NCBI GenBank assembly: GCA_947478725.1 | Contig: CANJWZ010000010.1 | Span: forward strand, 1 to 64,000 | Source of the DNA: Comamonadaceae bacterium | Lineage (GTDB): Bacteria > Pseudomonadota > Gammaproteobacteria > Burkholderiales > Burkholderiaceae_C | DNA length: 64,000 nt | Direction: 5' to 3' | Shown here: piece by piece, positions 1 through 64,000 of the stretch | Position numbering within the stretch: the stretch's first letter is position 1 | Layout of the letters: each line of letters begins with the position of its first letter | Made by a program: the position numbers and the translations under genes | Notes under the pieces: generated by a model | Seen by the model: only the letters and a program-made list of their open reading frames with translations | Told to the model about the DNA's origin: nothing | Database searches by the model: none

Positions 1-60
1 GGCTTCGGCCTGCCGCAGAAAGCCAATGATCTGCTCTTCGCTGTATTTGCTTGTTCTCAT
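1..60 (-). CDS. IS3-family transposase OrfA, N-terminal 20 residues (partial)
   Basis: Read on the minus strand from ATG at 60, the sequence gives MRTSKYSEEQIIGFLRQAEA. This is the characteristic start of OrfA (helix-turn-helix, InsE/InsC-like) of the IS3 family. OrfA binds the element ends, and frameshifting normally fuses it to the DDE catalytic OrfB. Only the first 20 codons are inside the window, so whether the element is intact is unknown. The start is supported by the family-typical N-terminus and by the location just inside the terminal repeat. Confidence 0.8.
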   Translation of the reverse strand, partial: MRTSKYSEEQIIGFLRQAEA

Positions 61-128
61 GTCCATCATTCTCCGGGTTGATGGACTTCTTGGAAATATG
101 ACTGGTACGGTTTATGGGGGGCAGGTCA
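1..128 (-). mobile_element. IS3-family element, left end (partial)
   Basis: The minus strand from 128 begins TGACCTGCCCCCC, which fits the TG...CA termini and C-rich inverted repeats of many IS3-family elements. About 70 bases inside it an orfA reading frame starts. The element continues off the left edge of the window. Its outer end falls inside a universal stress protein gene, so it probably inserted there. The exact end at 128 is inferred from the terminal motif and the point where the stress-protein reading frame becomes recognisable. The other end and target duplication cannot be seen. Confidence 0.7.
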
Positions 129-316
129 ACGGCACCATCAGACGGGGTAGCCCCGTGGATGAGATAGTGAAGTATGTCCGGGAGCAAAGTATTGAATTGG
201 TGGTTGTGGGTCACAAACACAAAGACAGATGGCTTGAAAGATGGTGGGGTGGTTCTTTATCAAAGGCCCTGATAGAAGAGTCACCCTGCAGCGTGTTGGT
301 GGTCATTACCCACTAA
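128..316 (+). pseudogene. Universal stress protein (UspA family), 3' remnant
   Basis: About 62 codons match the C-terminal half of a UspA domain: a GSPVDEIVKY segment, then ELVVVGHKH, then GGSLSKALIEESPCSVLVV before the stop at 316. UspA proteins are small cytoplasmic stress proteins of about 140 residues, many of which bind ATP through a G-x2-G-x9-G(S/T) loop; here the second glycine of that loop is a histidine. The N-terminal half is missing. The reading frame stays open upstream only because it runs antisense through the IS3 end. I read this as a gene broken by the insertion and not functional. Confidence 0.75.
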
Positions 317-1314
317 ATGCCCACTGGTATTCCCCCAAATCAGTAGACAAATATGATGTCAAAACTGAAATGGAGAAATGCAAATGCAGCGACAACAGCT
401 AGAGGCGGCAGTTGCAGCGGCCGACGCTCAAAAGGGGGAAGCCATAGCCGTCCCATCAACAATCATCTTGTTAATCCGGCGCGCATCCTCAAAGTTTCTG
501 TCATTGGCACATGAAAATTCATGCTTGCTATGCCAAGGAAAGCTTAGTAGCGGTTCAAGGGACGTGCTGAACGTAAACTGACCAACACTTGCGAAGCACT
601 GGCGATGTAACTCCCCGGCACTTGCGCATAGCGAAGCCGAGCTGTGCGCACTGACTGACACTACATAGCTGGCAAAACGAAAGCGGTGATGTGGGGTGGG
701 CTGACCCGCAGCGCGCAGCGCAGTTCAAACAAAAAGGCGGCACGCACTGCATGACCGCGCTGGTGGCGGCGAGGGCAGACAGTCGTGCGCCGAATTGAAT
801 TGATTCCTCTTACGCAAGCGCAAATTCTTAGGGGGGTTGTTTGGGGGGTAAAGTGAGTTTTTTTCATCTCCCATAGGGGAAATGGCGGAAGCTGTGAACG
901 GAGTTTGCCAGTCGTCTGATGGCCGAAGGTGTCGACGTGAACTATCGGTTTTACGCCGATATGGACCACCGCTCCTTTACTGGTCAGGTGCCTGCGAACC
1001 TGCGACTCAAGCACTATTTGATGCAGCCTTCTGGCTGGGCTCATGGCGGCACTAACGACGGCACGACATTCATTTTCTGCTGGCGAGGCGGCGTCGATCC
1101 AGCGTCCTTGCAACCCATCGATATCTTTTGAGGCAATTAAAACGTGGGAAAATTCAACGCCAAGACTACCAGTAGAACCGGATCAGGGGTTCAACGAGAT
1201 CCCTGGCATGGGAACTGAAACCGACAAGGGTGGTTTTGCAAAGATCGCTTTGCAAGGATCTCGACATGAATTTTTAGTAGGATTTTGGTCCCAGTGATGC
1301 ACTGTTTATGAGCA
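317..1314. other. Intergenic stretch with no recognisable gene
   Basis: No reading frame here resembles a known protein. Short open frames occur on both strands (for example a 70-codon plus-strand frame at 919-1131), but they overlap one another and show no family motif or convincing ribosome site. Two runs of six G lie near 832-852. The stretch follows the IS-truncated stress gene and precedes the 3' end of the minus-strand operon, so it may hold decayed sequence. Confidence 0.5.
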
Positions 1315-2079
1315 TCAGCGAGCGGTAAACCCGCCATCTACCAGCTGGTAGCTGCCGGTGACAAATGAGGCGCGGTCGGACAGCAGGAAACCTACCATCT
1401 CAGCAACTTCTTCGGGTTGGCCGAGGCGGCCTATCGGGTGGTTGGCGATCAGGGCCGGTAGCGCTGCCTGGTCCAGCACCTGCAGCAAGGGCGTATCGAT
1501 ATAGCCCGGCCCGACAGAGTTCACGCGTATACCTTTGGCTGAATAGGCGATGGCCGCGCTTTTGGTCAGGCCGACCACACCGTGCTTGGCCGCCACATAG
1601 GCAGGTGACAGTGCCGATCCCACGCTGCCCAGCACCGATGCGATGTTGACGATGGCGCCGCCGCCGGCATTCAGCATCGCCGGTATCTCAAACTTCATGG
1701 CGTAGAAAACCGCGTTCAGGTTCACGTCGATCACGCGATGCCAGTTTTCAAAGGTCTGCTCGGCCAGCGGAATCCGTATGCCGCTGATGCCGGCATTGTT
1801 GACGGCCAGGTGCAGCGCGCCGAATTGTTTGACCGTAAAGGCAATCATTGCCTCTACTGCGGCCATATTCGCCAGGTCAACCGTATGCGCCACGGACTGT
1901 CCGCCATCGGCCTTGAGCTCGTCGGCTATGTGGGCTGCGCCGGCGCCGTCAATGTCGGCCACCACCACCTGCGCGCCGCCCGCGGCCAGCAGGCGCGCCA
2001 CGCAGGCGCCTATGCCCGAGGCGCCGCCCGTGACCAGCGCTACCTTACCGGAAAATTCGTTGTAGCGCGGGTTGGTCAT
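1315..2079 (-). CDS. SDR family NAD(P)-dependent oxidoreductase
   Basis: This 254-residue protein is a classical short-chain dehydrogenase/reductase. The Rossmann glycine motif TGGASGIG is at residues 17-24, an aspartate about residue 42 follows the second beta strand and favours NAD over NADP, NNAG is near 93-96, and a YVAAK catalytic Tyr/Lys pair is near 155-159. It probably interconverts a secondary alcohol and a ketone, possibly a 3-hydroxyacyl compound; the substrate is unknown. It is the last gene of a minus-strand operon and starts 5 bases after livM, so it likely acts on something the Liv-type importer brings in or on a product of the aldehyde dehydrogenase. Confidence 0.9.
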   Translation of the reverse strand: MTNPRYNEFSGKVALVTGGASGIGACVARLLAAGGAQVVVADIDGAGAAHIADELKADGGQSVAHTVDLANMAAVEAMIAFTVKQFGALHLAVNNAGISGIRIPLAEQTFENWHRVIDVNLNAVFYAMKFEIPAMLNAGGGAIVNIASVLGSVGSALSPAYVAAKHGVVGLTKSAAIAYSAKGIRVNSVGPGYIDTPLLQVLDQAALPALIANHPIGRLGQPEEVAEMVGFLLSDRASFVTGSYQLVDGGFTAR

Positions 2080-2084
2080 ACCGA

Positions 2085-3038
2085 CTAGTCCCGCTGTGTT
2101 TTAACTGTCGAGCGCCGTTTCATTCGTCGCAACCACTCGCCGATTTCGCCGGCAATCCCGCGCTGAAAGAGCACGACGACGACGATGAAGATGGTGCCTT
2201 GCACGACAGGCACCCACTGCGCCAGCCCGGTAAGGTAGTTTTGCATGGTGATGATGAAGGCTGCGCCTATCACCGGGCCGAACACCGTGCCTATGCCGCC
2301 AACCAGCGTCATCAGGATCACTTCACCCGACAGGCCCCAGCTAACATCCACCAGTGATGCCAGCTGAAAGACCAGCACCTTCAGCGCGCCCGCCAGCCCT
2401 GCTAGCGTGGCAGACAGCACAAAGGCAACCAGCTTGTATTGGTGTACGCGGTAGCCCAGAGACACCGCGCGCGGCTCGTTCTCGCGTATGGCCTGTAGCA
2501 CCTGCCCGAACGGCGAGTGAATGGTGCGATAGATTAAAAGGAAGCAGACCGTAAACACGGCTAATACCACGTAATAAAGCGCCTTGTCGTCGGAGATGTT
2601 GATCAAGCCAAACACGGGCCTGCGCGGGATGGCGGAGATGCCATCCTCGCCTCCTGTGAAATGCGCGCCTACACAAAAGAAGAAAAACATCTGAGCCAGC
2701 GCCAGCGTGATCATGGCGAAATAAATACCCTGTCGCTTGATGACGATCAGGCCGACCAGCAGGCCCATCACGGTGGCGCTGACCATGCCGGTCAGGATGG
2801 CCAGCTCGGGCGACCAACCCCAGACCTTGATGGCGTGGCCTGTCACGTAAGCGGCACCGCCAAAGAACATGGCGTGACCAAAGGAAAGCAGTCCGACATA
2901 GCCGACCAGCAGGTTGAAGGCCATGGCAAAGATGGCAAAACACAGCAGCTTGGTGAGAAATGCCGGGTATACGAGCAGTGGCGCACAGGTGCCCACCAGC
3001 AGCAGCAGGGCAAAGGCAATCAGGTCAGCGCGGCGCAT
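2085..3038 (-). CDS. livM: Branched-chain amino acid-type ABC transporter permease LivM
   Basis: A 317-residue, strongly hydrophobic inner-membrane protein of the LivM family. It has about eight to ten predicted helices, the family stretch beginning AFNLLVGYVGLLSFGHAMFF near residue 40, and the EAA-like region in the C-terminal half that docks with the ATPases. LivM and LivH form the channel of high-affinity importers for branched amino acids, amides, urea and also aromatic or carboxylic acids. The enzyme genes on both sides suggest that here the cargo is a catabolic substrate, not leucine. Its start lies 39 bases after the livH stop. Confidence 0.93.
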   Translation of the reverse strand: MRRADLIAFALLLLVGTCAPLLVYPAFLTKLLCFAIFAMAFNLLVGYVGLLSFGHAMFFGGAAYVTGHAIKVWGWSPELAILTGMVSATVMGLLVGLIVIKRQGIYFAMITLALAQMFFFFCVGAHFTGGEDGISAIPRRPVFGLINISDDKALYYVVLAVFTVCFLLIYRTIHSPFGQVLQAIRENEPRAVSLGYRVHQYKLVAFVLSATLAGLAGALKVLVFQLASLVDVSWGLSGEVILMTLVGGIGTVFGPVIGAAFIITMQNYLTGLAQWVPVVQGTIFIVVVVLFQRGIAGEIGEWLRRMKRRSTVKTQRD

Positions 3039-3077
3039 GGGTTTCCTTGGGTGTCCAGTGTGTCAAGGTTAAGCGTG

Positions 3078-3959
3078 TCATTGGGTTTTTCCGAACAGGC
3101 CAGAGGGCTTGAGCAATAGCACAAAGGTCATGATGAGAAAGATAGCCACGCTGGAGCCTTGCGGGTAATACACCTTGGTCAGCGCCTCTATCATGCCGAG
3201 ACCAAAGCCTGTGAGAATGGCGCCGAAGAGCGAGCCCATGCCGCCAATCACCACGACGGCGAACACGGTGATGATGAGCCCCGAACCCATGGACGGCTTG
3301 ACCTGGTCCATGGGTGCGGCCAGCACGCCTGCAAGTGCGGCCAGTGCCACGCCCATGCCGTAGGTGATGGTGATCATGCGCGGTACGTTCACACCAAAGG
3401 CACGCACCAGTTCGGGCTTTTCGGTTGCTGCGCGCAGGTATGCGCCCAAGCGTGTGCGCTCAATAGCGAACCACGTCACGGCGCACATGACGATGGAAAA
3501 AGTGACGACCCAGGCGCGGTAGTAGGGTAAAAACATGAAGCCAAGGTTGAAGCCCCCTGGCATCGGATTGTCGTAGGGCATGCCGGACGAGCCGAACAGG
3601 ATGGCCAACAGGCCTTCAAACACCAGCGCCATGCCGAATGTCAGCAGCAACTGGTAAAGATCGCTCATACCGTACAGCCGGCGAAGCAGTGTCTTTTCAA
3701 GCGCCACGCCGATCAATCCGACCAGCAGCGGCGCCAGCACCAGTGAACCCCAGTAGGGGATACCAAAGTAGCGCAGCAAGGCCCATGCGCCGAAAGCACC
3801 GAGCGTGAACTGCGCGCCGTGCGTGAAGTTGACCACGTTCAGCAGGCCGAAAATCACTGCCAGGCCCAAGCTGAGCATGGCGTAAAACGAGCCGCTGATC
3901 AGACCCAGGGTTAACTGCCCCATCAGGGCCGGTAGTGGCACACCGAAAACATCCGTCAT
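3078..3959 (-). CDS. livH: Branched-chain amino acid-type ABC transporter permease LivH
   Basis: A 293-residue membrane protein of the LivH family. The N-terminus carries the family-typical GLISGSFYAMLSLGLAVIFG helix followed by LLNVVNFTHGAQFTLGAF. About eight hydrophobic segments follow, including AVVVIGGMGSLFGAI near the C-terminus. It pairs with LivM in the inner membrane. It follows livF by 22 bases in the same direction. The substrate cannot be told from the permease sequence. Confidence 0.93.
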   Translation of the reverse strand: MTDVFGVPLPALMGQLTLGLISGSFYAMLSLGLAVIFGLLNVVNFTHGAQFTLGAFGAWALLRYFGIPYWGSLVLAPLLVGLIGVALEKTLLRRLYGMSDLYQLLLTFGMALVFEGLLAILFGSSGMPYDNPMPGGFNLGFMFLPYYRAWVVTFSIVMCAVTWFAIERTRLGAYLRAATEKPELVRAFGVNVPRMITITYGMGVALAALAGVLAAPMDQVKPSMGSGLIITVFAVVVIGGMGSLFGAILTGFGLGMIEALTKVYYPQGSSVAIFLIMTFVLLLKPSGLFGKTQ

Positions 3960-3981
3960 GTCTGGGCTCCGTTTTTGTCGT

Positions 3982-4695
3982 TCATACGCTCAGGTATCTG
4001 TCGAGCCGCTCGGGTGTGGCGCTAAGTTGCTCGTTTGATACTTCATCGACGACATGGCCGTGTTCGACCACATAGTGGCGGTCGGCGACCGACATCGCAA
4101 AGCGCAGGTTCTGTTCGACCAGCACGATGGTGTAGCCGCGCTGCTTGAGTGTGCGGATGATCTCTCCGATGTGCTGCACGATGATGGGTGCCAGACCTTC
4201 GGTGGGTTCGTCCAGCAGCAGGGTTTTGGCACCGGTACGCAAGATGCGTGCGATCGCCAGCATCTGTTGCTCGCCGCCGGACAGCTTGGTGCCCTGGCTT
4301 TTTGCGCGCTCCTTGAGGCGCGGGAACAATGCATGAATTTCATCGACAGTCATGCCACCTGGCTTCAAAATAGGCGGCAGCAGCAGGTTCTCGTGTACTG
4401 TCAGGGCCGAGAAGATTCCGCGCTCTTCTGGGCAATAACCCAAGCCTATGGAGGCAATCCGGTCAGAAGTCATGGCGATGGTTTCAACACCTTCCACAAC
4501 CACCGAGCCACTGCGTTTGCCGAGGATGCCGATGATGGCGCGCAGGGTACTTGTCTTGCCCGCGCCGTTGCGGCCCAGTAGAGTCACAACTTCGCCGCTG
4601 TGTACTTTAAAGTTCATACCGTGCAATACATGCGACTGGCCATAGTGGCCGTGCAAGTCGCGCACGATGATGGGGGGTGCGACGATCTCGGTCAT
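3982..4695 (-). CDS. livF: ABC transporter ATP-binding protein LivF
   Basis: A 237-residue cytoplasmic ATPase. Walker A GRNGAGKTS is at residues 41-49, the signature LSGGEQQ at 138-144, and Walker B LLLDEPTEG around 159-167. Length and motif spelling match LivF rather than LivG. It energises import through LivH/LivM as a partner of LivG. It overlaps the end of livG by four bases (ATGA at 4692-4695), which indicates translational coupling. Confidence 0.94.
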   Translation of the reverse strand: MTEIVAPPIIVRDLHGHYGQSHVLHGMNFKVHSGEVVTLLGRNGAGKTSTLRAIIGILGKRSGSVVVEGVETIAMTSDRIASIGLGYCPEERGIFSALTVHENLLLPPILKPGGMTVDEIHALFPRLKERAKSQGTKLSGGEQQMLAIARILRTGAKTLLLDEPTEGLAPIIVQHIGEIIRTLKQRGYTIVLVEQNLRFAMSVADRHYVVEHGHVVDEVSNEQLSATPERLDRYLSV

Positions 4696-5444
4696 TCGGG
4701 TGTCCCGATGTATGCGGCCATAACTTCGCTGTTTTTCGAGACCTGGTCATAAGTGCCTTCGGCAAGGACCTCGCCGCGTGCCAGTACCGTGATGGTGTCC
4801 GCAAGGTCGGACACAAACCCTAGGTTGTGTTCGACCATCAAAACGGTGCGTGATGCTGCCACTCGCTTGATGAGCGTGGCGACAACGCCGATGTCTTCGC
4901 GGCCCATGCCCGAAGTGGGTTCATCAAGCAGCAGCATGGTCGGGTCGAGCGCGAGGGTGGTGGCAATCTCCAGTGCACGCTTGCGGCCATAGGACAGGTC
5001 TCCAGCATTTTCAAAAGCATAATCAATCAGGCCGACATCTGCCAGCAGTGCCATCGCCTTGTCATTGAACTGATCCAGCATCGTGTCGTCACGCCAGAAG
5101 TGAAAGGACTGGCCCACGGGCCGTTGCAGAGCCACACGAACGTTGTCGAGCACTGTCATCAGCGGGAACACCGCCGAAATCTGGAAGCTGCGCACCATGC
5201 CTAGGCGTGCCACGTCAGCGGGGGCCATACGGGTGATGTCGCGTCCATTGAAAACGATGCTGCCGCTGGTGGGTTCCAGAAACTTCGTCAGCAGGTTAAA
5301 GCAAGTTGTCTTGCCGGCGCCGTTGGGGCCAATCAACGCATGCACGGTACCGCGCTTGACCTTCAGGTTGACGCTGTTGACGGCCGTGAAACCCTTGAAC
5401 TGTTTGGACAGTGCTGTGGTTTCAATGATGTAGTCGTCACTCAT
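4692..5444 (-). CDS. livG: ABC transporter ATP-binding protein LivG
   Basis: A 250-residue ATPase with Walker A GPNGAGKT at residues 39-46, an atypical signature LSYGRKR at 150-156 that is usual for LivG, and Walker B LLLDEPTSGMG at about 171-181. The C-terminal tail with GTYDQV and a terminal YIG segment is also LivG-like. It forms the second half of the ATPase pair with LivF. It starts 103 bases after the end of the binding-protein gene, so the two are probably on one transcript. Confidence 0.94.
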   Translation of the reverse strand: MSDDYIIETTALSKQFKGFTAVNSVNLKVKRGTVHALIGPNGAGKTTCFNLLTKFLEPTSGSIVFNGRDITRMAPADVARLGMVRSFQISAVFPLMTVLDNVRVALQRPVGQSFHFWRDDTMLDQFNDKAMALLADVGLIDYAFENAGDLSYGRKRALEIATTLALDPTMLLLDEPTSGMGREDIGVVATLIKRVAASRTVLMVEHNLGFVSDLADTITVLARGEVLAEGTYDQVSKNSEVMAAYIGTPE

Positions 5445-5547
5445 GCATGACCCTCTCGTCCCTGTTTTTTGTTTGGCATGGGCTATGCGGCTGTGTTTGC
5501 ACTGTTCGCTCGCCTGCCCATGCCTGCATCACGTATGGGTGATGCGC

Positions 5548-6783
5548 TTACTTGACCAGAGGACAAGCCTTGCTGGCAGGCTGGAAGGCTTCATTCGCAG
5601 GAATGGTGGCAACAACCTTCGAAAGGTCCCACTCGCCTTTGGACTCGGCAGGCGTTTTGGTCTGGAGCACATAGACCTCGCGCATGACTTGGCCATCCTC
5701 ACGGATTTTTGCGTTCTTTGTCATGAAGTCATTGACGGGCAACTCTTTCATCTTTGCCATCACTTTGGCCGAGTCGTCGGTACCGGCGGCGGCCACTGCC
5801 TTGAGGTAGTGGCTGACTGCACCGTAGACGCTGGCCTGCATCATATTGGGCATCTTGCCATGACGATCCTTGTAACGCGCAGCGAATTTGCGCGTGCCAT
5901 CGTTCTGGTCCCAGTAAAACGCCGATGTTTCAAGCAGGCCCTGACCAATTTTCAGTCCAATCGCCTTGGTATCGTGCAGCGTCAGGCTCAGAGGCGCAAT
6001 AGCCTGCTTGCCTGAAATGCCGAATTCTTCAGCCTGTTTGATGGCCGCAGCGGCATGCGCTGTGGTAGTGGCCAGTGCGATCACGTCGGCCTTGGAGGCC
6101 TGCGCCTGCAGCAACTGTGAAGAAAAGTCTGTAGAGCTGATGACGTGGGGTGTGGAGCCGATCACTTTGCCGCCCCCAGCCTCAATGAGCTGTGTCGTGT
6201 CGCGCTGAACATTTTTACCGTAGGTGTAGTCAATGGTGATGAAGTACCAGCTCTTGCCACCTTTGGCCTGCAGCGCCTTGACGATACCGACTGACTGCAT
6301 GTAGCTGTTGTAAACCCAGCTGATGCTGTTGGGCGAACATTTCACGCCGGTCAAATCGCTGCTGGCAGAGCTGGTGAAGATGGCCAGGCGGTCTTTTTCC
6401 CTGGCCAGGTCCTGTACCCCCAGTGCCACAGTGGTGACGCCGATGTCGAAAATGGTGCGCACGCCGCCGTCAAACCATTTGCGGGCTATGTTCAGGCCGA
6501 CGTCGGGTTTGTTCAGGTGATCGCCTTCGAGCAACTGGATGGGGCGACCCAGCACCTTGCCGCCAAAATCTTCAATCGCCAGCTTGGCTGACACGACTGA
6601 GCCAGGGCCTGACAGGTCAATGTAAGGGCCAGACATGTCGCTGAGAATGCCGATTTGCAGCGGTGCGGGGGCCTGTGCCTGCAGCAGGCTTGAGAAACCC
6701 AAGGTGCCGGCGCATAGTACGGCAACCATCGTCATGCGGCGCAACGTGGCGGGTTGGCTGTTGGTCGTTTTGAATTTCAACAT
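5548..6783 (-). CDS. livK: LivK-type periplasmic substrate-binding protein
   Basis: A 411-residue type I periplasmic binding protein. Residues 1-37 form a signal peptide with a hydrophobic core (AVLCAGTLGFSSL) and an AQA cleavage region. The mature start LQIGILSDMSGPY and the later segment LLEGDHLNKPDVG are typical of the Leu/Ile/Val-binding family that also includes amide and aromatic-acid receptors. The start has a good ribosome site (AGGAGA). It captures substrate in the periplasm and delivers it to LivHMGF. Encoded directly after an aldehyde dehydrogenase, it may bind a carboxylate or aromatic compound; that is inference. Confidence 0.9.
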   Translation of the reverse strand: MLKFKTTNSQPATLRRMTMVAVLCAGTLGFSSLLQAQAPAPLQIGILSDMSGPYIDLSGPGSVVSAKLAIEDFGGKVLGRPIQLLEGDHLNKPDVGLNIARKWFDGGVRTIFDIGVTTVALGVQDLAREKDRLAIFTSSASSDLTGVKCSPNSISWVYNSYMQSVGIVKALQAKGGKSWYFITIDYTYGKNVQRDTTQLIEAGGGKVIGSTPHVISSTDFSSQLLQAQASKADVIALATTTAHAAAAIKQAEEFGISGKQAIAPLSLTLHDTKAIGLKIGQGLLETSAFYWDQNDGTRKFAARYKDRHGKMPNMMQASVYGAVSHYLKAVAAAGTDDSAKVMAKMKELPVNDFMTKNAKIREDGQVMREVYVLQTKTPAESKGEWDLSKVVATIPANEAFQPASKACPLVK

Positions 6784-6892
6784 AAAGTCTCCTGATGTGG
6801 ACTTGCGTCCTTTGGTTTAACGATGGGTAACTTGGAAATGGATAACTCTGATAACTAACCGAAAGTGATGCTTGGTTTTGCGGCCGATGGCA

Positions 6893-8371
6893 TCAAGCGT
6901 GGTGCACATACTTATGGTGCATGAAGGCGGCCAGGCCTTCACTGCCGCCTTCGTAACCTATACCGCTTTCCTTGATTCCGCCGAAAGGTGCCTCAACATG
7001 CGAGACTGCGAAAGAATTAATTCCTATGCCGCCGGCGTCGAGTTCTTCGCTCACGGTGACGGCTGTCGCCGCGGATTGCGTGAAGGCATAGGCGGCCAGG
7101 CCGTAGGGTAGGCGATTGGCTTCGGCAATCGCGTCTTCGGTGCGCGAGAAGCGGCTGACAAGCGCAACAGGGCCAAAGGGTTCGACGCACATCGGACCGG
7201 CGCTGATGGGGGTGTCAACCAATATCGTCGGGCGAAAGAAGTTGCCGGTGTTGCCAAGCCGTTCGCCGCCAGCATACAGTTCACCGCCAGCGGAGGTGGC
7301 GTCCTTGACGAGTTGCTCCATCGCCTCAACACGACGGCCGTTGGCGAGCGGACCCATTTGGCTGCTGGGTGCGTTGCCTGGGCCGATCACGACATCGCCC
7401 AGAGCTTTTGCAAAGCGTTTGACGAACTCGTCATGGATGGATTCGTGTACCAGGAAACGTGTTGGTGAGGTGCAGACCTGACCGGCGTTGCGCGTCTTGC
7501 CTTGCACACAGGTAGCAACGGCACGGTCCATGTCGGCATCGGCGAAAATCAGCGCTGCTGAATGGCCACCGAGTTCAAGCGTGCAGGGCTTGACGCCTTC
7601 GGCCGCCAGGAGCGCAAGCTGCTTGCCCACGGGCACCGAGCCTGTAAAGGTGATCTTGCGAATAATCGGCGAGGCAATCAGATGTTCTGAAATATCTTGC
7701 GGCACACCCAGCACCATGTTGAGTACACCGGAGGGCAAACCGGCTTCTGCCAGTACTGCTGCCAGTGCAAGCGCAGACGCTGGTGTTTCTTCAGACGGCT
7801 TCATGACCATGGTGCAGCCGGCAGCCAGAGCCGGTGCAATCTTGCGGGCTGGCAGCAGGCTGGGGAAGTTCCACGGTGTGAAGGCTGCGACCGGGCCTAG
7901 CGGTTGTGGCAACACCATTTGTCGCGCGCCCGGAAGACGGGCCGGCATGATGCGGCCGTTGGCGCGACGGCCTTCTGCGGCATACCATTCAAAGGTTTCT
8001 GCGGACAACATGAATTCAAGTTTGGCTTCGGCCAGCGTCTTGCCTTGCTCCAAGCTCATGATGCGGGCCAGTTCATCGGCGCGCTGACGCAGAAGGTGGG
8101 CCGCAGCAGTGAGGATGTTTCCGCGATCGACTGCCGACATACGGCGCCATGGGCCAAACGCATTGAAAGCAGCGGCCAGCGCATCGTCTAGATCTTGCTT
8201 GCTGGCGCGGGGCACTTCAGCCAGCACTTCATGCGTGGCAGGGTTGGAAACCTGGCCCGCGGTGCCATCCCCGCCAAGGCGCCATTCACCACCAATGAAT
8301 TGCAGCGGCAAAGGGTAAGCACCAGGACCTGACCCCGTTTTTGAAAATGGCGATGAGCTGCCCGACTTCAT
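6893..8371 (-). CDS. NAD(P)-dependent aldehyde dehydrogenase (succinate-semialdehyde type)
   Basis: A 492-residue ALDH-superfamily enzyme oxidising an aldehyde to its acid. The FTPWNFP nucleotide-pocket motif is at residues 164-170, the general base lies in LELGG (Glu266), and the nucleophile is Cys300 in GQVCTSPTR. The overall spelling (EQGKTLAEA, GKTRNAGQVC) resembles the GabD/succinate-semialdehyde and related semialdehyde branch. It is the first gene of a seven-gene minus-strand operon running to 1315. The ATG at 8371 has an AGGAGA ribosome site. A conserved operator-like site lies 247 bases upstream at 8618-8641. Confidence 0.92.
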   Translation of the reverse strand: MKSGSSSPFSKTGSGPGAYPLPLQFIGGEWRLGGDGTAGQVSNPATHEVLAEVPRASKQDLDDALAAAFNAFGPWRRMSAVDRGNILTAAAHLLRQRADELARIMSLEQGKTLAEAKLEFMLSAETFEWYAAEGRRANGRIMPARLPGARQMVLPQPLGPVAAFTPWNFPSLLPARKIAPALAAGCTMVMKPSEETPASALALAAVLAEAGLPSGVLNMVLGVPQDISEHLIASPIIRKITFTGSVPVGKQLALLAAEGVKPCTLELGGHSAALIFADADMDRAVATCVQGKTRNAGQVCTSPTRFLVHESIHDEFVKRFAKALGDVVIGPGNAPSSQMGPLANGRRVEAMEQLVKDATSAGGELYAGGERLGNTGNFFRPTILVDTPISAGPMCVEPFGPVALVSRFSRTEDAIAEANRLPYGLAAYAFTQSAATAVTVSEELDAGGIGINSFAVSHVEAPFGGIKESGIGYEGGSEGLAAFMHHKYVHHA

Positions 8372-8617
8372 GTCTGTATCTCCTGTAGCTTCACGTCATC
8401 ATGGAATACGTACGCACCTACTACTATTTGCTAGCGGATAGTAATTTAGCATAAGTTATGCCTTAAAAAGTCAAAACTTTGCTCCTTTCGTTCCGCTTGA
8501 TCTGCAAAATCGAACCGGTTATGCATCGAGTTTGAAGCCATGGGCAGCGTTTGGCCGAAGAAGTGACTCGGTGTGATCCACAACCTGAAGTTACGCTTCA
8601 TTGGCCTTCATGACAAC

Positions 8618-8641
8618 TCAAATGAATTGAAGGATTATTCA
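8618..8641 (+). promoter_or_regulatory. Operator-like site 1 of six (TCAAAT-N14-TTCA)
   Basis: TCAAATGAATTGA at 8618-8630 is a T-N11-A element with TCA/TGA arms, as expected for a LysR-type box, and is followed at fixed distance by TATTCAA. Nearly 40 bases around it recur at 26625-26665. The TCAAAT end faces the aldehyde dehydrogenase operon to the left. It lies between that operon and the divergent LysR gene at 9018. Function as a LysR site is inferred from the dyad, the recurrence and the position. Confidence 0.7.
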
Positions 8642-8645
8642 ATTT

Positions 8646-8975
8646 CCAGTATCAATCTGCCTAAGCTACAGCTGTCTCAGATGGCGAGACCGTGCTGACG
8701 GCCGGCAATGATCAGCAATCCCGGCGGCTCCTATCAACAACAGGTCGCGGTGTTGAAGGATCCTTAAGCTGGCACGCGAAATTTTGTAGAAGATTCCGCG
8801 ATTGGACGCACGCACGACACCTGTTCTAACCAGTGCGATCCACGCGGCTGCGAAAACCCGAGCGTCCGACCAAAATTCGGACTCCATGCCGAGCAGCTGA
8901 GGTCTGATAGCTTGGCTGGTTTGGCGGCCCCGTCAATCAAGGGATGTTTTGCACCGATTGCCGTAATATACAAAA
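8646..8975. other. Intergenic stretch without a recognisable gene
   Basis: Between the operator-like site and the LysR gene there are only short open frames on the minus strand (for example 8666-8887) with no family resemblance and no ribosome site. The region probably contains the leader and promoter elements of the divergent genes; I see no clear -35/-10 pair. Confidence 0.4.
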
Positions 8976-8998
8976 TGAACAATAATTTCCATTGTTCA
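8976..8998. repeat. Inverted repeat just upstream of LysR gene 1
   Basis: TGAACAAT (8976-8983) and ATTGTTCA (8991-8998) are perfect 8-base arms around a 7-base spacer, ending 19 bases before the GTG start at 9018. The position suggests an autoregulatory operator or a leader hairpin. It does not share the TCAAAT-N14-TTCA pattern, so it may be read by a different protein. Confidence 0.55.
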
Positions 8999-9017
8999 AT
9001 TAAGTATTGCTGCCGTC

Positions 9018-9923
9018 GTGAAAATCAACTTCAAGCTCTTCACCACATTTCTTGCCGTGGCAGAAAACGCCAGTTTTCGCAAAGCTGCTGAGCAAACCCA
9101 CCTGTCACTGCCGGCCGTCAGCATGCAGATTAAGCAGCTGGAGGAAAGGTTGGGCGTTGCCGTGTTTCAGCGAACCACACGTCGGGTGGAATTGACGCGG
9201 GAAGGCGAGGATCTGATGATCAGCACCCGCAAGGCGCTTGCGGAACTTGAGGGTGCCTTGGCACGTATCCAGCAGGCGGCTGAGGTGCAGCAGGGTCAGT
9301 TGTCACTGGGCTGCGTGCCCACTGTGGCCGGTACGCGGTTACCCGCCTTGCTGGTGGCATTTGCAAAAACCTATCCTGCCATTTCCGTGAGCGTGCGTGA
9401 GCTTTCGCAGCCCGATCTACTTGAGGCGGTACGACGCCGTGAGGTTGACTTCGGCATCGGCCCCATGCCCGAAAAACACGGAGATCTCGAGTTTGAACCG
9501 ATATTCGTTGACGATAGCGTTGCGCTCATGCCAGCAGCGTTGGTATCGCTAGACAAGACCAGTATTTCCCTGCGCGAGCTTTCCCGGCTACCACTGCCGC
9601 TGTTGTCCCTTGGCGCATCCCAGTTTCAGCGAAAGTTAAACCAGGCACTGGAGGATGACGACATGTCGCCAAGTATGAGTTACGTGGTCACCCACGTTAA
9701 CACCCTGGTGGCTATGGCAGAAGCCGGACTGGGCATTTGCATCCTTCCAGCGATGGCTGCACCGCCCAGGACAAAACTGAAAAGCCTTCGCATTGTTCGC
9801 CCCTCACTGTCTCGCACGATTGCCATCATGAAAATAAAGAGCCACACTCTGTCGCCTTCGGCTGCACGCTTCGTCCAGTTGTGCGGCATGTTGGAGCCGC
9901 TACCAGGCAAGAAGACTGGCTAG
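9018..9923 (+). CDS. LysR-type transcriptional regulator (paralogue 1)
   Basis: A 301-residue LysR family regulator. Residues 1-60 form the winged helix-turn-helix (MKINFKLFTTFLAVAE, then LPAVSMQIKQLEERLG), followed by a linker helix and a periplasmic-binding-like effector domain. The GTG start gives the same MKINFKL N-terminus as the second LysR gene at 17933; by my count 49 of the first 64 residues are identical. LysR proteins usually activate adjacent catabolic genes in response to a pathway intermediate. Operator-like sites lie on both sides, upstream at 8618 and downstream at 10077. The co-inducer is unknown. Confidence 0.93.
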   Translation: MKINFKLFTTFLAVAENASFRKAAEQTHLSLPAVSMQIKQLEERLGVAVFQRTTRRVELTREGEDLMISTRKALAELEGALARIQQAAEVQQGQLSLGCVPTVAGTRLPALLVAFAKTYPAISVSVRELSQPDLLEAVRRREVDFGIGPMPEKHGDLEFEPIFVDDSVALMPAALVSLDKTSISLRELSRLPLPLLSLGASQFQRKLNQALEDDDMSPSMSYVVTHVNTLVAMAEAGLGICILPAMAAPPRTKLKSLRIVRPSLSRTIAIMKIKSHTLSPSAARFVQLCGMLEPLPGKKTG

Positions 9924-9977
9924 TTACCGCCGGTCAATCGGCATACGGCTAATTTTTAACCACACCAGTATTTATCG

Positions 9978-10011
9978 GCAGTTCTTTCTGTTACGTCTTT
10001 TTAAGAACTGC
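9978..10011. repeat. Inverted repeat after LysR gene 1
   Basis: GCAGTTCTT (9978-9986) and AAGAACTGC (10003-10011) are perfect 9-base arms around a 16-base T-rich loop. It follows the lysR stop by 54 bases and could end that transcript. No T-run follows the stem on the plus strand, so a classical rho-independent terminator is not supported. Confidence 0.45.
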
Positions 10012-10076
10012 GCGACGGTTATGAGCGCTGAGGCAAAACAGGGCTTACTCATCGATCGGATTCTGTCCAGAAAAGC

Positions 10077-10100
10077 TGAATAGTCGTTCACGTTATTTGA
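10077..10100 (-). promoter_or_regulatory. Operator-like site 2 of six, with candidate -35
   Basis: On the minus strand TCAAAT (10100-10095), 14 bases, then TTCA (10080-10077) reproduce the shared pattern. It lies 76 bases upstream of the hydratase ATG at 10177 with its TCAAAT end towards that gene. Read in the direction of the gene, TTGATT at 10097-10102 could be a -35 element with TTATCT 17 bases later, so the activator site would abut or overlap the -35, as is usual for LysR activation. Confidence 0.7.
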
Positions 10101-10176
10101 TTTGTGTGCACAAATATTCTTATCTACTATCTGTTGCAGTCTGACCCGCTTGAGGCTACAGCAACCAACGGTACCC

Positions 10177-10956
10177 ATGTCCAGCAAAACCATTCAATAT
10201 GTCGTCAAAGACAGCGTCGCCGAAATTTTCTTTAATAATCCGCCTGTAAACGGTCTGTCTCACGAGGTTATGGATGCGTTGATGGCGGCGTTGTTGCGAG
10301 CCAGAGACGATGCCCAGGTGCGTGCAGTCATCATCGCCAGCGCTATTCCCGGGCGATTCTGTGGGGGGCTGGATCTGGGGGTCTTCTTGGACAGCACGCC
10401 AGCGCAAAAGCATGCCATGGTCGATAAGCTGTATGCGAAGCTGTGCGATCTGCAGTTTGACCTGGGCAAGCCCTGCATTGCTGCGATCACTGGCGCGGCT
10501 CGCGGCGGCGGTATGTCGCTGGCGATCTCGTGCGACATGATGGTCGCGGCAGATAATTCCACCTTCGGCTACCCAGAGCTCGACATTGGCCTCGTGCCTG
10601 CCATCCACTACGCGACGCTGCATCGAATTGTGGGTCGCTATCGCGCGTTTGATCTGCTGTTCACTGGTCGCGTCTTCAGTGCGCAGGAGGCAGCTTCACT
10701 CGGACTCGTGAGCCGCTTGGCGCCCGAAGACCAAGTCATGGCGGAGGCTCGCAAAGTGGCGCAGGTGCTGGCCAGCAAGTCGCCACAGCTGATGGCTTTG
10801 GGCAAGACGGCCTTCACCCGAGCGATCGATAGCGACTATCGCAAGAGCATCGCCTCCGCCGTTGACCTGGTGAGCACGACAACCGGCATGGAAGATTCGG
10901 TCGAGGGCCTCAAGGCCTTTGTGGAGAAACGCAAACCCGTCTGGAAAAACCCCTGA
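10177..10956 (+). CDS. Enoyl-CoA hydratase/isomerase (crotonase) family protein
   Basis: A 259-residue crotonase-fold protein. The oxyanion-hole segments are VIIASAIPGRFCGGLDLGVF and ITGAARGGGMSLAISCD, with PELDIGLVPA typical of the catalytic loop. The usual second hydratase glutamate lies in the PELD motif; the first is replaced in GAARGGG, so the chemistry could be isomerisation or another crotonase reaction instead of simple hydration. I chose ATG 10177; an upstream in-frame start would run through the promoter and operator. It heads an operon with a Bug receptor and a CoA-transferase, implying acyl-CoA catabolism of an imported acid. Confidence 0.85.
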   Translation: MSSKTIQYVVKDSVAEIFFNNPPVNGLSHEVMDALMAALLRARDDAQVRAVIIASAIPGRFCGGLDLGVFLDSTPAQKHAMVDKLYAKLCDLQFDLGKPCIAAITGAARGGGMSLAISCDMMVAADNSTFGYPELDIGLVPAIHYATLHRIVGRYRAFDLLFTGRVFSAQEAASLGLVSRLAPEDQVMAEARKVAQVLASKSPQLMALGKTAFTRAIDSDYRKSIASAVDLVSTTTGMEDSVEGLKAFVEKRKPVWKNP

Positions 10957-11012
10957 AGCAGCCTTGAGGTCATGGTGACCAAGGCATGAGCCCCCACAAA
11001 ACGGAGACAGGT

Positions 11013-11981
11013 ATGACAATGACCAAAACCATATTCGCTGCACTCACCCTGGCTGCTGCACTTTCCCCAGTGGGTGCGTTTGCGCAGGCAGACTTTCCGT
11101 CGCGACCCATCACCATCATCGTGCCTTATGGTCCTGGCAGTGCCACTGACAATACAGCAAGGCCGATTGCGCAGGCACTGAGTAAATCGTTAGGCCAGAG
11201 CGTCATCATTGACAACAAGGCGGGCGCCAACGGCGTCATCGGCACCCAGGCCGGCGCGCGTGCCAAGCCTGATGGTTATACGCTGCTGGTAGGCTCCAGT
11301 ACCACGCTGGCCGCCAACGCTGGACTGTTCAAGACGCTCCCCTATGACACGCAGAAAGACTTCCAGGCCGTGTCGGGACTCGGGTCAACGTCGATGATGT
11401 TCCTGGTGCGTTCGGATTTTGCGGCCAAAGATATCAAGAGCTTTCTGGCCTACGCCTCGAAGCAATCTGCGCCTGTGCCAGTCGCCTACGGATCGTCGAG
11501 CGCGCAGGTTGCGCTGGCCTTGCTGACCAAGATCAGCGGCGTGAAGTTCACGGCCATACCGTACAAAGGCACGCCGCAGGCCATCACCGACCTGCTGGGC
11601 GGACAGGTACCGGTGGCGATTGTGGATGTGGGCAATGGCGTGCCGCACCTGAAGTCCGGCAAGGCCAATGCCTTGGCCGTGTCGGCCGCCACACGTAGCA
11701 CGGCCGCGCCCGAAGTGCCGACGCTCGCCGAAACCTGGCCCGGCACGCAACTGGTTACCTGGATCGGACTCGTTGCGCCCGCGGGCACACCCATGACTAT
11801 CGTGGAGAAGCTCAACGCGGCCATCACCTCTGCCCTGGCGTCGCCCGAAGTCAGACAGCAATACGCGGCAGCCGTGACCGAGGTCGAGCCCGTCAGCCAC
11901 CAGGAGTTAACGCGGCGCATGCAGCGCGACCGGACGCTATGGCTCGAACTGATCAAGGAGGCGGGCATTCAGCCTGAATGA
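11013..11981 (+). CDS. Bug/TctC-type tripartite tricarboxylate receptor (1 of 6)
   Basis: A 322-residue periplasmic receptor. The signal peptide (KTIFAALTLAAALSPVG, cleavage near AFAQA) leads into DFPSRPITIIVPYGPGSATD, the ligand-binding start of the family. KPDGYTLLVG and the second-domain PYKGTPQAITDLLGGQ are further hallmarks. Such receptors bind carboxylates for TctAB-type transporters or act as sensors; no TctA/TctB gene is in the window. ATG 11013 follows an AGGAG-like site (cggagacagg). It overlaps the following CoA-transferase by four bases, so its ligand may be the acid that enzyme activates. Confidence 0.92.
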   Translation: MTMTKTIFAALTLAAALSPVGAFAQADFPSRPITIIVPYGPGSATDNTARPIAQALSKSLGQSVIIDNKAGANGVIGTQAGARAKPDGYTLLVGSSTTLAANAGLFKTLPYDTQKDFQAVSGLGSTSMMFLVRSDFAAKDIKSFLAYASKQSAPVPVAYGSSSAQVALALLTKISGVKFTAIPYKGTPQAITDLLGGQVPVAIVDVGNGVPHLKSGKANALAVSAATRSTAAPEVPTLAETWPGTQLVTWIGLVAPAGTPMTIVEKLNAAITSALASPEVRQQYAAAVTEVEPVSHQELTRRMQRDRTLWLELIKEAGIQPE

Positions 11982-13180
11982 CGATGGCAAAGATGCCAAC
12001 CAAGGGGGCGCTCGACGGCCTGCGCGTGCTGGACCTTTCCCGCGTGCTTGCCGGCCCGCTGGCAGCGCAGGTTCTGGCTGACCTGGGAGCCGATGTCATC
12101 AAGGTCGAGCGGCCGGGCAGGGGAGACGACTCGCGTGAATGGGCGCCGCCATTCATGTCGTCCACACCCAAAGACCCGTTGGACGAGTCTGCGTATTTCT
12201 GGACCTGCAACCGCGGCAAGCGGTCGATAGAAATCGACATCGCCTCGCCGCAAGGCCGCATTCTTGCAGCACGCCTGGCCGCCAAATGCGATGTGGTCAT
12301 CGAGAACTACAAGGTCGGTACGCTGGCGCGGTATGGCCTGGACTACTCGACGCTCTCGCAGGACAATCCAGGGTTGATCTATTGCTCGATCACCGGTTTT
12401 GGACAGACGGGTCCTTACAGCGCCCGGCCGGGATACGACACCATCGTGCAGGCTATTGGTGGCCTGATGAGCATCACTGGTAACCCGGATGGCACGGACG
12501 GCGCTGGGCCGCGCAAGTCCGGCGTGGCCGTAGCAGATCAGATGACGGCGCTGTACTCCACCATTGCCATCCTTGCTGCTGTCAACGAGCGCCACCGCTC
12601 GGGCCTGGGGCAGTTCATCGACATGTCGCTGCTGGACGTGCAGGTGGCAGCGCTGTCCAACCTGGGCATGAATTATCTGGCAACTGGCAGGGTGCCACTG
12701 CGCGGCGGTAACCGGCTCACCACGGTGTACCCTAGCGACAACTTCTGCTGTAGTGATGGCGACATCATGCTTATCGTGGGCAATGACGCGCAGTTCGGCA
12801 GCATGTGCCAGGCGCTGGGCTTGGACGGTCTGGCAAGCGATCCCCGATTTGCACGGAACGAGGCGCGGCTGCGCCATGTGGAAGAGCTCGGGCCGCTGAT
12901 CGCCAGTGCAATAGCTAATCTTACTGTTGCCCAATGTCAGGCGCTGCTAGACGAGGCGGGCGTTCCTGCCGGACCCATCAACAACTTGCAACAGGTTTTC
13001 GCCGACCCGCAGGTCATCGAGCGCGGCATGGTGCGTGAACTCGGCGAAGCAGGAGGCAAGCCCGCCCGCATGATCGCTAGCCCCATCCGCATGTCACGCA
13101 CGCCCCTGACCTACCAACGCCCGCCGCCCAAGCTCGGCGAGCACGGCGACGAAATACTGCGTGACGTACTTGGAGTTTGA
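11978..13180 (+). CDS. CaiB/BaiF (family III) CoA-transferase
   Basis: A 400-residue family III CoA-transferase. The N-terminus LRVLDLSRVLAGPLAAQ, the segment DVIKVERPGRGDDSR and the catalytic aspartate in SLLDVQV (about residue 222) are characteristic. The enzyme moves CoA from a donor such as succinyl-CoA onto a free carboxylic acid. ATGA at 11978-11981 couples it to the Bug receptor. It converges with a MaoC gene three bases beyond its stop. Confidence 0.93.
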   Translation: MTMAKMPTKGALDGLRVLDLSRVLAGPLAAQVLADLGADVIKVERPGRGDDSREWAPPFMSSTPKDPLDESAYFWTCNRGKRSIEIDIASPQGRILAARLAAKCDVVIENYKVGTLARYGLDYSTLSQDNPGLIYCSITGFGQTGPYSARPGYDTIVQAIGGLMSITGNPDGTDGAGPRKSGVAVADQMTALYSTIAILAAVNERHRSGLGQFIDMSLLDVQVAALSNLGMNYLATGRVPLRGGNRLTTVYPSDNFCCSDGDIMLIVGNDAQFGSMCQALGLDGLASDPRFARNEARLRHVEELGPLIASAIANLTVAQCQALLDEAGVPAGPINNLQQVFADPQVIERGMVRELGEAGGKPARMIASPIRMSRTPLTYQRPPPKLGEHGDEILRDVLGV

Positions 13181-13183
13181 ACT

Positions 13184-13690
13184 TCAGCCCTTCGGTTTTT
13201 TCAGCAGCAAATACTTTTGCAACCCGTCCATCACCAGCTCTCCTCGCTGGTTGTGGACGGTGGACTTTAGCGTCAGCAGTCCGGTTGTCCGCTGAGGCAC
13301 GATCTCACAAACCTCCAGCGTCACATACAGCGTATCCCCCACAAACACCATGCCCAGAAAGCGGCTGCTCTGCTCGATGAAGCCTTTGAGCGAGTCCTCG
13401 ACATAGTGTGCGAACAATCCTGCGCCACCGCAGGTCTGGGCCACAACCTGAAAGCCGTGGGCCAGCATGTGGGGCATGCCACGCGCGCGGCAGTATTCAA
13501 CGTCGTAATGCACAGGGTGGTTGTCGCCGCTCGCCAGCTGGAAGGCGGCGAATAACGCATCAGTCATGGTGCGCGAAGGCAGGATGAATTTTTCACCCAC
13601 GGTGAAGTCCTCGAGCCAGCGTGTGGCGCACATGCGGTGGTTGCGCGGGTCGAAGGTGGTGGTCAGATGCGGGGTGATTGGTGTTGTCAT
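13184..13690 (-). CDS. MaoC-like dehydratase
   Basis: A 168-residue single hot-dog-domain protein of the MaoC family. The segment around DNHPVHYDVEYCRARGMPHMLAHGF (near residues 56-80) contains the D-x4-H hydratase pair and is the hydratase-2 motif. It probably adds water to a trans-2-enoyl-CoA. It faces the CoA-transferase head-on and lies downstream of a Bug receptor gene on the same strand, about 180 bases apart, perhaps on its transcript. An AGATT triple tandem sits in that gap. Confidence 0.88.
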   Translation of the reverse strand: MTTPITPHLTTTFDPRNHRMCATRWLEDFTVGEKFILPSRTMTDALFAAFQLASGDNHPVHYDVEYCRARGMPHMLAHGFQVVAQTCGGAGLFAHYVEDSLKGFIEQSSRFLGMVFVGDTLYVTLEVCEIVPQRTTGLLTLKSTVHNQRGELVMDGLQKYLLLKKPKG

Positions 13691-13873
13691 GACATTTCAG
13701 CCTGGTTGATATCGGCGCTCGATCGCATAGATTAGATTAGATTCGATGTCTTTACCCTTGAAGCTATGGGTCAGTTCAATTGATGCCCAGCCGTAGCGCA
13801 AAGTGGCCGGCCATAACCTGGAAAACGGCCCACGCGAGATCAAGGGGCAGGGCTCGTCTAACATCACATCATC

Positions 13874-14839
13874 TTACGGTTTGAGGCCGAGGTCTTTCAC
13901 CAAGGTGGCCGTGACAGCACTTTCGGTCTGGAATGATTTGACGAGCGAGTCCCCATCGACCCAGGCTGCCTGGATGCCGACGCTTGTGAGTTTGTCGTTC
14001 AGGTCGGGTGTGGAGAGAATGGCTTCCAGATCGGCTTTGATCTTGTCCACGATCGGCTTTGGCATTCCGCGCGGTCCCATCATCACATGCGTCAGCGTGA
14101 CACGCTGATCGCGGATTCCCTGCTCTAGAAGCGTTGGTACCTGGGGCAGGGTTTTGAGGCGGGTGAGCGTGCTGACCCCTAGGGCCCTCAGCTTGCCCGA
14201 CTGTATAAATGCCAGATTGTTGGTCACGCCATCTACGCCGACCTGAATTTCATCGCCCAAAAGGCCCTTGGTCGTATCAACACCACTCTTGTAGGGAACC
14301 CAGGTGAACTTGATCTTTGCCTCGCGGGCAAACTGTTCTTGAAGAATGTGGGTCACTGTAGCCGGTCCACCCGCATTGAGTACACCAGGCTTGCTACGAG
14401 CCAGTGCGATCAGCTCCGGGATAGTTTTGACTGGCAGATTCTCATTGACGAGTATCAGCATCGGTACCGCTGTCGTCTGGCCAATGATCGTGAAATCGTT
14501 GGCTGGGTCATATGGCACCTTCATGGTGTGCGGGGTTAACGTCAGTGTTGAATTAATGGCGAGAAGCAGGGTGTAGCCGTCAGGCACTGCACGCTGCACC
14601 TCCGAAGCAGCAATCACCGTATCGCCGCCAGGTTTGTTGTCGACCAATACTTGTTGACCCCACTTGTCAGAAAGTTTTTGTGCAATCGTTCTTGCGACCA
14701 CATCCGCAGAGCCACCGGCTCCAAATGGAATCACAAGCCGGACTGGCCGCATCGGAAATGTTTGTGCATGGGCGGGCAAAGCCGACGCCAGCAACAAAAC
14801 GGGCGCGAGCAAGGCCACAGAGCGTCGTGTGAAAAACAT
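13874..14839 (-). CDS. Bug/TctC-type receptor (2 of 6)
   Basis: A 321-residue receptor with a signal peptide (RRSVALLAPVLLLASALPAHAQ) and the family start FPMRPVRLVIPFGAGGSAD. VPDGYTLLL and GGPATVTHILQEQF segments are in the expected places. I chose ATG 14839, preceded by GGAGACA; an in-frame extension to 15001 would put 54 non-signal residues ahead of the signal peptide. Its position among hydratase and dehydrogenase genes suggests a carboxylate ligand. Confidence 0.9.
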   Translation of the reverse strand: MFFTRRSVALLAPVLLLASALPAHAQTFPMRPVRLVIPFGAGGSADVVARTIAQKLSDKWGQQVLVDNKPGGDTVIAASEVQRAVPDGYTLLLAINSTLTLTPHTMKVPYDPANDFTIIGQTTAVPMLILVNENLPVKTIPELIALARSKPGVLNAGGPATVTHILQEQFAREAKIKFTWVPYKSGVDTTKGLLGDEIQVGVDGVTNNLAFIQSGKLRALGVSTLTRLKTLPQVPTLLEQGIRDQRVTLTHVMMGPRGMPKPIVDKIKADLEAILSTPDLNDKLTSVGIQAAWVDGDSLVKSFQTESAVTATLVKDLGLKP

Positions 14840-15122
14840 GTTGTGTCTCCTGAATTTTTTTAAAGCATTGGAATCGAATGTGTGCTTAACGCGTGAAGAG
14901 TCTACGGAATCGTTATCCTGCCCACAATTCATAAGATTTGAATCATTGTTATCAAACAGGCCACCTTTCAAATATCCACCGCAACGCGCATTTATTCCCA
15001 CATGCGTTGTATTTTTTAGCGCAACAAATGAGAGACTGGCATTAAGATTCTCGCCAACACGTCTGACTCACTTGCCCTGAAAAATGAGCCAAGCGCGTGA
15101 TTCAATCTGAATACCCCTATGA

Positions 15123-16013
15123 ATGAGCCAACGCACAATGACTTTGAATGTTGACGTCGTTAAAAATTGGGCCTTCCCGGTTCTGCGACAGAAATACACG
15201 GCGAAAGACACCATTCTTTATGCGCTCTCCTTGAGCTGTGGAATGCAAGGCGATCACCCTGGCGATCTGTCTTTTGTTTATGAAAAAAACCTGCAGGCCA
15301 TACCAACGCTGGTGAACAACCTGTGCCATCCCGGGTTTTGGATATCAGACCCCCTCACAGGCATTGATTCAAGTCGTGCGGTGCATGCTCATCATCGGGT
15401 TGACTTTCATTCATTGGTGCCAGCGGCGGGAAGCGTACGCGCACAAACAAAAATCCTCGACATCATCGACCGGGGTAGCGGCAAGGGAGCCATGCTGGTT
15501 TTTGGTCGTGAGATCTACGACGACAGCACCAATATCCTCATTGCTACCATCAGACACAGCACGCTGTGTCGTGCAGATGGCGGATTCAGCAACAATCCTT
15601 ATGCCGGTAGAGCGGACGCTAAGTCGGTTTCTGAGCAGCAGCCGGACCGTGCGCCAGATCACGTGGTGGAATATGTCGCCAGCCCACAGGCGGCGCTTAT
15701 TTACAGGCTCGGAGCAGATCCGAATCCGCTTCACATTGACCCGGCTGTAGCGAAAGCTGCAGGATTTGACCGGCCAATCATGCACGGGCTATGCACTTTT
15801 GGAATGGTCGCACGCGGCGCCATCGAGTTTCTGTGCGGTGGGATGGCCTCAAATCTTCGATCCGTTGAGATCCGCTTTCTTGCGCCGATGTTTCCCGGAG
15901 AACGGCTTCGGATCGAATGGACAGTAGCAGCCGCCAGTGCCCGATATCAGGTGCGTATTCCTGATCGGAATTCGGTGCTGATCGCCAGCGGATCCGTGAG
16001 TGGTAGCTGGTGA
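15123..16013 (+). CDS. MaoC-type enoyl-CoA hydratase 2 (double hot-dog)
   Basis: A 296-residue protein with the architecture of the hydratase-2 part of the multifunctional beta-oxidation enzyme. An N-terminal non-catalytic hot-dog (YALSLSCGMQGDHPGDLSFVYE) is followed by a catalytic domain with ADPNPLHIDPAVAKAAGF (D-x4-H) and the MHGLCTFG motif. It should hydrate 2-enoyl-CoA to (3R)-hydroxyacyl-CoA. The convergent SDR at 16063 resembles the matching (3R)-hydroxyacyl-CoA dehydrogenase half of the same eukaryotic fusion, so the two likely act in sequence. Confidence 0.88.
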   Translation: MSQRTMTLNVDVVKNWAFPVLRQKYTAKDTILYALSLSCGMQGDHPGDLSFVYEKNLQAIPTLVNNLCHPGFWISDPLTGIDSSRAVHAHHRVDFHSLVPAAGSVRAQTKILDIIDRGSGKGAMLVFGREIYDDSTNILIATIRHSTLCRADGGFSNNPYAGRADAKSVSEQQPDRAPDHVVEYVASPQAALIYRLGADPNPLHIDPAVAKAAGFDRPIMHGLCTFGMVARGAIEFLCGGMASNLRSVEIRFLAPMFPGERLRIEWTVAAASARYQVRIPDRNSVLIASGSVSGSW

Positions 16014-16043
16014 TCAAGACAGGCGTCCTGCAACTTGATCACC
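16009..16043. terminator. Perfect stem-loop between convergent genes
   Basis: GGTGATCAAG (16009-16018) and CTTGATCACC (16034-16043) form a perfect 10-base stem, with an inner CAGG/CCTG stem in the loop. It starts inside the last codons of the hydratase gene and precedes the end of the convergent SDR. It probably serves both transcripts as a terminator or 3' stabilising hairpin. No T-run directly follows on either strand. Confidence 0.55.
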
Positions 16044-16062
16044 ATTCTCAAAAAATGACGCT

Positions 16063-16983
16063 CTAAACCGGATCCCAATCGAACACGTCCTGCGAACGGT
16101 CAAGCTTGTAGAAGCTGGGCCGCATGGCTGGCATGGCGCGTTCCGCGACTGACTGTGGTGTCCAGCCTTCGGCGGTATGCATGGAGCGGATCGGGCGCAT
16201 CTGACTCATGAGAAAAATTTCATTGGCCCTCACAGCGAAGATCTGGCCAGAGACATCTTTGGCTGCATCACTGGCCAGGTACACGGCCAGAGGCGCGATT
16301 TTCGATGACTCCATTTTTTGCAGTCTGGCTACCCGAGCTTTCTGCTCGTCTGTTTCCGTCGCTATGCCGCCTATCATCCGGCTCCAGGCGAACGGGGCGA
16401 TGCAGTTTGACCGCACGTTGAACCTAGCCATGTCCATCGCAATTGACTTGGAGAGCGCGGCGAGTCCAAGCTTTGCCGCCGAATAGTTGGCCTGTCCCAG
16501 GTTGCCAATGAGACCGGATGTCGAGACCATGTGAATGTATGACCCTGACTCCTGGGCCTTGAAATGTGGCGCGGCAGCGCGGGAAATATAAAAGGGGCCA
16601 TTCAAGTGAACGTCAATCACCGCACGCCATTCATCGACACTCATATTGAAGAAAAATCGATCTCGAAGAATGCCGGCGTTATTGATCACGCAGTCGATCT
16701 GCCCATAAGTTTCCACTGCCTGACGAATCATGTTGTTTGCACCGTCCCAGTCAGCCACGCTGTCACCGTTGGCAACAGCCTGGCCGCCGGCAGCGACCAC
16801 TTCATCAGCAACTGTTTGTGCGCGAGCGACATCCCGCCCCTCACCGTTCATGGAGGTTCCCAAGTCATTGACGATGACTTTTGCGCCTTCAGCGCCCAGT
16901 GCGAGAGCGAAATCGCGGCCAATCCCGCCACCTGCACCCGTTACCAGCACTACCTTGTCTTTGACAAAACTGCCCTTGTCCAT
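16063..16983 (-). CDS. SDR oxidoreductase, (3R)-hydroxyacyl-CoA dehydrogenase-like
   Basis: A 306-residue SDR resembling the dehydrogenase unit of peroxisomal multifunctional enzyme 2: VKDKVVLVTGAGGGIGRDFA near the N-terminus, VIVNDLGTSMNGEG (NAD-type aspartate), NNAGILRD, and YSAAK as catalytic Tyr/Lys. ATG 16983 has a GGAGAcc ribosome site and follows the citryl-CoA-lyase-like gene by 17 bases. It likely oxidises a (3R)-hydroxyacyl-CoA, perhaps the product of the convergent hydratase. The roughly 50-residue C-terminal extension beyond a minimal SDR fits that subfamily. Confidence 0.87.
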   Translation of the reverse strand: MDKGSFVKDKVVLVTGAGGGIGRDFALALGAEGAKVIVNDLGTSMNGEGRDVARAQTVADEVVAAGGQAVANGDSVADWDGANNMIRQAVETYGQIDCVINNAGILRDRFFFNMSVDEWRAVIDVHLNGPFYISRAAAPHFKAQESGSYIHMVSTSGLIGNLGQANYSAAKLGLAALSKSIAMDMARFNVRSNCIAPFAWSRMIGGIATETDEQKARVARLQKMESSKIAPLAVYLASDAAKDVSGQIFAVRANEIFLMSQMRPIRSMHTAEGWTPQSVAERAMPAMRPSFYKLDRSQDVFDWDPV

Positions 16984-17000
16984 CTCGGTCTCCAATCGAA

Positions 17001-17795
17001 TTATTCGCTCGCCAGGTCGGGGTTCATGTGTGCTGTGGCGCGCGCTTCCACGCTGTGCCACACCTCTTCGGACATGGGGTTACGGGATTCTTCGAGGATG
17101 TGTCCTACCAATCCGACTGCACGCCCCATGACACCCAGACCCCGGCAGATCTTCCAGTCGAAGTTCATTTCGCAACAGAGGGCACCGATTGCGCCAGTTG
17201 CATTTACAGGCAGAACTTTGCCGCTTTTCCCAGCCGCGTCCTCGGCGATGGCCAGCATGAGCTTGACGTAAGGCCCATCGAATCCTGTTTCTTTTGCAAT
17301 CTGCAGCAAACGCGGCGTGCGGGGATCAATCGGCTTGTGAAATGGGTGCCCGATGCCTGGGACAATTTTTTTCTGCGACCTGAATGCATCGACCGCGCCA
17401 GATGCCAGCGATCGAAAGTTGGCCTCGGCGTCGGCTTCTGGCATCGTTTCTGACAGCATTTTCGCCGCTCCCTCAATGCTGCCAACGAAGACCGTGCCCA
17501 GACCGTTAAGCCCCGCTGCCACAGCGCCCTGAAGAGACTCTGGCGCGCCAAGGTAGGTCATGCGTGCAACGATAGAGCTGGGGGTAAGCCCATGCTCAAC
17601 GAGGGTTACAACCATGGCATTGAACATTCTCGACTCATTCGGGTTGGGGAATCGTCCGGTGAGTTCTAAAAACCCCATGTCGCCAAGATTCAGATTACCT
17701 AAAATATCGTTGACAAAATCTTTCCCAAACACCGTAATGCTAGAGGCGTTGCTCCAGCCAATGTTGGTACTGATTTCCTTTTTCTTTCTGCTCAT
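17001..17795 (-). CDS. Citryl-CoA lyase-like protein (citrate synthase superfamily)
   Basis: A 264-residue protein covering only the C-terminal-domain type of citrate synthase. The active-site segments are GAVAAGLNGLGTVFVG, GIGHPFHKPIDPR (histidine and arginine of the citrate-synthase fold) and a final aspartate/arginine region. Proteins of this short form are annotated as citryl-CoA lyases and cleave or condense acyl-CoA with a keto acid. It is the first gene of a two-gene operon with the SDR. An operator-like site lies 59 bases upstream. The real substrate may be another hydroxyacyl-CoA, given the degradative neighbours. Confidence 0.8.
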   Translation of the reverse strand: MSRKKKEISTNIGWSNASSITVFGKDFVNDILGNLNLGDMGFLELTGRFPNPNESRMFNAMVVTLVEHGLTPSSIVARMTYLGAPESLQGAVAAGLNGLGTVFVGSIEGAAKMLSETMPEADAEANFRSLASGAVDAFRSQKKIVPGIGHPFHKPIDPRTPRLLQIAKETGFDGPYVKLMLAIAEDAAGKSGKVLPVNATGAIGALCCEMNFDWKICRGLGVMGRAVGLVGHILEESRNPMSEEVWHSVEARATAHMNPDLASE

Positions 17796-17854
17796 TTGGT
17801 AGCCTTGATGGTTGGTTCGTCAGCTATGGTAAGTGCGGTAGCCTATGTAATAAG

Positions 17855-17878
17855 TCAAATAAACTGACTAATTATTCA
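17855..17878 (+). promoter_or_regulatory. Operator-like site 3 of six
   Basis: TCAAATAAACTGA (17855-17867, a T-N11-A dyad with TCA/TGA ends) is followed by CTAATTATTCAA, giving TCAAAT-N14-TTCA. The TCAAAT end faces the citryl-CoA-lyase-like gene. It sits in the 110-base gap between that gene and the divergent LysR gene at 17933, the classical place for a LysR site. Confidence 0.75.
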
Positions 17879-17932
17879 ATTTATACGATTAAATAGTGGC
17901 AACAATTGGGACACCACCATTTGGGCATCGTC

Positions 17933-18817
17933 ATGAAGATCAATTTCAAACTCCTGCAGACATTTCTGGCCGTCGCTGAACACTCCAGCTTCAAAAAGGC
18001 CGCTGATGCGCTGTTCATTTCAATGCCCGCAGTGAGCATGCAGATCAAGCAGCTTGAAGAGCAGCTGGGCGTTGCTCTCTTTCAGCGGACGACCAGGAAG
18101 GTTGAGCTCACAGCCGAAGGCGAGCAGCTCATGATCACTGCCCGAAGGGCCATGGCAGAACTTGAGTCCGGTCTTGCACGTCTTCAAAAAATCGTCGATG
18201 TCCAGCAAGGCCATCTGTCGTTTGGATGTGTGCCAACCATCGCCAGTACCCGTCTGCCTGCCATTCTCACTGAGTTTGCGAAAAAGTATCCTGGTGTGTC
18301 GGTGCATGTGAGGGAGCTGGCCCAACGTGAGCTTGTAGAGGCCGTGCGACGAAGCGAGGTGGATTTCGGTATATGCCCCGTAGAGGAAAAGAGCGACCTG
18401 GAATTTTCGTCAATTTTTATCGATGAATACGTGGCGTTGCTGCCGAAAACTTACGAAGACAAGGGAAGGGCAGGCATTTCCCTGCGCGAGCTTTCGAAGA
18501 TGCCCTTGCTGACGCTTGGAACGTCCACCCTTTTTCGGGAACATCTGAATGAAGCGCTAAGCACAAATGGGCTGGTGTCGGAGCACAACTATGAATTTAC
18601 ACATGTCACAACATTGGTGGCTATGGCCGAGGCCGGTCTGGGCATTGCAATTCTCCCAAGGGTAGCCATACCCGGTAAGACAAGACTAAAAACCGTCAGG
18701 ATTATCAATCCGGCCTTGACCCGAACCGTTGGCATCGTGAAGATCAAGGGACACACACTTTCTCCAGCAGCAGCACGACTCGTTGAACTTTGCAATCAGC
18801 AACTCGCTTCAAAGTAG
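17933..18817 (+). CDS. LysR-type transcriptional regulator (paralogue 2)
   Basis: A 294-residue LysR regulator, closely related to the one at 9018 in both the DNA-binding helix-turn-helix (PAVSMQIKQLEEQLG) and the effector domain (VQQGHLSFGCVPTIASTRLP; AMAEAGLGIAILP). ATG 17933 gives the same MKINFKL start as its paralogue. Recognition-helix residues are nearly identical, so both proteins probably bind the same DNA sequence. Differences concentrate in the effector domain, which suggests response to different inducers. Operator-like sites flank it at 17855 and 18858. Confidence 0.93.
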   Translation: MKINFKLLQTFLAVAEHSSFKKAADALFISMPAVSMQIKQLEEQLGVALFQRTTRKVELTAEGEQLMITARRAMAELESGLARLQKIVDVQQGHLSFGCVPTIASTRLPAILTEFAKKYPGVSVHVRELAQRELVEAVRRSEVDFGICPVEEKSDLEFSSIFIDEYVALLPKTYEDKGRAGISLRELSKMPLLTLGTSTLFREHLNEALSTNGLVSEHNYEFTHVTTLVAMAEAGLGIAILPRVAIPGKTRLKTVRIINPALTRTVGIVKIKGHTLSPAAARLVELCNQQLASK

Positions 18818-18857
18818 CTTTGTGCGCTGCACGGCCGGGCAAACAAATCACGCGGAT

Positions 18858-18881
18858 TGAAGAATCACTAAGATTATTTGA
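18858..18881 (-). promoter_or_regulatory. Operator-like site 4 of six
   Basis: On the minus strand TCAAAT (18881-18876), 14 bases, then TTCA (18861-18858). The TCAAAT end faces the TauD-like gene, whose ATG is 94 bases further on. In the gene's direction the box includes TTGACT (18878-18883), a good -35-like hexamer, but no convincing -10 follows at 17 bases, as expected for an activator-dependent promoter. Confidence 0.7.
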
Positions 18882-18975
18882 CTTGTGATTCAAGCCTTTG
18901 CTTCGTACATTCTGGATTGATGAATATCCATTTCCGGGTATTTGTGCGTTGGATGCAGAAGCTGTGAGGAACAAT

Positions 18976-19800
18976 ATGCAGGTAAAACGGATGGCGGGTG
19001 CCCTGGGTGCGGAAATTTTGGGCGTTGATCTTTCAAAAGGCCTGTCTGATAACTTGGCACGCGACATCAGGCAGGTTCTGCTGGACCATCAGGTTATCTT
19101 TTTGAAAAAGCAGGACTTGAGCCCCCAGCAGTTTCTCGATTTTGCCAAAGCAATGGGTGAGCCGATCGAATACCCTTTTGTTAAAGGCCTTGAGGGCTTT
19201 CCGTACATCATCGAGGTCAAGAAACTCGAACATGAGAAAGTAAACTTTGGCGGTATCTGGCATTCAGACACCACCTATTTGGAGGAGCCGCCCATGGGAT
19301 CCATGCTACTTTCCCGAGAAGTACCGCCCTTTGGTGGTGACACCCTATTCGCCAATCAATACCTTGCCTACGAGTCGCTTTCGAGTGTGATGAAGAAGAT
19401 TCTGGATGGACTCGTCGGCATCAGCAGCTCGGCACGTGCTGACGTTTCAAAAACCCGGGAGGACCGAATCAAGTCAGATGGAAAGGATGTCGTCCCGCAA
19501 GAGTTCAGGGCAGAGCATCCCATCGTGCGGACCCACCCTGAAACCGGTCGAAAAGCCCTGTACGTGAACACGGCTCACACCTCTGGCATCAAGAGCATGC
19601 TGGACGAGGAAAGCACACCCATCTTGGAGTATCTGTTTAAGCACCAGGTCAAGCCGGAGTTCACTTGTCGCTTCCAATGGGAGCCCAATGCAATCGCCTT
19701 TTGGGACAACCGCTGCACCCAGCACAACCCGGTCAACGACTATCACGGCTATCGCAGGGTCATGAACCGAATCACCCTCAAAGGCGACAAGCCCCATTGA
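18976..19800 (+). CDS. TauD/TfdA family 2-oxoglutarate-dependent dioxygenase
   Basis: A 274-residue Fe(II)/2-oxoglutarate oxygenase. The iron ligands are His96 and Asp98 (WHSDTTY), with the distal histidine near 250 (CTQHNP) and the 2-oxoglutarate arginine in YRRVMNR. ATG 18976 follows a GAGGAAC ribosome site; an in-frame start at 18898 would extend through the promoter. Family members hydroxylate taurine, phenoxyacetates, sulfonates and other acids next to a heteroatom. It is first in an operon with a tartrate-dehydrogenase-like and an acetolactate-synthase-like gene. The substrate is unknown. Confidence 0.9.
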   Translation: MQVKRMAGALGAEILGVDLSKGLSDNLARDIRQVLLDHQVIFLKKQDLSPQQFLDFAKAMGEPIEYPFVKGLEGFPYIIEVKKLEHEKVNFGGIWHSDTTYLEEPPMGSMLLSREVPPFGGDTLFANQYLAYESLSSVMKKILDGLVGISSSARADVSKTREDRIKSDGKDVVPQEFRAEHPIVRTHPETGRKALYVNTAHTSGIKSMLDEESTPILEYLFKHQVKPEFTCRFQWEPNAIAFWDNRCTQHNPVNDYHGYRRVMNRITLKGDKPH

Positions 19801-19908
19801 TCCAGATAAGCCGGAACGCCGGTGCGCGGCGGTCTCTGCATGCATGGTCACAAGCCGCCCGGTGTTTTAGATAGTGATCTGCAGGCCAATAAAGTCAGAA
19901 AGAATGTT

Positions 19909-20985
19909 ATGAGTCAATACAGGATTGCCGTGCTGGCAGGAGATGGCATAGGCAAAGAGGTCATGCCTGAAGGGCTGGCGGTGCTCGACGCCGTGGCGCG
20001 AAAGTACGGTGTCTCCTTTGACTTCGATCACTTCGATTTTGCGTCATGCGACTACCGCGCCAAACATGGAAACATGATGCCTGAAAATTGGAAAGACCAG
20101 ATTGGCGGGCACGATGCGATCTTTTTCGGTGCTGTCGGCGCACCTGCACAGGTGCCCGATCACATCTCAGTCTGGGAGTCACTTCTCACCATCCGCCGCG
20201 AGTTTGATCAATACGTGAATCTCAGGCCAGCAAGGCTGATGCCTGGGGTTCCATCACCGCTTGTCGGCCGTAAAGAGGGCGACATTGACTTCTACATCGT
20301 TCGCGAAAATACCGAGGGCGAATACAGCAACGCGGGCGGTCGTATGTTCGCTGGGACAGAACGGGAAATGGCCATTCAGGAATCCGTTTTTACCCGCGTC
20401 GGAACTGACCGTGTACTCAAGTATGCATACGAGCTTGCGTCAAAGCGACCGAAAAAACACCTGACATCGGCCACCAAGTCGAACGGAATTTCTATCACCA
20501 TGCCGTTCTGGGATGAGCGGGTAGAGGCTATGGCAAAAAATTATCCTGACGTTCGTACCGACAAGTTTCACATCGACATACTCACTGCAAACTTCGTCCT
20601 GCATCCTGACTGGTTCGATGTTGTTGTCGCCAGCAACCTTTTCGGCGACATCCTGTCCGACTTGGGGCCTGCGTGCACTGGAACCATCGGCATAGCCCCT
20701 TCGGGCAATATCAATCCGGCTCGAACCCACCCGAGCCTTTTTGAGCCCGTACACGGATCTGCACCTGATATTGCGGGCAAGGGTATTGCCAATCCAATTG
20801 GACAGATCTGGTCTGGCGCGTTGATGCTTGAATTTCTTGGTCACCAAGATGCGCACGATGCGGTTCTCAAGGCCATTCGGGAAGTTCTGGCAGCAGGACC
20901 TGCACATGCTCCATTGACTCGCGACATGGGTGGAACCGGCAGCACACGCGATCTTGGAAAGACGATCGCCGCCGCTATCCGGTAG
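19909..20985 (+). CDS. Tartrate/D-malate dehydrogenase-type decarboxylating dehydrogenase
   Basis: A 358-residue member of the isocitrate/isopropylmalate dehydrogenase superfamily. IAVLAGDGIGKEV near the N-terminus, the NTEGEYSNAGGRM segment and the metal-binding NLFGDILSDLGP region match the TtuC-like tartrate dehydrogenase/decarboxylase group. It should oxidise and decarboxylate a 2-hydroxy (di)acid with NAD and a divalent metal. I chose ATG 19909, which gives the family-typical N-terminus. The next gene starts nine bases after the stop. Confidence 0.9.
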   Translation: MSQYRIAVLAGDGIGKEVMPEGLAVLDAVARKYGVSFDFDHFDFASCDYRAKHGNMMPENWKDQIGGHDAIFFGAVGAPAQVPDHISVWESLLTIRREFDQYVNLRPARLMPGVPSPLVGRKEGDIDFYIVRENTEGEYSNAGGRMFAGTEREMAIQESVFTRVGTDRVLKYAYELASKRPKKHLTSATKSNGISITMPFWDERVEAMAKNYPDVRTDKFHIDILTANFVLHPDWFDVVVASNLFGDILSDLGPACTGTIGIAPSGNINPARTHPSLFEPVHGSAPDIAGKGIANPIGQIWSGALMLEFLGHQDAHDAVLKAIREVLAAGPAHAPLTRDMGGTGSTRDLGKTIAAAIR

Positions 20986-20994
20986 CCCGTTGCA

Positions 20995-22806
20995 ATGACC
21001 GCATCTTTACCCGGCAAGGTTCGTGGCAATCGGAGCCAACAGGAGTCAGCTGACACCGCTTTAGCAGACCCACCAGCTCGTAGCACTGGTGCCGAAATTC
21101 TGGTCGATACCCTGGTGGAGATCGGCGTTGACACGCTGTTTGGCTACCCGGGCGGCGCTGTACTACCCGTGTACGATGCGCTGTTTCAGGACGCGCGGCT
21201 GCGTCATGTACTGGTACGGCACGAACAGGCCGCAGTTCACGCGGCTGAAGGCTACGCAAGGAGCACGGGCAAGGTAGGGGTTGTCTTGGTCACCTCTGGA
21301 CCCGGCGTATGCAATACCATCTCCGGCTTGGTTGATGCATTGTGTGATTCGATTCCCATTGTTTGCATCAGCGGGCAGGTATCGTCAAAGCTGATCGGCA
21401 CCGATGCTTTCCAAGAGTGCGATGCTGTCGGTCTGACCAAAGCCGCCACGCGGTGGAACCACCAAATCAGCCATATCGGCGAAGTCGCTGAAGTGGTTCG
21501 CAAGGCGTTCGCGGTGGCGGCCGGTGGACGGCCTGGTCCGGTGGTGATTGATTTCCCAAAAGATATCCAGCAGGAGCTTTCCTTGCCGCAACCGGCGCGC
21601 GATATGCCGCAAGCGGACGTTGTACCGCCGCTGCAACCATCGGGTGAAAACATTCATGCCGCAGCAGAATTGATTCGCCATTCGCGTCGGCCGATTTTTT
21701 ATGGGGGTGGCGGTCTGGTCAACTCAGGCGAAGCTGCCTGCGCTGGTTTCACGCGCCTGGTCAAAGCCACTGGCGCGCCTTGCACATTGACTCTGATGGG
21801 TCTGGGTGCTTTCCCGGCTAGTCACGACAGCTTTCTCGGCATGCTGGGCATGCATGGCACAGTAGAGGCTAACCTGGCGATGCACGAGGCCGATCTGATC
21901 GTTTGCGTCGGCGCGCGCTTTGACGACCGCATCACTGGTCGTCTGGAAGACTTTGCGCCCTTTGCAAAAAAAATCCATATTGACATCGACCCGTCGTCGA
22001 TCAATAAGATCATCCAGGTCGACGTGCCCATCGTGGGTGATTGCGGTGAAATACTTGCGCTGATTGAAGCTGAACTGGCCGGTGTGTCCTTAGCTGCTGA
22101 CCTGCAGGCCTGGTGGAAGCGGATCGCTCAATGGCGCGAGGCGGACTGTTTTGCGTTTGCCGACCACGACACAGCCATCCGCCCCCAAAATCTTTTACAC
22201 ACGCTCGACAAGTTGTTGCACCAGCGCGGTGATGACTACATCGTCTCTACGGATGTTGGTCAACACCAAATGTGGGCGGCGCAGTATCTGCGGTTTGACA
22301 AGCCAGGGCGCTGGCTGACGTCGGGCGGTGCTGGCACCATGGGCTATGGTCTGCCAGCCGCGCTTGGCGCGCAGATCGCCCATCCTGACAAGACAGTCGT
22401 TTGTGTCAGCGGCGATGCGTCTGTGCTCATGAACATCCAGGAACTGGCCACCGGCAAGCAGCACGGATTGCCGGTCAAGCTGATCATCTCAAACAACGGC
22501 TACATGGGCATGGTAAGGCAGTGGCAGCAGTTAAACCACGGCAGCCGCTACAGCCACAGCTATACCGACTCGCTGCCTGATTTTGTGGCGCTGGCTGCTG
22601 CCTTTGGCTGGCGCGGCGCCAAGGTCAGTGACCCGGCCGAGCTGGAGCAGGCCCTGAAGAGTTGCCTTGCGCATGACGGGCCTTACTTGTTGGATGTGGC
22701 CGTCGCTGCACAGGAGAACTGCTTCCCGATGATGGCGAGTGGTGCGGGTCACCATGAAATCATGCTGGACAAAGACCGGCTTTATGAAAATCCGCTCCCT
22801 GAGTGA
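20995..22806 (+). CDS. Acetolactate synthase large subunit-like ThDP enzyme
   Basis: A 603-residue thiamine-diphosphate enzyme of the acetohydroxyacid synthase family. The ThDP-activating glutamate is Glu77 ([15 protein letters not shown]), GTDAFQE is near residue 140, and the ThDP/Mg motif runs from GDASVLMN to NN about residues 473-503. Such enzymes decarboxylate a 2-oxo acid and join the remainder to a second carbonyl compound. No small regulatory subunit gene is adjacent, unlike biosynthetic ilv operons. In an operon with a dioxygenase and a decarboxylating dehydrogenase it may act on a pathway 2-oxo acid. Confidence 0.88.
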
Positions 22807-22873
22807 TGGGCTGCTTGGAAGAATAAGGGGTGCGGTTTATGGGGCGCAGGACGGGCCGTCTTGCTGAATTCAG

Positions 22874-23929
22874 TCATTCCGGCTTGACGACGACCCGCCC
22901 GACAAACCGCCGAAGTTCGAGATCGTCAATGATCTGGTTAATTTCGTTCATCGGTTTAGTAGAAACAGGTATCGGCTGCAAGAGGCCATCTGACGCAAAG
23001 CGGATAAGCTCCTTGAGTTCATCAAGCGTGCCGACATGAGAGCCGCGAATGGTGAGATTTCTGGGAGACAACATGGCCAGAGGAATCTCCAGGCTGCCGC
23101 CCATCATCCCGACGATGACGATGACGGAGCCCTTGACCGCAACTGCCATCGCGAGCTCAGCAGTTTGACGCGTGCCGACAAAATCAATGATGCCTCTTAT
23201 TGGCCCACCTGCCGCACGTTTGAGGTCTGCCGCTACATCGCTGCCGCTGCTGTTGAATATCTGGTGCGCGCCAAGAGCAGAAGCCGCCTGAAGTTTGTCA
23301 TCATCAAGGTCAGCGACGATCAGCTCCGCCTTCGTCACCAGTGGTGCAATCGATACCGCCGCCAGTCCCAGGCCTCCGGCACCAATGATCAGCAGCCGGT
23401 CGGTTGAGGTCATGGCTGGCATCTTCTTCAAGGCGCCGTAAGAAGTCAGACCCGAGCAGGCAAATGTTGCAGCAAGATTCAGGTCCACGTCATGGGACGC
23501 GACGATGTATCGACTTTTCGGCACCAGGACGTATTGGCTGAAACCGCCATCACGCCGCGAGCCAAGGCTGCGCTGTGCTTCGCAGTCGGTGTCCCGTTCG
23601 TCCAGGCAGTGCGAGCAGACGCCGCATCCGATCCAGGGGTAGACCACCACCGGCTCCCCAATTGTCAGACCTTTGACGTCGCCACCCACGGCAGCGACGG
23701 TACCAGCCATCTCGTGGCCCAGTGTCATTGGTAATTTGGAGCCAAATTGTTCGGCGGTCAGTTTTTTGCCGCCCCCAAGATCAAAATATCCTGCACGAAT
23801 ATGCACATCGCTGTGACACACACCCGCGGCAATGATCTTGACGAGCACTTCGTCGCCTTGCGGCACCGGTTTTTCGAGCAGTCGAAGCTGTAGTGGCTTG
23901 CCCCACTCGACGATCTGGTAACTGTTCAA
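22874..23929 (-). CDS. Zinc-dependent alcohol dehydrogenase (MDR superfamily)
   Basis: A 351-residue medium-chain dehydrogenase. Catalytic zinc ligands are in AGVCHSDVH and GHEM, with a further Cys in FACSGLTSYG. Structural zinc ligands are in CGVCSHCLDERDTDC. The nucleotide fold GAGGLGLAAV is in the middle of the chain. It interconverts a primary or secondary alcohol and a carbonyl using NAD(P). It follows an aldehyde dehydrogenase gene on the same strand with 89 bases between, so alcohol to aldehyde to acid is a plausible sequence. It resembles the alcohol dehydrogenase at 26923. Confidence 0.92.
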   Translation of the reverse strand: MNSYQIVEWGKPLQLRLLEKPVPQGDEVLVKIIAAGVCHSDVHIRAGYFDLGGGKKLTAEQFGSKLPMTLGHEMAGTVAAVGGDVKGLTIGEPVVVYPWIGCGVCSHCLDERDTDCEAQRSLGSRRDGGFSQYVLVPKSRYIVASHDVDLNLAATFACSGLTSYGALKKMPAMTSTDRLLIIGAGGLGLAAVSIAPLVTKAELIVADLDDDKLQAASALGAHQIFNSSGSDVAADLKRAAGGPIRGIIDFVGTRQTAELAMAVAVKGSVIVIVGMMGGSLEIPLAMLSPRNLTIRGSHVGTLDELKELIRFASDGLLQPIPVSTKPMNEINQIIDDLELRRFVGRVVVKPE

Positions 23930-24018
23930 GTGATCCCCTTGTGAACTGACATATTCATAGCGCTACATGTGCGGAAAAATGCTTAGTCGCCAGCTGCTTT
24001 TCTTGCTGCAATAGCTGA

Positions 24019-25521
24019 TCAGCTGAGTCTGACGACCACCGACTTTGTATTGAGATAGTGATCCATGTGCTCGGTGCCGGACTCACGGCCATAGCCGCTC
24101 ATTTTGTAGCCGCCAAAAGGAATGGCCGGGTCGAGCTGCAGGTAGCAATTGACCCATACCGTGCCGGCCTTGAGGGCGCCAGCAACCTGGTGTGCCTTGC
24201 TCACGTCGCGCGTCCAGACGCCGGAACCAAGGCCGTAGCTGGTGTTGTTGGCGCGCTGGACAACTTCTTCCACGCTGTCGAAGGGCATGGCACTGATGAC
24301 GGGGCCAAAAATTTCCTCCCGCACGATTTTCATGTCGTCCCGTGCGCCCGAAAACACAGTCGGTTGCACATAACATCCGTTCGCGAGTTCTCCGGTGTTT
24401 GCACTTGCGCCGCCTGAAAGTGCTTTGGCGCCTTCTTCATGCCCGCTTTTGATGTATCCCATCACCTTGTCGAACTGCAGCCTTGAAGCCAGCGGCCCCA
24501 GCTCTGTCGACGGGTCCAGCGGAGAGCCGACGCGCATCTTGCCTGCCAGTTCAGCGACACGGTGAACAAATTCGTCATGGATGCTGCGCTCTACAAACAG
24601 TCGGCTGCCGGCGATACATATCTGCCCGCAATTGGTAAACACGGCCATGGCTGCTCCGGCCACGGCCGCATCAAGGTCGGCATCGGCGAAGATGATGTCG
24701 GGTGACTTGCCACCCAGCTCCAGTGAGAGCCGTTTCAGGTTACCGGCTGATGCTCGAACGATGGCCTGGCCTGTCGCGGTAGAGCCGGTAAAGCCCACCT
24801 TGTCAATGTCTGGATGCGCCGCGACGGCTGCACCTGTGGCTCCTGCGCCAGTGACCACGTTCATCACGCCGGGTGGAAAACCGGCTTCTTCTATCAGTTC
24901 TGCCAATTTCAGCGGGGAAAGGCTGGCCTGCTCGGAAGGTTTCAGCACTAAAGTACAACCTGTAGCCAGAGCCGGTGCAACTTTCCATACTGCTTGGCTG
25001 AGTGGGCCGTTCCATGGAACGATGGCGCCGACCACGCCGACAGGCTCCTTGACTGTGTAAGACAGTACGGAACCAGGCAGTGAGTTTGAAATGTTCTGTC
25101 CATGAATAGCGGTGGCTAATCCGGCGTAAAAGCGGATCATGCCAACGACTCTTTGCCGGCCGGCAGAGCTGCGTGAAATGGGCATTCCCATTTCCAGGGT
25201 GTCCAGCATCGCGAACTCGTCGTAGTCACGGTCGATGAGATCGGCCAGTTTAAGCAGCAGCCGCTGGCGTTCGACCGGTTTGGTACTTCCCCAGGTGGTA
25301 TTGAATGCGTTGCGTGCGGCCTTAACGGCAGCATCTACATCACTTTCACCAGCTTCAGCGATGTGCGCCAGGACTTCGCCCGTGGCCGGGTTGATGCTTT
25401 CAAAAGTCTTGCCGGATGCGGCGTTAACCCATTTGCCGTTGATCAGCAGCTTTTTTGCGGCCATTGAGGCAAGGGCCTTGGGCACTTTGGGAGTTGCCAC
25501 TGTGGTCAGTGTTTCGTTCAC
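24019..25521 (-). CDS. NAD-dependent aldehyde dehydrogenase (betaine/phenylacetaldehyde type)
   Basis: A 500-residue aldehyde dehydrogenase. The catalytic base is Glu268 (SLELGGKSPD) and the nucleophile Cys302 (NCGQICIAGSR), with the nucleotide-pocket motif IVPWNGPL at about 167-174. The spelling follows the broad ALDH1/2-like class of bacterial betaine and aromatic aldehyde dehydrogenases. It lies between a Bug receptor gene (70 bases upstream) and an alcohol dehydrogenase gene. Together with the divergent alcohol dehydrogenase, esterase and monooxygenase it would finish oxidation of an alcohol to a carboxylic acid. Confidence 0.92.
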   Translation of the reverse strand: MNETLTTVATPKVPKALASMAAKKLLINGKWVNAASGKTFESINPATGEVLAHIAEAGESDVDAAVKAARNAFNTTWGSTKPVERQRLLLKLADLIDRDYDEFAMLDTLEMGMPISRSSAGRQRVVGMIRFYAGLATAIHGQNISNSLPGSVLSYTVKEPVGVVGAIVPWNGPLSQAVWKVAPALATGCTLVLKPSEQASLSPLKLAELIEEAGFPPGVMNVVTGAGATGAAVAAHPDIDKVGFTGSTATGQAIVRASAGNLKRLSLELGGKSPDIIFADADLDAAVAGAAMAVFTNCGQICIAGSRLFVERSIHDEFVHRVAELAGKMRVGSPLDPSTELGPLASRLQFDKVMGYIKSGHEEGAKALSGGASANTGELANGCYVQPTVFSGARDDMKIVREEIFGPVISAMPFDSVEEVVQRANNTSYGLGSGVWTRDVSKAHQVAGALKAGTVWVNCYLQLDPAIPFGGYKMSGYGRESGTEHMDHYLNTKSVVVRLS

Positions 25522-25591
25522 TTCATCTCCATGTAAATTGCTTGTTCAAATTCATTCTGCTCTGGACGTATGCGAGCCAGCGCCGTGCGGA

Positions 25592-26569
25592 TCACTGCCG
25601 TTCAATGCCCGCTTTTTTAATCAATTCAACCCAACGCGGATTGTCTGTGCGTATGCGTTCTTCCAACTGCTTGCTGTCCATCGGCATGACCTTGGTATTC
25701 AGAACCTGAAACCGCGCCTTGACCCCTGTTGTCGCCATCGCAGACCGTATGGCCGAGTTCAGAGAAGCGACTATGGGCGCTGGCGTACCGGCTGGCGCCA
25801 TGACGGATATAAGCGTCTCTAGCGTGCCGCTAGCCCGAGGAAAAGCCTCTTGCAAAGTCGGTACATCAGGCGCACCTTCGTAGCGGCTTGCAGATGAAAT
25901 AGCGAGAGCTCGCGCCTTTTGCCCGTTTATCTGTGCCATTGCGCTCCCGATGTCCACCACAGCGACTTGGATCTGTCCGCCCAACATGTCAGTCAGGGCT
26001 TGAGGAATGCCACGGTAAGCTATGCCAAGAGGTTCCGATTTGGTGACGGTTGAAAACAATGCCACGGCAACCTGGCCGCTTGGTGAGCCATAACCCATAC
26101 TGACGGGCTGGGCGCTTGTCCGCTGTGCTGCTGCCAGATCGGCAACTGTCCGGTACGGGGAAGACTGCGATACCATGAACATCATTGCGGTTGAGCCGAC
26201 GTTTGCTACTGGTGTGAAACTCGTAACGGGATCGTATGACAACTCCTTGAACAGACTGTCGGCCACAAACATGACTGAAGAGCCGACCAGAAGCGTGTAC
26301 CCATCTGGTTTTGCCTTTGCCACATACGCGGCTCCAATCGTGCCTTGGGCGCCAGCCTTGTTCTCCACAATCACCGGCTTGCCAAGCGATTGCGTCAGCG
26401 CATTGGCAAGCACGCGGGTCACGGCATCGGTCACTGACCCCGCCGGAAACGGTGCGACCAGCGTGATGGGACGCGATGGGAAGTCGCCGGTCTGCGCAAA
26501 AGGCGCTGACATGGCGCCCGAAAGCAGCAGTGCCACACCAGCGGCGATGGCGAATCTGCGATTGAGCAT
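25592..26569 (-). CDS. Bug/TctC-type receptor (3 of 6)
   Basis: A 325-residue periplasmic receptor with a signal peptide (RFAIAAGVALLLSGAMS, cleavage near FAQTG) followed by DFPSRPITLVAPFPAGSVTD, and KPDGYTLLVG and YRGIPQALTDMLGGQ hallmarks. It is especially like the receptor at 11013 in its second domain. ATG 26569 has an AGGAGA site. It is the first gene of a Bug, ALDH, ADH operon and has an operator-like site 69 bases upstream. Confidence 0.92.
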   Translation of the reverse strand: MLNRRFAIAAGVALLLSGAMSAPFAQTGDFPSRPITLVAPFPAGSVTDAVTRVLANALTQSLGKPVIVENKAGAQGTIGAAYVAKAKPDGYTLLVGSSVMFVADSLFKELSYDPVTSFTPVANVGSTAMMFMVSQSSPYRTVADLAAAQRTSAQPVSMGYGSPSGQVAVALFSTVTKSEPLGIAYRGIPQALTDMLGGQIQVAVVDIGSAMAQINGQKARALAISSASRYEGAPDVPTLQEAFPRASGTLETLISVMAPAGTPAPIVASLNSAIRSAMATTGVKARFQVLNTKVMPMDSKQLEERIRTDNPRWVELIKKAGIERQ

Positions 26570-26638
26570 TGCTTGTCTCCTGCGAACTTGGATGTTGTCT
26601 GGATGGCTAAGGTACCCCTCAATGCCCTTCATTACAAA

Positions 26639-26662
26639 TCAAATGAATTGAAGGACTATTCA
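26639..26662 (+). promoter_or_regulatory. Operator-like site 5 of six
   Basis: TCAAATGAATTGA at 26639-26651, then AGGACTATTCAA. It is almost identical over about 40 bases to site 1, including a leading CTTCAT. The TCAAAT end faces the Bug, ALDH, ADH operon (start 26569). It shares a 350-base divergent promoter region with site 6. Confidence 0.75.
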
Positions 26663-26757
26663 AAATTCAATAGTAATTCGCAAGGTCATGACCCGATCAA
26701 GAAAGGTTGCAAATCAAAAATAGCTTTGAGTCCTAGTGATGCTGGCGTCAGATTTTC

Positions 26758-26781
26758 TGAACAATCATTCCGTTTATTTGA
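26758..26781 (-). promoter_or_regulatory. Operator-like site 6 of six
   Basis: On the minus strand TCAAAT (26781-26776), 14 bases, then TTCA (26761-26758). The TCAAAT end faces the alcohol dehydrogenase, esterase, Baeyer-Villiger operon that starts at 26923. Sites 5 and 6 are back to back, 95 bases apart, so both divergent operons appear to be under the same activator. Confidence 0.72.
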
Positions 26782-26876
26782 CTTGTTGCATAGGGTCCGA
26801 GCCCATAGCATTCGACCCGTGATTGAGCTCGCAGCCTGCGCATGTCAAGCTAGGTACAGTGTCTGCAACATCGCTC

Positions 26877-26909
26877 TTGACTGGTAGTATGCATCAATAT
26901 AATATGCAA
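26877..26909 (+). promoter_or_regulatory. Sigma70-like promoter overlapped by a MarR-type site
   Basis: TTGACT (26877-26882) is followed by TAATAT (26900-26905, spacing 17) or TATAAT (26898-26903, spacing 15). The -10 region is embedded in ATATAATATGCAA (26897-26909). That 13-mer recurs with 11-12 matches at 35646 and 38469, upstream of genes near the MarR regulator at 38593. TGCAT/ATGCA arms flank it. A repressor here would block the promoter of the alcohol dehydrogenase operon. Confidence 0.55.
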
Positions 26910-26922
26910 GAGATAAGGAGAC

Positions 26923-27984
26923 ATGATGATGAACATGAGATGCTTTCACCTGCCAGGTTTTCGCGCGAAACTGATGCCGATGGACAAACCCTTGCCTCAA
27001 CCGACCGGATCTGAGGTCGTTCTCAAGGTGCTTGCCGCCGGTGTATGTCATAGCGATGTACACATCTGGGAGGGTGGTTATGACCTGGGCAATGACCAGA
27101 CCATGTCGTTTGAGGGACGCGTGAAATTTCCGCTGACCATGGGCCATGAATCGAGTGGTCAAGTTGTTGCCGTCGGCCCGGATTCAAAAGATGTGAAGGT
27201 GGGCGACAAATGCCTGATTTGCAGCTGGATAGGTTGCCGCGAATGCGCCTTTTGCAAGCAGGGAGATGAGCACCTGTGCACCGCGCCGCGATTTTTGGGC
27301 GTTAACCGAGAAGGCGGTTATGCCGACCATATCGTGGTACCACATGACCGTTACCTCATAGACCTTAAAGGCGTAGACCCTGTTGCCGCAGCGCCGCTGG
27401 CCTGCTCGGGACTCACCACCTACAGCGCATTGAAAAAAGCCGGCCCACGACTGGCCGACGACCCGGTACTCGTCATTGGCGCTGGTGGTCTGGGCATGAT
27501 GGCCATCAACTTGGTCAGGGTGATGGGCGGCAAGGGAGCGGTTGTGGTCGAGCTGGACCCGCTCAAACGCCAGGCGGCTCTGGATGCGGGAGCGATTGCA
27601 GCCATAGACCCGAAGGCGCCTGACGTTGATAAGCAGATTCGTCACGCGCTGGGTGCGCCGGTTTATTTTGTACTCGACCTGGTGGGTAGCGGCGAAACGG
27701 CTGCACTTGGTTTCAGGTTGCTGGATAAGGGTGGCAAGCTGGTGGTTGTGGGACTTTTTGGCGGCGCAATGTCGCTTTCGGTCCCCATGGTCACCATGCG
27801 CGCGGCAAGTATTGTCGGCAGCTACATTGGCAGCCCGGGTGAGTTGCGCGAGCTGGTGCAGCTGGTGCAGACCAAAGGCATGCCGGTGATTCCACTGGAC
27901 AAACGCCGGTTAGAAGACGCCAACGAGGCGCTAGCAGACCTGCGAGCAGGCAAGGTGATGGGCCGCGTGGTGCTGGTGCCCTGA
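26923..27984 (+). CDS. Zinc-dependent alcohol dehydrogenase (MDR superfamily)
   Basis: A 353-residue zinc alcohol dehydrogenase. Catalytic ligands are in AGVCHSDVHIW and MGHES, plus LACSGLTTYS. The structural zinc site is CRECAFCKQGDEHLC, and the NAD fold GAGGLGMMAIN follows. The start is supported by AAGGAGAC immediately upstream. It opens an operon with an esterase and a Baeyer-Villiger monooxygenase. In cycloalkanone pathways such an enzyme either makes the ketone substrate or oxidises the hydroxy acid released by the esterase; either role is possible here. Confidence 0.93.
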   Translation: MMMNMRCFHLPGFRAKLMPMDKPLPQPTGSEVVLKVLAAGVCHSDVHIWEGGYDLGNDQTMSFEGRVKFPLTMGHESSGQVVAVGPDSKDVKVGDKCLICSWIGCRECAFCKQGDEHLCTAPRFLGVNREGGYADHIVVPHDRYLIDLKGVDPVAAAPLACSGLTTYSALKKAGPRLADDPVLVIGAGGLGMMAINLVRVMGGKGAVVVELDPLKRQAALDAGAIAAIDPKAPDVDKQIRHALGAPVYFVLDLVGSGETAALGFRLLDKGGKLVVVGLFGGAMSLSVPMVTMRAASIVGSYIGSPGELRELVQLVQTKGMPVIPLDKRRLEDANEALADLRAGKVMGRVVLVP

Positions 27985-27999
27985 AGGAGGTTGCGAAAC

Positions 28000-28932
28000 A
28001 TGCCCTTACACCCCTTCGTTATAAAGATGATGGACGCAGCGCGCGCTGCAAACCGGCCGGCGTTGTCTGGCGGGTCGCCGCAGCAGGCGCGCGACCTGGT
28101 GGCGAGTGGCCGCAGTGGTCTGGGCGCGGGTCCTGAGGTTGGCAATGTCTCCGACTTCAAGATACCCATGCGATCAGGTTCGGTGCCGGCGCGACTGTAC
28201 CGCTCCCAAAATGCCGAGCATGGCCTGACCGTTTACTTTCACGGTGGCGGCTGGGTATGTGGCACGCTAGACGATTACGACATCCTGGCGCGCAACCTGG
28301 TGCATTACAGCGACTGCGCTGTGCTGATGGTGGACTATCGCCTTGCGCCGGAGTTTGCGTTTCCGGCCGGCCTTGAAGATGCCGAAGACGCGATCACCTG
28401 GGCCGCGAAAGAGCTTGAAACTCTCATGGGCAAGCGTCTTCCACTGGCAGTCGGTGGCGATAGTGCGGGCGGCAATCTGGCTACCGCGGCGCTCAACAGC
28501 CTGCGCGGCAAGGTTGACTGCGCGCTGCAGCTGTTGCTATACCCGGTGACGGATGCCAACACGGAGCGGTCAAGTTACATCGACTTTGGCGAGGGACTGC
28601 CGCTGACGCGCTCAGACATGCAGTGGTTCTTCGGCCATTACGCCCCGAAGGCGCTGTGGGCGGACCCGCGTATCTCACCACTGCAACACCCGTCGTTGGC
28701 AGGCAGTCCACCGGCCTGGATTGCCACCGCTGAGTACGACGTTCTGCGCGACGAGGGTGAAGACTACGCCCGTCGGTTGAAAGAGGCGGGCGTTCATGTC
28801 GAGCTGCGCCGGGTCGAGGGACTGGCGCACGGTTTTGCCCGTCTGTCTAACCACGTCGAGCAGGTTGCTGAGCTGCTGCAAGAAGCAGGCGCAGCGCTCA
28901 AAGGCTATTGCGACGCGCGCGCAAAAAAATAA
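28000..28932 (+). CDS. Alpha/beta hydrolase, hormone-sensitive-lipase family esterase
   Basis: A 310-residue esterase of the HSL (type IV) family. The oxyanion motif HGGGW is at 81-85 and the nucleophile Ser155 lies in GDSAGG. Asp247 (AEYDVLRDEG) and His277 (GLAHGF) complete the triad. ATG 28000 is preferred over an upstream TTG because a strong AAGGAGG lies at ideal distance. Placed between an alcohol dehydrogenase and a Baeyer-Villiger monooxygenase, it probably hydrolyses the ester or lactone made by the monooxygenase. Confidence 0.93.
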   Translation: MPLHPFVIKMMDAARAANRPALSGGSPQQARDLVASGRSGLGAGPEVGNVSDFKIPMRSGSVPARLYRSQNAEHGLTVYFHGGGWVCGTLDDYDILARNLVHYSDCAVLMVDYRLAPEFAFPAGLEDAEDAITWAAKELETLMGKRLPLAVGGDSAGGNLATAALNSLRGKVDCALQLLLYPVTDANTERSSYIDFGEGLPLTRSDMQWFFGHYAPKALWADPRISPLQHPSLAGSPPAWIATAEYDVLRDEGEDYARRLKEAGVHVELRRVEGLAHGFARLSNHVEQVAELLQEAGAALKGYCDARAKK

Positions 28933-28993
28933 ACTACCGCAGTTGGTGCTGCATTGATTGCTTCATGAAACCACAGAACAAAGAGAGATGACG

Positions 28994-30634
28994 ATGTCAG
29001 ATGACAAACAAGCTGGCAGGACTGCCGATACTGACCGCTACGATGCAGTGATCGTGGGAGCCGGATTCGCCGGCCTGTACATGCTTTACCGACTTCAGAA
29101 GCTGGGCATGAAGGTTAAGGTTTTTGAGTCTGGTGACAACGTGGGTGGCACTTGGTACTGGAACCGTTACCCGGGTGCCCGCTGTGACGTCGAGAGCATG
29201 GAGTACTCATACTCCTTTTCAGAAGAGCTACAGCAGGAGTGGAAATGGAGCGAGCGCTACGCGACCCAGCCTGAGATCCTCAAGTACATACACCACGTGG
29301 CGGACCGCTTTGACCTGCGCCGCCATGTCCAGCTTGAGACCCGGGTTGAAGGCGCAGAGTTTGACCCGGTTGCAAACATCTGGACGGTCAAAACCAACCA
29401 GGGCGATGCCGTGCAGGCGCCGTTCTGCATCATGGCAACGGGTTGCTTGTCGACTGCTAAGCTGCCCGAAGTGGCGGGTCTCGACAGCTTCCGGGGCAAG
29501 TGGTACCACACCGGCTTCTGGCCGCAGGAGGCGGTTGACCTGACTGGCAAGCGCGTTGGCGTGATTGGCACAGGTTCATCCGGTATACAGCTGATTCCGC
29601 AGGTGGCAAAGCAGGCCAAAGAGCTTTACGTCTTTCAGCGCACGGCCAACTACAGCCTGCCTGCACGCAACAAGACGATTACGCCTGAAATGGAAACATC
29701 CACCAAGCAGCGTTATCCTCAGGTACGCAAGCAGGCGCGTGAATCGCCTTCCGGCGTCTCGTACTTCAACGTACCCACCAAGTCTGCGCTGGAGGTGTCT
29801 GCCGAAGAGCGCGAGGGTACTTACGAAGCGCTGTGGAACGATGGCGGCATAGGTCTGACGCGCGCCTTCAACGATTTGCTGGTGAGCGAGAAGGCTAACC
29901 AGACGGCAGCCGACTTTGTACGGGGCAAGATCCGCAGCATCGTCAAGGACCCTAAAGTCGCTGATTTGCTGGCACCCACCTACCGCATTGGCACCAAACG
30001 CCTGTGTGCCGATTCGGACTACTTCCAGACCTTCAATCAGCCGCATGTGCATCTGGTCGACATCAAGAAAGCCCCCATTACCAACATCAGGCCAGACGGC
30101 GTTAGCACGCCGGATGGCGACTACGCGCTGGACGCGATCATCTTTGCCACTGGCTTTGACGCGATGACCGGTACGCTGCTGGCAATGGACATTCGTGTGA
30201 AGGGTGGTGCAAACCTGCGCGACCAGTGGGAGCACGGCCCGCGTACTTATTTAGGCATCATGACGGCAGGCCTGCCCAACCTGTTCATGATTACCGCGCC
30301 GGGTAGCCCGTCGGTCTTGAGCAATGTGGTGGTGTCCATCGAGCAGCATGTCGAATGGATTACCGATTGCCTGACCTATCTGCGCAAGAACAATGTCCAG
30401 CGCATAGACCCAGAAACAGGCGCGCAGGAAGCCTGGGTCTCACACGTCAACGAGCTGGCCGATCGCACCCTGATGCCCAAGGGCGCATCCTGGTATGTCG
30501 GCGCCAATGTGCCCGGCAAGCCTCGCGTCTTCATGCCTTATGTCGGCGGCGTTGGCGTCTACCGCAAGAAGTGCGCTGAGGTAGCGGCCAACGGCTACAC
30601 GGGTTTTAACCTGTCAGCTCGTCAGCCAGGGTAG
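28994..30634 (+). CDS. Baeyer-Villiger flavin monooxygenase
   Basis: A 546-residue class B flavin monooxygenase. The FAD-binding GAGFAG is at residues 22-27 and the NADPH-binding GTGSSG at 192-197. Between them is the diagnostic fingerprint F-x-G-x3-H-x3-W-P (166-177, reading FRGKWYHTGFWP). Overall it follows the cyclohexanone/phenylacetone monooxygenase group. It inserts oxygen next to a ketone carbonyl using NADPH and O2, giving an ester or lactone. ATG 28994 is placed best behind AGAGAG. It is the last gene of a three-gene operon. Whether the ketone is cyclic, linear or aromatic cannot be told from sequence. Confidence 0.94.
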   Translation: MSDDKQAGRTADTDRYDAVIVGAGFAGLYMLYRLQKLGMKVKVFESGDNVGGTWYWNRYPGARCDVESMEYSYSFSEELQQEWKWSERYATQPEILKYIHHVADRFDLRRHVQLETRVEGAEFDPVANIWTVKTNQGDAVQAPFCIMATGCLSTAKLPEVAGLDSFRGKWYHTGFWPQEAVDLTGKRVGVIGTGSSGIQLIPQVAKQAKELYVFQRTANYSLPARNKTITPEMETSTKQRYPQVRKQARESPSGVSYFNVPTKSALEVSAEEREGTYEALWNDGGIGLTRAFNDLLVSEKANQTAADFVRGKIRSIVKDPKVADLLAPTYRIGTKRLCADSDYFQTFNQPHVHLVDIKKAPITNIRPDGVSTPDGDYALDAIIFATGFDAMTGTLLAMDIRVKGGANLRDQWEHGPRTYLGIMTAGLPNLFMITAPGSPSVLSNVVVSIEQHVEWITDCLTYLRKNNVQRIDPETGAQEAWVSHVNELADRTLMPKGASWYVGANVPGKPRVFMPYVGGVGVYRKKCAEVAANGYTGFNLSARQPG

Positions 30635-30850
30635 CCAAACACAATATTCAGCAGGCACGAAGCGCCACGACGAAACCGCTTGATTCGGTCTAGCGCAGAT
30701 ATGTCGTTGGCTAAAGCCTAGGTCTTGTTTAATCGGTAATGATGCCGGATACATGCGGCTCGATTGAGGCGGGCACGTTCATCTGTGCTTCATAAGGTCC
30801 ACAAAGCGACCGCACGAGTAATTCGGCAAGTCGGCAAACCCATCACCTCG

Positions 30851-31813
30851 TCAACCGGGTTTAAGGCCGGCGCCTTGGATCAGACGCCCCCATTTTTCTT
30901 TCTCGCTGGCGGTGAATGCCTTGAGCTGCTCGCCAGTAATTGCCACGGGGTCTATGCCCAGTTGAAGCAGTTTTTCCTGCACATCTGGTCGTCCTAGCGT
31001 AGCGGCGACTGCGGCTGTCAAAGTTCGCGCCGCATCAGGCGGCAGGCCTTTCGGTGCATACAACACTGTCCAGCCTACCAGTTCGTAGCCCGCTATGCCC
31101 TGTTCTGCAATCGACTTCACGCCGGGCAACAGCCTGCTTGACTTGGCAGAAGTAACGCCCAATGCCTTGACCTGACCATTCAGGACAGCAGTGCGCAAAG
31201 AGGTAATGGTGTCGACCATGTATTCAACCTGGCCACCTATCACTGCGGTAAGTGCCTGCGCACTGCCTTTGAAATCCACAGGAAACATCGGCGCCTCCGC
31301 GCGTTGCTTGAACAGCTCATGCGCCATGCGGCAGGTCGTTGTTGAAATCGCCACATTGAGTGCGTCCGGCTTCACGCGAGAGGCACGCACCAGATCGGAA
31401 ATGTTATTGATCGTGTTGTTTGGTGCGGTGACATACACGAGAGGCAATATGCCAACCATTCCGATAGGCTCGAAATCGGTCTGTGGATCAAACCCTGGAT
31501 TGGTGTACAAAAATGAGTTGGCCGCATGTGTCGCGTTGGTACCAATAAGTAGGGTGTAGCCGTCGGGCGCCGATTTGGCTGCTAGTTGTGTGCCAATGTT
31601 GCCGCCGGCACCCGGCCGGTTATCAACAACAATTGTCTGCTTTAAGGATTTGCCCAGTTCGTCGCCTAAAAAGCGTGCAGCAATATCAGTGCCCTGGCCG
31701 ACCGCGTAAGGAACGATGAGCTTGATCGGCCTTGAGGGATAAACCTGTGCATGGCCAGCCAACGCGGAGGCGGCGAATATTAAAAAAGTCAGGCTCTTGA
31801 ATAATGTCATCAT
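30851..31813 (-). CDS. Bug/TctC-type receptor (4 of 6)
   Basis: A 320-residue receptor whose signal peptide (LFKSLTFLIFAASALAGHAQ) is followed by VYPSRPIKLIVPYAVGQGTD. APDGYTLLIG and VDFKGSAQALTAVIGGQ are in the expected places. ATG 31813 is preceded by TGGAGACA; an in-frame extension to 31915 lacks support. It lies just after a CoA-transferase gene on the same strand, the same pairing as at 11013-13180 but in reverse order. It faces the Baeyer-Villiger gene tail to tail. Confidence 0.9.
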   Translation of the reverse strand: MMTLFKSLTFLIFAASALAGHAQVYPSRPIKLIVPYAVGQGTDIAARFLGDELGKSLKQTIVVDNRPGAGGNIGTQLAAKSAPDGYTLLIGTNATHAANSFLYTNPGFDPQTDFEPIGMVGILPLVYVTAPNNTINNISDLVRASRVKPDALNVAISTTTCRMAHELFKQRAEAPMFPVDFKGSAQALTAVIGGQVEYMVDTITSLRTAVLNGQVKALGVTSAKSSRLLPGVKSIAEQGIAGYELVGWTVLYAPKGLPPDAARTLTAAVAATLGRPDVQEKLLQLGIDPVAITGEQLKAFTASEKEKWGRLIQGAGLKPG

Positions 31814-31916
31814 GTTGTCTCCAAAACTGTTTGTATTGAACTTTGGCGCGAGGTACTTGCTTGAGCTTTGAAATATCAAGTTAGCCTCCGCGCAGGCCAC
31901 TAGGGTCCGATTCATC

Positions 31917-33113
31917 CTAGGTTTTTTCCTTCAGCAGATCCTGTATTTCCTGGTCGCTATATCCCAGCTCCTGAAGTATTTCCTGGCTGTGCTCGCCATG
32001 TAGCGGCGGGGGCCTGCGCAGTTGTGTGCGCTCGCCGTCAAAGCGCAGAGGCTGTGCGACGCCCTTGAGATTTCCAAGCACCGGGTGGTTGTAGTCAAAG
32101 TTCATCCCACTTTCTCGCGTGTGCGGATGCTCTGACAGTTCGCCGAGCGTGTGCAGTGGCGAAGCCGGTATGCCGGCTTCGTCGAGCTGTTTTAACCAAG
32201 CATCTCGCCCTCGGCTCAGCAATGCTCGCGCGACAAGCGCAACGGTTTTAGCACGATTGCGTACCCGGTCGGCATTGGTTCTGTAATCTGGATGGTCGAC
32301 GATGTCGTTCATTGCGCTCATCGCACAGAATCTCTTCCAAAGGGTGTCGTTGGCAACTCCGAGGATCAGGGGTTTGTCTGCCGTTTCAAACACTTGGTAC
32401 GGGCACAGCGACTCGTGGCCAGATCCTGGCTTTTCGGGTTCCGTACCCCGCTCCCAGAAGCTTTGCAGGAAATAGCCCAGCAGGCCGGTCGCCGTGTCAA
32501 ACAGCGAGGCTTCAACAGTGCCGCCATCACCGGTGCGTTCGCGACGGTAAAGCGCGGCGAGTATGCCTATCAGCGCCTGAAGGCCAGTGGCCTGATCGAC
32601 GGGTGAAAATGGGCTGCGTACCGGCGGCCCGTTAGGCTCGCCGGTGATAGCGAGCATGCCGGTGAAGGATTGCAAAATGACATCGTAGCCCTTGCCATCA
32701 CGCATCGGTCCCTGACTGCCAAAGCCCGAGATGTCGCAGTAAATCAGACGCGCGTTGCAACTGCGTAAAGTCTTTGCATCTACCCCCAGTTTTTCTGCAA
32801 CCCCAGGGCCGAAGCTGGCCACTGCGATATCTGCCCATTTCGCGAGCCGGTGGATCACGTCGCGGCCTGCCTCGGTTTTCAAATCTACGCAAAGACTGCG
32901 CTTATTGCGGTTGGCGCTCAAAAAAACGGCCCCTGTCGTGTTGTTTCCAGCCTCGCGGAACGGCGGCCAGCGGCGCGTTTCGTCCCCCTGATCTGGCGTT
33001 TCGATTTTGATGACATCGGCTCCCATGTCGCCTAGGTACTGTGCACACAGAGGTCCTGCCAGCACTTTTGAAAGGTCAAGTACGCGAATGCCGGCAAGGG
33101 GTGAGGGATTCAT
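31917..33113 (-). CDS. CaiB/BaiF (family III) CoA-transferase
   Basis: A 398-residue CoA-transferase with IRVLDLSKVLAGPLCAQYL at the start, DVIKIETPDQGDETR, and the catalytic aspartate in SLFDTATGLL (about residue 195). It probably activates a dicarboxylic or branched acid with CoA. It is downstream of the beta-keto acid cleavage enzyme gene and upstream of the Bug receptor gene. With the MaoC, CitE and acyl-CoA dehydrogenase genes nearby it could start a C5 dicarboxylate route. Confidence 0.92.
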   Translation of the reverse strand: MNPSPLAGIRVLDLSKVLAGPLCAQYLGDMGADVIKIETPDQGDETRRWPPFREAGNNTTGAVFLSANRNKRSLCVDLKTEAGRDVIHRLAKWADIAVASFGPGVAEKLGVDAKTLRSCNARLIYCDISGFGSQGPMRDGKGYDVILQSFTGMLAITGEPNGPPVRSPFSPVDQATGLQALIGILAALYRRERTGDGGTVEASLFDTATGLLGYFLQSFWERGTEPEKPGSGHESLCPYQVFETADKPLILGVANDTLWKRFCAMSAMNDIVDHPDYRTNADRVRNRAKTVALVARALLSRGRDAWLKQLDEAGIPASPLHTLGELSEHPHTRESGMNFDYNHPVLGNLKGVAQPLRFDGERTQLRRPPPLHGEHSQEILQELGYSDQEIQDLLKEKT

Positions 33114-33281
33114 TGGAGAACTTTCTGTTCTGGGTGGAAAAGTTGCCAGAAGGGGCGTCTGAAGCGCTTGTGGCCTGCGAAAAGGTGAGCGGTAGTCTCT
33201 CCTGCATGGGGCTCAACTGTCGCCTATTTCCAGATCAACTTGCACCGGAATTCAGGCCAAAAAAACCGTGACGAGCAAACA

Positions 33282-34214
33282 TCAAAACGCTACCTTTGAA
33301 GAGCCTTTGAGCTGAAGTATTTCACGCGCTTCATCAGGCGTTGCAATCGCCAGCCCCAGGCCTTCGAGTATCTCGCGCACCTTCAACACCTGCTCGGCAT
33401 TGCTGGTGGCCAGCTTTCCCTTGGCAATCCATAGATTGTCTTCAAGACCAACTCGCACATTACCGCCCATCGAAGCGGCCATGGCGGCAATCTTCATCTG
33501 GCTGGCGCCCGCCCCCAGCACAGACCATCGGTAGCTGTCCCCAAAGAGACGGTCGGCGGTGCGCTTCATGTGCATGACGTCATCAGGGTGTGTGCCTATG
33601 CCGCCCAAGATACCGAACACGGTTTGGATAAAAATGGGCGCCTTGACCAAGCCACGCTCGACAAAGTGCGCCAAGTTGTAAAGGTGTGAGGTGTCATAGC
33701 ATTCAAACTCGTACCGCGTGTCATTGACCGAGAGTTCGGTCAGCACGGTTTCAAGGTCGCCATAGGTATTGCGAAATATCAGGTCCTTGCTGCCTTCAAG
33801 GTAAGGCTTTTCCCAGTCGAATTTGAACTCCTTGTAGCGGTTCAGCATGGGAAAGAGGCCGAAGTTCATGGTGCCCATGTTCATCGATGCCACTTCGGGC
33901 TTGAGCACCTTGGCGGGCTGCATGCGCTCCTGCACCGTCATGTAGGGCGAGCCGCCTGTCGTCAGATTGATGATGGCTTTGCTGCGCGCCTTGATCTGCT
34001 TCAGGAAGGGTTCGAAGGCCGCAGGTCGCTGGTCGGGCTTGCCGGTGACAGGGTCCCGTGCGTGCAGGTGGATGATCGCGGCACCCGCTTCGCACGCGGC
34101 AATCGAAGCCTCCGCAATTTCGTCTGCCGTGATCGGCAAATGTGCCGACATGGAGGGTGTGTGAATGGCGCCCGTTACAGCGCAACTGATGATGATTTTT
34201 TCCTGCTGGAACAT
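33282..34214 (-). CDS. Beta-keto acid cleavage enzyme (BKACE, DUF849)
   Basis: A 310-residue TIM-barrel protein of the 3-keto-5-aminohexanoate cleavage enzyme family. IISCAVTGAIHTPSMS at the N-terminus, AIIHLHARDP (zinc-binding His pair) and the later LEDNLW segment are characteristic. The family condenses a beta-keto acid with acetyl-CoA and cleaves it into acetoacetate and an acyl-CoA. ATG 34214 has AGGAGAC upstream; a longer in-frame start at 34301 adds an unsupported extension. Which keto acid is used depends on pocket residues that I cannot assign. Confidence 0.9.
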   Translation of the reverse strand: MFQQEKIIISCAVTGAIHTPSMSAHLPITADEIAEASIAACEAGAAIIHLHARDPVTGKPDQRPAAFEPFLKQIKARSKAIINLTTGGSPYMTVQERMQPAKVLKPEVASMNMGTMNFGLFPMLNRYKEFKFDWEKPYLEGSKDLIFRNTYGDLETVLTELSVNDTRYEFECYDTSHLYNLAHFVERGLVKAPIFIQTVFGILGGIGTHPDDVMHMKRTADRLFGDSYRWSVLGAGASQMKIAAMAASMGGNVRVGLEDNLWIAKGKLATSNAEQVLKVREILEGLGLAIATPDEAREILQLKGSSKVAF

Positions 34215-34359
34215 CTTTGTCTCCTGGGCTAACGGTTGGTAAGGCTGCGTTGTTGAAGGCGGGTCATCGTTCACACCGCTTACTTCCCGCCCTAAGTACA
34301 TTTGTCAGCGGAGTGCATAAGTGGTTCTAATGGAAAACTGGATGCATTCAATCCATATG

Positions 34360-35373
34360 CTAAACGCGAATAACCCGTTTGCCGAAATTTTCTCCTCGAT
34401 AGAGACCGGCAATAGCATCAGGGGCGGCGGCCATCCCGTCGAGGATTTCTTCCCGGTAGCGCAGGCTGCCAGAGCGCACCCAGCGAGCCAGTTTTGAGAT
34501 AGCTTCTTCATAGCGGTGCTCGTAGTCCCACACCAGAAAGCCCTGCATGCGCGCAGCTTTGTTTAAAAGGTGTCGCTCAACCCTTGGACCGCTAGGCCAG
34601 GGCTCCCAGTTAGAGATCGAAGCTGTGCCGCAAATGACGATCCTTGCGCGCTTGTTGATGTGGCGCACAACCGAATCGGAGATGGGGCCTGATGTGTTGT
34701 CGTAATACACGTCAACGCCATCAGGGCAGGCCAGTGCCAGTGCTTCGGCAAAACCAGCAGCTTTGTAATCAACCGCTGAGTCATAGCCGAATTCATCCCG
34801 ACACATCTGCATCTTTACCGGTCCGCCAGTGATGGCAACGGTGCGGCAGCCCATCAGTTTTGCGATTTGCCCTGCAGCCGACCCCACCGAGCCAGCGCCG
34901 GTGGACACCACCACCGTGTCACCAGGACGCGGCTCGCCCACCTCGGTGAGCGCGAAATAAGCGGTTACGCCGTTTATTCCCAAAACACCAAGAGAAAGGG
35001 ACAGAGGCAGATCGTGCTCAAGCACCTTGCGGCGTATGGTGCTGCCATCGCTCACAGCATAAGTCTGCCAACCCAGCATGCCCATCACGCGATCGCCTTC
35101 TGCATAGGCTTGGTGACGCGAAGCCACCACCACGCCCGCAGCAAAGCTGCGCATGACGCTGCCCAAAGGAACAGGGTCAGAGTAATTCGCTGCCGCATTG
35201 ACCCAGCCCCGCATGGCCGGTTCTACCGACAGAAATTCGTTGCGGACCAGAAATTGCCCGGACTCCAGAGCCGGCATTGCGGTTTCAACGATCTGAAAAT
35301 GTTCCGCTTGTGGGATTCCATTGGGCCGGGAGGTGAGTAACACCTGCGTGTTGGTTTCAGAAGGTATTGACAT
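34360..35373 (-). CDS. NADP-dependent oxidoreductase (PTGR/CurA-type enone reductase)
   Basis: A 337-residue zinc-free medium-chain reductase. EYLSVEPAMRGW-like (FLSVEPAMRGWVN), VVSTGAGSVGSAAGQIAKLMG and VYYDNTSG are hallmarks of the leukotriene-B4 12-hydroxydehydrogenase/prostaglandin reductase group that includes bacterial CurA. These enzymes reduce the double bond of alpha,beta-unsaturated ketones with NADPH. It heads the minus-strand cluster running to the Bug gene at 30851. A 58-base gap with no terminator separates it from the next gene. Confidence 0.9.
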   Translation of the reverse strand: MSIPSETNTQVLLTSRPNGIPQAEHFQIVETAMPALESGQFLVRNEFLSVEPAMRGWVNAAANYSDPVPLGSVMRSFAAGVVVASRHQAYAEGDRVMGMLGWQTYAVSDGSTIRRKVLEHDLPLSLSLGVLGINGVTAYFALTEVGEPRPGDTVVVSTGAGSVGSAAGQIAKLMGCRTVAITGGPVKMQMCRDEFGYDSAVDYKAAGFAEALALACPDGVDVYYDNTSGPISDSVVRHINKRARIVICGTASISNWEPWPSGPRVERHLLNKAARMQGFLVWDYEHRYEEAISKLARWVRSGSLRYREEILDGMAAAPDAIAGLYRGENFGKRVIRV

Positions 35374-35645
35374 TCGCTGAAATATTAAAAAGGGTTAGTC
35401 TCAGTTCGCACTCAAAAGAATTCAATGTCCGCTGGCCCGTACTTTGCGCGACGCGCAGATCGGTCCCATGTCACGTCGGGAGTGCTGAGCTGGCGCCCGA
35501 CTGCGCCTATGAGCAACTGAAGGCTCCAACTTCATGTTTCTGATAGGTATCAACCAGATAACTTCGACTCTGATTTGCAGACTTTTTGATGGAAAAGACG
35601 ACAGCCATGACGAGAAAGTAAAGTCCAGAAATAAGGTACTATTCA

Positions 35646-35658
35646 ATACTGTATGCAA
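35646..35658 (+). promoter_or_regulatory. MarR-type operator candidate
   Basis: ATACTGTATGCAA matches ATATAATATGCAA (26897) and ATATTATATGCAA (38469) at 11 of 13 positions or better. It lies 24 bases upstream of the MaoC start at 35682, inside the 308-base divergent gap with the reductase gene. The rest of that gap (35374-35640) shows no gene and no clear promoter. Confidence 0.45.
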
Positions 35659-35681
35659 TCATATCAAATAAAAGGGTGACA

Positions 35682-36155
35682 ATGGCTGGACTTTATTTTG
35701 AGCAATTTCAGGTAGGACAGGTTTTCAGGCACGACATCCGGAGAACGGTGACCGAAACCGATAACGTTCTTTTCAGCACGATGACCCACAATCCTGCGGC
35801 AATTCATCTTGACGCCGAATATGCAAAAGGCACCGAGTTCGGCAAGCCGCTGATGAACAGCGTTTTTACCCTGGGCCTGATGGTTGGCATATCGGTCGGT
35901 GACACCACACTTGGCACGACCGTAGGTAACCTCGGTTGGGACGAAGTTCGCTTTCCGAAGCCTGTTTTTGCAGGCGATACGCTGCATGTAGAAACTGCGG
36001 TGCTTGAAAAGCGGGAAAGCAAGTCCCGTCCACTCAACGGCATTGTGGTGTTCCAGCACACCGCCTGGAACCAGCGCAACGAAGTGGTTGCCACCTGCAA
36101 AAGGGTTGCGTTGATGCACAAAATTCCTTTAGCCAGCATGGAAAATAAGACCTGA
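35682..36155 (+). CDS. MaoC-like dehydratase (mesaconyl/itaconyl-CoA hydratase type)
   Basis: A 157-residue hot-dog protein. [24 protein letters not shown] and [16 protein letters not shown] (catalytic region) resemble the small hydratases acting on branched C5 dienoyl/enoyl dicarboxylic CoA esters. ATG 35682 follows AAAGGG. It is three bases from a CitE-type lyase gene, a pairing known from itaconate and mesaconate degradation, where the hydratase makes citramalyl-CoA for the lyase. The pathway assignment is inferred. Confidence 0.88.
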
Positions 36156-36158
36156 CTT

Positions 36159-37094
36159 ATGAAAATTTCCGTCTCTCCTACCGGTGGTGGTTTCAGCAAT
36201 GCGCCAGACCCTTGTGCGCCGCTTCGTTCCATGCTGTTTATCCCGGCCGACAGTGAGCGAAAATTGTCCAAGGGCGAAGCCACGGGAGCAGACGCCCTCA
36301 TCCTTGACCTTGAAGATGCGGTGGCGCCGTCGCGTACCCATATTGCACGCGAGATGGCGCTGGACTACCTGCGCAGCCGCAGCCAGCGCGGCAAGCAACA
36401 ACTCTGGGTTCGGATTAACCCGTTGTCCACACCGGCAGCCCTTCTTGACTTGGCAATTGTGGCTGGTGCGCCAGACGGCATTGTCCTGCCCAAGGTCAAT
36501 TCAGCGCTGGATATTGTCCAGCTTGCACACTACCTGGATGCGCTGGAGTCTCGGGAGGGCGTCAGGCAGGGTTCGATCCGCATCATGCCGGTGGCCACCG
36601 AAACTGCTCAGTCTTTGTTCACGCTGGGTTCGTACGAAGGATGCAGCGCGAGGCTCGCTGCTTTGACCTGGGGGGCGGAAGATATTGCAGCTGCGCTTGG
36701 CGCCAGCACCAATCGCCGAGCCGACGGCGAATACGATTCTGTTTATCAGCTGGCTCGTGCGCTCTGCCTGGCGGGGGCAGTGGCCGCTGGCGTCCAGCCC
36801 ATTGACACCATCTGGGGTGATTTTGGCGATGAAGCCGGTCTGGTCCGCGACGCGAAAGCTGCTAGACAGCGGGGATTCACCGGAAAAATGGCCATCCATC
36901 CGAATCAGGTGGGAGCCATCAATGCAGCCTTCACTCCAAGTGACGAGGAACTGGCCTGGTCACGAAGAGTTGTTGAATTGTTTGCAAGTAATCCAGGTAT
37001 GGGAACGGTTGGGCTGGAGGGAAAAATGCTCGACATGCCCCATCTAAAGCAGGCCCAGCGCGTTCTCGCTCTAGCCCAGCGATTTGCCGCTTAA
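36159..37094 (+). CDS. HpcH/HpaI aldolase / CitE-type (citramalyl/malyl-CoA) lyase
   Basis: A 311-residue CitE-family TIM-barrel lyase. RSMLFIPADSERKLSKG, ALILDLEDAVAP (metal-binding acidic cluster), PVATETAQS and a C-terminal HPNQVGAIN segment are typical. Family members cleave citramalyl-, malyl- or related hydroxyacyl-CoA to a 2-oxo acid and acetyl- or another acyl-CoA. It is co-transcribed with the MaoC hydratase, which would supply its substrate. Confidence 0.92.
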   Translation: MKISVSPTGGGFSNAPDPCAPLRSMLFIPADSERKLSKGEATGADALILDLEDAVAPSRTHIAREMALDYLRSRSQRGKQQLWVRINPLSTPAALLDLAIVAGAPDGIVLPKVNSALDIVQLAHYLDALESREGVRQGSIRIMPVATETAQSLFTLGSYEGCSARLAALTWGAEDIAAALGASTNRRADGEYDSVYQLARALCLAGAVAAGVQPIDTIWGDFGDEAGLVRDAKAARQRGFTGKMAIHPNQVGAINAAFTPSDEELAWSRRVVELFASNPGMGTVGLEGKMLDMPHLKQAQRVLALAQRFAA

Positions 37095-37262
37095 GCAGCG
37101 TTCGCCTTCGAGCCAAAGCGGCGGCAAATATTATTTTCTCGACAGCTGTTGCGCTAATTGATCTGTGACTTGTGCACCGTTGTTTTTAAAAGTGAGTGCC
37201 GTTCGCCACTGTTGCCTGTTGAGGCTGGTTTGAGATGCCTCTTTCGTGCACTCGGCCGATGA

Positions 37263-38429
37263 TCAGTACGATCTGGGCAGCTGCAACACTTTTTCCGCAA
37301 TAAAAGAAAGTATCAGCTGTGGCGACACAGGCGCAATGCGCGGAAGCATGGATTCGCGGAAATATCGCTCGACGTGATACTCCTTTGCGTAGCCCATGCC
37401 ACCATGGGTGAGCACTGCGGTTTCGCAAGCACGAAAGCCTGCCTCGGCACAAAGGAATTTCGCCGCATTGGCTTCGGCGCCGCACGTCCGTCCCTGGTCG
37501 TACAGCCAGGCTGCACGCTGGTACAGCAGGGTGCCGGCTTCCAGCTCAACCCAGCGTTCGGCAAGAGGGTGCTGAATACCCTGATTTTTGCCAATAGGCC
37601 GGTCGAACACGATGCGTTCGCCCGCATACTTTGCAGCTCGCTTGAGTGCAACCCGGCCCAGGCCAATGGCTTCCGCAGCTAGCAGGACGCGTTCCGGGTT
37701 CAGCCCGTGGAGAATGTATTCAAAACCCCGGCCTTCCTCGCCAATTCGGTCCTCGACTGGAATCTCGAGCCCGTCAATGAAAAGCTGATTGGAATCGACA
37801 GCCTTGCGTCCGAGTTTTTCAATTTCCCGGACCTCGATCTTCGTCCGGTCGAGGTCGGTGTAAAAAAGGCTGAGTCCATGCGTGGGAGAGGTGACCTCCT
37901 CGATTGGGGTCGTGCGCGCGAGCAAAAGGATTTTATGGGCCACTTGCGCAGTGGATATCCAAACTTTTTGTCCATTGACAATGTAGCGGTCTCCCTTGCG
38001 GACTGCCATGGTTTTGAGCTTGAGGGTGTTCAGGCCGGTGTTGGGTTCTGTAACGCCAAAACATGCCTTAGCCTCTCCGTTGATGATGGGCGGCAACCAA
38101 CGGCGTTTTTGCTCGTCGTTGCCGTACATCACGACAGGATGCAGGCCAAACACGTTCATGTGAATCGCAGAGGCACCCGAAAGACCAGCCCCAGAACGGG
38201 AAACCGTCTCCATCATCAAGCAGGCTTCGGCAATCCCAAGTCCTGATCCGCCGTACTCCAAGGGCATGGCAATACCAAGCCAGCCAGCTTTTGCAATTGC
38301 TGCATAAAAATCTTCGGGAAAACCGCCTTCACGGTCTTTGCGGAGCCAGTAGTCATCGTTAAAGTCTTTGCAGACTTCCCCGATAGCGTTCCTGATTGAG
38401 ATCTGATCTTCTGTGAAATCGAAATTCAT
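37263..38429 (-). CDS. Acyl-CoA dehydrogenase
   Basis: A 388-residue flavin acyl-CoA dehydrogenase. ACFGVTEPNTGLNTLKL binds FAD and substrate, VWISTAQVAH is the following FAD segment, and the C-terminal GGMGYAKEYHVERYFRES carries the catalytic glutamate position region. It introduces a 2,3 double bond into an acyl-CoA and passes electrons to ETF. Next to MaoC and CitE it could oxidise a saturated branched acyl-CoA such as methylsuccinyl-CoA. The promoter region carries a perfect MarR-type palindrome. Confidence 0.93.
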   Translation of the reverse strand: MNFDFTEDQISIRNAIGEVCKDFNDDYWLRKDREGGFPEDFYAAIAKAGWLGIAMPLEYGGSGLGIAEACLMMETVSRSGAGLSGASAIHMNVFGLHPVVMYGNDEQKRRWLPPIINGEAKACFGVTEPNTGLNTLKLKTMAVRKGDRYIVNGQKVWISTAQVAHKILLLARTTPIEEVTSPTHGLSLFYTDLDRTKIEVREIEKLGRKAVDSNQLFIDGLEIPVEDRIGEEGRGFEYILHGLNPERVLLAAEAIGLGRVALKRAAKYAGERIVFDRPIGKNQGIQHPLAERWVELEAGTLLYQRAAWLYDQGRTCGAEANAAKFLCAEAGFRACETAVLTHGGMGYAKEYHVERYFRESMLPRIAPVSPQLILSFIAEKVLQLPRSY

Positions 38430-38465
38430 ATGTTGTCCGCCAGCAAGACGGCTTAGTTTGACGAA

Positions 38466-38481
38466 TGCATATTATATGCAA
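38466..38481. promoter_or_regulatory. MarR-type palindrome upstream of acyl-CoA dehydrogenase
   Basis: TGCATATTATATGCA (38466-38480) is a perfect 15-base palindrome 37 bases upstream of the acyl-CoA dehydrogenase start. On the minus strand it contains TATAAT, so a bound protein would cover the -10. A MarR gene begins 640 bases away on the same strand, and similar sequences occur at 26897 and 35646. Confidence 0.6.
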
Positions 38482-38592
38482 GCGGACAATATGCGTGCTG
38501 AAAGGAAAATAGAAAGTTATTTCCTCAACCAAGTAGTCGCCAATCAGTGAAAAAGCTTGCCAACATCGATGAAAAGGAAACGGCTGTTCTGC

Positions 38593-39120
38593 TCAGGCGA
38601 CCGACGCGTCCCCCTTGATTGTCAGCAAATTGTGTTTGACGAGAGTGAGCATTTCTACAAGCGCCAGGCGCGATGTATTGTCTAGGCCTTCGAGGATTCG
38701 TTCGCTCATTTCATGGCTGCGAAGACGCATGTCTGCAATGATCTGTGTACCTTTTAAATTCAGGAAAATACGCTTCACCCGGCGATCGCTATCGTCTGGA
38801 CGACGGGCTATGAATTCCGAAGCTTCTAGCCTGTCTATCAGTCCGCCCAAAGCAGCCTTGCCGATATCGAGAACGTTCGCAAGATCGCTCTGTATCATCC
38901 CGTCATGGCGCGACAGGTGCGCAAGAATCCACCATTGCGATCGCGTCATGCCCATCGGTTTCATAAACTCATCGAACACACTTCGTCTGAGCCTGGATAC
39001 ATCGTGCATCAAAAAGCCAAGCCTGCTGTCCCAGTTTTCGCTGTCAGCGGGTTTGGTGCCGGGCTTCGTAGATCTGCCTTTGGTTGGCCTGAGTCTTTCT
39101 TGTGGCGAGTCGCGTTTCAC
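38593..39120 (-). CDS. MarR-family transcriptional regulator
   Basis: A 175-residue winged-helix regulator. MTRSQWWILAHLSRHDGMIQSDLANVLDIGKAALGGLIDRLEA spans the recognition helix region, and DDSDRRVKRIFL is the DxRxxxVxLT-type wing. MarR proteins are usually dimeric repressors released by a small phenolic or acyl-CoA ligand. GTG start at 39120 has GGAG, in the palindrome GGAGTACTCC, six bases upstream. Its likely targets are the palindromes at 38466, 35646 and 26897. An N-terminal basic tail of about 30 residues precedes the domain. Confidence 0.9.
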   Translation of the reverse strand: MKRDSPQERLRPTKGRSTKPGTKPADSENWDSRLGFLMHDVSRLRRSVFDEFMKPMGMTRSQWWILAHLSRHDGMIQSDLANVLDIGKAALGGLIDRLEASEFIARRPDDSDRRVKRIFLNLKGTQIIADMRLRSHEMSERILEGLDNTSRLALVEMLTLVKHNLLTIKGDASVA

Positions 39121-39557
39121 GGAGTACTCCTCATGTCATGTCGCGATGGGCACGGGTAAGTCACCAGTATATTTTACGCTAGCGTCCCTTTTCTAGATGG
39201 CGGTTTTGACAAAGTCAAGAAAGGGCCATCCCGCGGTTTAGGCTGGTGGTGAAATGGCTGCTTTTACTACTTCTTATGGTGCCGTATCGGTCGGATGAGT
39301 GGGTTTAACTGTCAAAGTGCAAACAGCAAACAGCAATTTTTTTAGAGTGACTTTCGCTGCGGGCAAAACACTTAGCTGGCCAAAGCTTAGGCCGGCAACA
39401 ACATCCGGGCAGCTTCAAGCGTCATGCAGACGCAGTCTATCCCGGGGCTTTGTGCATGCAGCCTGAGGGCAGCTGGTGCGCAACTGCGACCAAGCCGACC
39501 CGGAGGCCCACGCCTGCGGTGGGTTTTGAACGCTTGTATCTGAAAAGCAATTTCAAA
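39121..39557. other. Intergenic stretch between MarR gene and CoA-transferase remnant
   Basis: No gene is recognisable. TATACT on the minus strand at 39166-39171 could be the MarR -10. CCCAC/GTGGG arms at 39507-39523 followed by TTTT form a weak terminator-like hairpin on the plus strand. Short GC-rich open frames at 39388-39540 have no family resemblance. Confidence 0.35.
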
Positions 39558-40195
39558 TTATTTGCCAAACGAATTTTCGAATACAACTTTCTCTTTCATT
39601 AAATGATTGATCTTATCAACGCTCAGTCCTGCTTCCGTCAGCAACTCTCGCGTGTGCTGACCTAGCGTAGGCGGAGCCTTGCGCCCGCCGACGAGTGGCA
39701 TACCATTGGAATGGATCGGCGTCAGGACTTGGTCGATTTGTCCAAGTTCGATATGTTCAACCTGAGTTATCAAAGCCAGGTGAGCTAATTGTGGATCAGC
39801 AAAAACGTCACTCATGCTATTGATAGGGCCGGCAGGAATGCCGGCGTCAACAAAGATAGCCGTCCATTGCTCACGCGTTCGCATACTCAGCCGATGATCG
39901 ATCAGGCTCTTGAAAACAGACTGGTTTTCATGGCGGCTCGCATTATCCTGAAAACGTGGATCAGATTTAAGTTCAGGACTACCGATCAAGTCACACAATT
40001 TAAGCCACATTTTCAGGTCGCGGCTCCAATATTTAAGTCACCATCGGAAGCACGGAAAACGCCATAAGGTGAAATGATGGGGTGTGAATTTCCGCTCAGC
40101 ATGTCGCCTTTTGGCATGAGAGACTTGATATCAGAATCATCAGATGTATTTGTATCGTCATTTAATATCATGTATTTTCTCTGCCACAACCTCAA
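39558..40195 (-). pseudogene. CaiB/BaiF CoA-transferase, C-terminal remnant with frameshift
   Basis: Two adjacent minus-strand frames together give the C-terminal half of a family III CoA-transferase. The upstream part (40195-40013) ends PYGVFRASDGDLNIGAAT and hits a stop at 40013-40015. The downstream part resumes in another frame as MWLKLCDLIGSPELKSDPRF and runs to 39558. One lost base near 40015 would restore the frame. The first half of about 400 residues, including the catalytic aspartate, is missing upstream. It is therefore non-functional. It lies directly downstream of a Bug gene, echoing the intact Bug and CoA-transferase pairs elsewhere. Confidence 0.8.
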
Positions 40196-40309
40196 GATTT
40201 ACCTTGATCTTGACAAGGGTTTGTATCGGCACTTCAAGCTCAAGCGAAACGTAAACCAGTCGGGTCTCACAGCGTGGCCGGTGTTGCTCTGTCCACCGGC
40301 GCGGTGTTG

Positions 40310-41290
40310 CTACTCCGCCTTCAGCTGCGCCGCTTGGACGGCTCGCGCCATCACCTCTATTTCGCGCTCTAGTGCCTTGCCTAGCTCGGAGGGTCCGCCG
40401 CCGATCGGTTCGACTGCAGCGCCGTACAGACGCTTCACCACATCCGGTAGCTTCACCACTTCGGCGAGCTCGCGACTGACTCGGTCAATGGCGATGGTTG
40501 GCGTGCCGGCGGCGGCAAGCACGGTGAGGATCGTGGCAAAGTCAAAACCCGGCACCAATTCAGCGATCAGCGGCACGTCTGGTGCCAGCGGCGAACGATT
40601 GGCCGCATTCGAAGCCAGCACCTTCACTTGGCCGTTCTGCACAAAGCCCGCTATCGACGGCATGGCGGCAATCGAGAAGTCGACCTGACCACTGACCAGA
40701 GCCGGCGTCGACTGCCCCGATCCGCGGTAGGGCACGTGCCGGATGTCGAGGTTGAGAGCCGCCTTCAAGGCCTCCATGGTGAGTTGATGATTGCTGCCGA
40801 TGCCAGAGGATCCATAGGTGTATTCGCCAGGCTTCTTGCGCACCGCCGCCACAAAGTCCTGGAGCGTGTTGACGCCGGTCTTTGGGTGGGCCACCAAGTA
40901 CAGCGACGAGCGGCCGACCAAGGCGACCGGCAGCAAATCCTTTCCCAGCTTGTAGTTGGTACCCTTGTTGATATGCGGACTGATAGAAAGCATGGCGCCG
41001 TCGGACAGGATAAATGCGTGGCCATCGGTGGGCGTGCTTTGCAGCAGCCCGTTGTAGGCGGCTGCGCCGGAAGCACCAGGCCGGTTTTCCACCACCACTG
41101 GCTGGCCGAGCCGCTCGCTGAGCTGGGGCGTCAACACGCGGGCGACCACGTCGGGTTGGCCACCAGCCGCATAAGGCACGATGAACTTCACCGGCTTGCT
41201 GGGGAACGGTGCCTGCGCCCACGCAAAGTCAGGCAGAATGCCGGCGGCGCCAGTCGCTATCGCGGCAGTAGTGAAGCTTCGACGATTCAT
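40310..41290 (-). CDS. Bug/TctC-type receptor (5 of 6)
   Basis: A 326-residue receptor. The N-terminus MNRRSFTTAAIATGAAGILPDFAWA has the look of a signal peptide with an RRSF motif that could also be read by the Tat system. PFPSKPVKFIVPYAAGGQPD begins the mature protein, and YGSSGIGSNHQLTMEALKAA and VPYRGSGQSTPALVSGQ are family segments. It is most like the receptor at 46798 in the same cluster. It is near the 3' end of the minus-strand aromatic operon. Confidence 0.92.
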   Translation of the reverse strand: MNRRSFTTAAIATGAAGILPDFAWAQAPFPSKPVKFIVPYAAGGQPDVVARVLTPQLSERLGQPVVVENRPGASGAAAYNGLLQSTPTDGHAFILSDGAMLSISPHINKGTNYKLGKDLLPVALVGRSSLYLVAHPKTGVNTLQDFVAAVRKKPGEYTYGSSGIGSNHQLTMEALKAALNLDIRHVPYRGSGQSTPALVSGQVDFSIAAMPSIAGFVQNGQVKVLASNAANRSPLAPDVPLIAELVPGFDFATILTVLAAAGTPTIAIDRVSRELAEVVKLPDVVKRLYGAAVEPIGGGPSELGKALEREIEVMARAVQAAQLKAE

Positions 41291-41318
41291 GTGTGTCTCC
41301 TCTAAGAGTCAGTTAAAA

Positions 41319-42275
41319 CTAGTGCGCGGGTGCGCCGTACAGGACGACCAGTGTGATACCAGTCAGGGTGATCGCAATGCCGAGCACTGTGACCCAGCTC
41401 AGACGCTCGTGATTGCCCAATGCAAAGTAGCTGACCGGCAACACCACCAGTGGCGTGCACATCGAGATCAGCGCTGCCATGCTGGCCGGGATGTATTTCA
41501 TGGACGCGATGACCAGCGCCTGAGCCAGGAAATGGCAGCAGCCGACTCCGAAAAAGATACGGGCCGCCTTGGGGTTGGACCGCGCCTGTCGAACGTATTC
41601 AGACATTTGCCGGTGATTGGCCAGCGCCAGTACCAGCAGGCCGGCCACAGCCCCGATCAGGGCGCCCATCAACGCCTCGTTCCACTGGCGTACGCCGGAA
41701 GCGCGGAACACATGACTTAACGAATAGGCTGACGCTGAGCCCACGCCGATCAGCAGGGTTGCGGACATGAAGCTGCGCCGCGAGCCTTCCCGCATCACCA
41801 AGGCTGGCCGTGCCGTCTTTCGCTGAGAACGGGCAATGCCTATGCTCATGGCCAATAGCCCCGCGATTCCCAGTGCGATGCCGACGAAACCGATGGTGCC
41901 GATCACTTCCCCCAAAAAGATCCAACCTAAGGCAGCGGTGATCAAGGGGCTGATGGTTTGCAGGCCGGCTGTCCCGCTCGGGCCTAGCCGCTCAATCGAC
42001 TTGAAGACGAGCCAGCGGCCTAGATAAGTCGAACAGATGCCAGCCAGAGCGAAGGAAACGACGGACCAGAGGGTCGGCACGCTGACCCCCCGACCGACCA
42101 CCCACTGCATCAGCACGATGATGATCCCGACGGGTACCCCGGCAGCGGCTGCCAGCAAAGATCCTGGCCCGCTACTCATGTCCTTAGCCGCGGCGGCAAT
42201 CGTTACCATGCAGGCGCCATAGATCGCCATGGCTATGAAGGCCAGCGTGACTCCTAATAGAACATCGTAAGACAA
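41319..42275 (-). CDS. EamA/DMT-superfamily transporter
   Basis: A 318-residue membrane protein with about ten hydrophobic helices in two EamA repeats (AFIAMAIYGACMVTIAAAA; SATLLIGVGSASAYSLSHVF), ending in a helix-rich C-terminus (LGIAITLTGITLVVLYG). DMT carriers export or import metabolites and amino acids by exchange or with the proton gradient. In this operon it may move the aromatic substrate or a by-product. Cargo and direction cannot be determined. Confidence 0.9.
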   Translation of the reverse strand: MSYDVLLGVTLAFIAMAIYGACMVTIAAAAKDMSSGPGSLLAAAAGVPVGIIIVLMQWVVGRGVSVPTLWSVVSFALAGICSTYLGRWLVFKSIERLGPSGTAGLQTISPLITAALGWIFLGEVIGTIGFVGIALGIAGLLAMSIGIARSQRKTARPALVMREGSRRSFMSATLLIGVGSASAYSLSHVFRASGVRQWNEALMGALIGAVAGLLVLALANHRQMSEYVRQARSNPKAARIFFGVGCCHFLAQALVIASMKYIPASMAALISMCTPLVVLPVSYFALGNHERLSWVTVLGIAITLTGITLVVLYGAPAH

Positions 42276-42318
42276 AGCAGAGTTCAGGCTAACAGGTTTG
42301 GGCTCTTAAGGCCTGCGT

Positions 42319-43059
42319 TCAGCGTAGCATCGCGCCGCCGTCGACGGCGAAGCACTGGCCTGTGATCCAGCTGGATTTGTCAGAGACAAGATAGGACACC
42401 AGTCCGCAAATGTCCTCTGGCTCCCCCACTCGTTTTAGTGGAATTTCGCCGGCACGTGCCTGCAGTAGCTTGGCGTAGTCCTCGCCTGACATCCCGGCCG
42501 CCAGGTAAATGTCACTGCGCACCAGGCCGGGGGCAATGCAGTTCACCCGCGCACCGTGCTCAGCCGCCTCAATGGCGAGCGAGCGGCTGAAGGCTTCCAC
42601 TGCCCCCTTGGTGGCCGTGTAGGCGGCCGAGCCGGCACGTGGACGTTGCGCCAATGTGCTGCTGAAGGTGAGCAAGCTGCCCCTGCTGGCGTAAAGCAGA
42701 GGCATGAAGGCCTGCGCCACGTAGAGAGTGCCCAGCAAGTTGATACGCACCATCTCTTCGACCTCGACCATGTCCGCCTCAACAAAGCTGCTGCGCTGCA
42801 ACGCGACGCCGGCGCAATGCACCAGAACGTCCAAGCGGCCGTGGCTTTCAGCCACCGCTTGCTTCAAGCGCTGCACGTCCGTCGCGTCGGCAACATCGCA
42901 GCGGACAGCACCCATCCCACGCGCTTGCATCGCGTCGAGTTTGTTCTGGCGCCGGCCGCATACGACGACCTCAAAGCCGTCGCTTTGCAGGCCTAATGCA
43001 ATCTCCTCGCCGAGGCCAGCGCTGCCGCCGGTCACCAAGGCTACTTTTTTCTGACCCAT
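42319..43059 (-). CDS. SDR family oxidoreductase
   Basis: A 246-residue short-chain dehydrogenase: VALVTGGSAGLGEEIA at the N-terminus, CGRR after the second strand (arginines favour NADP), CAGVALQ, and YTATK as the catalytic Tyr/Lys pair. ATG 43059 is preferred; a longer frame only runs antisense to the next gene. In a Rieske dioxygenase operon it is one of two candidates for cis-dihydrodiol dehydrogenase, the other being the PdxA-like protein encoded 23 bases upstream. Confidence 0.9.
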   Translation of the reverse strand: MGQKKVALVTGGSAGLGEEIALGLQSDGFEVVVCGRRQNKLDAMQARGMGAVRCDVADATDVQRLKQAVAESHGRLDVLVHCAGVALQRSSFVEADMVEVEEMVRINLLGTLYVAQAFMPLLYASRGSLLTFSSTLAQRPRAGSAAYTATKGAVEAFSRSLAIEAAEHGARVNCIAPGLVRSDIYLAAGMSGEDYAKLLQARAGEIPLKRVGEPEDICGLVSYLVSDKSSWITGQCFAVDGGAMLR

Positions 43060-43082
43060 CTTTGTCCCTTGTTGCGCAACGC

Positions 43083-44054
43083 TCACGCCGCAAGCGGCTG
43101 GCCGGAAGCCAGCAGAGCCGCCGTGCGCACGGCCGACAGCATGCTGGCGTGCTGCGCCACGCCGCGGCCAGCGATGTCGTAAGCCGTGCCGTGCGGTACA
43201 TTCAGCATGACAAAAGGCAAGCCTACATACACGGTACAGGCACCTTCGAACCCCACCGTCTTGACTGCGATCTGACCCTGGTCGTGGAACATGGTGACCA
43301 CCACATCCCACTGGCCTTGCATGCACTGGCGAAAAACCGCGTCAGGCACGAGTGGCCCGTGTGCGTCGATTCCACGGGCACGTGCTTTCTCCACAGCCGG
43401 GCCCACACGCTCCTGATCCTGTGGGAACATGGCGTGCGGATTAATGCCGGCGACGGCGATTCTCGGCTTCTCAAAACCCCAAGCGCGCAAGTTCGCGTTG
43501 GCCAGCTCGATCACCTGAAAGATGCGCTCTGGCGTTGCCATGGTGATGGCATCAGTCAAAGACACGTGTTCCGTCAGCGGCACGACCCGTAGCTTGCCGC
43601 TCATTCTCAGCATGAAGGTGCCGGCCGGTTGCAGATCGTCGATATCCTTGATCTTGCCGGTGGCCATGAGCGAAGCGCTTTCTACCGGCCCCATCACCAA
43701 GCCTTGCAGGCGGCCGGAGCGGCCCAACTCCTCGCCGCGTGCAATCCATTGCAGTACCGCGTTCCCGGAGTTAGCAGAAGCCTTGCCGATTTCGCAGCGG
43801 TCCACATCAAAGCCGCCCGGGTCGACCACCCCGATCACGCCAGCAGGAAGCTGCTCGGAAGGATCAGTGACAGGCTCAAAACGCAGACTCAGGCCGCACA
43901 CGACGGCGGCGCGGCGCAGTACGCCAAGGTCGCCGATCAGCACGGTACGGCAGACACCGGCTAGTTCAGGTGCGGCCGCCGTGCGCACGCAGACCTCAGG
44001 GCCGACGCCGGCAGGATCGCCGATCATCATTCCGACCACGGGTAGTTGGCTCAT
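43083..44054 (-). CDS. PdxA-family dehydrogenase (PdxA2/TphB-like)
   Basis: A 323-residue member of the PdxA family. GDPAGVGPEV near residue 12-21 and the metal-binding histidines (GHHH-like set: VEHVSL, HGPLVPDAVF, MFHDQGQIAVK) are conserved. Biosynthetic PdxA oxidises 4-phosphohydroxy-threonine for vitamin B6. Homologues in aromatic operons, such as TphB of terephthalate degradation, instead oxidise and decarboxylate cis-dihydrodiol carboxylates. The location between a ring-cleavage-product hydrolase and an SDR favours the catabolic role. ATG 44054 has AGGTG six bases upstream. Confidence 0.88.
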   Translation of the reverse strand: MSQLPVVGMMIGDPAGVGPEVCVRTAAAPELAGVCRTVLIGDLGVLRRAAVVCGLSLRFEPVTDPSEQLPAGVIGVVDPGGFDVDRCEIGKASANSGNAVLQWIARGEELGRSGRLQGLVMGPVESASLMATGKIKDIDDLQPAGTFMLRMSGKLRVVPLTEHVSLTDAITMATPERIFQVIELANANLRAWGFEKPRIAVAGINPHAMFPQDQERVGPAVEKARARGIDAHGPLVPDAVFRQCMQGQWDVVVTMFHDQGQIAVKTVGFEGACTVYVGLPFVMLNVPHGTAYDIAGRGVAQHASMLSAVRTAALLASGQPLAA

Positions 44055-44079
44055 GGCTGGCACCTGTTTGCTAGACCGT

Positions 44080-44904
44080 TCACGACGCGAAGAAGTCCAT
44101 CACCAACGACAAGAACTGGTTTTTGCGCTCAATCTGGGTCCAGTGACCGCACTCCCCAAAGACGTGCAGATCGGAGTGCTTTAGCAGCGAATGCAGCTTC
44201 AGACTGTTAGACAAAGGCACGATCTGGTCGTCGCGGCCATGAATCACGAGAGCGCGTTGAGTGATCTTGCGGATGTCAGCTTCGGGCGTTGCCAATGCCT
44301 TTGCGTGGCGCTGGCGCGGCGCCGCGAACATTTGTGAGTAGGTCTCGTGAAAGCCGGTGCGGATGCTGGCTTCGTAACGCGACTTGACCAAGTCATCGGT
44401 GATGATACTGGTGTCATAGGCAAAGGTCATGGCCATCTTGCGCATGTTCTCAACCGACGGTTCATAGCCCCAAACGGCGTCCAGCCCCGGGGTTACCTCA
44501 AAATCGACGCCGGCGGCACCCATCAATACGAAGCGGTCCACCCGTTCCGGATGGCGCGCCGTCAGAGCCAGCGTCAGCGCGCCGCCGAACGAGTTACCCA
44601 CGAAGCGGGCCTTTTTCACGCCTACCGCATCCATCCACTCGATCAGGTGACGGACCCAGAAGTCAAGATCGTAGACGGTGTCGGATTTGCGCTCGGTATA
44701 CCCGAAGCCAGCAATATCGGGTGCCAATACGCGGTATTTCTGGGCCAGCACCGGAATCGACAGGCGCCAATTGGCATAGGCCGTGACCCCAGGACCAGAG
44801 CCGTGAATCAAGATCACCGGCTCGCCTGACCCGGACTCTAAGTAATTGGTTTGAAGGCCGGCCGCAACGATGGCGTGGCCGATTTCAGGATTGGTATTGG
44901 ACAT
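44080..44904 (-). CDS. Meta-cleavage-product hydrolase (alpha/beta hydrolase)
   Basis: A 274-residue hydrolase of the DmpD/XylF/BphD family. LIHGSGPGVTAYANW forms the oxyanion region, the nucleophile is in GNSFGGALTLALTARHP, the acid in IHGRDDQIVPL, and the histidine in ECGHWTQIE. It hydrolyses the C-C bond of a 2-hydroxy-6-oxo-dienoate made by extradiol ring cleavage, giving 2-hydroxypenta-2,4-dienoate and an acid. The matching dioxygenase and hydratase are in the divergent operon. It starts 20 bases after the dioxygenase beta subunit gene. Confidence 0.93.
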   Translation of the reverse strand: MSNTNPEIGHAIVAAGLQTNYLESGSGEPVILIHGSGPGVTAYANWRLSIPVLAQKYRVLAPDIAGFGYTERKSDTVYDLDFWVRHLIEWMDAVGVKKARFVGNSFGGALTLALTARHPERVDRFVLMGAAGVDFEVTPGLDAVWGYEPSVENMRKMAMTFAYDTSIITDDLVKSRYEASIRTGFHETYSQMFAAPRQRHAKALATPEADIRKITQRALVIHGRDDQIVPLSNSLKLHSLLKHSDLHVFGECGHWTQIERKNQFLSLVMDFFAS

Positions 44905-44924
44905 GTGGTTCTCGTTAAGGTGGG

Positions 44925-45443
44925 TTAGATAATAAAAGTCAAGTTCGGCATCGGGATGTCGTGGTTGGCCAGGAAGACGTGCTTTTCACGCATGCGAAGC
45001 ACGCCATCCTGACGCTCCAGCAAGTGCGTCTGACGTCCGGCGAATGTGAGCTGACGGCCAGCGCGGACCTCGGTCAGGTTAAAGCGCGAAGTCACGCGGC
45101 CACCGCGATCTGCATCCCACTCCTGGAGAACGACGTTGCCAATCACCCGGCTCAGACGCGACTTCGGGTTCTGCGCATGCGCGAATTTGGTTCCGAGGCG
45201 GAACAGGCGCTCGTCGAGCTCAGGCCGGTTGTCGTTGATCAAGGCGATCTTGCGACCGACGGCCTCTTCGTCGCTGTTGCAGGGCACCCAGTAAAGAAGT
45301 TCCTCGGTCCACAGCGCAAACCACTCCTTGTACTGGTGTTGGTCCGCGAGCTCGGCCTCTCGGAACAAGAACAGTTCCACTTCACGCAGGGCGGCCCACT
45401 GGGCTAGTTTTTGATTGTCCATAGGGGGGTCTCCAGAAATCAT
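44925..45443 (-). CDS. Aromatic-ring-hydroxylating dioxygenase, beta subunit
   Basis: A 172-residue small subunit of a Rieske dioxygenase (NTF2-like fold). EVELFLFREAELADQHQYKEWFALWTEELLYWVP is the typical N-terminal helix and strand, and SRVIGNVVLQEW with TSRFNLTEVRAGRQ follows. Beta subunits are structural partners in an alpha3beta3 enzyme. ATGA overlap (45440-45443) with the alpha gene ensures coupled translation. Confidence 0.93.
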   Translation of the reverse strand: MISGDPPMDNQKLAQWAALREVELFLFREAELADQHQYKEWFALWTEELLYWVPCNSDEEAVGRKIALINDNRPELDERLFRLGTKFAHAQNPKSRLSRVIGNVVLQEWDADRGGRVTSRFNLTEVRAGRQLTFAGRQTHLLERQDGVLRMREKHVFLANHDIPMPNLTFII

Positions 45444-46753
45444 GCCGCTTGCGTCATCAGATGCAGCCAGTACTTCATCTGGCCACGCTGCGGCACTTCG
45501 TCGGTAATACGGCCCACCACACTGCCATCCGTGTCGACAAACTCGCGATGCATGCCGCGCGAGATTTCAATCCACGGATTTACCTCGGCCATCATGCCGC
45601 GCTGCACACGCTCAAAGATTTCGGCGTCGTCGGGCGACCCGGAACCTGCCGGACCGTAGAACGACTCGTGCTGGCGCACCCGCATGGTGTTGATCTCATC
45701 ACTCACGCCGCCCAAGCGCACCATCGACATCGTCACTTGAGTCATGCCCGGGGCAATCGGGGTGATGATCCGCACCTGGTTGCCAATTAATTGCAGGTTT
45801 GGGAAGACGCCCAGGTGCGGGTCGCCCGACAGACTGATCAACAGCTCTGCACGCTCCTGCCCATAGGCCTTGTGCATATCCTCAACGTACTTCGCACCAC
45901 CCGGCACCCTGGACAGAAATTCGGCATGCTTCTTGTAACTTTTGAGGCGCTGCGCGCGGAAGTCCAGCATGGCGTGGCCGTTGCCATAGTCGCGGGTGAG
46001 CGTTAACGCTTCATCACTGAAAGGATCTTCGCGGTGCATTGCGCCAATACCGGATTCGCTATTTCGCGCCCAGCCCGCCACCACTGAGGCGTGGACGAAG
46101 TTTGGGTGGTACCCGTCCATACCGACCAGCTTCCAGTTCCCCAGGTATTCGGTCTTGTTTGTGCCTGCGTCGAGGAAAATCTCGCCGGTCGGCGATGCAT
46201 CCACCAGCATGTCAAATTGTGCTGCAGCACCGCCCAGGAACTCGACCAGCGACTCGCCTTCCGCCTTGATGCTGGCAAACACGAAGCCGCGATGGGATGC
46301 TACGCGTGGCACTTCGACCAATCCCATGTTTTCCATCTTGAAGTCGGGGCCGTAGCCACCCTTTTCGGTGACTTCCGCCAGGGCTCCGGTCAATTCATAG
46401 GTCCAGCCGTGGTACCAGCAGCGGAACATCCGAGTGTTACCGGACTCGGTCTCTACCACCTGCGCGCCGCGGTGGCGGCAGCGGTTGACGAGAACCCGCA
46501 CCTTGTTGTCTTTGCCGCGCACCAGGATAACGGGCGTACGACCTATTGGGCGGGCTTGGTAGTCGCCTGGTTTTGGCACCTCGCTCTCGTGTCCGACATA
46601 GATCCAGGATCGATGAAAAATCCGGTCAATCTCCAAGTCGAAGATGGCTTGATTTGTGTAGGCGCGAGAATGGACGCGGCCATTTTGGACGAGCGATTGC
46701 AGATTCTCATGGGTGATAGCGTTAGCGCTGAACGGATCTGCGACCTGTTGCAT
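45440..46753 (-). CDS. Aromatic-ring-hydroxylating dioxygenase, Rieske alpha subunit
   Basis: A 437-residue catalytic subunit. The Rieske 2Fe-2S ligands are Cys92 and His94 (CRHRG) and Cys112 and His115 (CWYHGW). The mononuclear iron site is Asp213-x2-His216-x4-His221 (MDGYHPNFVH), with the third ligand in the PDDAE region near the C-terminus. It adds both atoms of O2 to an aromatic ring to give a cis-dihydrodiol. It has its own ferredoxin and reductase genes in the divergent operon, so it is a four-component system. An aromatic acid substrate is inferred from the flanking Bug gene. Confidence 0.94.
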   Translation of the reverse strand: MQQVADPFSANAITHENLQSLVQNGRVHSRAYTNQAIFDLEIDRIFHRSWIYVGHESEVPKPGDYQARPIGRTPVILVRGKDNKVRVLVNRCRHRGAQVVETESGNTRMFRCWYHGWTYELTGALAEVTEKGGYGPDFKMENMGLVEVPRVASHRGFVFASIKAEGESLVEFLGGAAAQFDMLVDASPTGEIFLDAGTNKTEYLGNWKLVGMDGYHPNFVHASVVAGWARNSESGIGAMHREDPFSDEALTLTRDYGNGHAMLDFRAQRLKSYKKHAEFLSRVPGGAKYVEDMHKAYGQERAELLISLSGDPHLGVFPNLQLIGNQVRIITPIAPGMTQVTMSMVRLGGVSDEINTMRVRQHESFYGPAGSGSPDDAEIFERVQRGMMAEVNPWIEISRGMHREFVDTDGSVVGRITDEVPQRGQMKYWLHLMTQAA

Positions 46754-46797
46754 CTGGAGCTTTCAGGAAATAAAACGGTTAATCGGAAAAACCGGCG

Positions 46798-47775
46798 TTA
46801 GTCCGGCTGAATTCCAGCGATACGGACCACCGACTCGTAGCGTGCGATGTCGCGCTGAACGGTTTCGGCCAGGGCTGCGGCCCCCCCCAGTTTGGGAGGC
46901 TCAACGCCAGCAGCGTTGAGTTTGGTAACGATGTCCGGCATTGCCAGTACCTTCGCAATCGCGGCAGCCAGTCTGTCAATCACCGGTTTAGGGGTGCCGG
47001 AGGGCACGAACAGCGCGTTCTCGCCAGGAAAATGGAAGTCTTTCAGGCCTGCATCGCCCATTGGCGGAAACTGCGGCAGTATGGTCATGCGCTCCCGGGT
47101 GTTGCCCGCAATAATCTTAATCCGGCCCTCCTTCGCGAACCCCACGATCGAGTTGTAGGCCGCAATAGCCATGTCCACCTGGCCGCTCACCAAGGCTGGA
47201 ACCGACTGACCAGTACCTTTGTACGGCACGTGGAGGATGTCGAGTCCGAGTCCGCTCTTGAACGCTTCCATGCTGAGGTGGTGCAAGCTGCCAACGCCGG
47301 AGGAGCCATATGTGTATGCGCCTGGCTTTGCCTTGATGGCTGCTACCAACTCGTTCAAGTTTGATGCAGGAAACTTCCCGAACACGGACAGATACAGCGC
47401 CGAGTACGAGGCAATCGATACCGGCGCCATGTCTTTCTGGAAATTGTGCGGTAGCTTGGCTTTGGTCACACGATTAACCGCCCAGTGAGCAGCATCGGCC
47501 ATCAAAAGCGTGTGGCCGTCTGCGGCGCCGTTGCGCACGATCTCGATCGCAGCTATACCGCTGGAACCGGGAATATTCTCCACCACGACCGACTGCCCCA
47601 ATTCAGAACCTAATTGCTGAGCCAGGATTCGGGCCACCGTATCTGGTGAGCCGCCAGCGGCGTAGGGAACGACGATACGTAGCGGCTTTGCTGGAAAATT
47701 TTGTGCATGCACGGATGTGACTGTGACACCCATCGCAGCCACCGCTAACTGTCCTAAAACCTGACGTCGTTTCAT
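46798..47775 (-). CDS. Bug/TctC-type receptor (6 of 6)
   Basis: A 325-residue receptor with N-terminus MKRRQVLGQLAVAAMGVTVTS (signal peptide with a twin-arginine-like start, cleavage near VHAQ), then NFPAKPLRIVVPYAAGGSPD. YGSSGVGSLHHLSMEAFKSG and VPYKGTGQSVPALVSGQ pair it with the receptor at 40310. It is the first gene of the minus-strand aromatic operon, 44 bases before the dioxygenase alpha gene, just as tphC-type receptors precede terephthalate dioxygenase genes. Confidence 0.92.
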   Translation of the reverse strand: MKRRQVLGQLAVAAMGVTVTSVHAQNFPAKPLRIVVPYAAGGSPDTVARILAQQLGSELGQSVVVENIPGSSGIAAIEIVRNGAADGHTLLMADAAHWAVNRVTKAKLPHNFQKDMAPVSIASYSALYLSVFGKFPASNLNELVAAIKAKPGAYTYGSSGVGSLHHLSMEAFKSGLGLDILHVPYKGTGQSVPALVSGQVDMAIAAYNSIVGFAKEGRIKIIAGNTRERMTILPQFPPMGDAGLKDFHFPGENALFVPSGTPKPVIDRLAAAIAKVLAMPDIVTKLNAAGVEPPKLGGAAALAETVQRDIARYESVVRIAGIQPD

Positions 47776-47813
47776 AAATTTGTCTCTGATGTTTAAAGGC
47801 TTAACTTTTAATT

Positions 47814-47955
47814 ACTTCAATTGTTGCAATATTATTAGGATCGAATTGTTTTTTCGACAGCGGGTTTACCCGTGATTTCAATGGACACTTTGAAAAAAAG
47901 GTTTGCCTTTCTTGCTTTTTTTGTTTCATAATCAAGACTATTAAAAAATTGAAGT
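47814..47955. promoter_or_regulatory. Divergent control region with paired inverted 9-mers
   Basis: ACTTCAATT at 47814-47822 and its exact reverse complement AATTGAAGT at 47947-47955 lie near the two ends of the divergent gap between the Bug gene and the MarR gene. Each sits close to one start codon (39 and 4 bases away). They are candidates for MarR half-sites controlling the two divergent operons. An AAAGG/CCTTT hairpin followed by a T-run lies at 47897-47920. Confidence 0.4.
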
Positions 47956-47958
47956 ACT

Positions 47959-48564
47959 GTGAAGAAGACCAATCAATCGACACCATTTGACGGAGCAGAG
48001 GCCGCGACGTCTGCCCCTGAGGATGCGCCGTTGCCGCACCTGAGCGATCAGGTCATGGTGGCTGCTGCGCTTGATAAGGCTTTGGACGGTACAGCGCTTT
48101 GGGTGCTGCTAGGCCTGTACCGTGCCTATGCGGTACTTGACCGCGACCAAGCCGAGGAGGTGGCCGGCATCGGCCTGTCGCCCCTGCAGTTCAACATCCT
48201 CACCGTACTGCAGCGAACTGGCCAACCCACCACCATGGGCGCCCTTGCGGGCATGCTGGTGGTGAAGCCGACAAATCTGTCGGGCAATATCAATACCTTG
48301 ATCGAACGCGGCCTGGTCAAGCGCGAGCTCAACGCGGCGGACCAGCGCTGGCTTTTGGCCGTGCTGACGCCTGAGGGGAAGGAATTCCTTGCCGAGCACC
48401 TACCGGACCACTGGCGGCGGCTGGAGCGGCTGATGTACGGGCTTTCGCGTGAGAAGCGAATCCAGTTGGTCAGTCTGCTCAGGGAATTGCTTGTCTCCAT
48501 TGAAGACGAGCAGGCACGCGGACGCGCCGCAGACAAAAGCGAGAAGAAATCCCGCGCGGCCTGA
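47959..48564 (+). CDS. MarR-family transcriptional regulator
   Basis: A 201-residue winged-helix protein. LSPLQFNILTVLQRTGQPTTMGALAGMLVVKPTNLSGNINTLIERGLV covers the DNA-binding helices, and the wing is NAADQRWLLAVLTPEG. GTG at 47959 is the apparent start. A lysine/arginine-rich C-terminal tail follows the dimerisation helices. It is the first gene of the plus-strand aromatic operon and probably represses both divergent operons until a substrate or intermediate binds. Confidence 0.9.
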   Translation: MKKTNQSTPFDGAEAATSAPEDAPLPHLSDQVMVAAALDKALDGTALWVLLGLYRAYAVLDRDQAEEVAGIGLSPLQFNILTVLQRTGQPTTMGALAGMLVVKPTNLSGNINTLIERGLVKRELNAADQRWLLAVLTPEGKEFLAEHLPDHWRRLERLMYGLSREKRIQLVSLLRELLVSIEDEQARGRAADKSEKKSRAA

Positions 48565-48622
48565 CCTTGGCGCGCCATATTACTAACCAGTCATCAGTAA
48601 CCAGTAACGCTTGGAAGCACCT

Positions 48623-49693
48623 ATGGCAGAAATTCTCGGACTGGGCCTGTCCCACTATCCACCGCTGTCCTCCCCAGACGCGGCGATGGCGACCATCTTG
48701 CGCATGACGCTGGCCGACCCCGGTATTCCGAGCGACATGAAGTTGCCCGAAAACTGGCCGGTGGCCGCACAAGCCGAGTGGGGTAGCGACCAGGGCGTGG
48801 CAGCCGCTGCTGTCCACCGCGCTGCCTTAGTGGAACAGTTCCGCAAGGTGCGAAAGGCGCTTGACGACTTTAACCCCGATGTGGTGCTGATCTGGGGCGA
48901 CGACCAGTACGAAAATTTCAAGGAAGACGTGATCCCGCCGTTCACTGTCTGCGCCTATGACGACATGGACCTCTATCCGTGGCGGCATGCTATGGGGTCC
49001 TCCATGATGAGCGGCAAACCTAATGCATGGGGGGAGGGCGCAGACAAGCACTATCGCCTGCGCGGTCGGCGCGATATTGCCAAGCACCTCGTCAGTGGTC
49101 TGATTGAAGCTGACTTTGATACGGCCTATGCCTACAAGCCGCTTCATCACGAGAGCTTGGCCCACGCTTTCACGAACGCCATTTTGTACCTGGACTATGA
49201 CCGGGTGGGATGGGACTATCCCACCATCGCCGTTCCTATCAACTGCTACGGTCGCAAGGTGATTTCGGCGCGTGGTTTCATGACTGATTTTGGCAAACAG
49301 ATCGAGCCAGACCCACCCGGGCCATCTCCAAAGCGATGCATGGACATGGGCGCTGCCACTGCGCGCATCCTGCGCGATTCGCCATGGCGCGTGGCCGTGG
49401 TGGCGTCTTCCAGCTGGTCGCACGCGTTCCTGTGCGACCACACATGGCGCCTGCGCCCGGACACCCCGGCTGACCGCAACCTTTACCGCGCGCTGCTAGA
49501 AGGTGATTACGCCAGCTGGCGTAACTCCCGAACAGAGGACTTCGAAGCCGCAGGCCAGCAGGAACTGCTGAACTGGTGCCCGATGCTGGGCGCGATGGAG
49601 GAGCTGGGAGCCAAGCTCGACTGGAGCAATTTTATTGAGACCAACGTCTTCAACTCCAACAAGGTGTTTGCTGTTTTTCATCAGACCACATGA
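48623..49693 (+). CDS. Class III extradiol ring-cleavage dioxygenase (LigB superfamily)
   Basis: A 356-residue LigB-like protein. The iron-binding His is His11 in LGLSHYPPL, a second candidate is in the KPLHHESLAHAF region, and VLIWGDDQYENF is the typical strand after the first lobe. Such enzymes cleave a catechol ring next to the hydroxyls using Fe(II) and O2. No LigA-type small subunit is adjacent, so it is of the MhpB-like single-chain kind. ATG 48623 with GGAAG upstream is the likely start. Neighbours suggest a carboxylated catechol as substrate. A duplicated taaccagt lies in its leader (48585-48609). Confidence 0.88.
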   Translation: MAEILGLGLSHYPPLSSPDAAMATILRMTLADPGIPSDMKLPENWPVAAQAEWGSDQGVAAAAVHRAALVEQFRKVRKALDDFNPDVVLIWGDDQYENFKEDVIPPFTVCAYDDMDLYPWRHAMGSSMMSGKPNAWGEGADKHYRLRGRRDIAKHLVSGLIEADFDTAYAYKPLHHESLAHAFTNAILYLDYDRVGWDYPTIAVPINCYGRKVISARGFMTDFGKQIEPDPPGPSPKRCMDMGAATARILRDSPWRVAVVASSSWSHAFLCDHTWRLRPDTPADRNLYRALLEGDYASWRNSRTEDFEAAGQQELLNWCPMLGAMEELGAKLDWSNFIETNVFNSNKVFAVFHQTT

Positions 49694-50922
49694 GCAAGCT
49701 CCCGAGCGCAGAACGCCAAAGTGTCGTCATCGTCGGAGCCGGATTGGCGGGCTTCAATGTGGCGAGCGCGCTCGTGCAACGGGGTTATGAGGGCGAGGTC
49801 ACGTTGGTGGGTGACGAGCCCTGGCAACCGTATGATCGGCCGCCACTGTCCAAGCAGTTCCAGCTGGACGGCGACGAGTCGCAGATTTGGCTTTTGCCAG
49901 AATTGCCGCCCAAGGTCAAGCAGCTACGCCAGCGCAAAGCCATGGCCATCGATCCGCAGCGCAAGGAGCTGCGCTTGGATGACGGAAGCACACTGCCTTG
50001 GGACCGGCTGGTACTGGCCACCGGCACCCGGCCGCTTCGGCTGGCCCAACTCGATGCTCTGCCCCGCGTGCTGACCCTGCGCACGTTGGGCGACGCCCGT
50101 GCCATCCGCGAGGCCCTGACATCTGTTGCCAGCCTGCTGGTGATAGGCGGCGGGCCGATCGGGCTGGAGCTTGCGGCCAGCGCCGCCGCTTTGGGCCGGC
50201 AATCGACTGTGGTCGAGAAGTCCGATCGGTTGATGAGCCGCAGCGCGCCGGCCGCCATGGCCGATATCCTCCTTGAATACCACCGTAGCCGCGGCATAGC
50301 GATCCATCTCAGTCGCACAGTGGTCGCGCTCGACGAAGGCAGCCAAGAGGCGGTGCTGGACGACGGTCAGCGGGTGCCGGCCGGCCTGGTGGTGGTCGGT
50401 ATTGGTGTGCGGGCCAACGACGAGCTGGCGGCGGATGCCGGCATTGCCTGCGACGATGGGGTGTTTGTCGATGGCTGGTGCCGCACCACCGCACCTGACG
50501 TGTTCGCGGTGGGCGACGTGACGCGCCAGCGCAATCCGGTGACCGGTCGCTTCGAACGCATCGAAACCTGGGCCAACGCTCAGGGTCAGGCGCAGGCGCT
50601 GGCGGCAATCTGGTGCAACCCCGGTGAAGCCAAGGCGTACGACGCGGTGCCGTGGTTCTGGTCAGACCAGGGCAGCGCCCGGCTGCAGTGCGCTGGCGCG
50701 CTAACCGGCGAGCAGCAGGTATGGCGCGTAGACGCCGCAGGTGGCCGCGTGCTGCTGCACTGGAGCGGTGGGCTGGTCACCGGCGTTGCCGCCCTGAACG
50801 CGACGCGCGACTTTGGACCGCTCAAGAAACTGATCGTGCCGCGTGCCACCATCACCCCCGAACAATTTAGCGCGCCGGAGGCGAACATCCGCGCCTTGGT
50901 GCAGCAAGCGCTGGCCGCCTGA
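49690..50922 (+). CDS. NAD(P)H:ferredoxin reductase of the dioxygenase
   Basis: A 410-residue FAD/NAD reductase of the BphA4 type. VVIVGAGLAGFNVASALVQ binds FAD, WQPYDRPPLSKQ is the family segment, LLVIGGGPIGLELA binds NAD(P), and VFAVGDVTRQRNP is the second FAD contact. It passes electrons from NAD(P)H to the Rieske ferredoxin encoded next. ATGA overlap (49690-49693) with the ring-cleavage gene. Confidence 0.94.
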   Translation: MSKLPSAERQSVVIVGAGLAGFNVASALVQRGYEGEVTLVGDEPWQPYDRPPLSKQFQLDGDESQIWLLPELPPKVKQLRQRKAMAIDPQRKELRLDDGSTLPWDRLVLATGTRPLRLAQLDALPRVLTLRTLGDARAIREALTSVASLLVIGGGPIGLELAASAAALGRQSTVVEKSDRLMSRSAPAAMADILLEYHRSRGIAIHLSRTVVALDEGSQEAVLDDGQRVPAGLVVVGIGVRANDELAADAGIACDDGVFVDGWCRTTAPDVFAVGDVTRQRNPVTGRFERIETWANAQGQAQALAAIWCNPGEAKAYDAVPWFWSDQGSARLQCAGALTGEQQVWRVDAAGGRVLLHWSGGLVTGVAALNATRDFGPLKKLIVPRATITPEQFSAPEANIRALVQQALAA

Positions 50923-50935
50923 GAGGACATTCATC

Positions 50936-51286
50936 ATGACAATTAACAGCCAGTTCATTCCCCTTTGCAGCCTAGATGCCGTGGCGGACGGCGGCATTGG
51001 TATGGGCTACCTGCCGGACGGCCGCCGCGTGGCCGTGTACCTGGCGGAAGGCAACGTCTATGCCACCGATGACCGCTGTACCCACGGCAACTCCTCACTG
51101 ACCGAGGATGGTTGCCTGGAGGGCCACATCGTCGAATGCGGGATGCACTTAGGCACCTTCGATGTGCGCACTGGCAAGGCCGTCGGACCGCCGTGTACTC
51201 AAGCCCTGCGCACCTACCCAGTGGAGATCCGCGACGGCCAAGTGATGCTGTCGGACGCATCGCTGGTCGCCGAGTTAAAAGCATGA
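50936..51286 (+). CDS. Rieske-type ferredoxin of the dioxygenase
   Basis: A 116-residue soluble Rieske ferredoxin. Ligands are Cys48 and His50 (CTHG) and Cys68 and His71 (CGMH). It carries electrons from the reductase to the oxygenase alpha subunit. ATG 50936 lies 13 bases after the reductase stop with GAGAGGAC as ribosome site. Its last bases overlap the next gene by ATGA. Confidence 0.93.
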   Translation: MTINSQFIPLCSLDAVADGGIGMGYLPDGRRVAVYLAEGNVYATDDRCTHGNSSLTEDGCLEGHIVECGMHLGTFDVRTGKAVGPPCTQALRTYPVEIRDGQVMLSDASLVAELKA

Positions 51287-52317
51287 CCGCCGCATTTCAA
51301 AGCGCTGGCTGCGATTGCGGCTTGGTCGATGCCCACACGCACTGGGTCCCCCACCAGTTTCCAGCCTACGTGGGCCAACGCAAAAGCGTCGCTTGGCCAT
51401 CGATGGCGCCGGGCGACGCTGCCTGCGACCGCAACGTGATGCTCGATGGGCGGGTCTACCGCACCGTGCCCGACTCAAGCTGGGACGCCGGCCGTAGGCT
51501 GCAGGAAATGACGCCTACGGGCGTCACGCACCAAGTGGTATCGCCGATGCCGGAGCTGCTGTCGTACTGGCTGGCAGCCGACGACGCTCTGTCGCTTAAT
51601 TCTTTTATGAACGAGGAACTAGCGGCAATGGTCAGTGCCGACCCAGCGCACTTCACCGGTTTGGGCGCAGTGCCGCTGCAGGATGTGGAACTGGCCATTG
51701 GCGAGCTGGAACGCTGCATGAAACTGGGGCTGGCGGGTGTGGAGCTCGGCAGTAATATTAATGGCAAACCGCTTGGTCACGCCGACCATGAGCCTTTCTT
51801 TGCTGCCGCCCAATCGCTTGGCGCTGCCATCTTCGTCCACGCCTTGCGACCTGCGGGCATGGACCGGCTGGTCGGCCCGCCACTGCTTGAACAGGTGCTA
51901 GCCTTTCCCGGCGAAGTCGGCCTGGCCGCCGCCTCGCTGCTCACGTCCGGGACACTGGCGCGGCTACCGAAGCTGCGCATTGCCTTTAGCCATGGCGGCG
52001 GCTCGCTGGCGATGCTGCTGCCGCGCCTGCAGCACGGCTGGCAACAATTGCCGCCGATTCGCAAGCTCATGGACCAGTCGCCGCGCGAGCTGGTTCGGCA
52101 ACTGTTCGTCGACAACTTGGTGTACGACACCGACACCATCCGCATCTTGCTGCAGGTCTTCGGCACGACGCAGGTACTGGCCGGCACCGACTACCCATTC
52201 CCAATCATGGACCGCGAGCCGGCCCGCCGTATCGACCAACTGAGCTTGGACGACGCGACTCGCCGACTGCTGCGGCATGACAACGCGCTGCGCTGGCTTG
52301 GCCGAGACAGCGCTTGA
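51283..52317 (+). CDS. Amidohydrolase-family decarboxylase (ACMSD-like)
   Basis: A 344-residue metal-dependent TIM-barrel protein. The metal pair is His18 and His20 (VDAHTHW), with later histidines in VHALRP and FSHGGG and an aspartate in AGTDYPF, the pattern of 2-amino-3-carboxymuconate-6-semialdehyde decarboxylase and related decarboxylases. It likely removes a carboxyl group from the ring-cleavage product, before the C-C hydrolase acts. Genes on both sides (ring cleavage, hydratase) support that place in the pathway. Hydrolytic activity is less likely. Confidence 0.88.
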   Translation: MTAAFQSAGCDCGLVDAHTHWVPHQFPAYVGQRKSVAWPSMAPGDAACDRNVMLDGRVYRTVPDSSWDAGRRLQEMTPTGVTHQVVSPMPELLSYWLAADDALSLNSFMNEELAAMVSADPAHFTGLGAVPLQDVELAIGELERCMKLGLAGVELGSNINGKPLGHADHEPFFAAAQSLGAAIFVHALRPAGMDRLVGPPLLEQVLAFPGEVGLAAASLLTSGTLARLPKLRIAFSHGGGSLAMLLPRLQHGWQQLPPIRKLMDQSPRELVRQLFVDNLVYDTDTIRILLQVFGTTQVLAGTDYPFPIMDREPARRIDQLSLDDATRRLLRHDNALRWLGRDSA

Positions 52318-52346
52318 TCCCCTTTCACGACCCAAGGAGAATCCCC

Positions 52347-53135
52347 ATGTCCCATCAATCTGAAGCCATCCAGCAGGCAGCGCAGGCGCTTGCGCTTGCA
52401 AGGGCAAACCGACGCAGCATCCCGCCGGTGTCTACCAGCCACGGCATCGCCAGTCTCGATGCGGCTTACGCAGTCGCCGAGGTAAACACGCGCGCCCGGC
52501 TGGAATCCGGCCGCCGAGTCGTCGGCTTGAAGGTGGGCCTGACCTCAAAGGCGGTGCAGCAGCAACTGGGCGTGGACCAGCCGGATTTTGGCGTGCTTTT
52601 CGACGACATGGAATTTCTCAACGGGCAAGACGTACCGACCACCCGACTGCTGCAGCCGAAGGTAGAAGCCGAGATCGCCTTCGTTGTAGGTCGGGATGTC
52701 CCTGGCAGCGCGCCGAGCTACTCGGAATTCCTGGCTTGCCTGAGCTATGCGCTGCCGGCAATCGAGATCGTTGACAGCGCCATTACTGATTGGAAAATCA
52801 CCTTGGTCGACACCGTGGCTGACAACGCCTCTTCGGGGCTTTATGTGCTGGGCGACCAGCCAGTGCCGATCGGCGCGCTGTCGCTCGGCGCCATCGGCAT
52901 GCAGATGGACAAGAACGGTCAGACTGTCTCGACCGGCAGCGGCGCGGCCTGCCTCGGCCATCCGCTGCGGGCCGCCTTCTGGCTGGCCCGCACCATGGCC
53001 GCCCGTGGTCAGGGCTTGCGCGAGGGCCAGGTGATCCTGTCGGGCGCGCTCGGCCCGATGGTTCCTGTGGCCGCTGGCGATCTGGTCCAGGCCTCGGTCG
53101 GCGCTCTGGGCAGTGTTTCCTGCCGCTTCATCTGA
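52347..53135 (+). CDS. 2-oxopent-4-enoate hydratase / 4-oxalocrotonate decarboxylase family
   Basis: A 262-residue protein of the MhpD/DmpE/DmpH fold. GLKVGLTSKAVQQQLGVDQPDFGVLF, EAEIAFVVG (metal-binding glutamates) and ALPAIEIVDSAI are diagnostic. It would hydrate 2-hydroxypenta-2,4-dienoate to 4-hydroxy-2-oxovalerate, or decarboxylate 4-oxalocrotonate. The presence of a meta-cleavage hydrolase and absence of a tautomerase favour the hydratase role. ATG 52347 has AAGGAGA upstream. The usual next enzymes, aldolase and acetaldehyde dehydrogenase, are not in the window. Confidence 0.9.
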   Translation: MSHQSEAIQQAAQALALARANRRSIPPVSTSHGIASLDAAYAVAEVNTRARLESGRRVVGLKVGLTSKAVQQQLGVDQPDFGVLFDDMEFLNGQDVPTTRLLQPKVEAEIAFVVGRDVPGSAPSYSEFLACLSYALPAIEIVDSAITDWKITLVDTVADNASSGLYVLGDQPVPIGALSLGAIGMQMDKNGQTVSTGSGAACLGHPLRAAFWLARTMAARGQGLREGQVILSGALGPMVPVAAGDLVQASVGALGSVSCRFI

Positions 53136-53195
53136 AACGCGCGCACTTATCCTGTCCATGACATCGATGTCTTTACGCCCCCTGGTCACATAAAT

Positions 53196-53654
53196 ATGCA
53201 AACCGCTGCCCCCATCCCTCTCCCGGCTTCTTGGCACGACGACTTGCAGCTCGGTTACGCCCCGATGGACCATATTCACGAAGAGTTTGTGGTCTTGCTT
53301 GATGCGCTGCTCGCGGCTACCGACGAAGGCGTGGCCGCAGCGTTAGCTGCTGTGCATGTTCATTCGCGTGAACATTTCGCCAGCGAGGACCAGTGGATGC
53401 AGGAGACAGACTTTCCCGCTCGCGATTGCCACGCCGACGAGCACGCCGCCGTGCTGCAAAGCATGGAAGCCGTGACCCGCCAAGTGGCCGGTGGTGATTT
53501 CGAAGCTGGCCGCCACCTGGGACGCGCGCTGGCTGACTGGTTTCCCGGCCATGCGGTTTACTTGGATTCGGCTCTAGCGCACTGGATGTGCAGCAAGCGC
53601 TTGGGCGGCAAGCCAGTGGTGTTGCGCCGCTTCACTTCGGCGCGGGATGCATGA
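53196..53654 (+). CDS. Bacteriohemerythrin (hemerythrin domain protein)
   Basis: A 152-residue four-helix O2-binding protein with a di-iron site. Candidate ligands are in APMDHIHEEF (His and Glu), VHSREHFASEDQWM (H-x3-E-type), ARDCHADEHAAV and the late H in WFPGHAVYLD. Bacteriohemerythrins bind O2 reversibly and have been shown in methanotrophs to supply oxygenases. It is the last gene of an operon that needs O2 for two steps, 60 bases after the hydratase. A storage or delivery role is inferred. Confidence 0.88.
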   Translation: MQTAAPIPLPASWHDDLQLGYAPMDHIHEEFVVLLDALLAATDEGVAAALAAVHVHSREHFASEDQWMQETDFPARDCHADEHAAVLQSMEAVTRQVAGGDFEAGRHLGRALADWFPGHAVYLDSALAHWMCSKRLGGKPVVLRRFTSARDA

Positions 53655-53849
53655 TCACGCGTCTTCGGATGCCCAGGGTAAATAACGAACGCTGACCGTG
53701 TGTCGTAAAACGCCTTCTCGCCGGTGGACATAGCGCGCCCTCGGATTGTGGGCGGTATCGGAATCACGTCCGTTACCTCAATGAGCCGTTCAGATGGTGA
53801 CTGTCATTCAAAACTGAGCCAATCCATCTAAGGTCGCCGGCAACAGATT

Positions 53850-54175
53850 TTATTTTTTTGATTTTTTGTTTTGAAAGATCGCTAATTTGATGCTGTTGGC
53901 CATTGCTTCGTATCCAGCAGGGCTTGGATGCAGATGATCGCCCGAATCAAACTCAGGCTTCGATTTGCTTGGCGTCGCTGAATCTCGCACGACAGCGTCA
54001 AAATCCAACACGTTGTCATACTCTTTGCTGTCTCGGATCCAAGCATTTAAGGCTTGACGCTTGGCTTCTCCTTCTGGTGTCCAGTAAGCAGCACCTTCAA
54101 AGGGTGTGAGCGTCGCACCAATCACTTTGATTCCCCGAGCCCTGTACAGAACCAGTTCGTATCGGGCGATGATGG
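53850..54175 (-). pseudogene. SGNH/GDSL hydrolase, C-terminal remnant
   Basis: The minus strand from about 54175 encodes RARGIKVIGATLTPFEGAAYW and ends with FDSGDHLHPSPAGYEAMANSI, where D-x2-H is the catalytic Asp/His block V of SGNH hydrolases. The N-terminal part with the GDS nucleophile is missing. The frame is broken upstream where IS3 transposase sequence begins on the other strand. It is a gene cut by the insertion. Frame continues to 54212 but those codons lie in the junction. Confidence 0.75.
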
Positions 54176-54448
54176 GTAAGGCAGGAATCCGTGCGAGCAT
54201 AAGTGGGCGCAAGAGTGCCTACGACAATGCCATGGCTGAAAGCTTCTTCTCGAACCTGAAAAATGAGCTGGTTCACCACTGTGACTTTGCCACCCGCGAG
54301 GAGGCGAGGACGGCTATCTTTGACTATATTGAGCTGTTCTACAACCGCCGCCGCATTCATCAGTCACTCAACTACCATTGCCCTGTGCAATTTGAGCGGA
54401 TGTATGACGGTGCTTAATTTGACTGTCCGGGAAATCCGGGTTACCTCA
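54176..54448 (+). mobile_element. IS3-family transposase 3' remnant and right end
   Basis: The plus strand encodes GIRASISGRKSAYDNAMAES, then FFSNLKNELVHH and ending at 54417 after RRRIHQSLNYHCPVQFERMY. This is the C-terminus of IS3 OrfB with the last catalytic Glu of the DDE triad. Downstream, CCGGGAAATCCGGGTTACCTCA ends in CA at 54448, compatible with an IS3 terminal repeat. The 5' part of the element is absent. The terminal sequence differs from that of the IS at the start of the window, so these are different elements. The left junction is estimated. Confidence 0.75.
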
Positions 54449-54583
54449 GGTTCAAACGAGATGACCGCTTCCAATGGCCGGAGGAGAGACGCTTCTTAAC
54501 ACTGCACCAACCAATTTTGGCTGGGACGATATAGCGCCACGGACCCCTGTAGAGCGAATGCTAAAAATAGTCTGCGCCAAGTA

Positions 54584-54703
54584 ACTCTGACCACGAAAAC
54601 CACAGCTGTCATCCAAGTCAAAGGTGACGCAGGCAGGTCAACCGTGTCCACCAACCTAGCAGGTGAGCTGGCGCTGACCAGCATCGAGTTTTCAGGCAGA
54701 TAG
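54584..54703 (+). pseudogene. ParA-family ATPase, N-terminal fragment
   Basis: Thirty-nine codons read TLTTKTTAVIQVKGDAGRST then VSTNLAGELALTSIEFSGR and stop at 54701. This matches the start of ParA/Soj partition ATPases with the deviant Walker A (K-G-G-x-G-R-S-T, here with the second G changed to D). No ATG begins it and the remaining 200 or so residues are missing. ParA of this spelling is common on plasmids and integrative elements, so it probably marks a former mobile-element boundary. Confidence 0.7.
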
Positions 54704-54723
54704 TGACGAGAATAAAGGGAGTC

Positions 54724-55623
54724 CTACGGTCCTACTTCCACGCCGGCTGCGCGCTCCATGTGACGAATTACCTGTGTCATATCTTGGTCGGGTCCGTCTT
54801 GCTCGATTGCAGTCATATATATAGAGGCGATTAGTTGACTCATCGGCGCCGATAGCCCCATTCGGAAAGATTCCTGAACGCACATTGCCAAATCCTTGTG
54901 GACGACTTCCAAACGCCCCCCGTAGTTAAATAAGCGAGGTAGCAGGTGATCAGGAATTTTGGTTAACGTCGCACTATTTTGGCCTGTCCCGCTGTTAAGA
55001 ACCTCCAGCATTTGATGTGGATCCAAGCCGGCCTTCACCCCAAAGACAAGAAGTTCCGATGCAACAGCAAGATTGGCAGCTGAGAGCATGTTGTTAATCA
55101 GTTTGAGGGTTTGTGCGAGCCCAGGCGATGCTCCAAGGTAAATAACTGTACTTGAATAACATCGAATCATTGCTTTAACACTTTCGAATAAATCACGTGC
55201 CCCTGAAACCATGACAGTCAAATTGCCAGAGCTTGCCCGAGGTACGCCACCTGTCACAGGGGCATCCAATATTGAGATACCCTGTTTAGAAAGCGTTAAA
55301 TGCATCTTTTGTACCAGAGCAGGCCCTGTGGTGCCAACATGTACGACATGGCGCACGCGACCGCCATAAGTTAATCCATCTGTAGAAAGTATGGATTGCT
55401 CGTAGCTATCTAGGGTGGGTAGGCACGCGAAGACTATGTCTGCGCAGGCACCAAGCTCTTTCGCTGTGCGGACAGTTTTTGCTCGACCCTCAAAACTTTC
55501 AAGAGCCATAGCATTCAGGTCGCAAATGACAAGCGGATACTTTTCTAGCATTCGCTCAGCCATCGGGCGACCGATAGAGCCCACTCCTATAAATCCTATG
55601 ATGGGTGAGTCATTATTGGCCAC
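54724..55623 (-). CDS. NAD(P)-dependent oxidoreductase, 3-hydroxyisobutyrate dehydrogenase family
   Basis: A 299-residue beta-hydroxyacid dehydrogenase. GFIGVGSIGRPMAE binds NAD(P), DAPVTGGVPRASSG is the substrate loop, and the catalytic lysine is in LAQTLKLINNMLS (G-x3-K-x2-N-N pattern). It oxidises a 3-hydroxy acid or semialdehyde. GTG start at 55623. Base composition is lower in GC than in the region before 53.6 kb. It is the most distal gene of the island, separated from the dioxygenase beta gene by an AT-rich hairpin. Confidence 0.88.
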   Translation of the reverse strand: MANNDSPIIGFIGVGSIGRPMAERMLEKYPLVICDLNAMALESFEGRAKTVRTAKELGACADIVFACLPTLDSYEQSILSTDGLTYGGRVRHVVHVGTTGPALVQKMHLTLSKQGISILDAPVTGGVPRASSGNLTVMVSGARDLFESVKAMIRCYSSTVIYLGASPGLAQTLKLINNMLSAANLAVASELLVFGVKAGLDPHQMLEVLNSGTGQNSATLTKIPDHLLPRLFNYGGRLEVVHKDLAMCVQESFRMGLSAPMSQLIASIYMTAIEQDGPDQDMTQVIRHMERAAGVEVGP

Positions 55624-55703
55624 GCCTATGTTCCTTGTTAAGTAATTTAATACTTATTAAATTAGCGTATTTTTTTCATGAAATCAGAATCTGAAACACT
55701 ACT

Positions 55704-55728
55704 GTATTTATTTTGAAAAAATAAATAC
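55704..55728. terminator. AT-rich hairpin between dioxygenase beta and dehydrogenase genes
   Basis: GTATTTATTTT (55704-55714) and AAAATAAATAC (55718-55728) are perfect 11-base arms with a 3-base loop. It lies in a 146-base gap between two genes read on the minus strand and could reduce read-through or stabilise the mRNA end. It lacks GC pairs, so it is not a strong classical terminator. Confidence 0.4.
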
Positions 55729-55769
55729 TGTATTTAATTTTATATTCCTGTTGGATTAATTATTATAAT

Positions 55770-56264
55770 TTATATTGGAAATATAAGGGCATGATCAATT
55801 ACATCAGTGTCAGCGACGACGATTCTTTGTTTTAACAGTAAATTTTCACCTTCCCAGAAAAGTTGGTCGTAGGCAGATCCACATAATAATATTGATGAGG
55901 TGCGGTCTAATAAAGATTGAATAACTAGAACGTTCTGACGTGTATGAATTAGTCCGTTAGATATTTGGGATATTTTCAATCCTGAGTTGAATCGGCGGGA
56001 TCGTTGTGGTCCAAATTTTTGCGTTTTTAAAATCCCTAGAACACGATCATCGAGCATTCCTTTACCCTCGGCTTGTATTAAACATAAACTAGAATTTTCA
56101 TCATAATTTTCACGTGAAATTATTTTATAAAGGCATTTTTCGGTGAAGAAATCTGGCCACTCATTGATACGCTCATCATCAAGTGTTTCCATATAATTTG
56201 AATAAAAATCTTGTATGGCATTAAATTCTCTACGATGGGAGTTGGCGTAAGAATAAGTACTCAC
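55770..56264 (-). CDS. Aromatic-ring-hydroxylating dioxygenase, beta subunit (second system)
   Basis: A 164-residue NTF2-fold small subunit. AIQDFYSNYMETLDDERINEWPDFFTEKCLYKI is the family N-terminal region, followed by GMLDDRVLGILK and SSILLCGSAYDQLF. GTG start at 56264 has GGAG upstream and lies two bases from the alpha stop. Codon use is markedly AT-rich compared with the first dioxygenase (44925-46753), indicating a different origin. Confidence 0.87.
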   Translation of the reverse strand: MSTYSYANSHRREFNAIQDFYSNYMETLDDERINEWPDFFTEKCLYKIISRENYDENSSLCLIQAEGKGMLDDRVLGILKTQKFGPQRSRRFNSGLKISQISNGLIHTRQNVLVIQSLLDRTSSILLCGSAYDQLFWEGENLLLKQRIVVADTDVIDHALIFPI

Positions 56265-56266
56265 TT

Positions 56267-57496
56267 TTAAATCTCCATTATTTTTCGGTAATATTGATAC
56301 ATTCCTCGAGTCGTGGATTCCGATGCTTGATTGTTGGCGTTTTCAATTGAGCGACCACCCATGAGACTCAAGGCATATCCTTCACTTGCTGACATCTCGA
56401 ATCCCTGTTGCGCCATTCGTATGACCTCCGCGTCATCTGCTGATACCAAACCCGATGGGCCAAAAAGATTGGCATGTCGTACTCGTCGTTCACGCATTTC
56501 GTCGTCGTCGTCATCAAACCCAATATGTGTCCAAATGAAGTCGAATGAACCAGGCCCACGCGGAACGATCTGTCGCGCTTGAATGGAATTAACCTGCTGT
56601 AGTAGTATCACGCTGGGAAAAATAGTACTCGAGCCCATTGTTTCGTCACCACTCAATTCCTTGACTGCCTGGATAAGTCGCGGATCTTGTAGGTTGAGCG
56701 AAGCATCAAATCCAGGTAATGAGGACGCCACCGCGTTAGCACCACCCGAGGCCATGATCGAAGTTATACAGGCATGACGACCGCTCTCATCCATTTCCAT
56801 TGCTGTTTTTTGATCCGGTCGAAATAAACCAAAGGTCGCAAAAAAAGCATGTAGAAGTGCCCCATGATATGCATCCTTATTATTCTCAAGAACCAGCTTC
56901 CAGTTTCCATCAACCCGTTGACGGTTATAACCGATAACTCGTAACTTTTTCCCGGAAAAAATTCGTTCGTAATGTCGCCACATCTTGGGTCCGATGTATT
57001 CGCGAAATGGGGGTGTTTGTATCGAAAAGCTAGCCCAAACGACACCATTGACAACTTCGACCTTAAGTTGGCGAAGATTGTGGTCGCTTGTTTTGAAATC
57101 CTTGGGCATGCCACCTTCGCCATTTATACCTCTACGAAATGGCACGCCCATTAGATTGCCATTTAAGTCATAGGTCCACTGGTGATAGGGGCACGTTAGT
57201 TCGGCTGACTTGCCGGACCGGTTCCAACAAACTTTTGTGCCACGATGAGCGCAGCGATTTTCCATGACGGATATTTGATCTGCAGAGTTGCGCACCATGA
57301 TCACTGGTCGCTGCCCGAGGATAAGAGTTCGATAATTACCTGGTTCAGGAACCTCAATTTCGAGACCACAATAAATCCAGTGATCTCCGTACCATATATT
57401 CTCCAACTCTTTCAAGTAGATATCTGGATCTGTGTAGATCCAATAGGGTACCAATGCAGTATCGTTTAAATTCCAATTACTTTTTTCTTTAATCAT
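56267..57496 (-). CDS. Aromatic-ring-hydroxylating dioxygenase, Rieske alpha subunit (second system)
   Basis: A 409-residue alpha subunit. Rieske ligands are Cys82, His84 (CAHRG), Cys102 and His105 (CPYHQW). The catalytic iron site is Asp208-x2-His211-x4-His216 (NKDAYHGALLH), followed by AFFATFGLFR. The KDxYHxxLLHxFF spelling is like anthranilate/terephthalate-type dioxygenases acting on aromatic acids. No ferredoxin or reductase gene lies in this operon, so it must borrow electron carriers. It follows the MmgE/PrpD gene by 13 bases. Confidence 0.9.
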   Translation of the reverse strand: MIKEKSNWNLNDTALVPYWIYTDPDIYLKELENIWYGDHWIYCGLEIEVPEPGNYRTLILGQRPVIMVRNSADQISVMENRCAHRGTKVCWNRSGKSAELTCPYHQWTYDLNGNLMGVPFRRGINGEGGMPKDFKTSDHNLRQLKVEVVNGVVWASFSIQTPPFREYIGPKMWRHYERIFSGKKLRVIGYNRQRVDGNWKLVLENNKDAYHGALLHAFFATFGLFRPDQKTAMEMDESGRHACITSIMASGGANAVASSLPGFDASLNLQDPRLIQAVKELSGDETMGSSTIFPSVILLQQVNSIQARQIVPRGPGSFDFIWTHIGFDDDDDEMRERRVRHANLFGPSGLVSADDAEVIRMAQQGFEMSASEGYALSLMGGRSIENANNQASESTTRGMYQYYRKIMEI

Positions 57497-57509
57497 TTTG
57501 TTACTTTAA

Positions 57510-58868
57510 TCATAAATTATTATCGGTCCATATCTTTGCTGCGTCATCAGTGCTGGCAATTAGGCGACATTTTCTAAGTAATTCATGCGCAAAAGTTTCA
57601 CCAAGTACGGCCCGTACTTGGTTTAAAAACTTAAAATCTATTTGTTCGTCTGTCAAAGGATTTTCTAGGCTGCCAATACCATGTTTAACTCTAAAGGACA
57701 ATTTTTCTCCATCGACCAGAGTGATCTGAATTTCGGCTGCGTCCGAGTCCATTTTTGGTATCCCGATAACTTGGCAGCGATGACGCAATGCGCGCACAGC
57801 ATCATCGTCAATGGTCTTCTGCATGCCTTGCTCAATCCCGGCCACCCCTTGCAGTAAAGTCGCAGCTGCCCAGTGTTGGACGCTGACTTGGGCTTCAAAT
57901 TCAGTGCGCGGTTCCTTTCTGTCTGCGAGTGCTACGGTCAATTCAGGCACGAAAAGGCAGACAGATACTATGTTGTTTAAGTCAAGGACATGCTGAGACC
58001 GAACTTGAAGGCAAGCGTCGATCACCGCATGGATCACGATACCGCAAGGGTAGGCTTTGAATGCAATTGATAAAAGTTCAAACCTCTTGCCCAAGTCCGC
58101 TTCTAGGCTGGGGATGTGTGCGATCCTTGCAAACAAGTTTAAAAACCCGTTTTTACCTTCTAACGCGTTGTTAGGTCCTGTGAATCCGTTAAGTGCAAGT
58201 TTTACCGCTTGAACGCCCGTGGCTGCGGCCTGAGCCGGCACGAGGTGCATGGTCATGGTTCCATGCGCCACCCGAAGGCCTGACGATAGGGATGCCGCAA
58301 TGCCTATAGCTGAGCAAAGCACAGTGGGATTAAGGTCCAAGAGCTTGCCGCATGCAACCGCAGCACCGATGGCACCAGTGACACCAGATTGCGACCACCC
58401 TATGTCGCCCTGGGCCGGATTTACCGATATCGCTTTGCTCAAGCGACACATAACCTCAAGACCCCAAGCAAAAGCAAGCAAGAATCGTTGACCATCTACC
58501 TTCGGCAACGTACCAGCCATTGCAACGAGTGCTGAGCCGACAATGCTGCTAGGGTGAACTATCGCTTCTGCATGTGTATCGTCGTATGCGTAGACGGATG
58601 CTCCTACTGCGTTTAACAGTGCTGATAGTTGCTCATGCGCCAGGGTAGGACGTCCAATCACGGCTGAGGTGCCTGAACTTACGGGAACGGATAAAGCGCG
58701 CTCCGCGCACTCAACAGCATAATGGCGAGAACCAGCGGCTGCACACCCAACAAAATTGACAAATGCGCTAAGCGTGTGCTCAGAGACCTCTTTTGGAAGG
58801 TCACTCCAATGTGCTCGTGCAATTTGACAAGCTATACGGTAAGTTAGTGAACTTAAATCAGCTTGCAT
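57510..58868 (-). CDS. MmgE/PrpD family protein
   Basis: A 452-residue MmgE/PrpD-fold protein. GCAAAGSRHYAVECAERAL near the N-terminus, YDDTHAEAIVHPSSIVG (active-site DDTH and HPS), and HYAV/KAYPCGIVIHAVIDA segments fit 2-methylcitrate dehydratase-like enzymes. Members dehydrate or epimerise acids such as 2-methylcitrate and iminodisuccinate. Its role with a Rieske dioxygenase is not known; it may handle an alicyclic or hydroxy acid. ATG 58868 is taken; a TTG three codons earlier is possible. Confidence 0.88.
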   Translation of the reverse strand: MQADLSSLTYRIACQIARAHWSDLPKEVSEHTLSAFVNFVGCAAAGSRHYAVECAERALSVPVSSGTSAVIGRPTLAHEQLSALLNAVGASVYAYDDTHAEAIVHPSSIVGSALVAMAGTLPKVDGQRFLLAFAWGLEVMCRLSKAISVNPAQGDIGWSQSGVTGAIGAAVACGKLLDLNPTVLCSAIGIAASLSSGLRVAHGTMTMHLVPAQAAATGVQAVKLALNGFTGPNNALEGKNGFLNLFARIAHIPSLEADLGKRFELLSIAFKAYPCGIVIHAVIDACLQVRSQHVLDLNNIVSVCLFVPELTVALADRKEPRTEFEAQVSVQHWAAATLLQGVAGIEQGMQKTIDDDAVRALRHRCQVIGIPKMDSDAAEIQITLVDGEKLSFRVKHGIGSLENPLTDEQIDFKFLNQVRAVLGETFAHELLRKCRLIASTDDAAKIWTDNNL

Positions 58869-58919
58869 TTTTTGCAATCTGTACTGTTGGCGAATATTGC
58901 TTAATATTTCGCTAGATGG

Positions 58920-59726
58920 TTATAGGCCTTTGGTATAGCCAGCATCAATATCAATTAGTGCACCGTGCATCAAACGGCCTGAAGGAGAGGTCATGTAAGC
59001 AATCAGTTCGGCGATTTCGGAGGGCTCCCCAAAACGAGTTATCCGGTGTTCTGCATGCATCCGGTTGGCGGCTTCTTCCGTACTGACGGACCACTTCACA
59101 GCCGCATCGTCAATCCGTTTGTTTAATCGGTCTGTTTTTATAAGTCCAGGATTGATGCAATTCACTTGAACGCCATCCTCAATACCAAGTTGCGCCAAAG
59201 CTTTTGTGAATGCCATCATTGCGGCATTCACAGATCCCCCTATGGTGAACCGTGAGTCGGGGGTGTGTCCTCCTGCCCCAGCAATATTGATAATTGAACC
59301 CTGACGGCGTTTTAGTTCAGGCCAAGCAGCCTTACAAAGTCGAGTGGCACCGAATAGTTTGACTGCATATCCGCTGTCCCAGTCTTCATCAGTCAGCTCA
59401 AGAAAGTCGCCGGTTTTTGTCGTTCCGGCGTTATTAACCACGATGTCAATACCCCCGAATAACGATGTTGCAGCAGACACTAATGGACCAGGTGCGCAAT
59501 CGGGGGTGGCTAGGGCTTTAACTTTGGCCCCCATTTTTCTTGCCTCTTGGACGGTTCCTTCCAGTGCTTCTTCGGTTTGGGCTGTCAGCACCAGATGGGC
59601 TCCACTTTGAGCTAATCGAAGCGCAATGGCTCTTCCGATACCCCGGCTAGCGCCGGTCACAATTGCTACTTTTTCGTGTAGATAGCTTTGAGCTTCAGAC
59701 GGAGTCAAGTGTGCTAGCTTTTCCAT
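58920..59726 (-). CDS. SDR family oxidoreductase
   Basis: A 268-residue short-chain dehydrogenase: VAIVTGASRGIGRAIALRLA at 19-38, VVNNAGTTKTGDF, IINIAGAGGHTPDSRFTIGG. Where classical SDRs have Y-x3-K, this segment reads FTIGGSVNA, so the usual catalytic Tyr and Lys are replaced by Phe and Ser or Gly. It may therefore be an atypical or non-classical member. It is in the island operon between the permease and the MmgE/PrpD gene and could act on the dihydrodiol from the second dioxygenase or on a later alcohol. Confidence 0.85.
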   Translation of the reverse strand: MEKLAHLTPSEAQSYLHEKVAIVTGASRGIGRAIALRLAQSGAHLVLTAQTEEALEGTVQEARKMGAKVKALATPDCAPGPLVSAATSLFGGIDIVVNNAGTTKTGDFLELTDEDWDSGYAVKLFGATRLCKAAWPELKRRQGSIINIAGAGGHTPDSRFTIGGSVNAAMMAFTKALAQLGIEDGVQVNCINPGLIKTDRLNKRIDDAAVKWSVSTEEAANRMHAEHRITRFGEPSEIAELIAYMTSPSGRLMHGALIDIDAGYTKGL

Positions 59727-59789
59727 AAACCAAGTCCTTCAAATTACTTCGTGCGAGCGTAGATGTTTAAATACTGAATAAGCCAAAAA

Positions 59790-60575
59790 TCATGATACCG
59801 CCGGTCGCCAGACCATAAGTCGTTTTTCAACCAGTGTGACTAGAGAGTCAAGTGCAAGTGCAAATAGCGTGAGTACAATAATTCCAGCAAATACGGTATT
59901 TACATCGAATACAGCCTCCGCCTGCAATATAAGGTAGCCAATACCTCTTGCAGAACCTAGATACTCACCGATTACCGCACCGACAAATGCCATTCCAATC
60001 GCAGTATGCAGACTAGAAAATAGCCAACTTGTTGCTGATGGAAAGTATACCGATTGCAATAATTGTCGCCTGTTTGCTCCTAGCATACGAGCACTTGAAA
60101 GAATATTAGAGTTAACCTCGCGTACGCCTTGAAATACATTAAAAAATACCACACAAAAAACCAGGGTCAAGCCAAGCATCACTTTTGACCATATTCCAAG
60201 TCCAAACCATACAACAAATATCGGTCCTAATATAACGCGTGGCATTGCATTTAATGCTTTAATGTAGGGGTCGAGTAGAAGCGAGGCTGTATTATTGAGT
60301 CCAAGCCAGAGGCCAGTCACCAGGCCGAGTGCGAGACCACTAAAAAAAGCGATTAACGTTTCGAGTAAAGTTATTCCAAGGTGTTCATAGATCACGCCCG
60401 TTGAAAACCAAATCCAAATTTGGAGAATAATTTTAATAGGCTCTCCAAAAAAGAAGGTTGGTAATATTTTAAACTGTACTAAAAAGTGCCAAATTGAAAG
60501 TAATGCCAATAGCATAACAAATTGATAAATTCTAATATTTATTGAGCTTATATTTTTAGATATAGATGTTGACAT
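59790..60575 (-). CDS. ABC transporter permease (SsuC/TauC type)
   Basis: A 261-residue inner-membrane permease with about six helices. The EAA loop region is GAVIGEYLGSARGIGYLILQAE, and PRVILGPIFVVWFGLGIWSK precedes it; both are typical of the nitrate/sulfonate/taurine family. It forms a homodimeric channel with the ATPase encoded 12 bases upstream. Low GC, as in the whole island. Confidence 0.92.
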   Translation of the reverse strand: MSTSISKNISSINIRIYQFVMLLALLSIWHFLVQFKILPTFFFGEPIKIILQIWIWFSTGVIYEHLGITLLETLIAFFSGLALGLVTGLWLGLNNTASLLLDPYIKALNAMPRVILGPIFVVWFGLGIWSKVMLGLTLVFCVVFFNVFQGVREVNSNILSSARMLGANRRQLLQSVYFPSATSWLFSSLHTAIGMAFVGAVIGEYLGSARGIGYLILQAEAVFDVNTVFAGIIVLTLFALALDSLVTLVEKRLMVWRPAVS

Positions 60576-60587
60576 CTTTCACGGCTC

Positions 60588-61394
60588 CTACTGAGTACGC
60601 ATTTTTGAATAGGCTTTTAGAACTTCATCTCGCATGGTGTGCCAAATAATTTTGTGAAGCTCTAAAAATCTTTGAGTCATCCGAATTTCAGCAACATCAC
60701 GGGGTCTAGGCAAATCAATTTTGAAATCACCTATGGGGTGTGTCTCTGGTCCTGCTGAAAGGACGATAACTCGATCCGATAAAGATATAGCCTCCTCAAG
60801 GTCATGAGTAATAAAAATGACCGATTTTTTATCTGAATTCCAAAGTTCGAGTAGCTCATTTTCCATCATTTGGCGAGTTTGAATGTCTAGTGCGCTAAAT
60901 GGCTCGTCCATCAATAGTATTTTAGGATTGAGAATTAGCGTCTGAGCCAGGGCAGTCCGTTTACGCATACCACCAGATAATTGGTATGGATATTTGTGCC
61001 CATGGCCACTGAGTCCAACTCGCTCAAGCCACTCATTTCCCTGTCGAAGAGCTTCAGCCTTTAGAACGCCACGGTATTCAAGTCCAATTATTACATTGGA
61101 TAATGCAGTCCGCCAAGGCATAAGTGATTCCGCTTGAAACAGATAGCCAGCCTTTTGATTAAGTCCGTTTAGCGGATCACCATATACGTGCACAGTTCCA
61201 CCGCTTGGTGCTAAGAGACCGGCTGCTATATTGAGCAGAGTCGACTTACCACATCCAGTTGGCCCGACGATGGAAACAAATTCACCATCCGCCACAACTA
61301 TGGAGGAGGGGGCTATTGCTTTGTAATCACCGAAGTTGCAAGCGACATTTTTTAGTGCCAATGCCGGATGATTGGAATAAGCATCAGTTGTCAT
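60588..61394 (-). CDS. ABC transporter ATP-binding protein (SsuB/TauB type)
   Basis: A 268-residue ATPase: Walker A GPTGCGKST, Q-loop LFQAESLMPWRTAL, signature LSGGMRKRTALAQ, Walker B ILLMDEPFSALD, and H-loop FITHDLEEAI. The composition is that of the nitrate/sulfonate/taurine importer class. It overlaps the binding-protein gene by four bases (61391-61394). Confidence 0.94.
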   Translation of the reverse strand: MTTDAYSNHPALALKNVACNFGDYKAIAPSSIVVADGEFVSIVGPTGCGKSTLLNIAAGLLAPSGGTVHVYGDPLNGLNQKAGYLFQAESLMPWRTALSNVIIGLEYRGVLKAEALRQGNEWLERVGLSGHGHKYPYQLSGGMRKRTALAQTLILNPKILLMDEPFSALDIQTRQMMENELLELWNSDKKSVIFITHDLEEAISLSDRVIVLSAGPETHPIGDFKIDLPRPRDVAEIRMTQRFLELHKIIWHTMRDEVLKAYSKMRTQ

Positions 61395-62479
61395 TTTCTA
61401 AAATCTTTTAAGAGTGCCTTTTCTACAAACTGGTTATCGTATGTTTTAGATAGATCAAATTTTGAAGCTTGTATTTCTTTGTCGTATGTCATCAGTCCGT
61501 CATAAAGGGTCTTTGTGCCCTCCTCAGTCATTCGTCCATCGCGTGAGAACCCTGCTTGGTTCCTAGCGATACTATTGAGATAAAGTTCTCGATTCGCCTT
61601 CCAGTATGCCTCTGGTATCGTTGCCAATATTTCTTCTGGTTTTGCAGTTTCCATCCACTTGAGCGCACGAACAATTCCGTTGACTATAGCTTGGCAGACC
61701 GCTGGATTTTTTTGAATAAAATCAGCTGTCGTGTAAAGAGTTAAAAAAGTGAAATCCCGTTTGTAATATTTTTTTGCAGCTTCAATATTGCGCAGATCGA
61801 TAACGGTTTTGATGTCGCCGCTTTGCTCCAGTTCTGAAATGACGGGGTCAAAGTTTACTATCGCTTGTAGCTCACCTCCATGCCGAACTGCAGCAACTGC
61901 ACCTGCAGCATTTCCAATACCAATGATTGATACATCGCTAGGCTTCAAACCATTTTGAACGAGCACCTGATTTAGGAACAAATGCGTTGATGATCCAGGT
62001 GCTGAAACACCGATCTTTGCGCCTTTGAGGTCTTTAATATTTTTGAACTTCGACTCAAAGTTCTTAGTGATCGCCAGCACGATTCCAGGCGCATTACTGA
62101 ATGCGACGATTGATCGTAAATCCATCCCCTTGGCTTGCATAATCAAGGTATGTTCGTGTACGCCAATAACCATTTCCGAATTGCGGCCAACCAAAGACTG
62201 CAATCCTTTTGCACCCGAGCCGTAATCAGTTACCTCCAAGTCTAAACCTTCATCTTTGATATAACCTTTGCCACGAGCTACATTCATCGCCAGCAGGGCA
62301 AGTTGACTCGATGAACCTGCAACCCCTAGCGTTGCTTTCAATCTTGGCGTTGTTTGAGCCTTTGCCCCCCCTGCAAATGTCAACGTCAATGCGATAGAAA
62401 TTACTAATTTAGTAATCAGCCATGCCTGTTTGGTTAGTGCGTTGTCATCCTTGCTTGCCATTGCGTTTGAATTCATCAT
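61391..62479 (-). CDS. ABC transporter substrate-binding protein (SsuA/TauA/NMT1 type)
   Basis: A 362-residue periplasmic binding protein. A cytoplasmic head of about 20 residues precedes a hydrophobic signal segment (LITKLVISIALTLTFAGGAKA), then LKATLGVAGSSSQLALLAMNVARGKGYIKDEGLDLEV of the NMT1/SsuA-like fold. GAKIGVSAPGSSTHLFLNQ is the ligand-loop region. It is first in an eight-gene operon with a Rieske dioxygenase, so its ligand is probably an aromatic acid or sulfonate. The start may be one of the internal methionines. Confidence 0.88.
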   Translation of the reverse strand: MMNSNAMASKDDNALTKQAWLITKLVISIALTLTFAGGAKAQTTPRLKATLGVAGSSSQLALLAMNVARGKGYIKDEGLDLEVTDYGSGAKGLQSLVGRNSEMVIGVHEHTLIMQAKGMDLRSIVAFSNAPGIVLAITKNFESKFKNIKDLKGAKIGVSAPGSSTHLFLNQVLVQNGLKPSDVSIIGIGNAAGAVAAVRHGGELQAIVNFDPVISELEQSGDIKTVIDLRNIEAAKKYYKRDFTFLTLYTTADFIQKNPAVCQAIVNGIVRALKWMETAKPEEILATIPEAYWKANRELYLNSIARNQAGFSRDGRMTEEGTKTLYDGLMTYDKEIQASKFDLSKTYDNQFVEKALLKDFRK

Positions 62480-62567
62480 TTCGCTCCTTTTTAATATTCA
62501 CCACGACTAAGTTGAAAAAGCTTGATGGATCTAGTGAAAAATTTACTAATTTCTACTTTAAATAAGA

Positions 62568-62583
62568 TTGATTGATCAGTCAA
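62568..62583. promoter_or_regulatory. Operator-like palindrome upstream of island operon
   Basis: TTGATTGATCAGTCAA is palindromic except for one mismatched pair of positions (centre TGATCA). It is 89 bases upstream of the binding-protein start and resembles TetR-family operators. No regulator gene of this type lies in the window. The rest of the gap 62480-62800 contains no recognisable gene; base composition shifts from AT-rich to GC-rich near 62.6-62.8 kb. Confidence 0.4.
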
Positions 62584-62800
62584 CTTTTACAAAAATCTCA
62601 TCCATACAATTAACGTAAAAACAGCGTTCCGTCGATCGCTACAAAGCGCTTGATAACGTGCTAACTTGGTCAGTCAGATTCCTATAGCTGATGCGGGCCT
62701 AAAGCGTATCGATGGCAAATTTTTCGACCTAGCGTACAGCTGGGCGATTGAGAAATTAGTGGAGTACATTTTCAGAATCGAAATTTAAAAATATCTGCAA

Positions 62801-63592
62801 TCACCGCCGCAGTGCGGGCAGACCTCCGTAAGCACTCCACCCAGCCCCTGCGAGCCAGCCGCAATCAACCGGCAAGTTGATGCCCGTGATCGCAGACGAT
62901 GCACTGGATGCCAAAAAGATGACGGCTCTTGCGATTTCAGCCGGTTCGACAAGCCGTTGCAGAGCGGCTGTCGAGGTCATGGCGGAGGCTTGCATGAATC
63001 CGCCTTCAATGGCTGCGACCATACCTTCGGTTCGTGTGAATCCTGGAGAGACGGCATTTACCCGTATTCCTGAAGGGCCCCACTCGGCAGCGAGTGTTTC
63101 CGTCATGGAGATAACGGCCGCCTTAGCTGGCGCATAAGCATGAAGCGGCATGGAACGGATGCCGGCCACCGAGGCAATATTCACGATAGAGCCATGACCC
63201 CTGGTTAGCATGGCACGTGCGAAACTGATGCAAGAAACATAGGTTCCGCGTTGGTCCACACGGATGATCTCATCCCATTTGCGCATGGGCATGTCGTACA
63301 CACCGGCCCGGCCCTGCACAATACCGGCACAATTGACCAGCACCGACACTGGCCCCATCTCCGCCTCGATTAGCTGTGCAACATTCGCCATTTTCTCGTC
63401 ATCAGCAATATCGCACTCAAATGCAAGTCCTCCGAATTCTTGTGCGACTTTAAGCGCGGATTCAGAATTACGGTCAAGAACCGCGACGCGAGCTCCTTGC
63501 TGTGCCAATTCACGGCTGCATGCGGCACCTATTCCGCTACCGCCTCCGGTAACAACAGCGAGTGTGTCTTTCAGGCTAGTTTGTTTTTGCAT
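62801..63592 (-). CDS. SDR family oxidoreductase
   Basis: A 263-residue classical short-chain dehydrogenase: LAVVTGGGSGIGAACSRELA, VAVLDRN (Asp for NAD), VNCAGIVQG, and YAPAK as catalytic Tyr/Lys. ATG 63592 is taken from the family N-terminus; a longer frame to 63628 overlaps the CoA-transferase. It overlaps the upstream CoA-transferase gene by 17 bases, so the two are coupled. GC content returns to that of the first 53 kb. Confidence 0.91.
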   Translation of the reverse strand: MQKQTSLKDTLAVVTGGGSGIGAACSRELAQQGARVAVLDRNSESALKVAQEFGGLAFECDIADDEKMANVAQLIEAEMGPVSVLVNCAGIVQGRAGVYDMPMRKWDEIIRVDQRGTYVSCISFARAMLTRGHGSIVNIASVAGIRSMPLHAYAPAKAAVISMTETLAAEWGPSGIRVNAVSPGFTRTEGMVAAIEGGFMQASAMTSTAALQRLVEPAEIARAVIFLASSASSAITGINLPVDCGWLAGAGWSAYGGLPALRR

Positions 63593-64000
63593 GTTTTGAA
63601 TTTTCGGCAATTTGTAAACTGCCCACATTCAAGCTGGGGGCGTTGAGTTGGCCTTCACAGTTCATTCGAAAAGCGGCAATAACAGGCGTTGGAAGGGCAG
63701 GCATGCTATCGCCACTTTCGTTCACAACCTGCGCCGCAAAGACACCGCGCGCTGCAAAATGCGGGTCTGCCACTGCGGCCTCCAAACCTGCCGCGAGGGA
63801 GCAACAGCAATCCCTACCGACAAGTTTTTGTGACCATGTCAACGAATCTTGTGATGCAATGATTCTTGAGATTTCCATCATCGTGGCGAGGGGGTCCATT
63901 TCGTCGTCACGCAAGGCTTCCCTAAGTCCAATGACATCGCAAAAGACTGTCCAGAACTTTGGTTCAAGTGCTGCAACAATGAGCGCTTTTTTATCACGGG
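63576..64000 (-). CDS. CaiB/BaiF CoA-transferase / alpha-methylacyl-CoA racemase-like (partial)
   Basis: The minus strand is open from the window edge to the stop at 63576, giving about 140 C-terminal residues. DKKALIVAALEPKFWTVFCD (segment near 63920-63985), ASQDSLTWSQKLVGRDCC and ADPHFAARGVFAAQV are the typical C-terminal elements of the family. The N-terminal two-thirds with the catalytic aspartate lie outside the window. It is co-transcribed with the SDR gene. Confidence 0.88.
   Translation of the reverse strand, partial: RDKKALIVAALEPKFWTVFCDVIGLREALRDDEMDPLATMMEISRIIASQDSLTWSQKLVGRDCCCSLAAGLEAAVADPHFAARGVFAAQVVNESGDSMPALPTPVIAAFRMNCEGQLNAPSLNVGSLQIAENSKHAKTN

Follow-up and report, generated by a model that had tools for sequence, protein, structure and literature searches.

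Within a 64,000-nt stretch of a Comamonadaceae genome (the window), seven catabolic transcription units are preceded by copies of one conserved sequence element. We interpret these sites, with a probability of roughly 0.85, as operators of an activator-type LysR regulator (LysR1 and/or LysR2) that are fused to the promoters of the seven units. The sites, their promoter spacing, their conservation and their specificity within the genome were established by sequence comparison.

Seven sites precede catabolic operons

The preliminary description had started from the motif TCAAAT-N14-TTCA. The window contains exactly six matches and no others (0.22 expected; none of 100 shuffles of the window reached six), at the positions and on the strands originally given. 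As had also been described, ACAA precedes five of the six, with ATAA at the sixth, and the TCAAAT end points toward the operon in every case, 60–247 bases from the assigned start codon (59–247 in the earlier account). The bare motif occurs 21 times in the whole genome, six of these being the window sites, which span 18 kb.

Extended to 30-mers, the sites are assigned to the following predicted targets. The site at 8613–8642 (minus strand; -35 TTGTCA 8616–8611, -10 TAACTT 8593–8588; E 1e-4) would serve, with a leader of about 210 nt, the operon encoding ALDH1, a branched-chain-type ABC transporter (LivK, G, F, H, M) and an SDR (1315–8371, minus strand). On the plus strand, 10076–10105 (-35 TTGTGT 10102–10107, -10 TACTAT 10125–10130; E 4.4e-4) precedes the genes for an enoyl-CoA hydratase (ECH), Bug1 and a class III CoA transferase (10177–13180), with orthologous sites in L025, L029, L031, L035 and L040. 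Between LysR2 and the minus-strand operon for a citryl-CoA-lyase-like protein and an SDR (16063–17795; orthologous sites in L025, L027, L029, L035, L040 and L106) lies 17850–17879 (minus strand; -35 TTATTA, -10 TACCAT, spacing one shorter; E 0.0025). The site at 18857–18886 (plus strand; -35 TTGTGA, -10 TACATT; E 2.3e-5) is followed by genes for a TauD/TfdA-type dioxygenase, the tartrate-dehydrogenase-like TtuC and an acetolactate-synthase-like protein (ALS; 18976–22806, plus strand), and TauD orthologues have sites in L025, L027, L028, L030, L032, L033, L104, L105 and L106. Two close divergent sites complete the exact set: 26634–26663 (minus strand; -35 TTGTAA, -10 TACCTT; E 2.5e-4) faces the operon for Bug3, ALDH2 and the zinc alcohol dehydrogenase ADH1 (22874–26569, minus strand; Bug3 sites in L025 and L031), and 26757–26786 (plus strand; -35 TTGTTG, -10 TAGCAT; E 3.5e-6) faces that for ADH2, an alpha/beta-hydrolase esterase and a Baeyer-Villiger monooxygenase (BVMO; 26923–30634, plus strand). 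In L103 a site precedes ALDH2-ADH1-BVMO-LivKGF orthologues. The resemblance between the sites at 8618 and 26639 extends just outside the 30-mer.

A seventh, weaker site at 14924–14953 (minus strand; -35 TTGTGG and -10 TAGACT at exact spacing) lies upstream of Bug2 (13874–14839, minus strand), whose transcript may also include the MaoC-like gene at 13184–13690. Taken alone as a 30-mer it is weak (E 0.59); it has an orthologue at 9537–9566 of L031. A composite scan of the window at a threshold of 12 bits returned exactly seven matches scoring 33–53 bits, against a top score of 21.8 among 62 control loci (984 kb). It gave no site at the MaoC2 gene (15123) or the 30851–35373 operon, both within the cluster. 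The single regulon of the preliminary description is supported, but its six operons and about 20 genes become seven promoters and about 22–24 genes. This gene count depends on operon extents read from gene order. Start codons were set apart from the longest open reading frames for ECH (10177), TauD (18976), Bug3 (26569), Bug2 (14839) and LysR2 (17933).

The element joins overlapping dyads to a promoter

The full element, about 30 bp, is longer than TCAAAT-N14-TTCA and runs on into a -35/-10 promoter. Read toward the operon it is CTGAACAATCGTTCAGATTATTTGAnTTGT, in which TTGT represents the -35 box (TTGTnn). A weak -10 box, TAnnnT and often TAgcAT, begins exactly 19 bases beyond TTGT in 27/31 sites and in 8/10 sites added later, and sites had been chosen on the 30-mer, not on the -10 box. 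TAnnnT is absent at offsets 18–20 in two of the 31 and two of the later ten (L103, L035 12467). TTGACT at the TCAAAT end was rejected as the -35 box: this would put the conserved TAnnnT at a distance of 22 bases, whereas TTGTnn gives a spacing of 17 in 27/31 sites and was therefore preferred.

Since both boxes at fixed spacing belong to the conserved element, it could represent a promoter class of an alternative sigma factor. We regard this as very improbable: the 17-bp spacing and weak TAnnnT fit the housekeeping sigma factor, the 26 conserved bases upstream of TTGT contain dyads, and the element tracks a LysR gene. Even less credible is an origin of all six copies by recent duplication of a single promoter segment, which would make them alike by descent rather than by function. 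The similarity of the 8618 and 26639 sites beyond the 30-mer would fit such an origin, but both boxes are conserved and the 19-base stretch separating them is not, and relatives whose LysR is 52–71% identical carry the element in front of the same genes.

The T-N11-A dyad proposed in the preliminary description is real, with T in 41/41 sites (column 13) and A in 40/41 (column 25), but a second dyad that overlaps it, with its centre six columns off, has almost the same score (0.53 versus 0.56). The best axes are columns 19 and 13; a dyad at columns 1–16, favoured at first, is not among them. For TCA-N7-TGA, 82.9% of cells are paired if G-T is included, against at most 63.4% when the dyad is slid, with no excess over shuffles. 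Site-by-site covariation of the arms was likewise not above shuffles for any of three possible dyads. In the dyad centred on column 13, pairing fails between columns 6 and 20 in 27/41 sites, and G-T is the only match at the two outer positions. If transcription starts are placed according to the predicted -10 boxes, the site extends from about -61 to about -32 and the dyad centres fall at about -49 and -43, nearer than the canonical LysR primary site at about -65 reaching to -35.

The sites are specific and accompany LysR orthologues

The preliminary description had proposed a genome scan and a comparison with relatives, and both bear it out. Using a matrix built from 24 relatives' sites only, and therefore free of window sequence, we scanned the bacterium's own 3.99 Mb genome and found the six exact window sites to be the top six matches (E 3.5e-6 to 0.0025). 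The highest-ranking match outside the cluster, C38:11921 (E 0.10), was discarded as a further site, its locus (L107) having no composite match of at least 15 bits. Among 16 loci with a close LysR (L025–L040), 13 keep sites, and 23/24 of these sites precede homologues of window genes, the exception being the L026 site. In the three loci without sites LysR is 39–47% identical. Sites go with LysR orthologues at least 52% identical, mostly before the same genes in differing gene order; in rearranged clusters they precede orthologues of ECH, lyase, TauD and Bug genes. Three sites on other contigs of LysR-bearing genomes likewise precede orthologues.

LysR1, LysR2 and the relatives' LysRs sit mostly inside the cluster, so linkage alone could yield an association between sites and LysR genes, and a different transcription factor encoded elsewhere might bind the sites with the LysR genes as mere neighbours. 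Three observations make this unlikely. In overlapping samples of 298 family and 398 order genomes lacking a LysR match, matches with E <0.01 occur in only two, one of which (G205) still has LysR fragments that lie between two of the same operons; against the LysR reading, matches with E up to 0.1 occur in 10/298 other family genomes. A Variovorax record outside the matrix (L108) contains a site scoring 43 bits, with TAGCAT at offset 19; this site adjoins the LysR gene yet precedes a different operon (LLM flavin monooxygenase). Finally, changes in the LysR helix accompany altered or lost operators: where LPA is replaced by QSV, QSA or DSA, the site is missing (L036, L037, L038) or takes a variant form (L109). 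In L028, with SMSAV in the helix, a weak canonical site is nonetheless present. No site of 16 bits or more accompanied the three plasmid LysRs of L110–L112 (44–49% identical).

Two LysR paralogues and their predicted action

LysR1 (9018–9923, plus strand, GTG start) and LysR2 (17933–18817, plus strand, ATG start rather than the longer TTG frame, placed by alignment with LysR1) each match Pfam HTH_1 and the LysR substrate-binding domain above gathering scores. They are 62% identical with near-identical DNA-contact helices, PAVSMQIKQLEE being common to both; none of the 29 further matches in the genome exceeds 34% identity. A perfect 23-bp palindrome, TGAACAAT-N7-ATTGTTCA (8976–8998), ends 19 bases before the LysR1 start and, with at most one mismatch, precedes the LysR genes of L024, L031 and L040. 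As the pattern allowing three mismatches appears in 21/100 shuffles, the weight of the palindrome comes solely from its exactness and recurrence; it is probably an autoregulatory operator of LysR1. The shared site between the lyase gene and LysR2 recurs in several relatives.

In the mechanism we propose, a LysR tetramer would cover about 30 bp ending in the -35 hexamer. Within this stretch two imperfect dyads overlap: TGAACAAT-N7-ATTATTTG, centred on column 13, and TCA-N7-TGA, centred on column 19. Because the -35 (TTGTnn) and -10 (TAnnnT) boxes are weak, RNA polymerase would need the bound, inducer-loaded regulator at these promoters. The LysR2 gene may be controlled through the shared divergent site, and that of LysR1 through the symmetric palindrome just before its start. 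Binding, activation, autorepression, the inducer and recognition of the same sites by both LysRs are what we infer from these sequence features.

The target enzymes hint at the substrate. The nearest solved structure to the BVMO is phenylacetone monooxygenase, CoA transferase homology is to succinate-hydroxymethylglutarate and succinate-glutarate CoA transferases (the latter below the NCBIfam cutoff), and the lyase-like product is homologous to citryl-CoA lyase. These homologies suggest ketone oxidation to an acid that is then CoA-activated and cleaved.

Comparison with known LysR systems

A literature search, thin on subscription journals and bioRxiv, gave no description of this regulon or motif among the papers listed; the regulon is convincingly a further example of an already known kind of control. 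PnpR and PnpM are LysR paralogues of the p-nitrophenol operons of Pseudomonas sp. WBC-3 and, as proposed here, two paralogues act on several separate catabolic promoters (PMC5603801). Their GTT-N11-AAC box lies 9–10 bases upstream of -35 in three promoters, similar to the 10-base gap between our columns 1–16 and -35, and one site at pnpC is common to both proteins (PMC5603801). In contrast, their operator sequence and genes are not those found here, the two proteins are 44% identical, and pnpR lies at least 16 kb from the operons, whereas LysR1 and LysR2 are 62% identical and inside the cluster (PMC5603801). ThnR of the Sphingopyxis tetralin operons is a single LysR activating at least four promoters, two of them close and divergent like 26634/26757; its sites differ from those in the window, and it requires the co-activator ThnY (PMC4834489). 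CatR/CatM/ClcR-type LysR regulons of Betaproteobacteria, predicted by phylogenetic footprinting, share T-N11-A boxes and Bug (COG3181) genes among the targets but have the consensus AkACC-N5-GGTAT and catechol-type target genes (PMC6449761); the terms Baeyer and citryl are absent from the main text of that paper.

Implications

Apparently, one small LysR family would switch on a whole degradation pathway together, and on our best reading the regulon of about 22–24 genes serves catabolism of a compound that is perhaps ketone-derived. A more far-reaching and tentative idea is an undescribed LysR subfamily in which the same half-site is arranged in two ways. At each catabolic operon an asymmetric version, its two overlapping dyads joined directly to the -35 box, would activate, and a symmetric palindrome of 23 bp would restrain the regulator's own gene. 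Through a lineage-specific duplicate LysR, the same seven promoters might then respond to two inducers, and the pathway they serve would be an undescribed route from ketone to acid with BVMO, esterase, CoA transferase and the citryl-CoA-lyase-like enzyme. With the regulon, about 22–24 enzyme, transporter and regulator genes can be tested together as a single pathway, with promoters predicted to the base. As a search key, the element led to additional pathway genes in G205 and, in three LysR-bearing genomes, on other contigs. The pairing of contact-helix changes with operator changes across relatives offers a usable case for a LysR recognition code.

The element and its promoter

The preliminary description had proposed that copies of TCAAAT-N14-TTCA link catabolic operons in the window. 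The six exact sites lie where it placed them, against 0.22 expected, and none of 100 shuffles reaches six. With one mismatch allowed, the window holds 13 matches against 4.1 expected, so the signal is carried by the exact six. The bare pattern occurs 21 times in the bacterium's own genome (3.99 Mb, 79 contigs), namely the window's six and 15 on other contigs. Aligning the six shows a spacer that is constrained, with motif positions 8, 13, 17 and 19 invariant; ACAA or ATAA directly precedes the motif. A leave-one-out matrix from five sites ranks the left-out site third to seventh in the window.

Read toward the operon, 24 sites from relatives give the 30-mer consensus CTGAACAATCGTTCAGATTATTTGAnTTGT, followed by 19 unconserved bases and TAnnnT. 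Among 31 sites (seven from the window, 24 from relatives) TAnnnT starts at offset 19 in 27, at 18 and 20 in one each and at neither in two, while all other 79 offsets examined hold 12 occurrences in total; sites added later have it at offset 19 in eight of ten cases. Taking TTGTnn as the -35, the spacer to this -10 is 17 bp. Because the sites were chosen on the 30-mer, the -10 is independent evidence that each site forms part of a promoter directed into the operon assigned to it in that description.

A composite scan (30-mer plus -10), the matrix of which contains the window's own sites, found exactly seven places in the window with at least 12 bits (33 to 53). The maximum was 21.8 bits in 62 control loci, neighbourhoods of distant LysRs (984 kb, L041-L102). 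A 30-mer matrix from relatives only ranks the same seven top (24.7 to 44.5 bits, next 15.1) and reaches at most 17.0 bits in 200 Markov-shuffled windows. The seventh, weaker copy (14924-14953) precedes Bug2 with -35 TTGTGG and -10 TAGACT at exact spacing; the Bug2 start is placed at ATG 14839, with an AGGAG box ahead of it. The relatives' locus L031 has an orthologous site before its Bug2, with a -10 that is likewise TAGACT. A partial second motif copy on the opposite strand (17864-17893), facing LysR2 and overlapping the LysR2 site, scores 27.1 bits with the window-site matrix and 14.6 with the relatives-only matrix.

Dyads and predicted mode of action

The best-scoring dyad axis is at column 19, where TCA-N7-TGA forms a T-N11-A box (score 0.56), followed by column 13 with TGAACAAT-N7-ATTATTTG (0.53). 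Both dyads are complementary in register, and neither displays site-by-site covariation beyond shuffles. The column-13 dyad is imperfect, with columns 6 and 20 unpaired in 27 of 41 sites. A perfect TGAACAAT-N7-ATTGTTCA palindrome, a probable autoregulatory operator, lies just before LysR1 (8976-8998). With at most one mismatch it is found in four of 18 LysR upstream regions (two from the window, two from L024, one each from 14 other loci): those of LysR1, its L024 counterpart, L031 and L040. Within one mismatch it has just one further place in the own genome. In its place, LysR2 and several relatives share the divergent site of the putative activating type.

Going by LysR biology (PMC4834489, PMC5603801, PMC8407307), a LysR tetramer would occupy roughly -61 to -32, up to the weak -35, and would aid the polymerase start once inducer is bound. 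Reckoned from the predicted promoter, the element would be nearer to the start than is usual for such sites (-65) and may therefore be a compact variant.

Genome specificity

The own genome was scanned with R1, a model built from relatives' sites only. With the best 150 of 833 candidates scored, eight places matched with E no higher than 10. Six of them are the exact sites (E 3.5e-6 to 0.0025), one is the Bug2 site (0.59) and one lies on another contig (0.10) and has no match in the composite scan. Among 298 other family genomes, 10 contain a match with E no higher than 0.1, and in one of these, G205, E is below 0.01; among 398 other order genomes, one falls below 0.01 (G495, E 0.0095), both runs using stricter filters that lose weak matches. 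Samples drawn likewise, in which family and order overlap, contained no other genome whose LysR match reached E 1e-70 or 1e-75. In G205, TauD and a lyase-SDR pair are each preceded by a site, and between these operons lies a LysR homologue (L106, 7087-7692) whose ends, residues 1-81 and 236-293, match in different frames; the regulator may have decayed, or the assembly may be faulty here.

Conservation in relatives

A genome scan for LysR relatives gave 79 loci, with L024-L040 close and L041-L102 serving as controls; L024, from nearly the same species (98%), was excluded from the model. Sites, 24 in total, are present in 13 of the 16 loci from L025 to L040 (15 genomes), at one to four per locus; in the site-less L036-L038 the LysR is 39-47% identical. 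Sites stand before ECH in L025, L029, L031, L035 and L040, the lyase in L025, L027, L029, L035 and L040, TauD in L025, L027, L028, L030, L032 and L033, Bug genes in L025, L031 (twice), L035 and L040, and an ALDH of about 40% identity in L034 and L039. These make up 23 of the 24 sites; the remaining one is in L026. Their polarity is constant despite differing gene order and neighbours.

Whole-genome searches matched in 14 of the 16 LysR genomes, mostly at training sites or L024's own. Four sites are new, three of them on other contigs: before ALDH2-ADH1-BVMO-LivK-LivG-LivF orthologues (L103, lacking a -10), before TauD-Bug3 orthologues (L104) and before a TauD orthologue (L105). The fourth, at 12467 in L035, precedes an ALDH and lacks a -10. 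In Variovorax paradoxus VAI-C, left out of all models, a site scoring 43 bits, with TAGCAT starting at offset 19, adjoins a 70% identical LysR. It precedes a different operon (LLM flavin-monooxygenase, Bug, CoA-ester-lyase); the site therefore goes with the LysR and is not tied to a single set of enzymes.

The regulators

LysR1 and LysR2 are 62% identical; the 29 other matches in the genome reach at most 34%. Of 17 genomes searched, only that of L024 has two copies more than 50% identical. Genomes G300, G306, G310 and G313 have one such copy each, yet keep three to five sites, so one LysR appears to suffice. In the helix that we take to contact DNA, LysRs beside canonical sites read S-[LM]-[PS]-A-[VI]-SMQ-[IV]-KQLE, with SQSVV at this position in L036, SQSAI in L037 and L109 and SDSAI in L038. 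The Paraburkholderia plasmid L109 (LysR 48% identical) has a diverged operator version. Three weaker sites (1858-1887, 11912-11941 and 12938-12967; 23-27 bits), all with TAnnnT at offset 19, precede ALDH, GMC oxidoreductase and CoA-transferase genes, and an SDR is preceded by a fourth, of 20.6 bits.

Predicted target genes and probable regulon

Targets include a Baeyer-Villiger monooxygenase nearest to phenylacetone monooxygenase, an esterase, two zinc alcohol dehydrogenases, two aldehyde dehydrogenases, a TauD/TfdA dioxygenase nearest to phenoxypropionate dioxygenase, and a class III CoA transferase homologous to succinate-hydroxymethylglutarate and succinate-glutarate enzymes. A citryl-CoA-lyase-like protein, TtuC, an acetolactate-synthase-like enzyme, Bug receptors and a Liv transporter are also among them. 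As a guess, the pathway would oxidize a ketone to an acid, then activate and cleave it as a CoA ester.

Elsewhere in the window, the protein encoded at 33282-34301 scores 556 bits with the NCBIfam model of 3,5-dioxohexanoate:acetyl-CoA acetone transferase, for which the cutoff is 430; the surrounding run (Bug4, CoA transferase, ADH) has no site in the window scan. Separate catabolic genes at 44080-58877 encode two Rieske-domain oxygenases, a LigB-like dioxygenase, a ferredoxin reductase, an amidohydrolase, an FAA hydrolase and another Bug receptor, and the scan found no site there.

The literature searched for the regulon and motif contained no description of the operator. The proposal of one LysR-type regulon was supported by the genome scan and the relatives' loci, and judged by every sequence test made this is a conserved LysR regulon.
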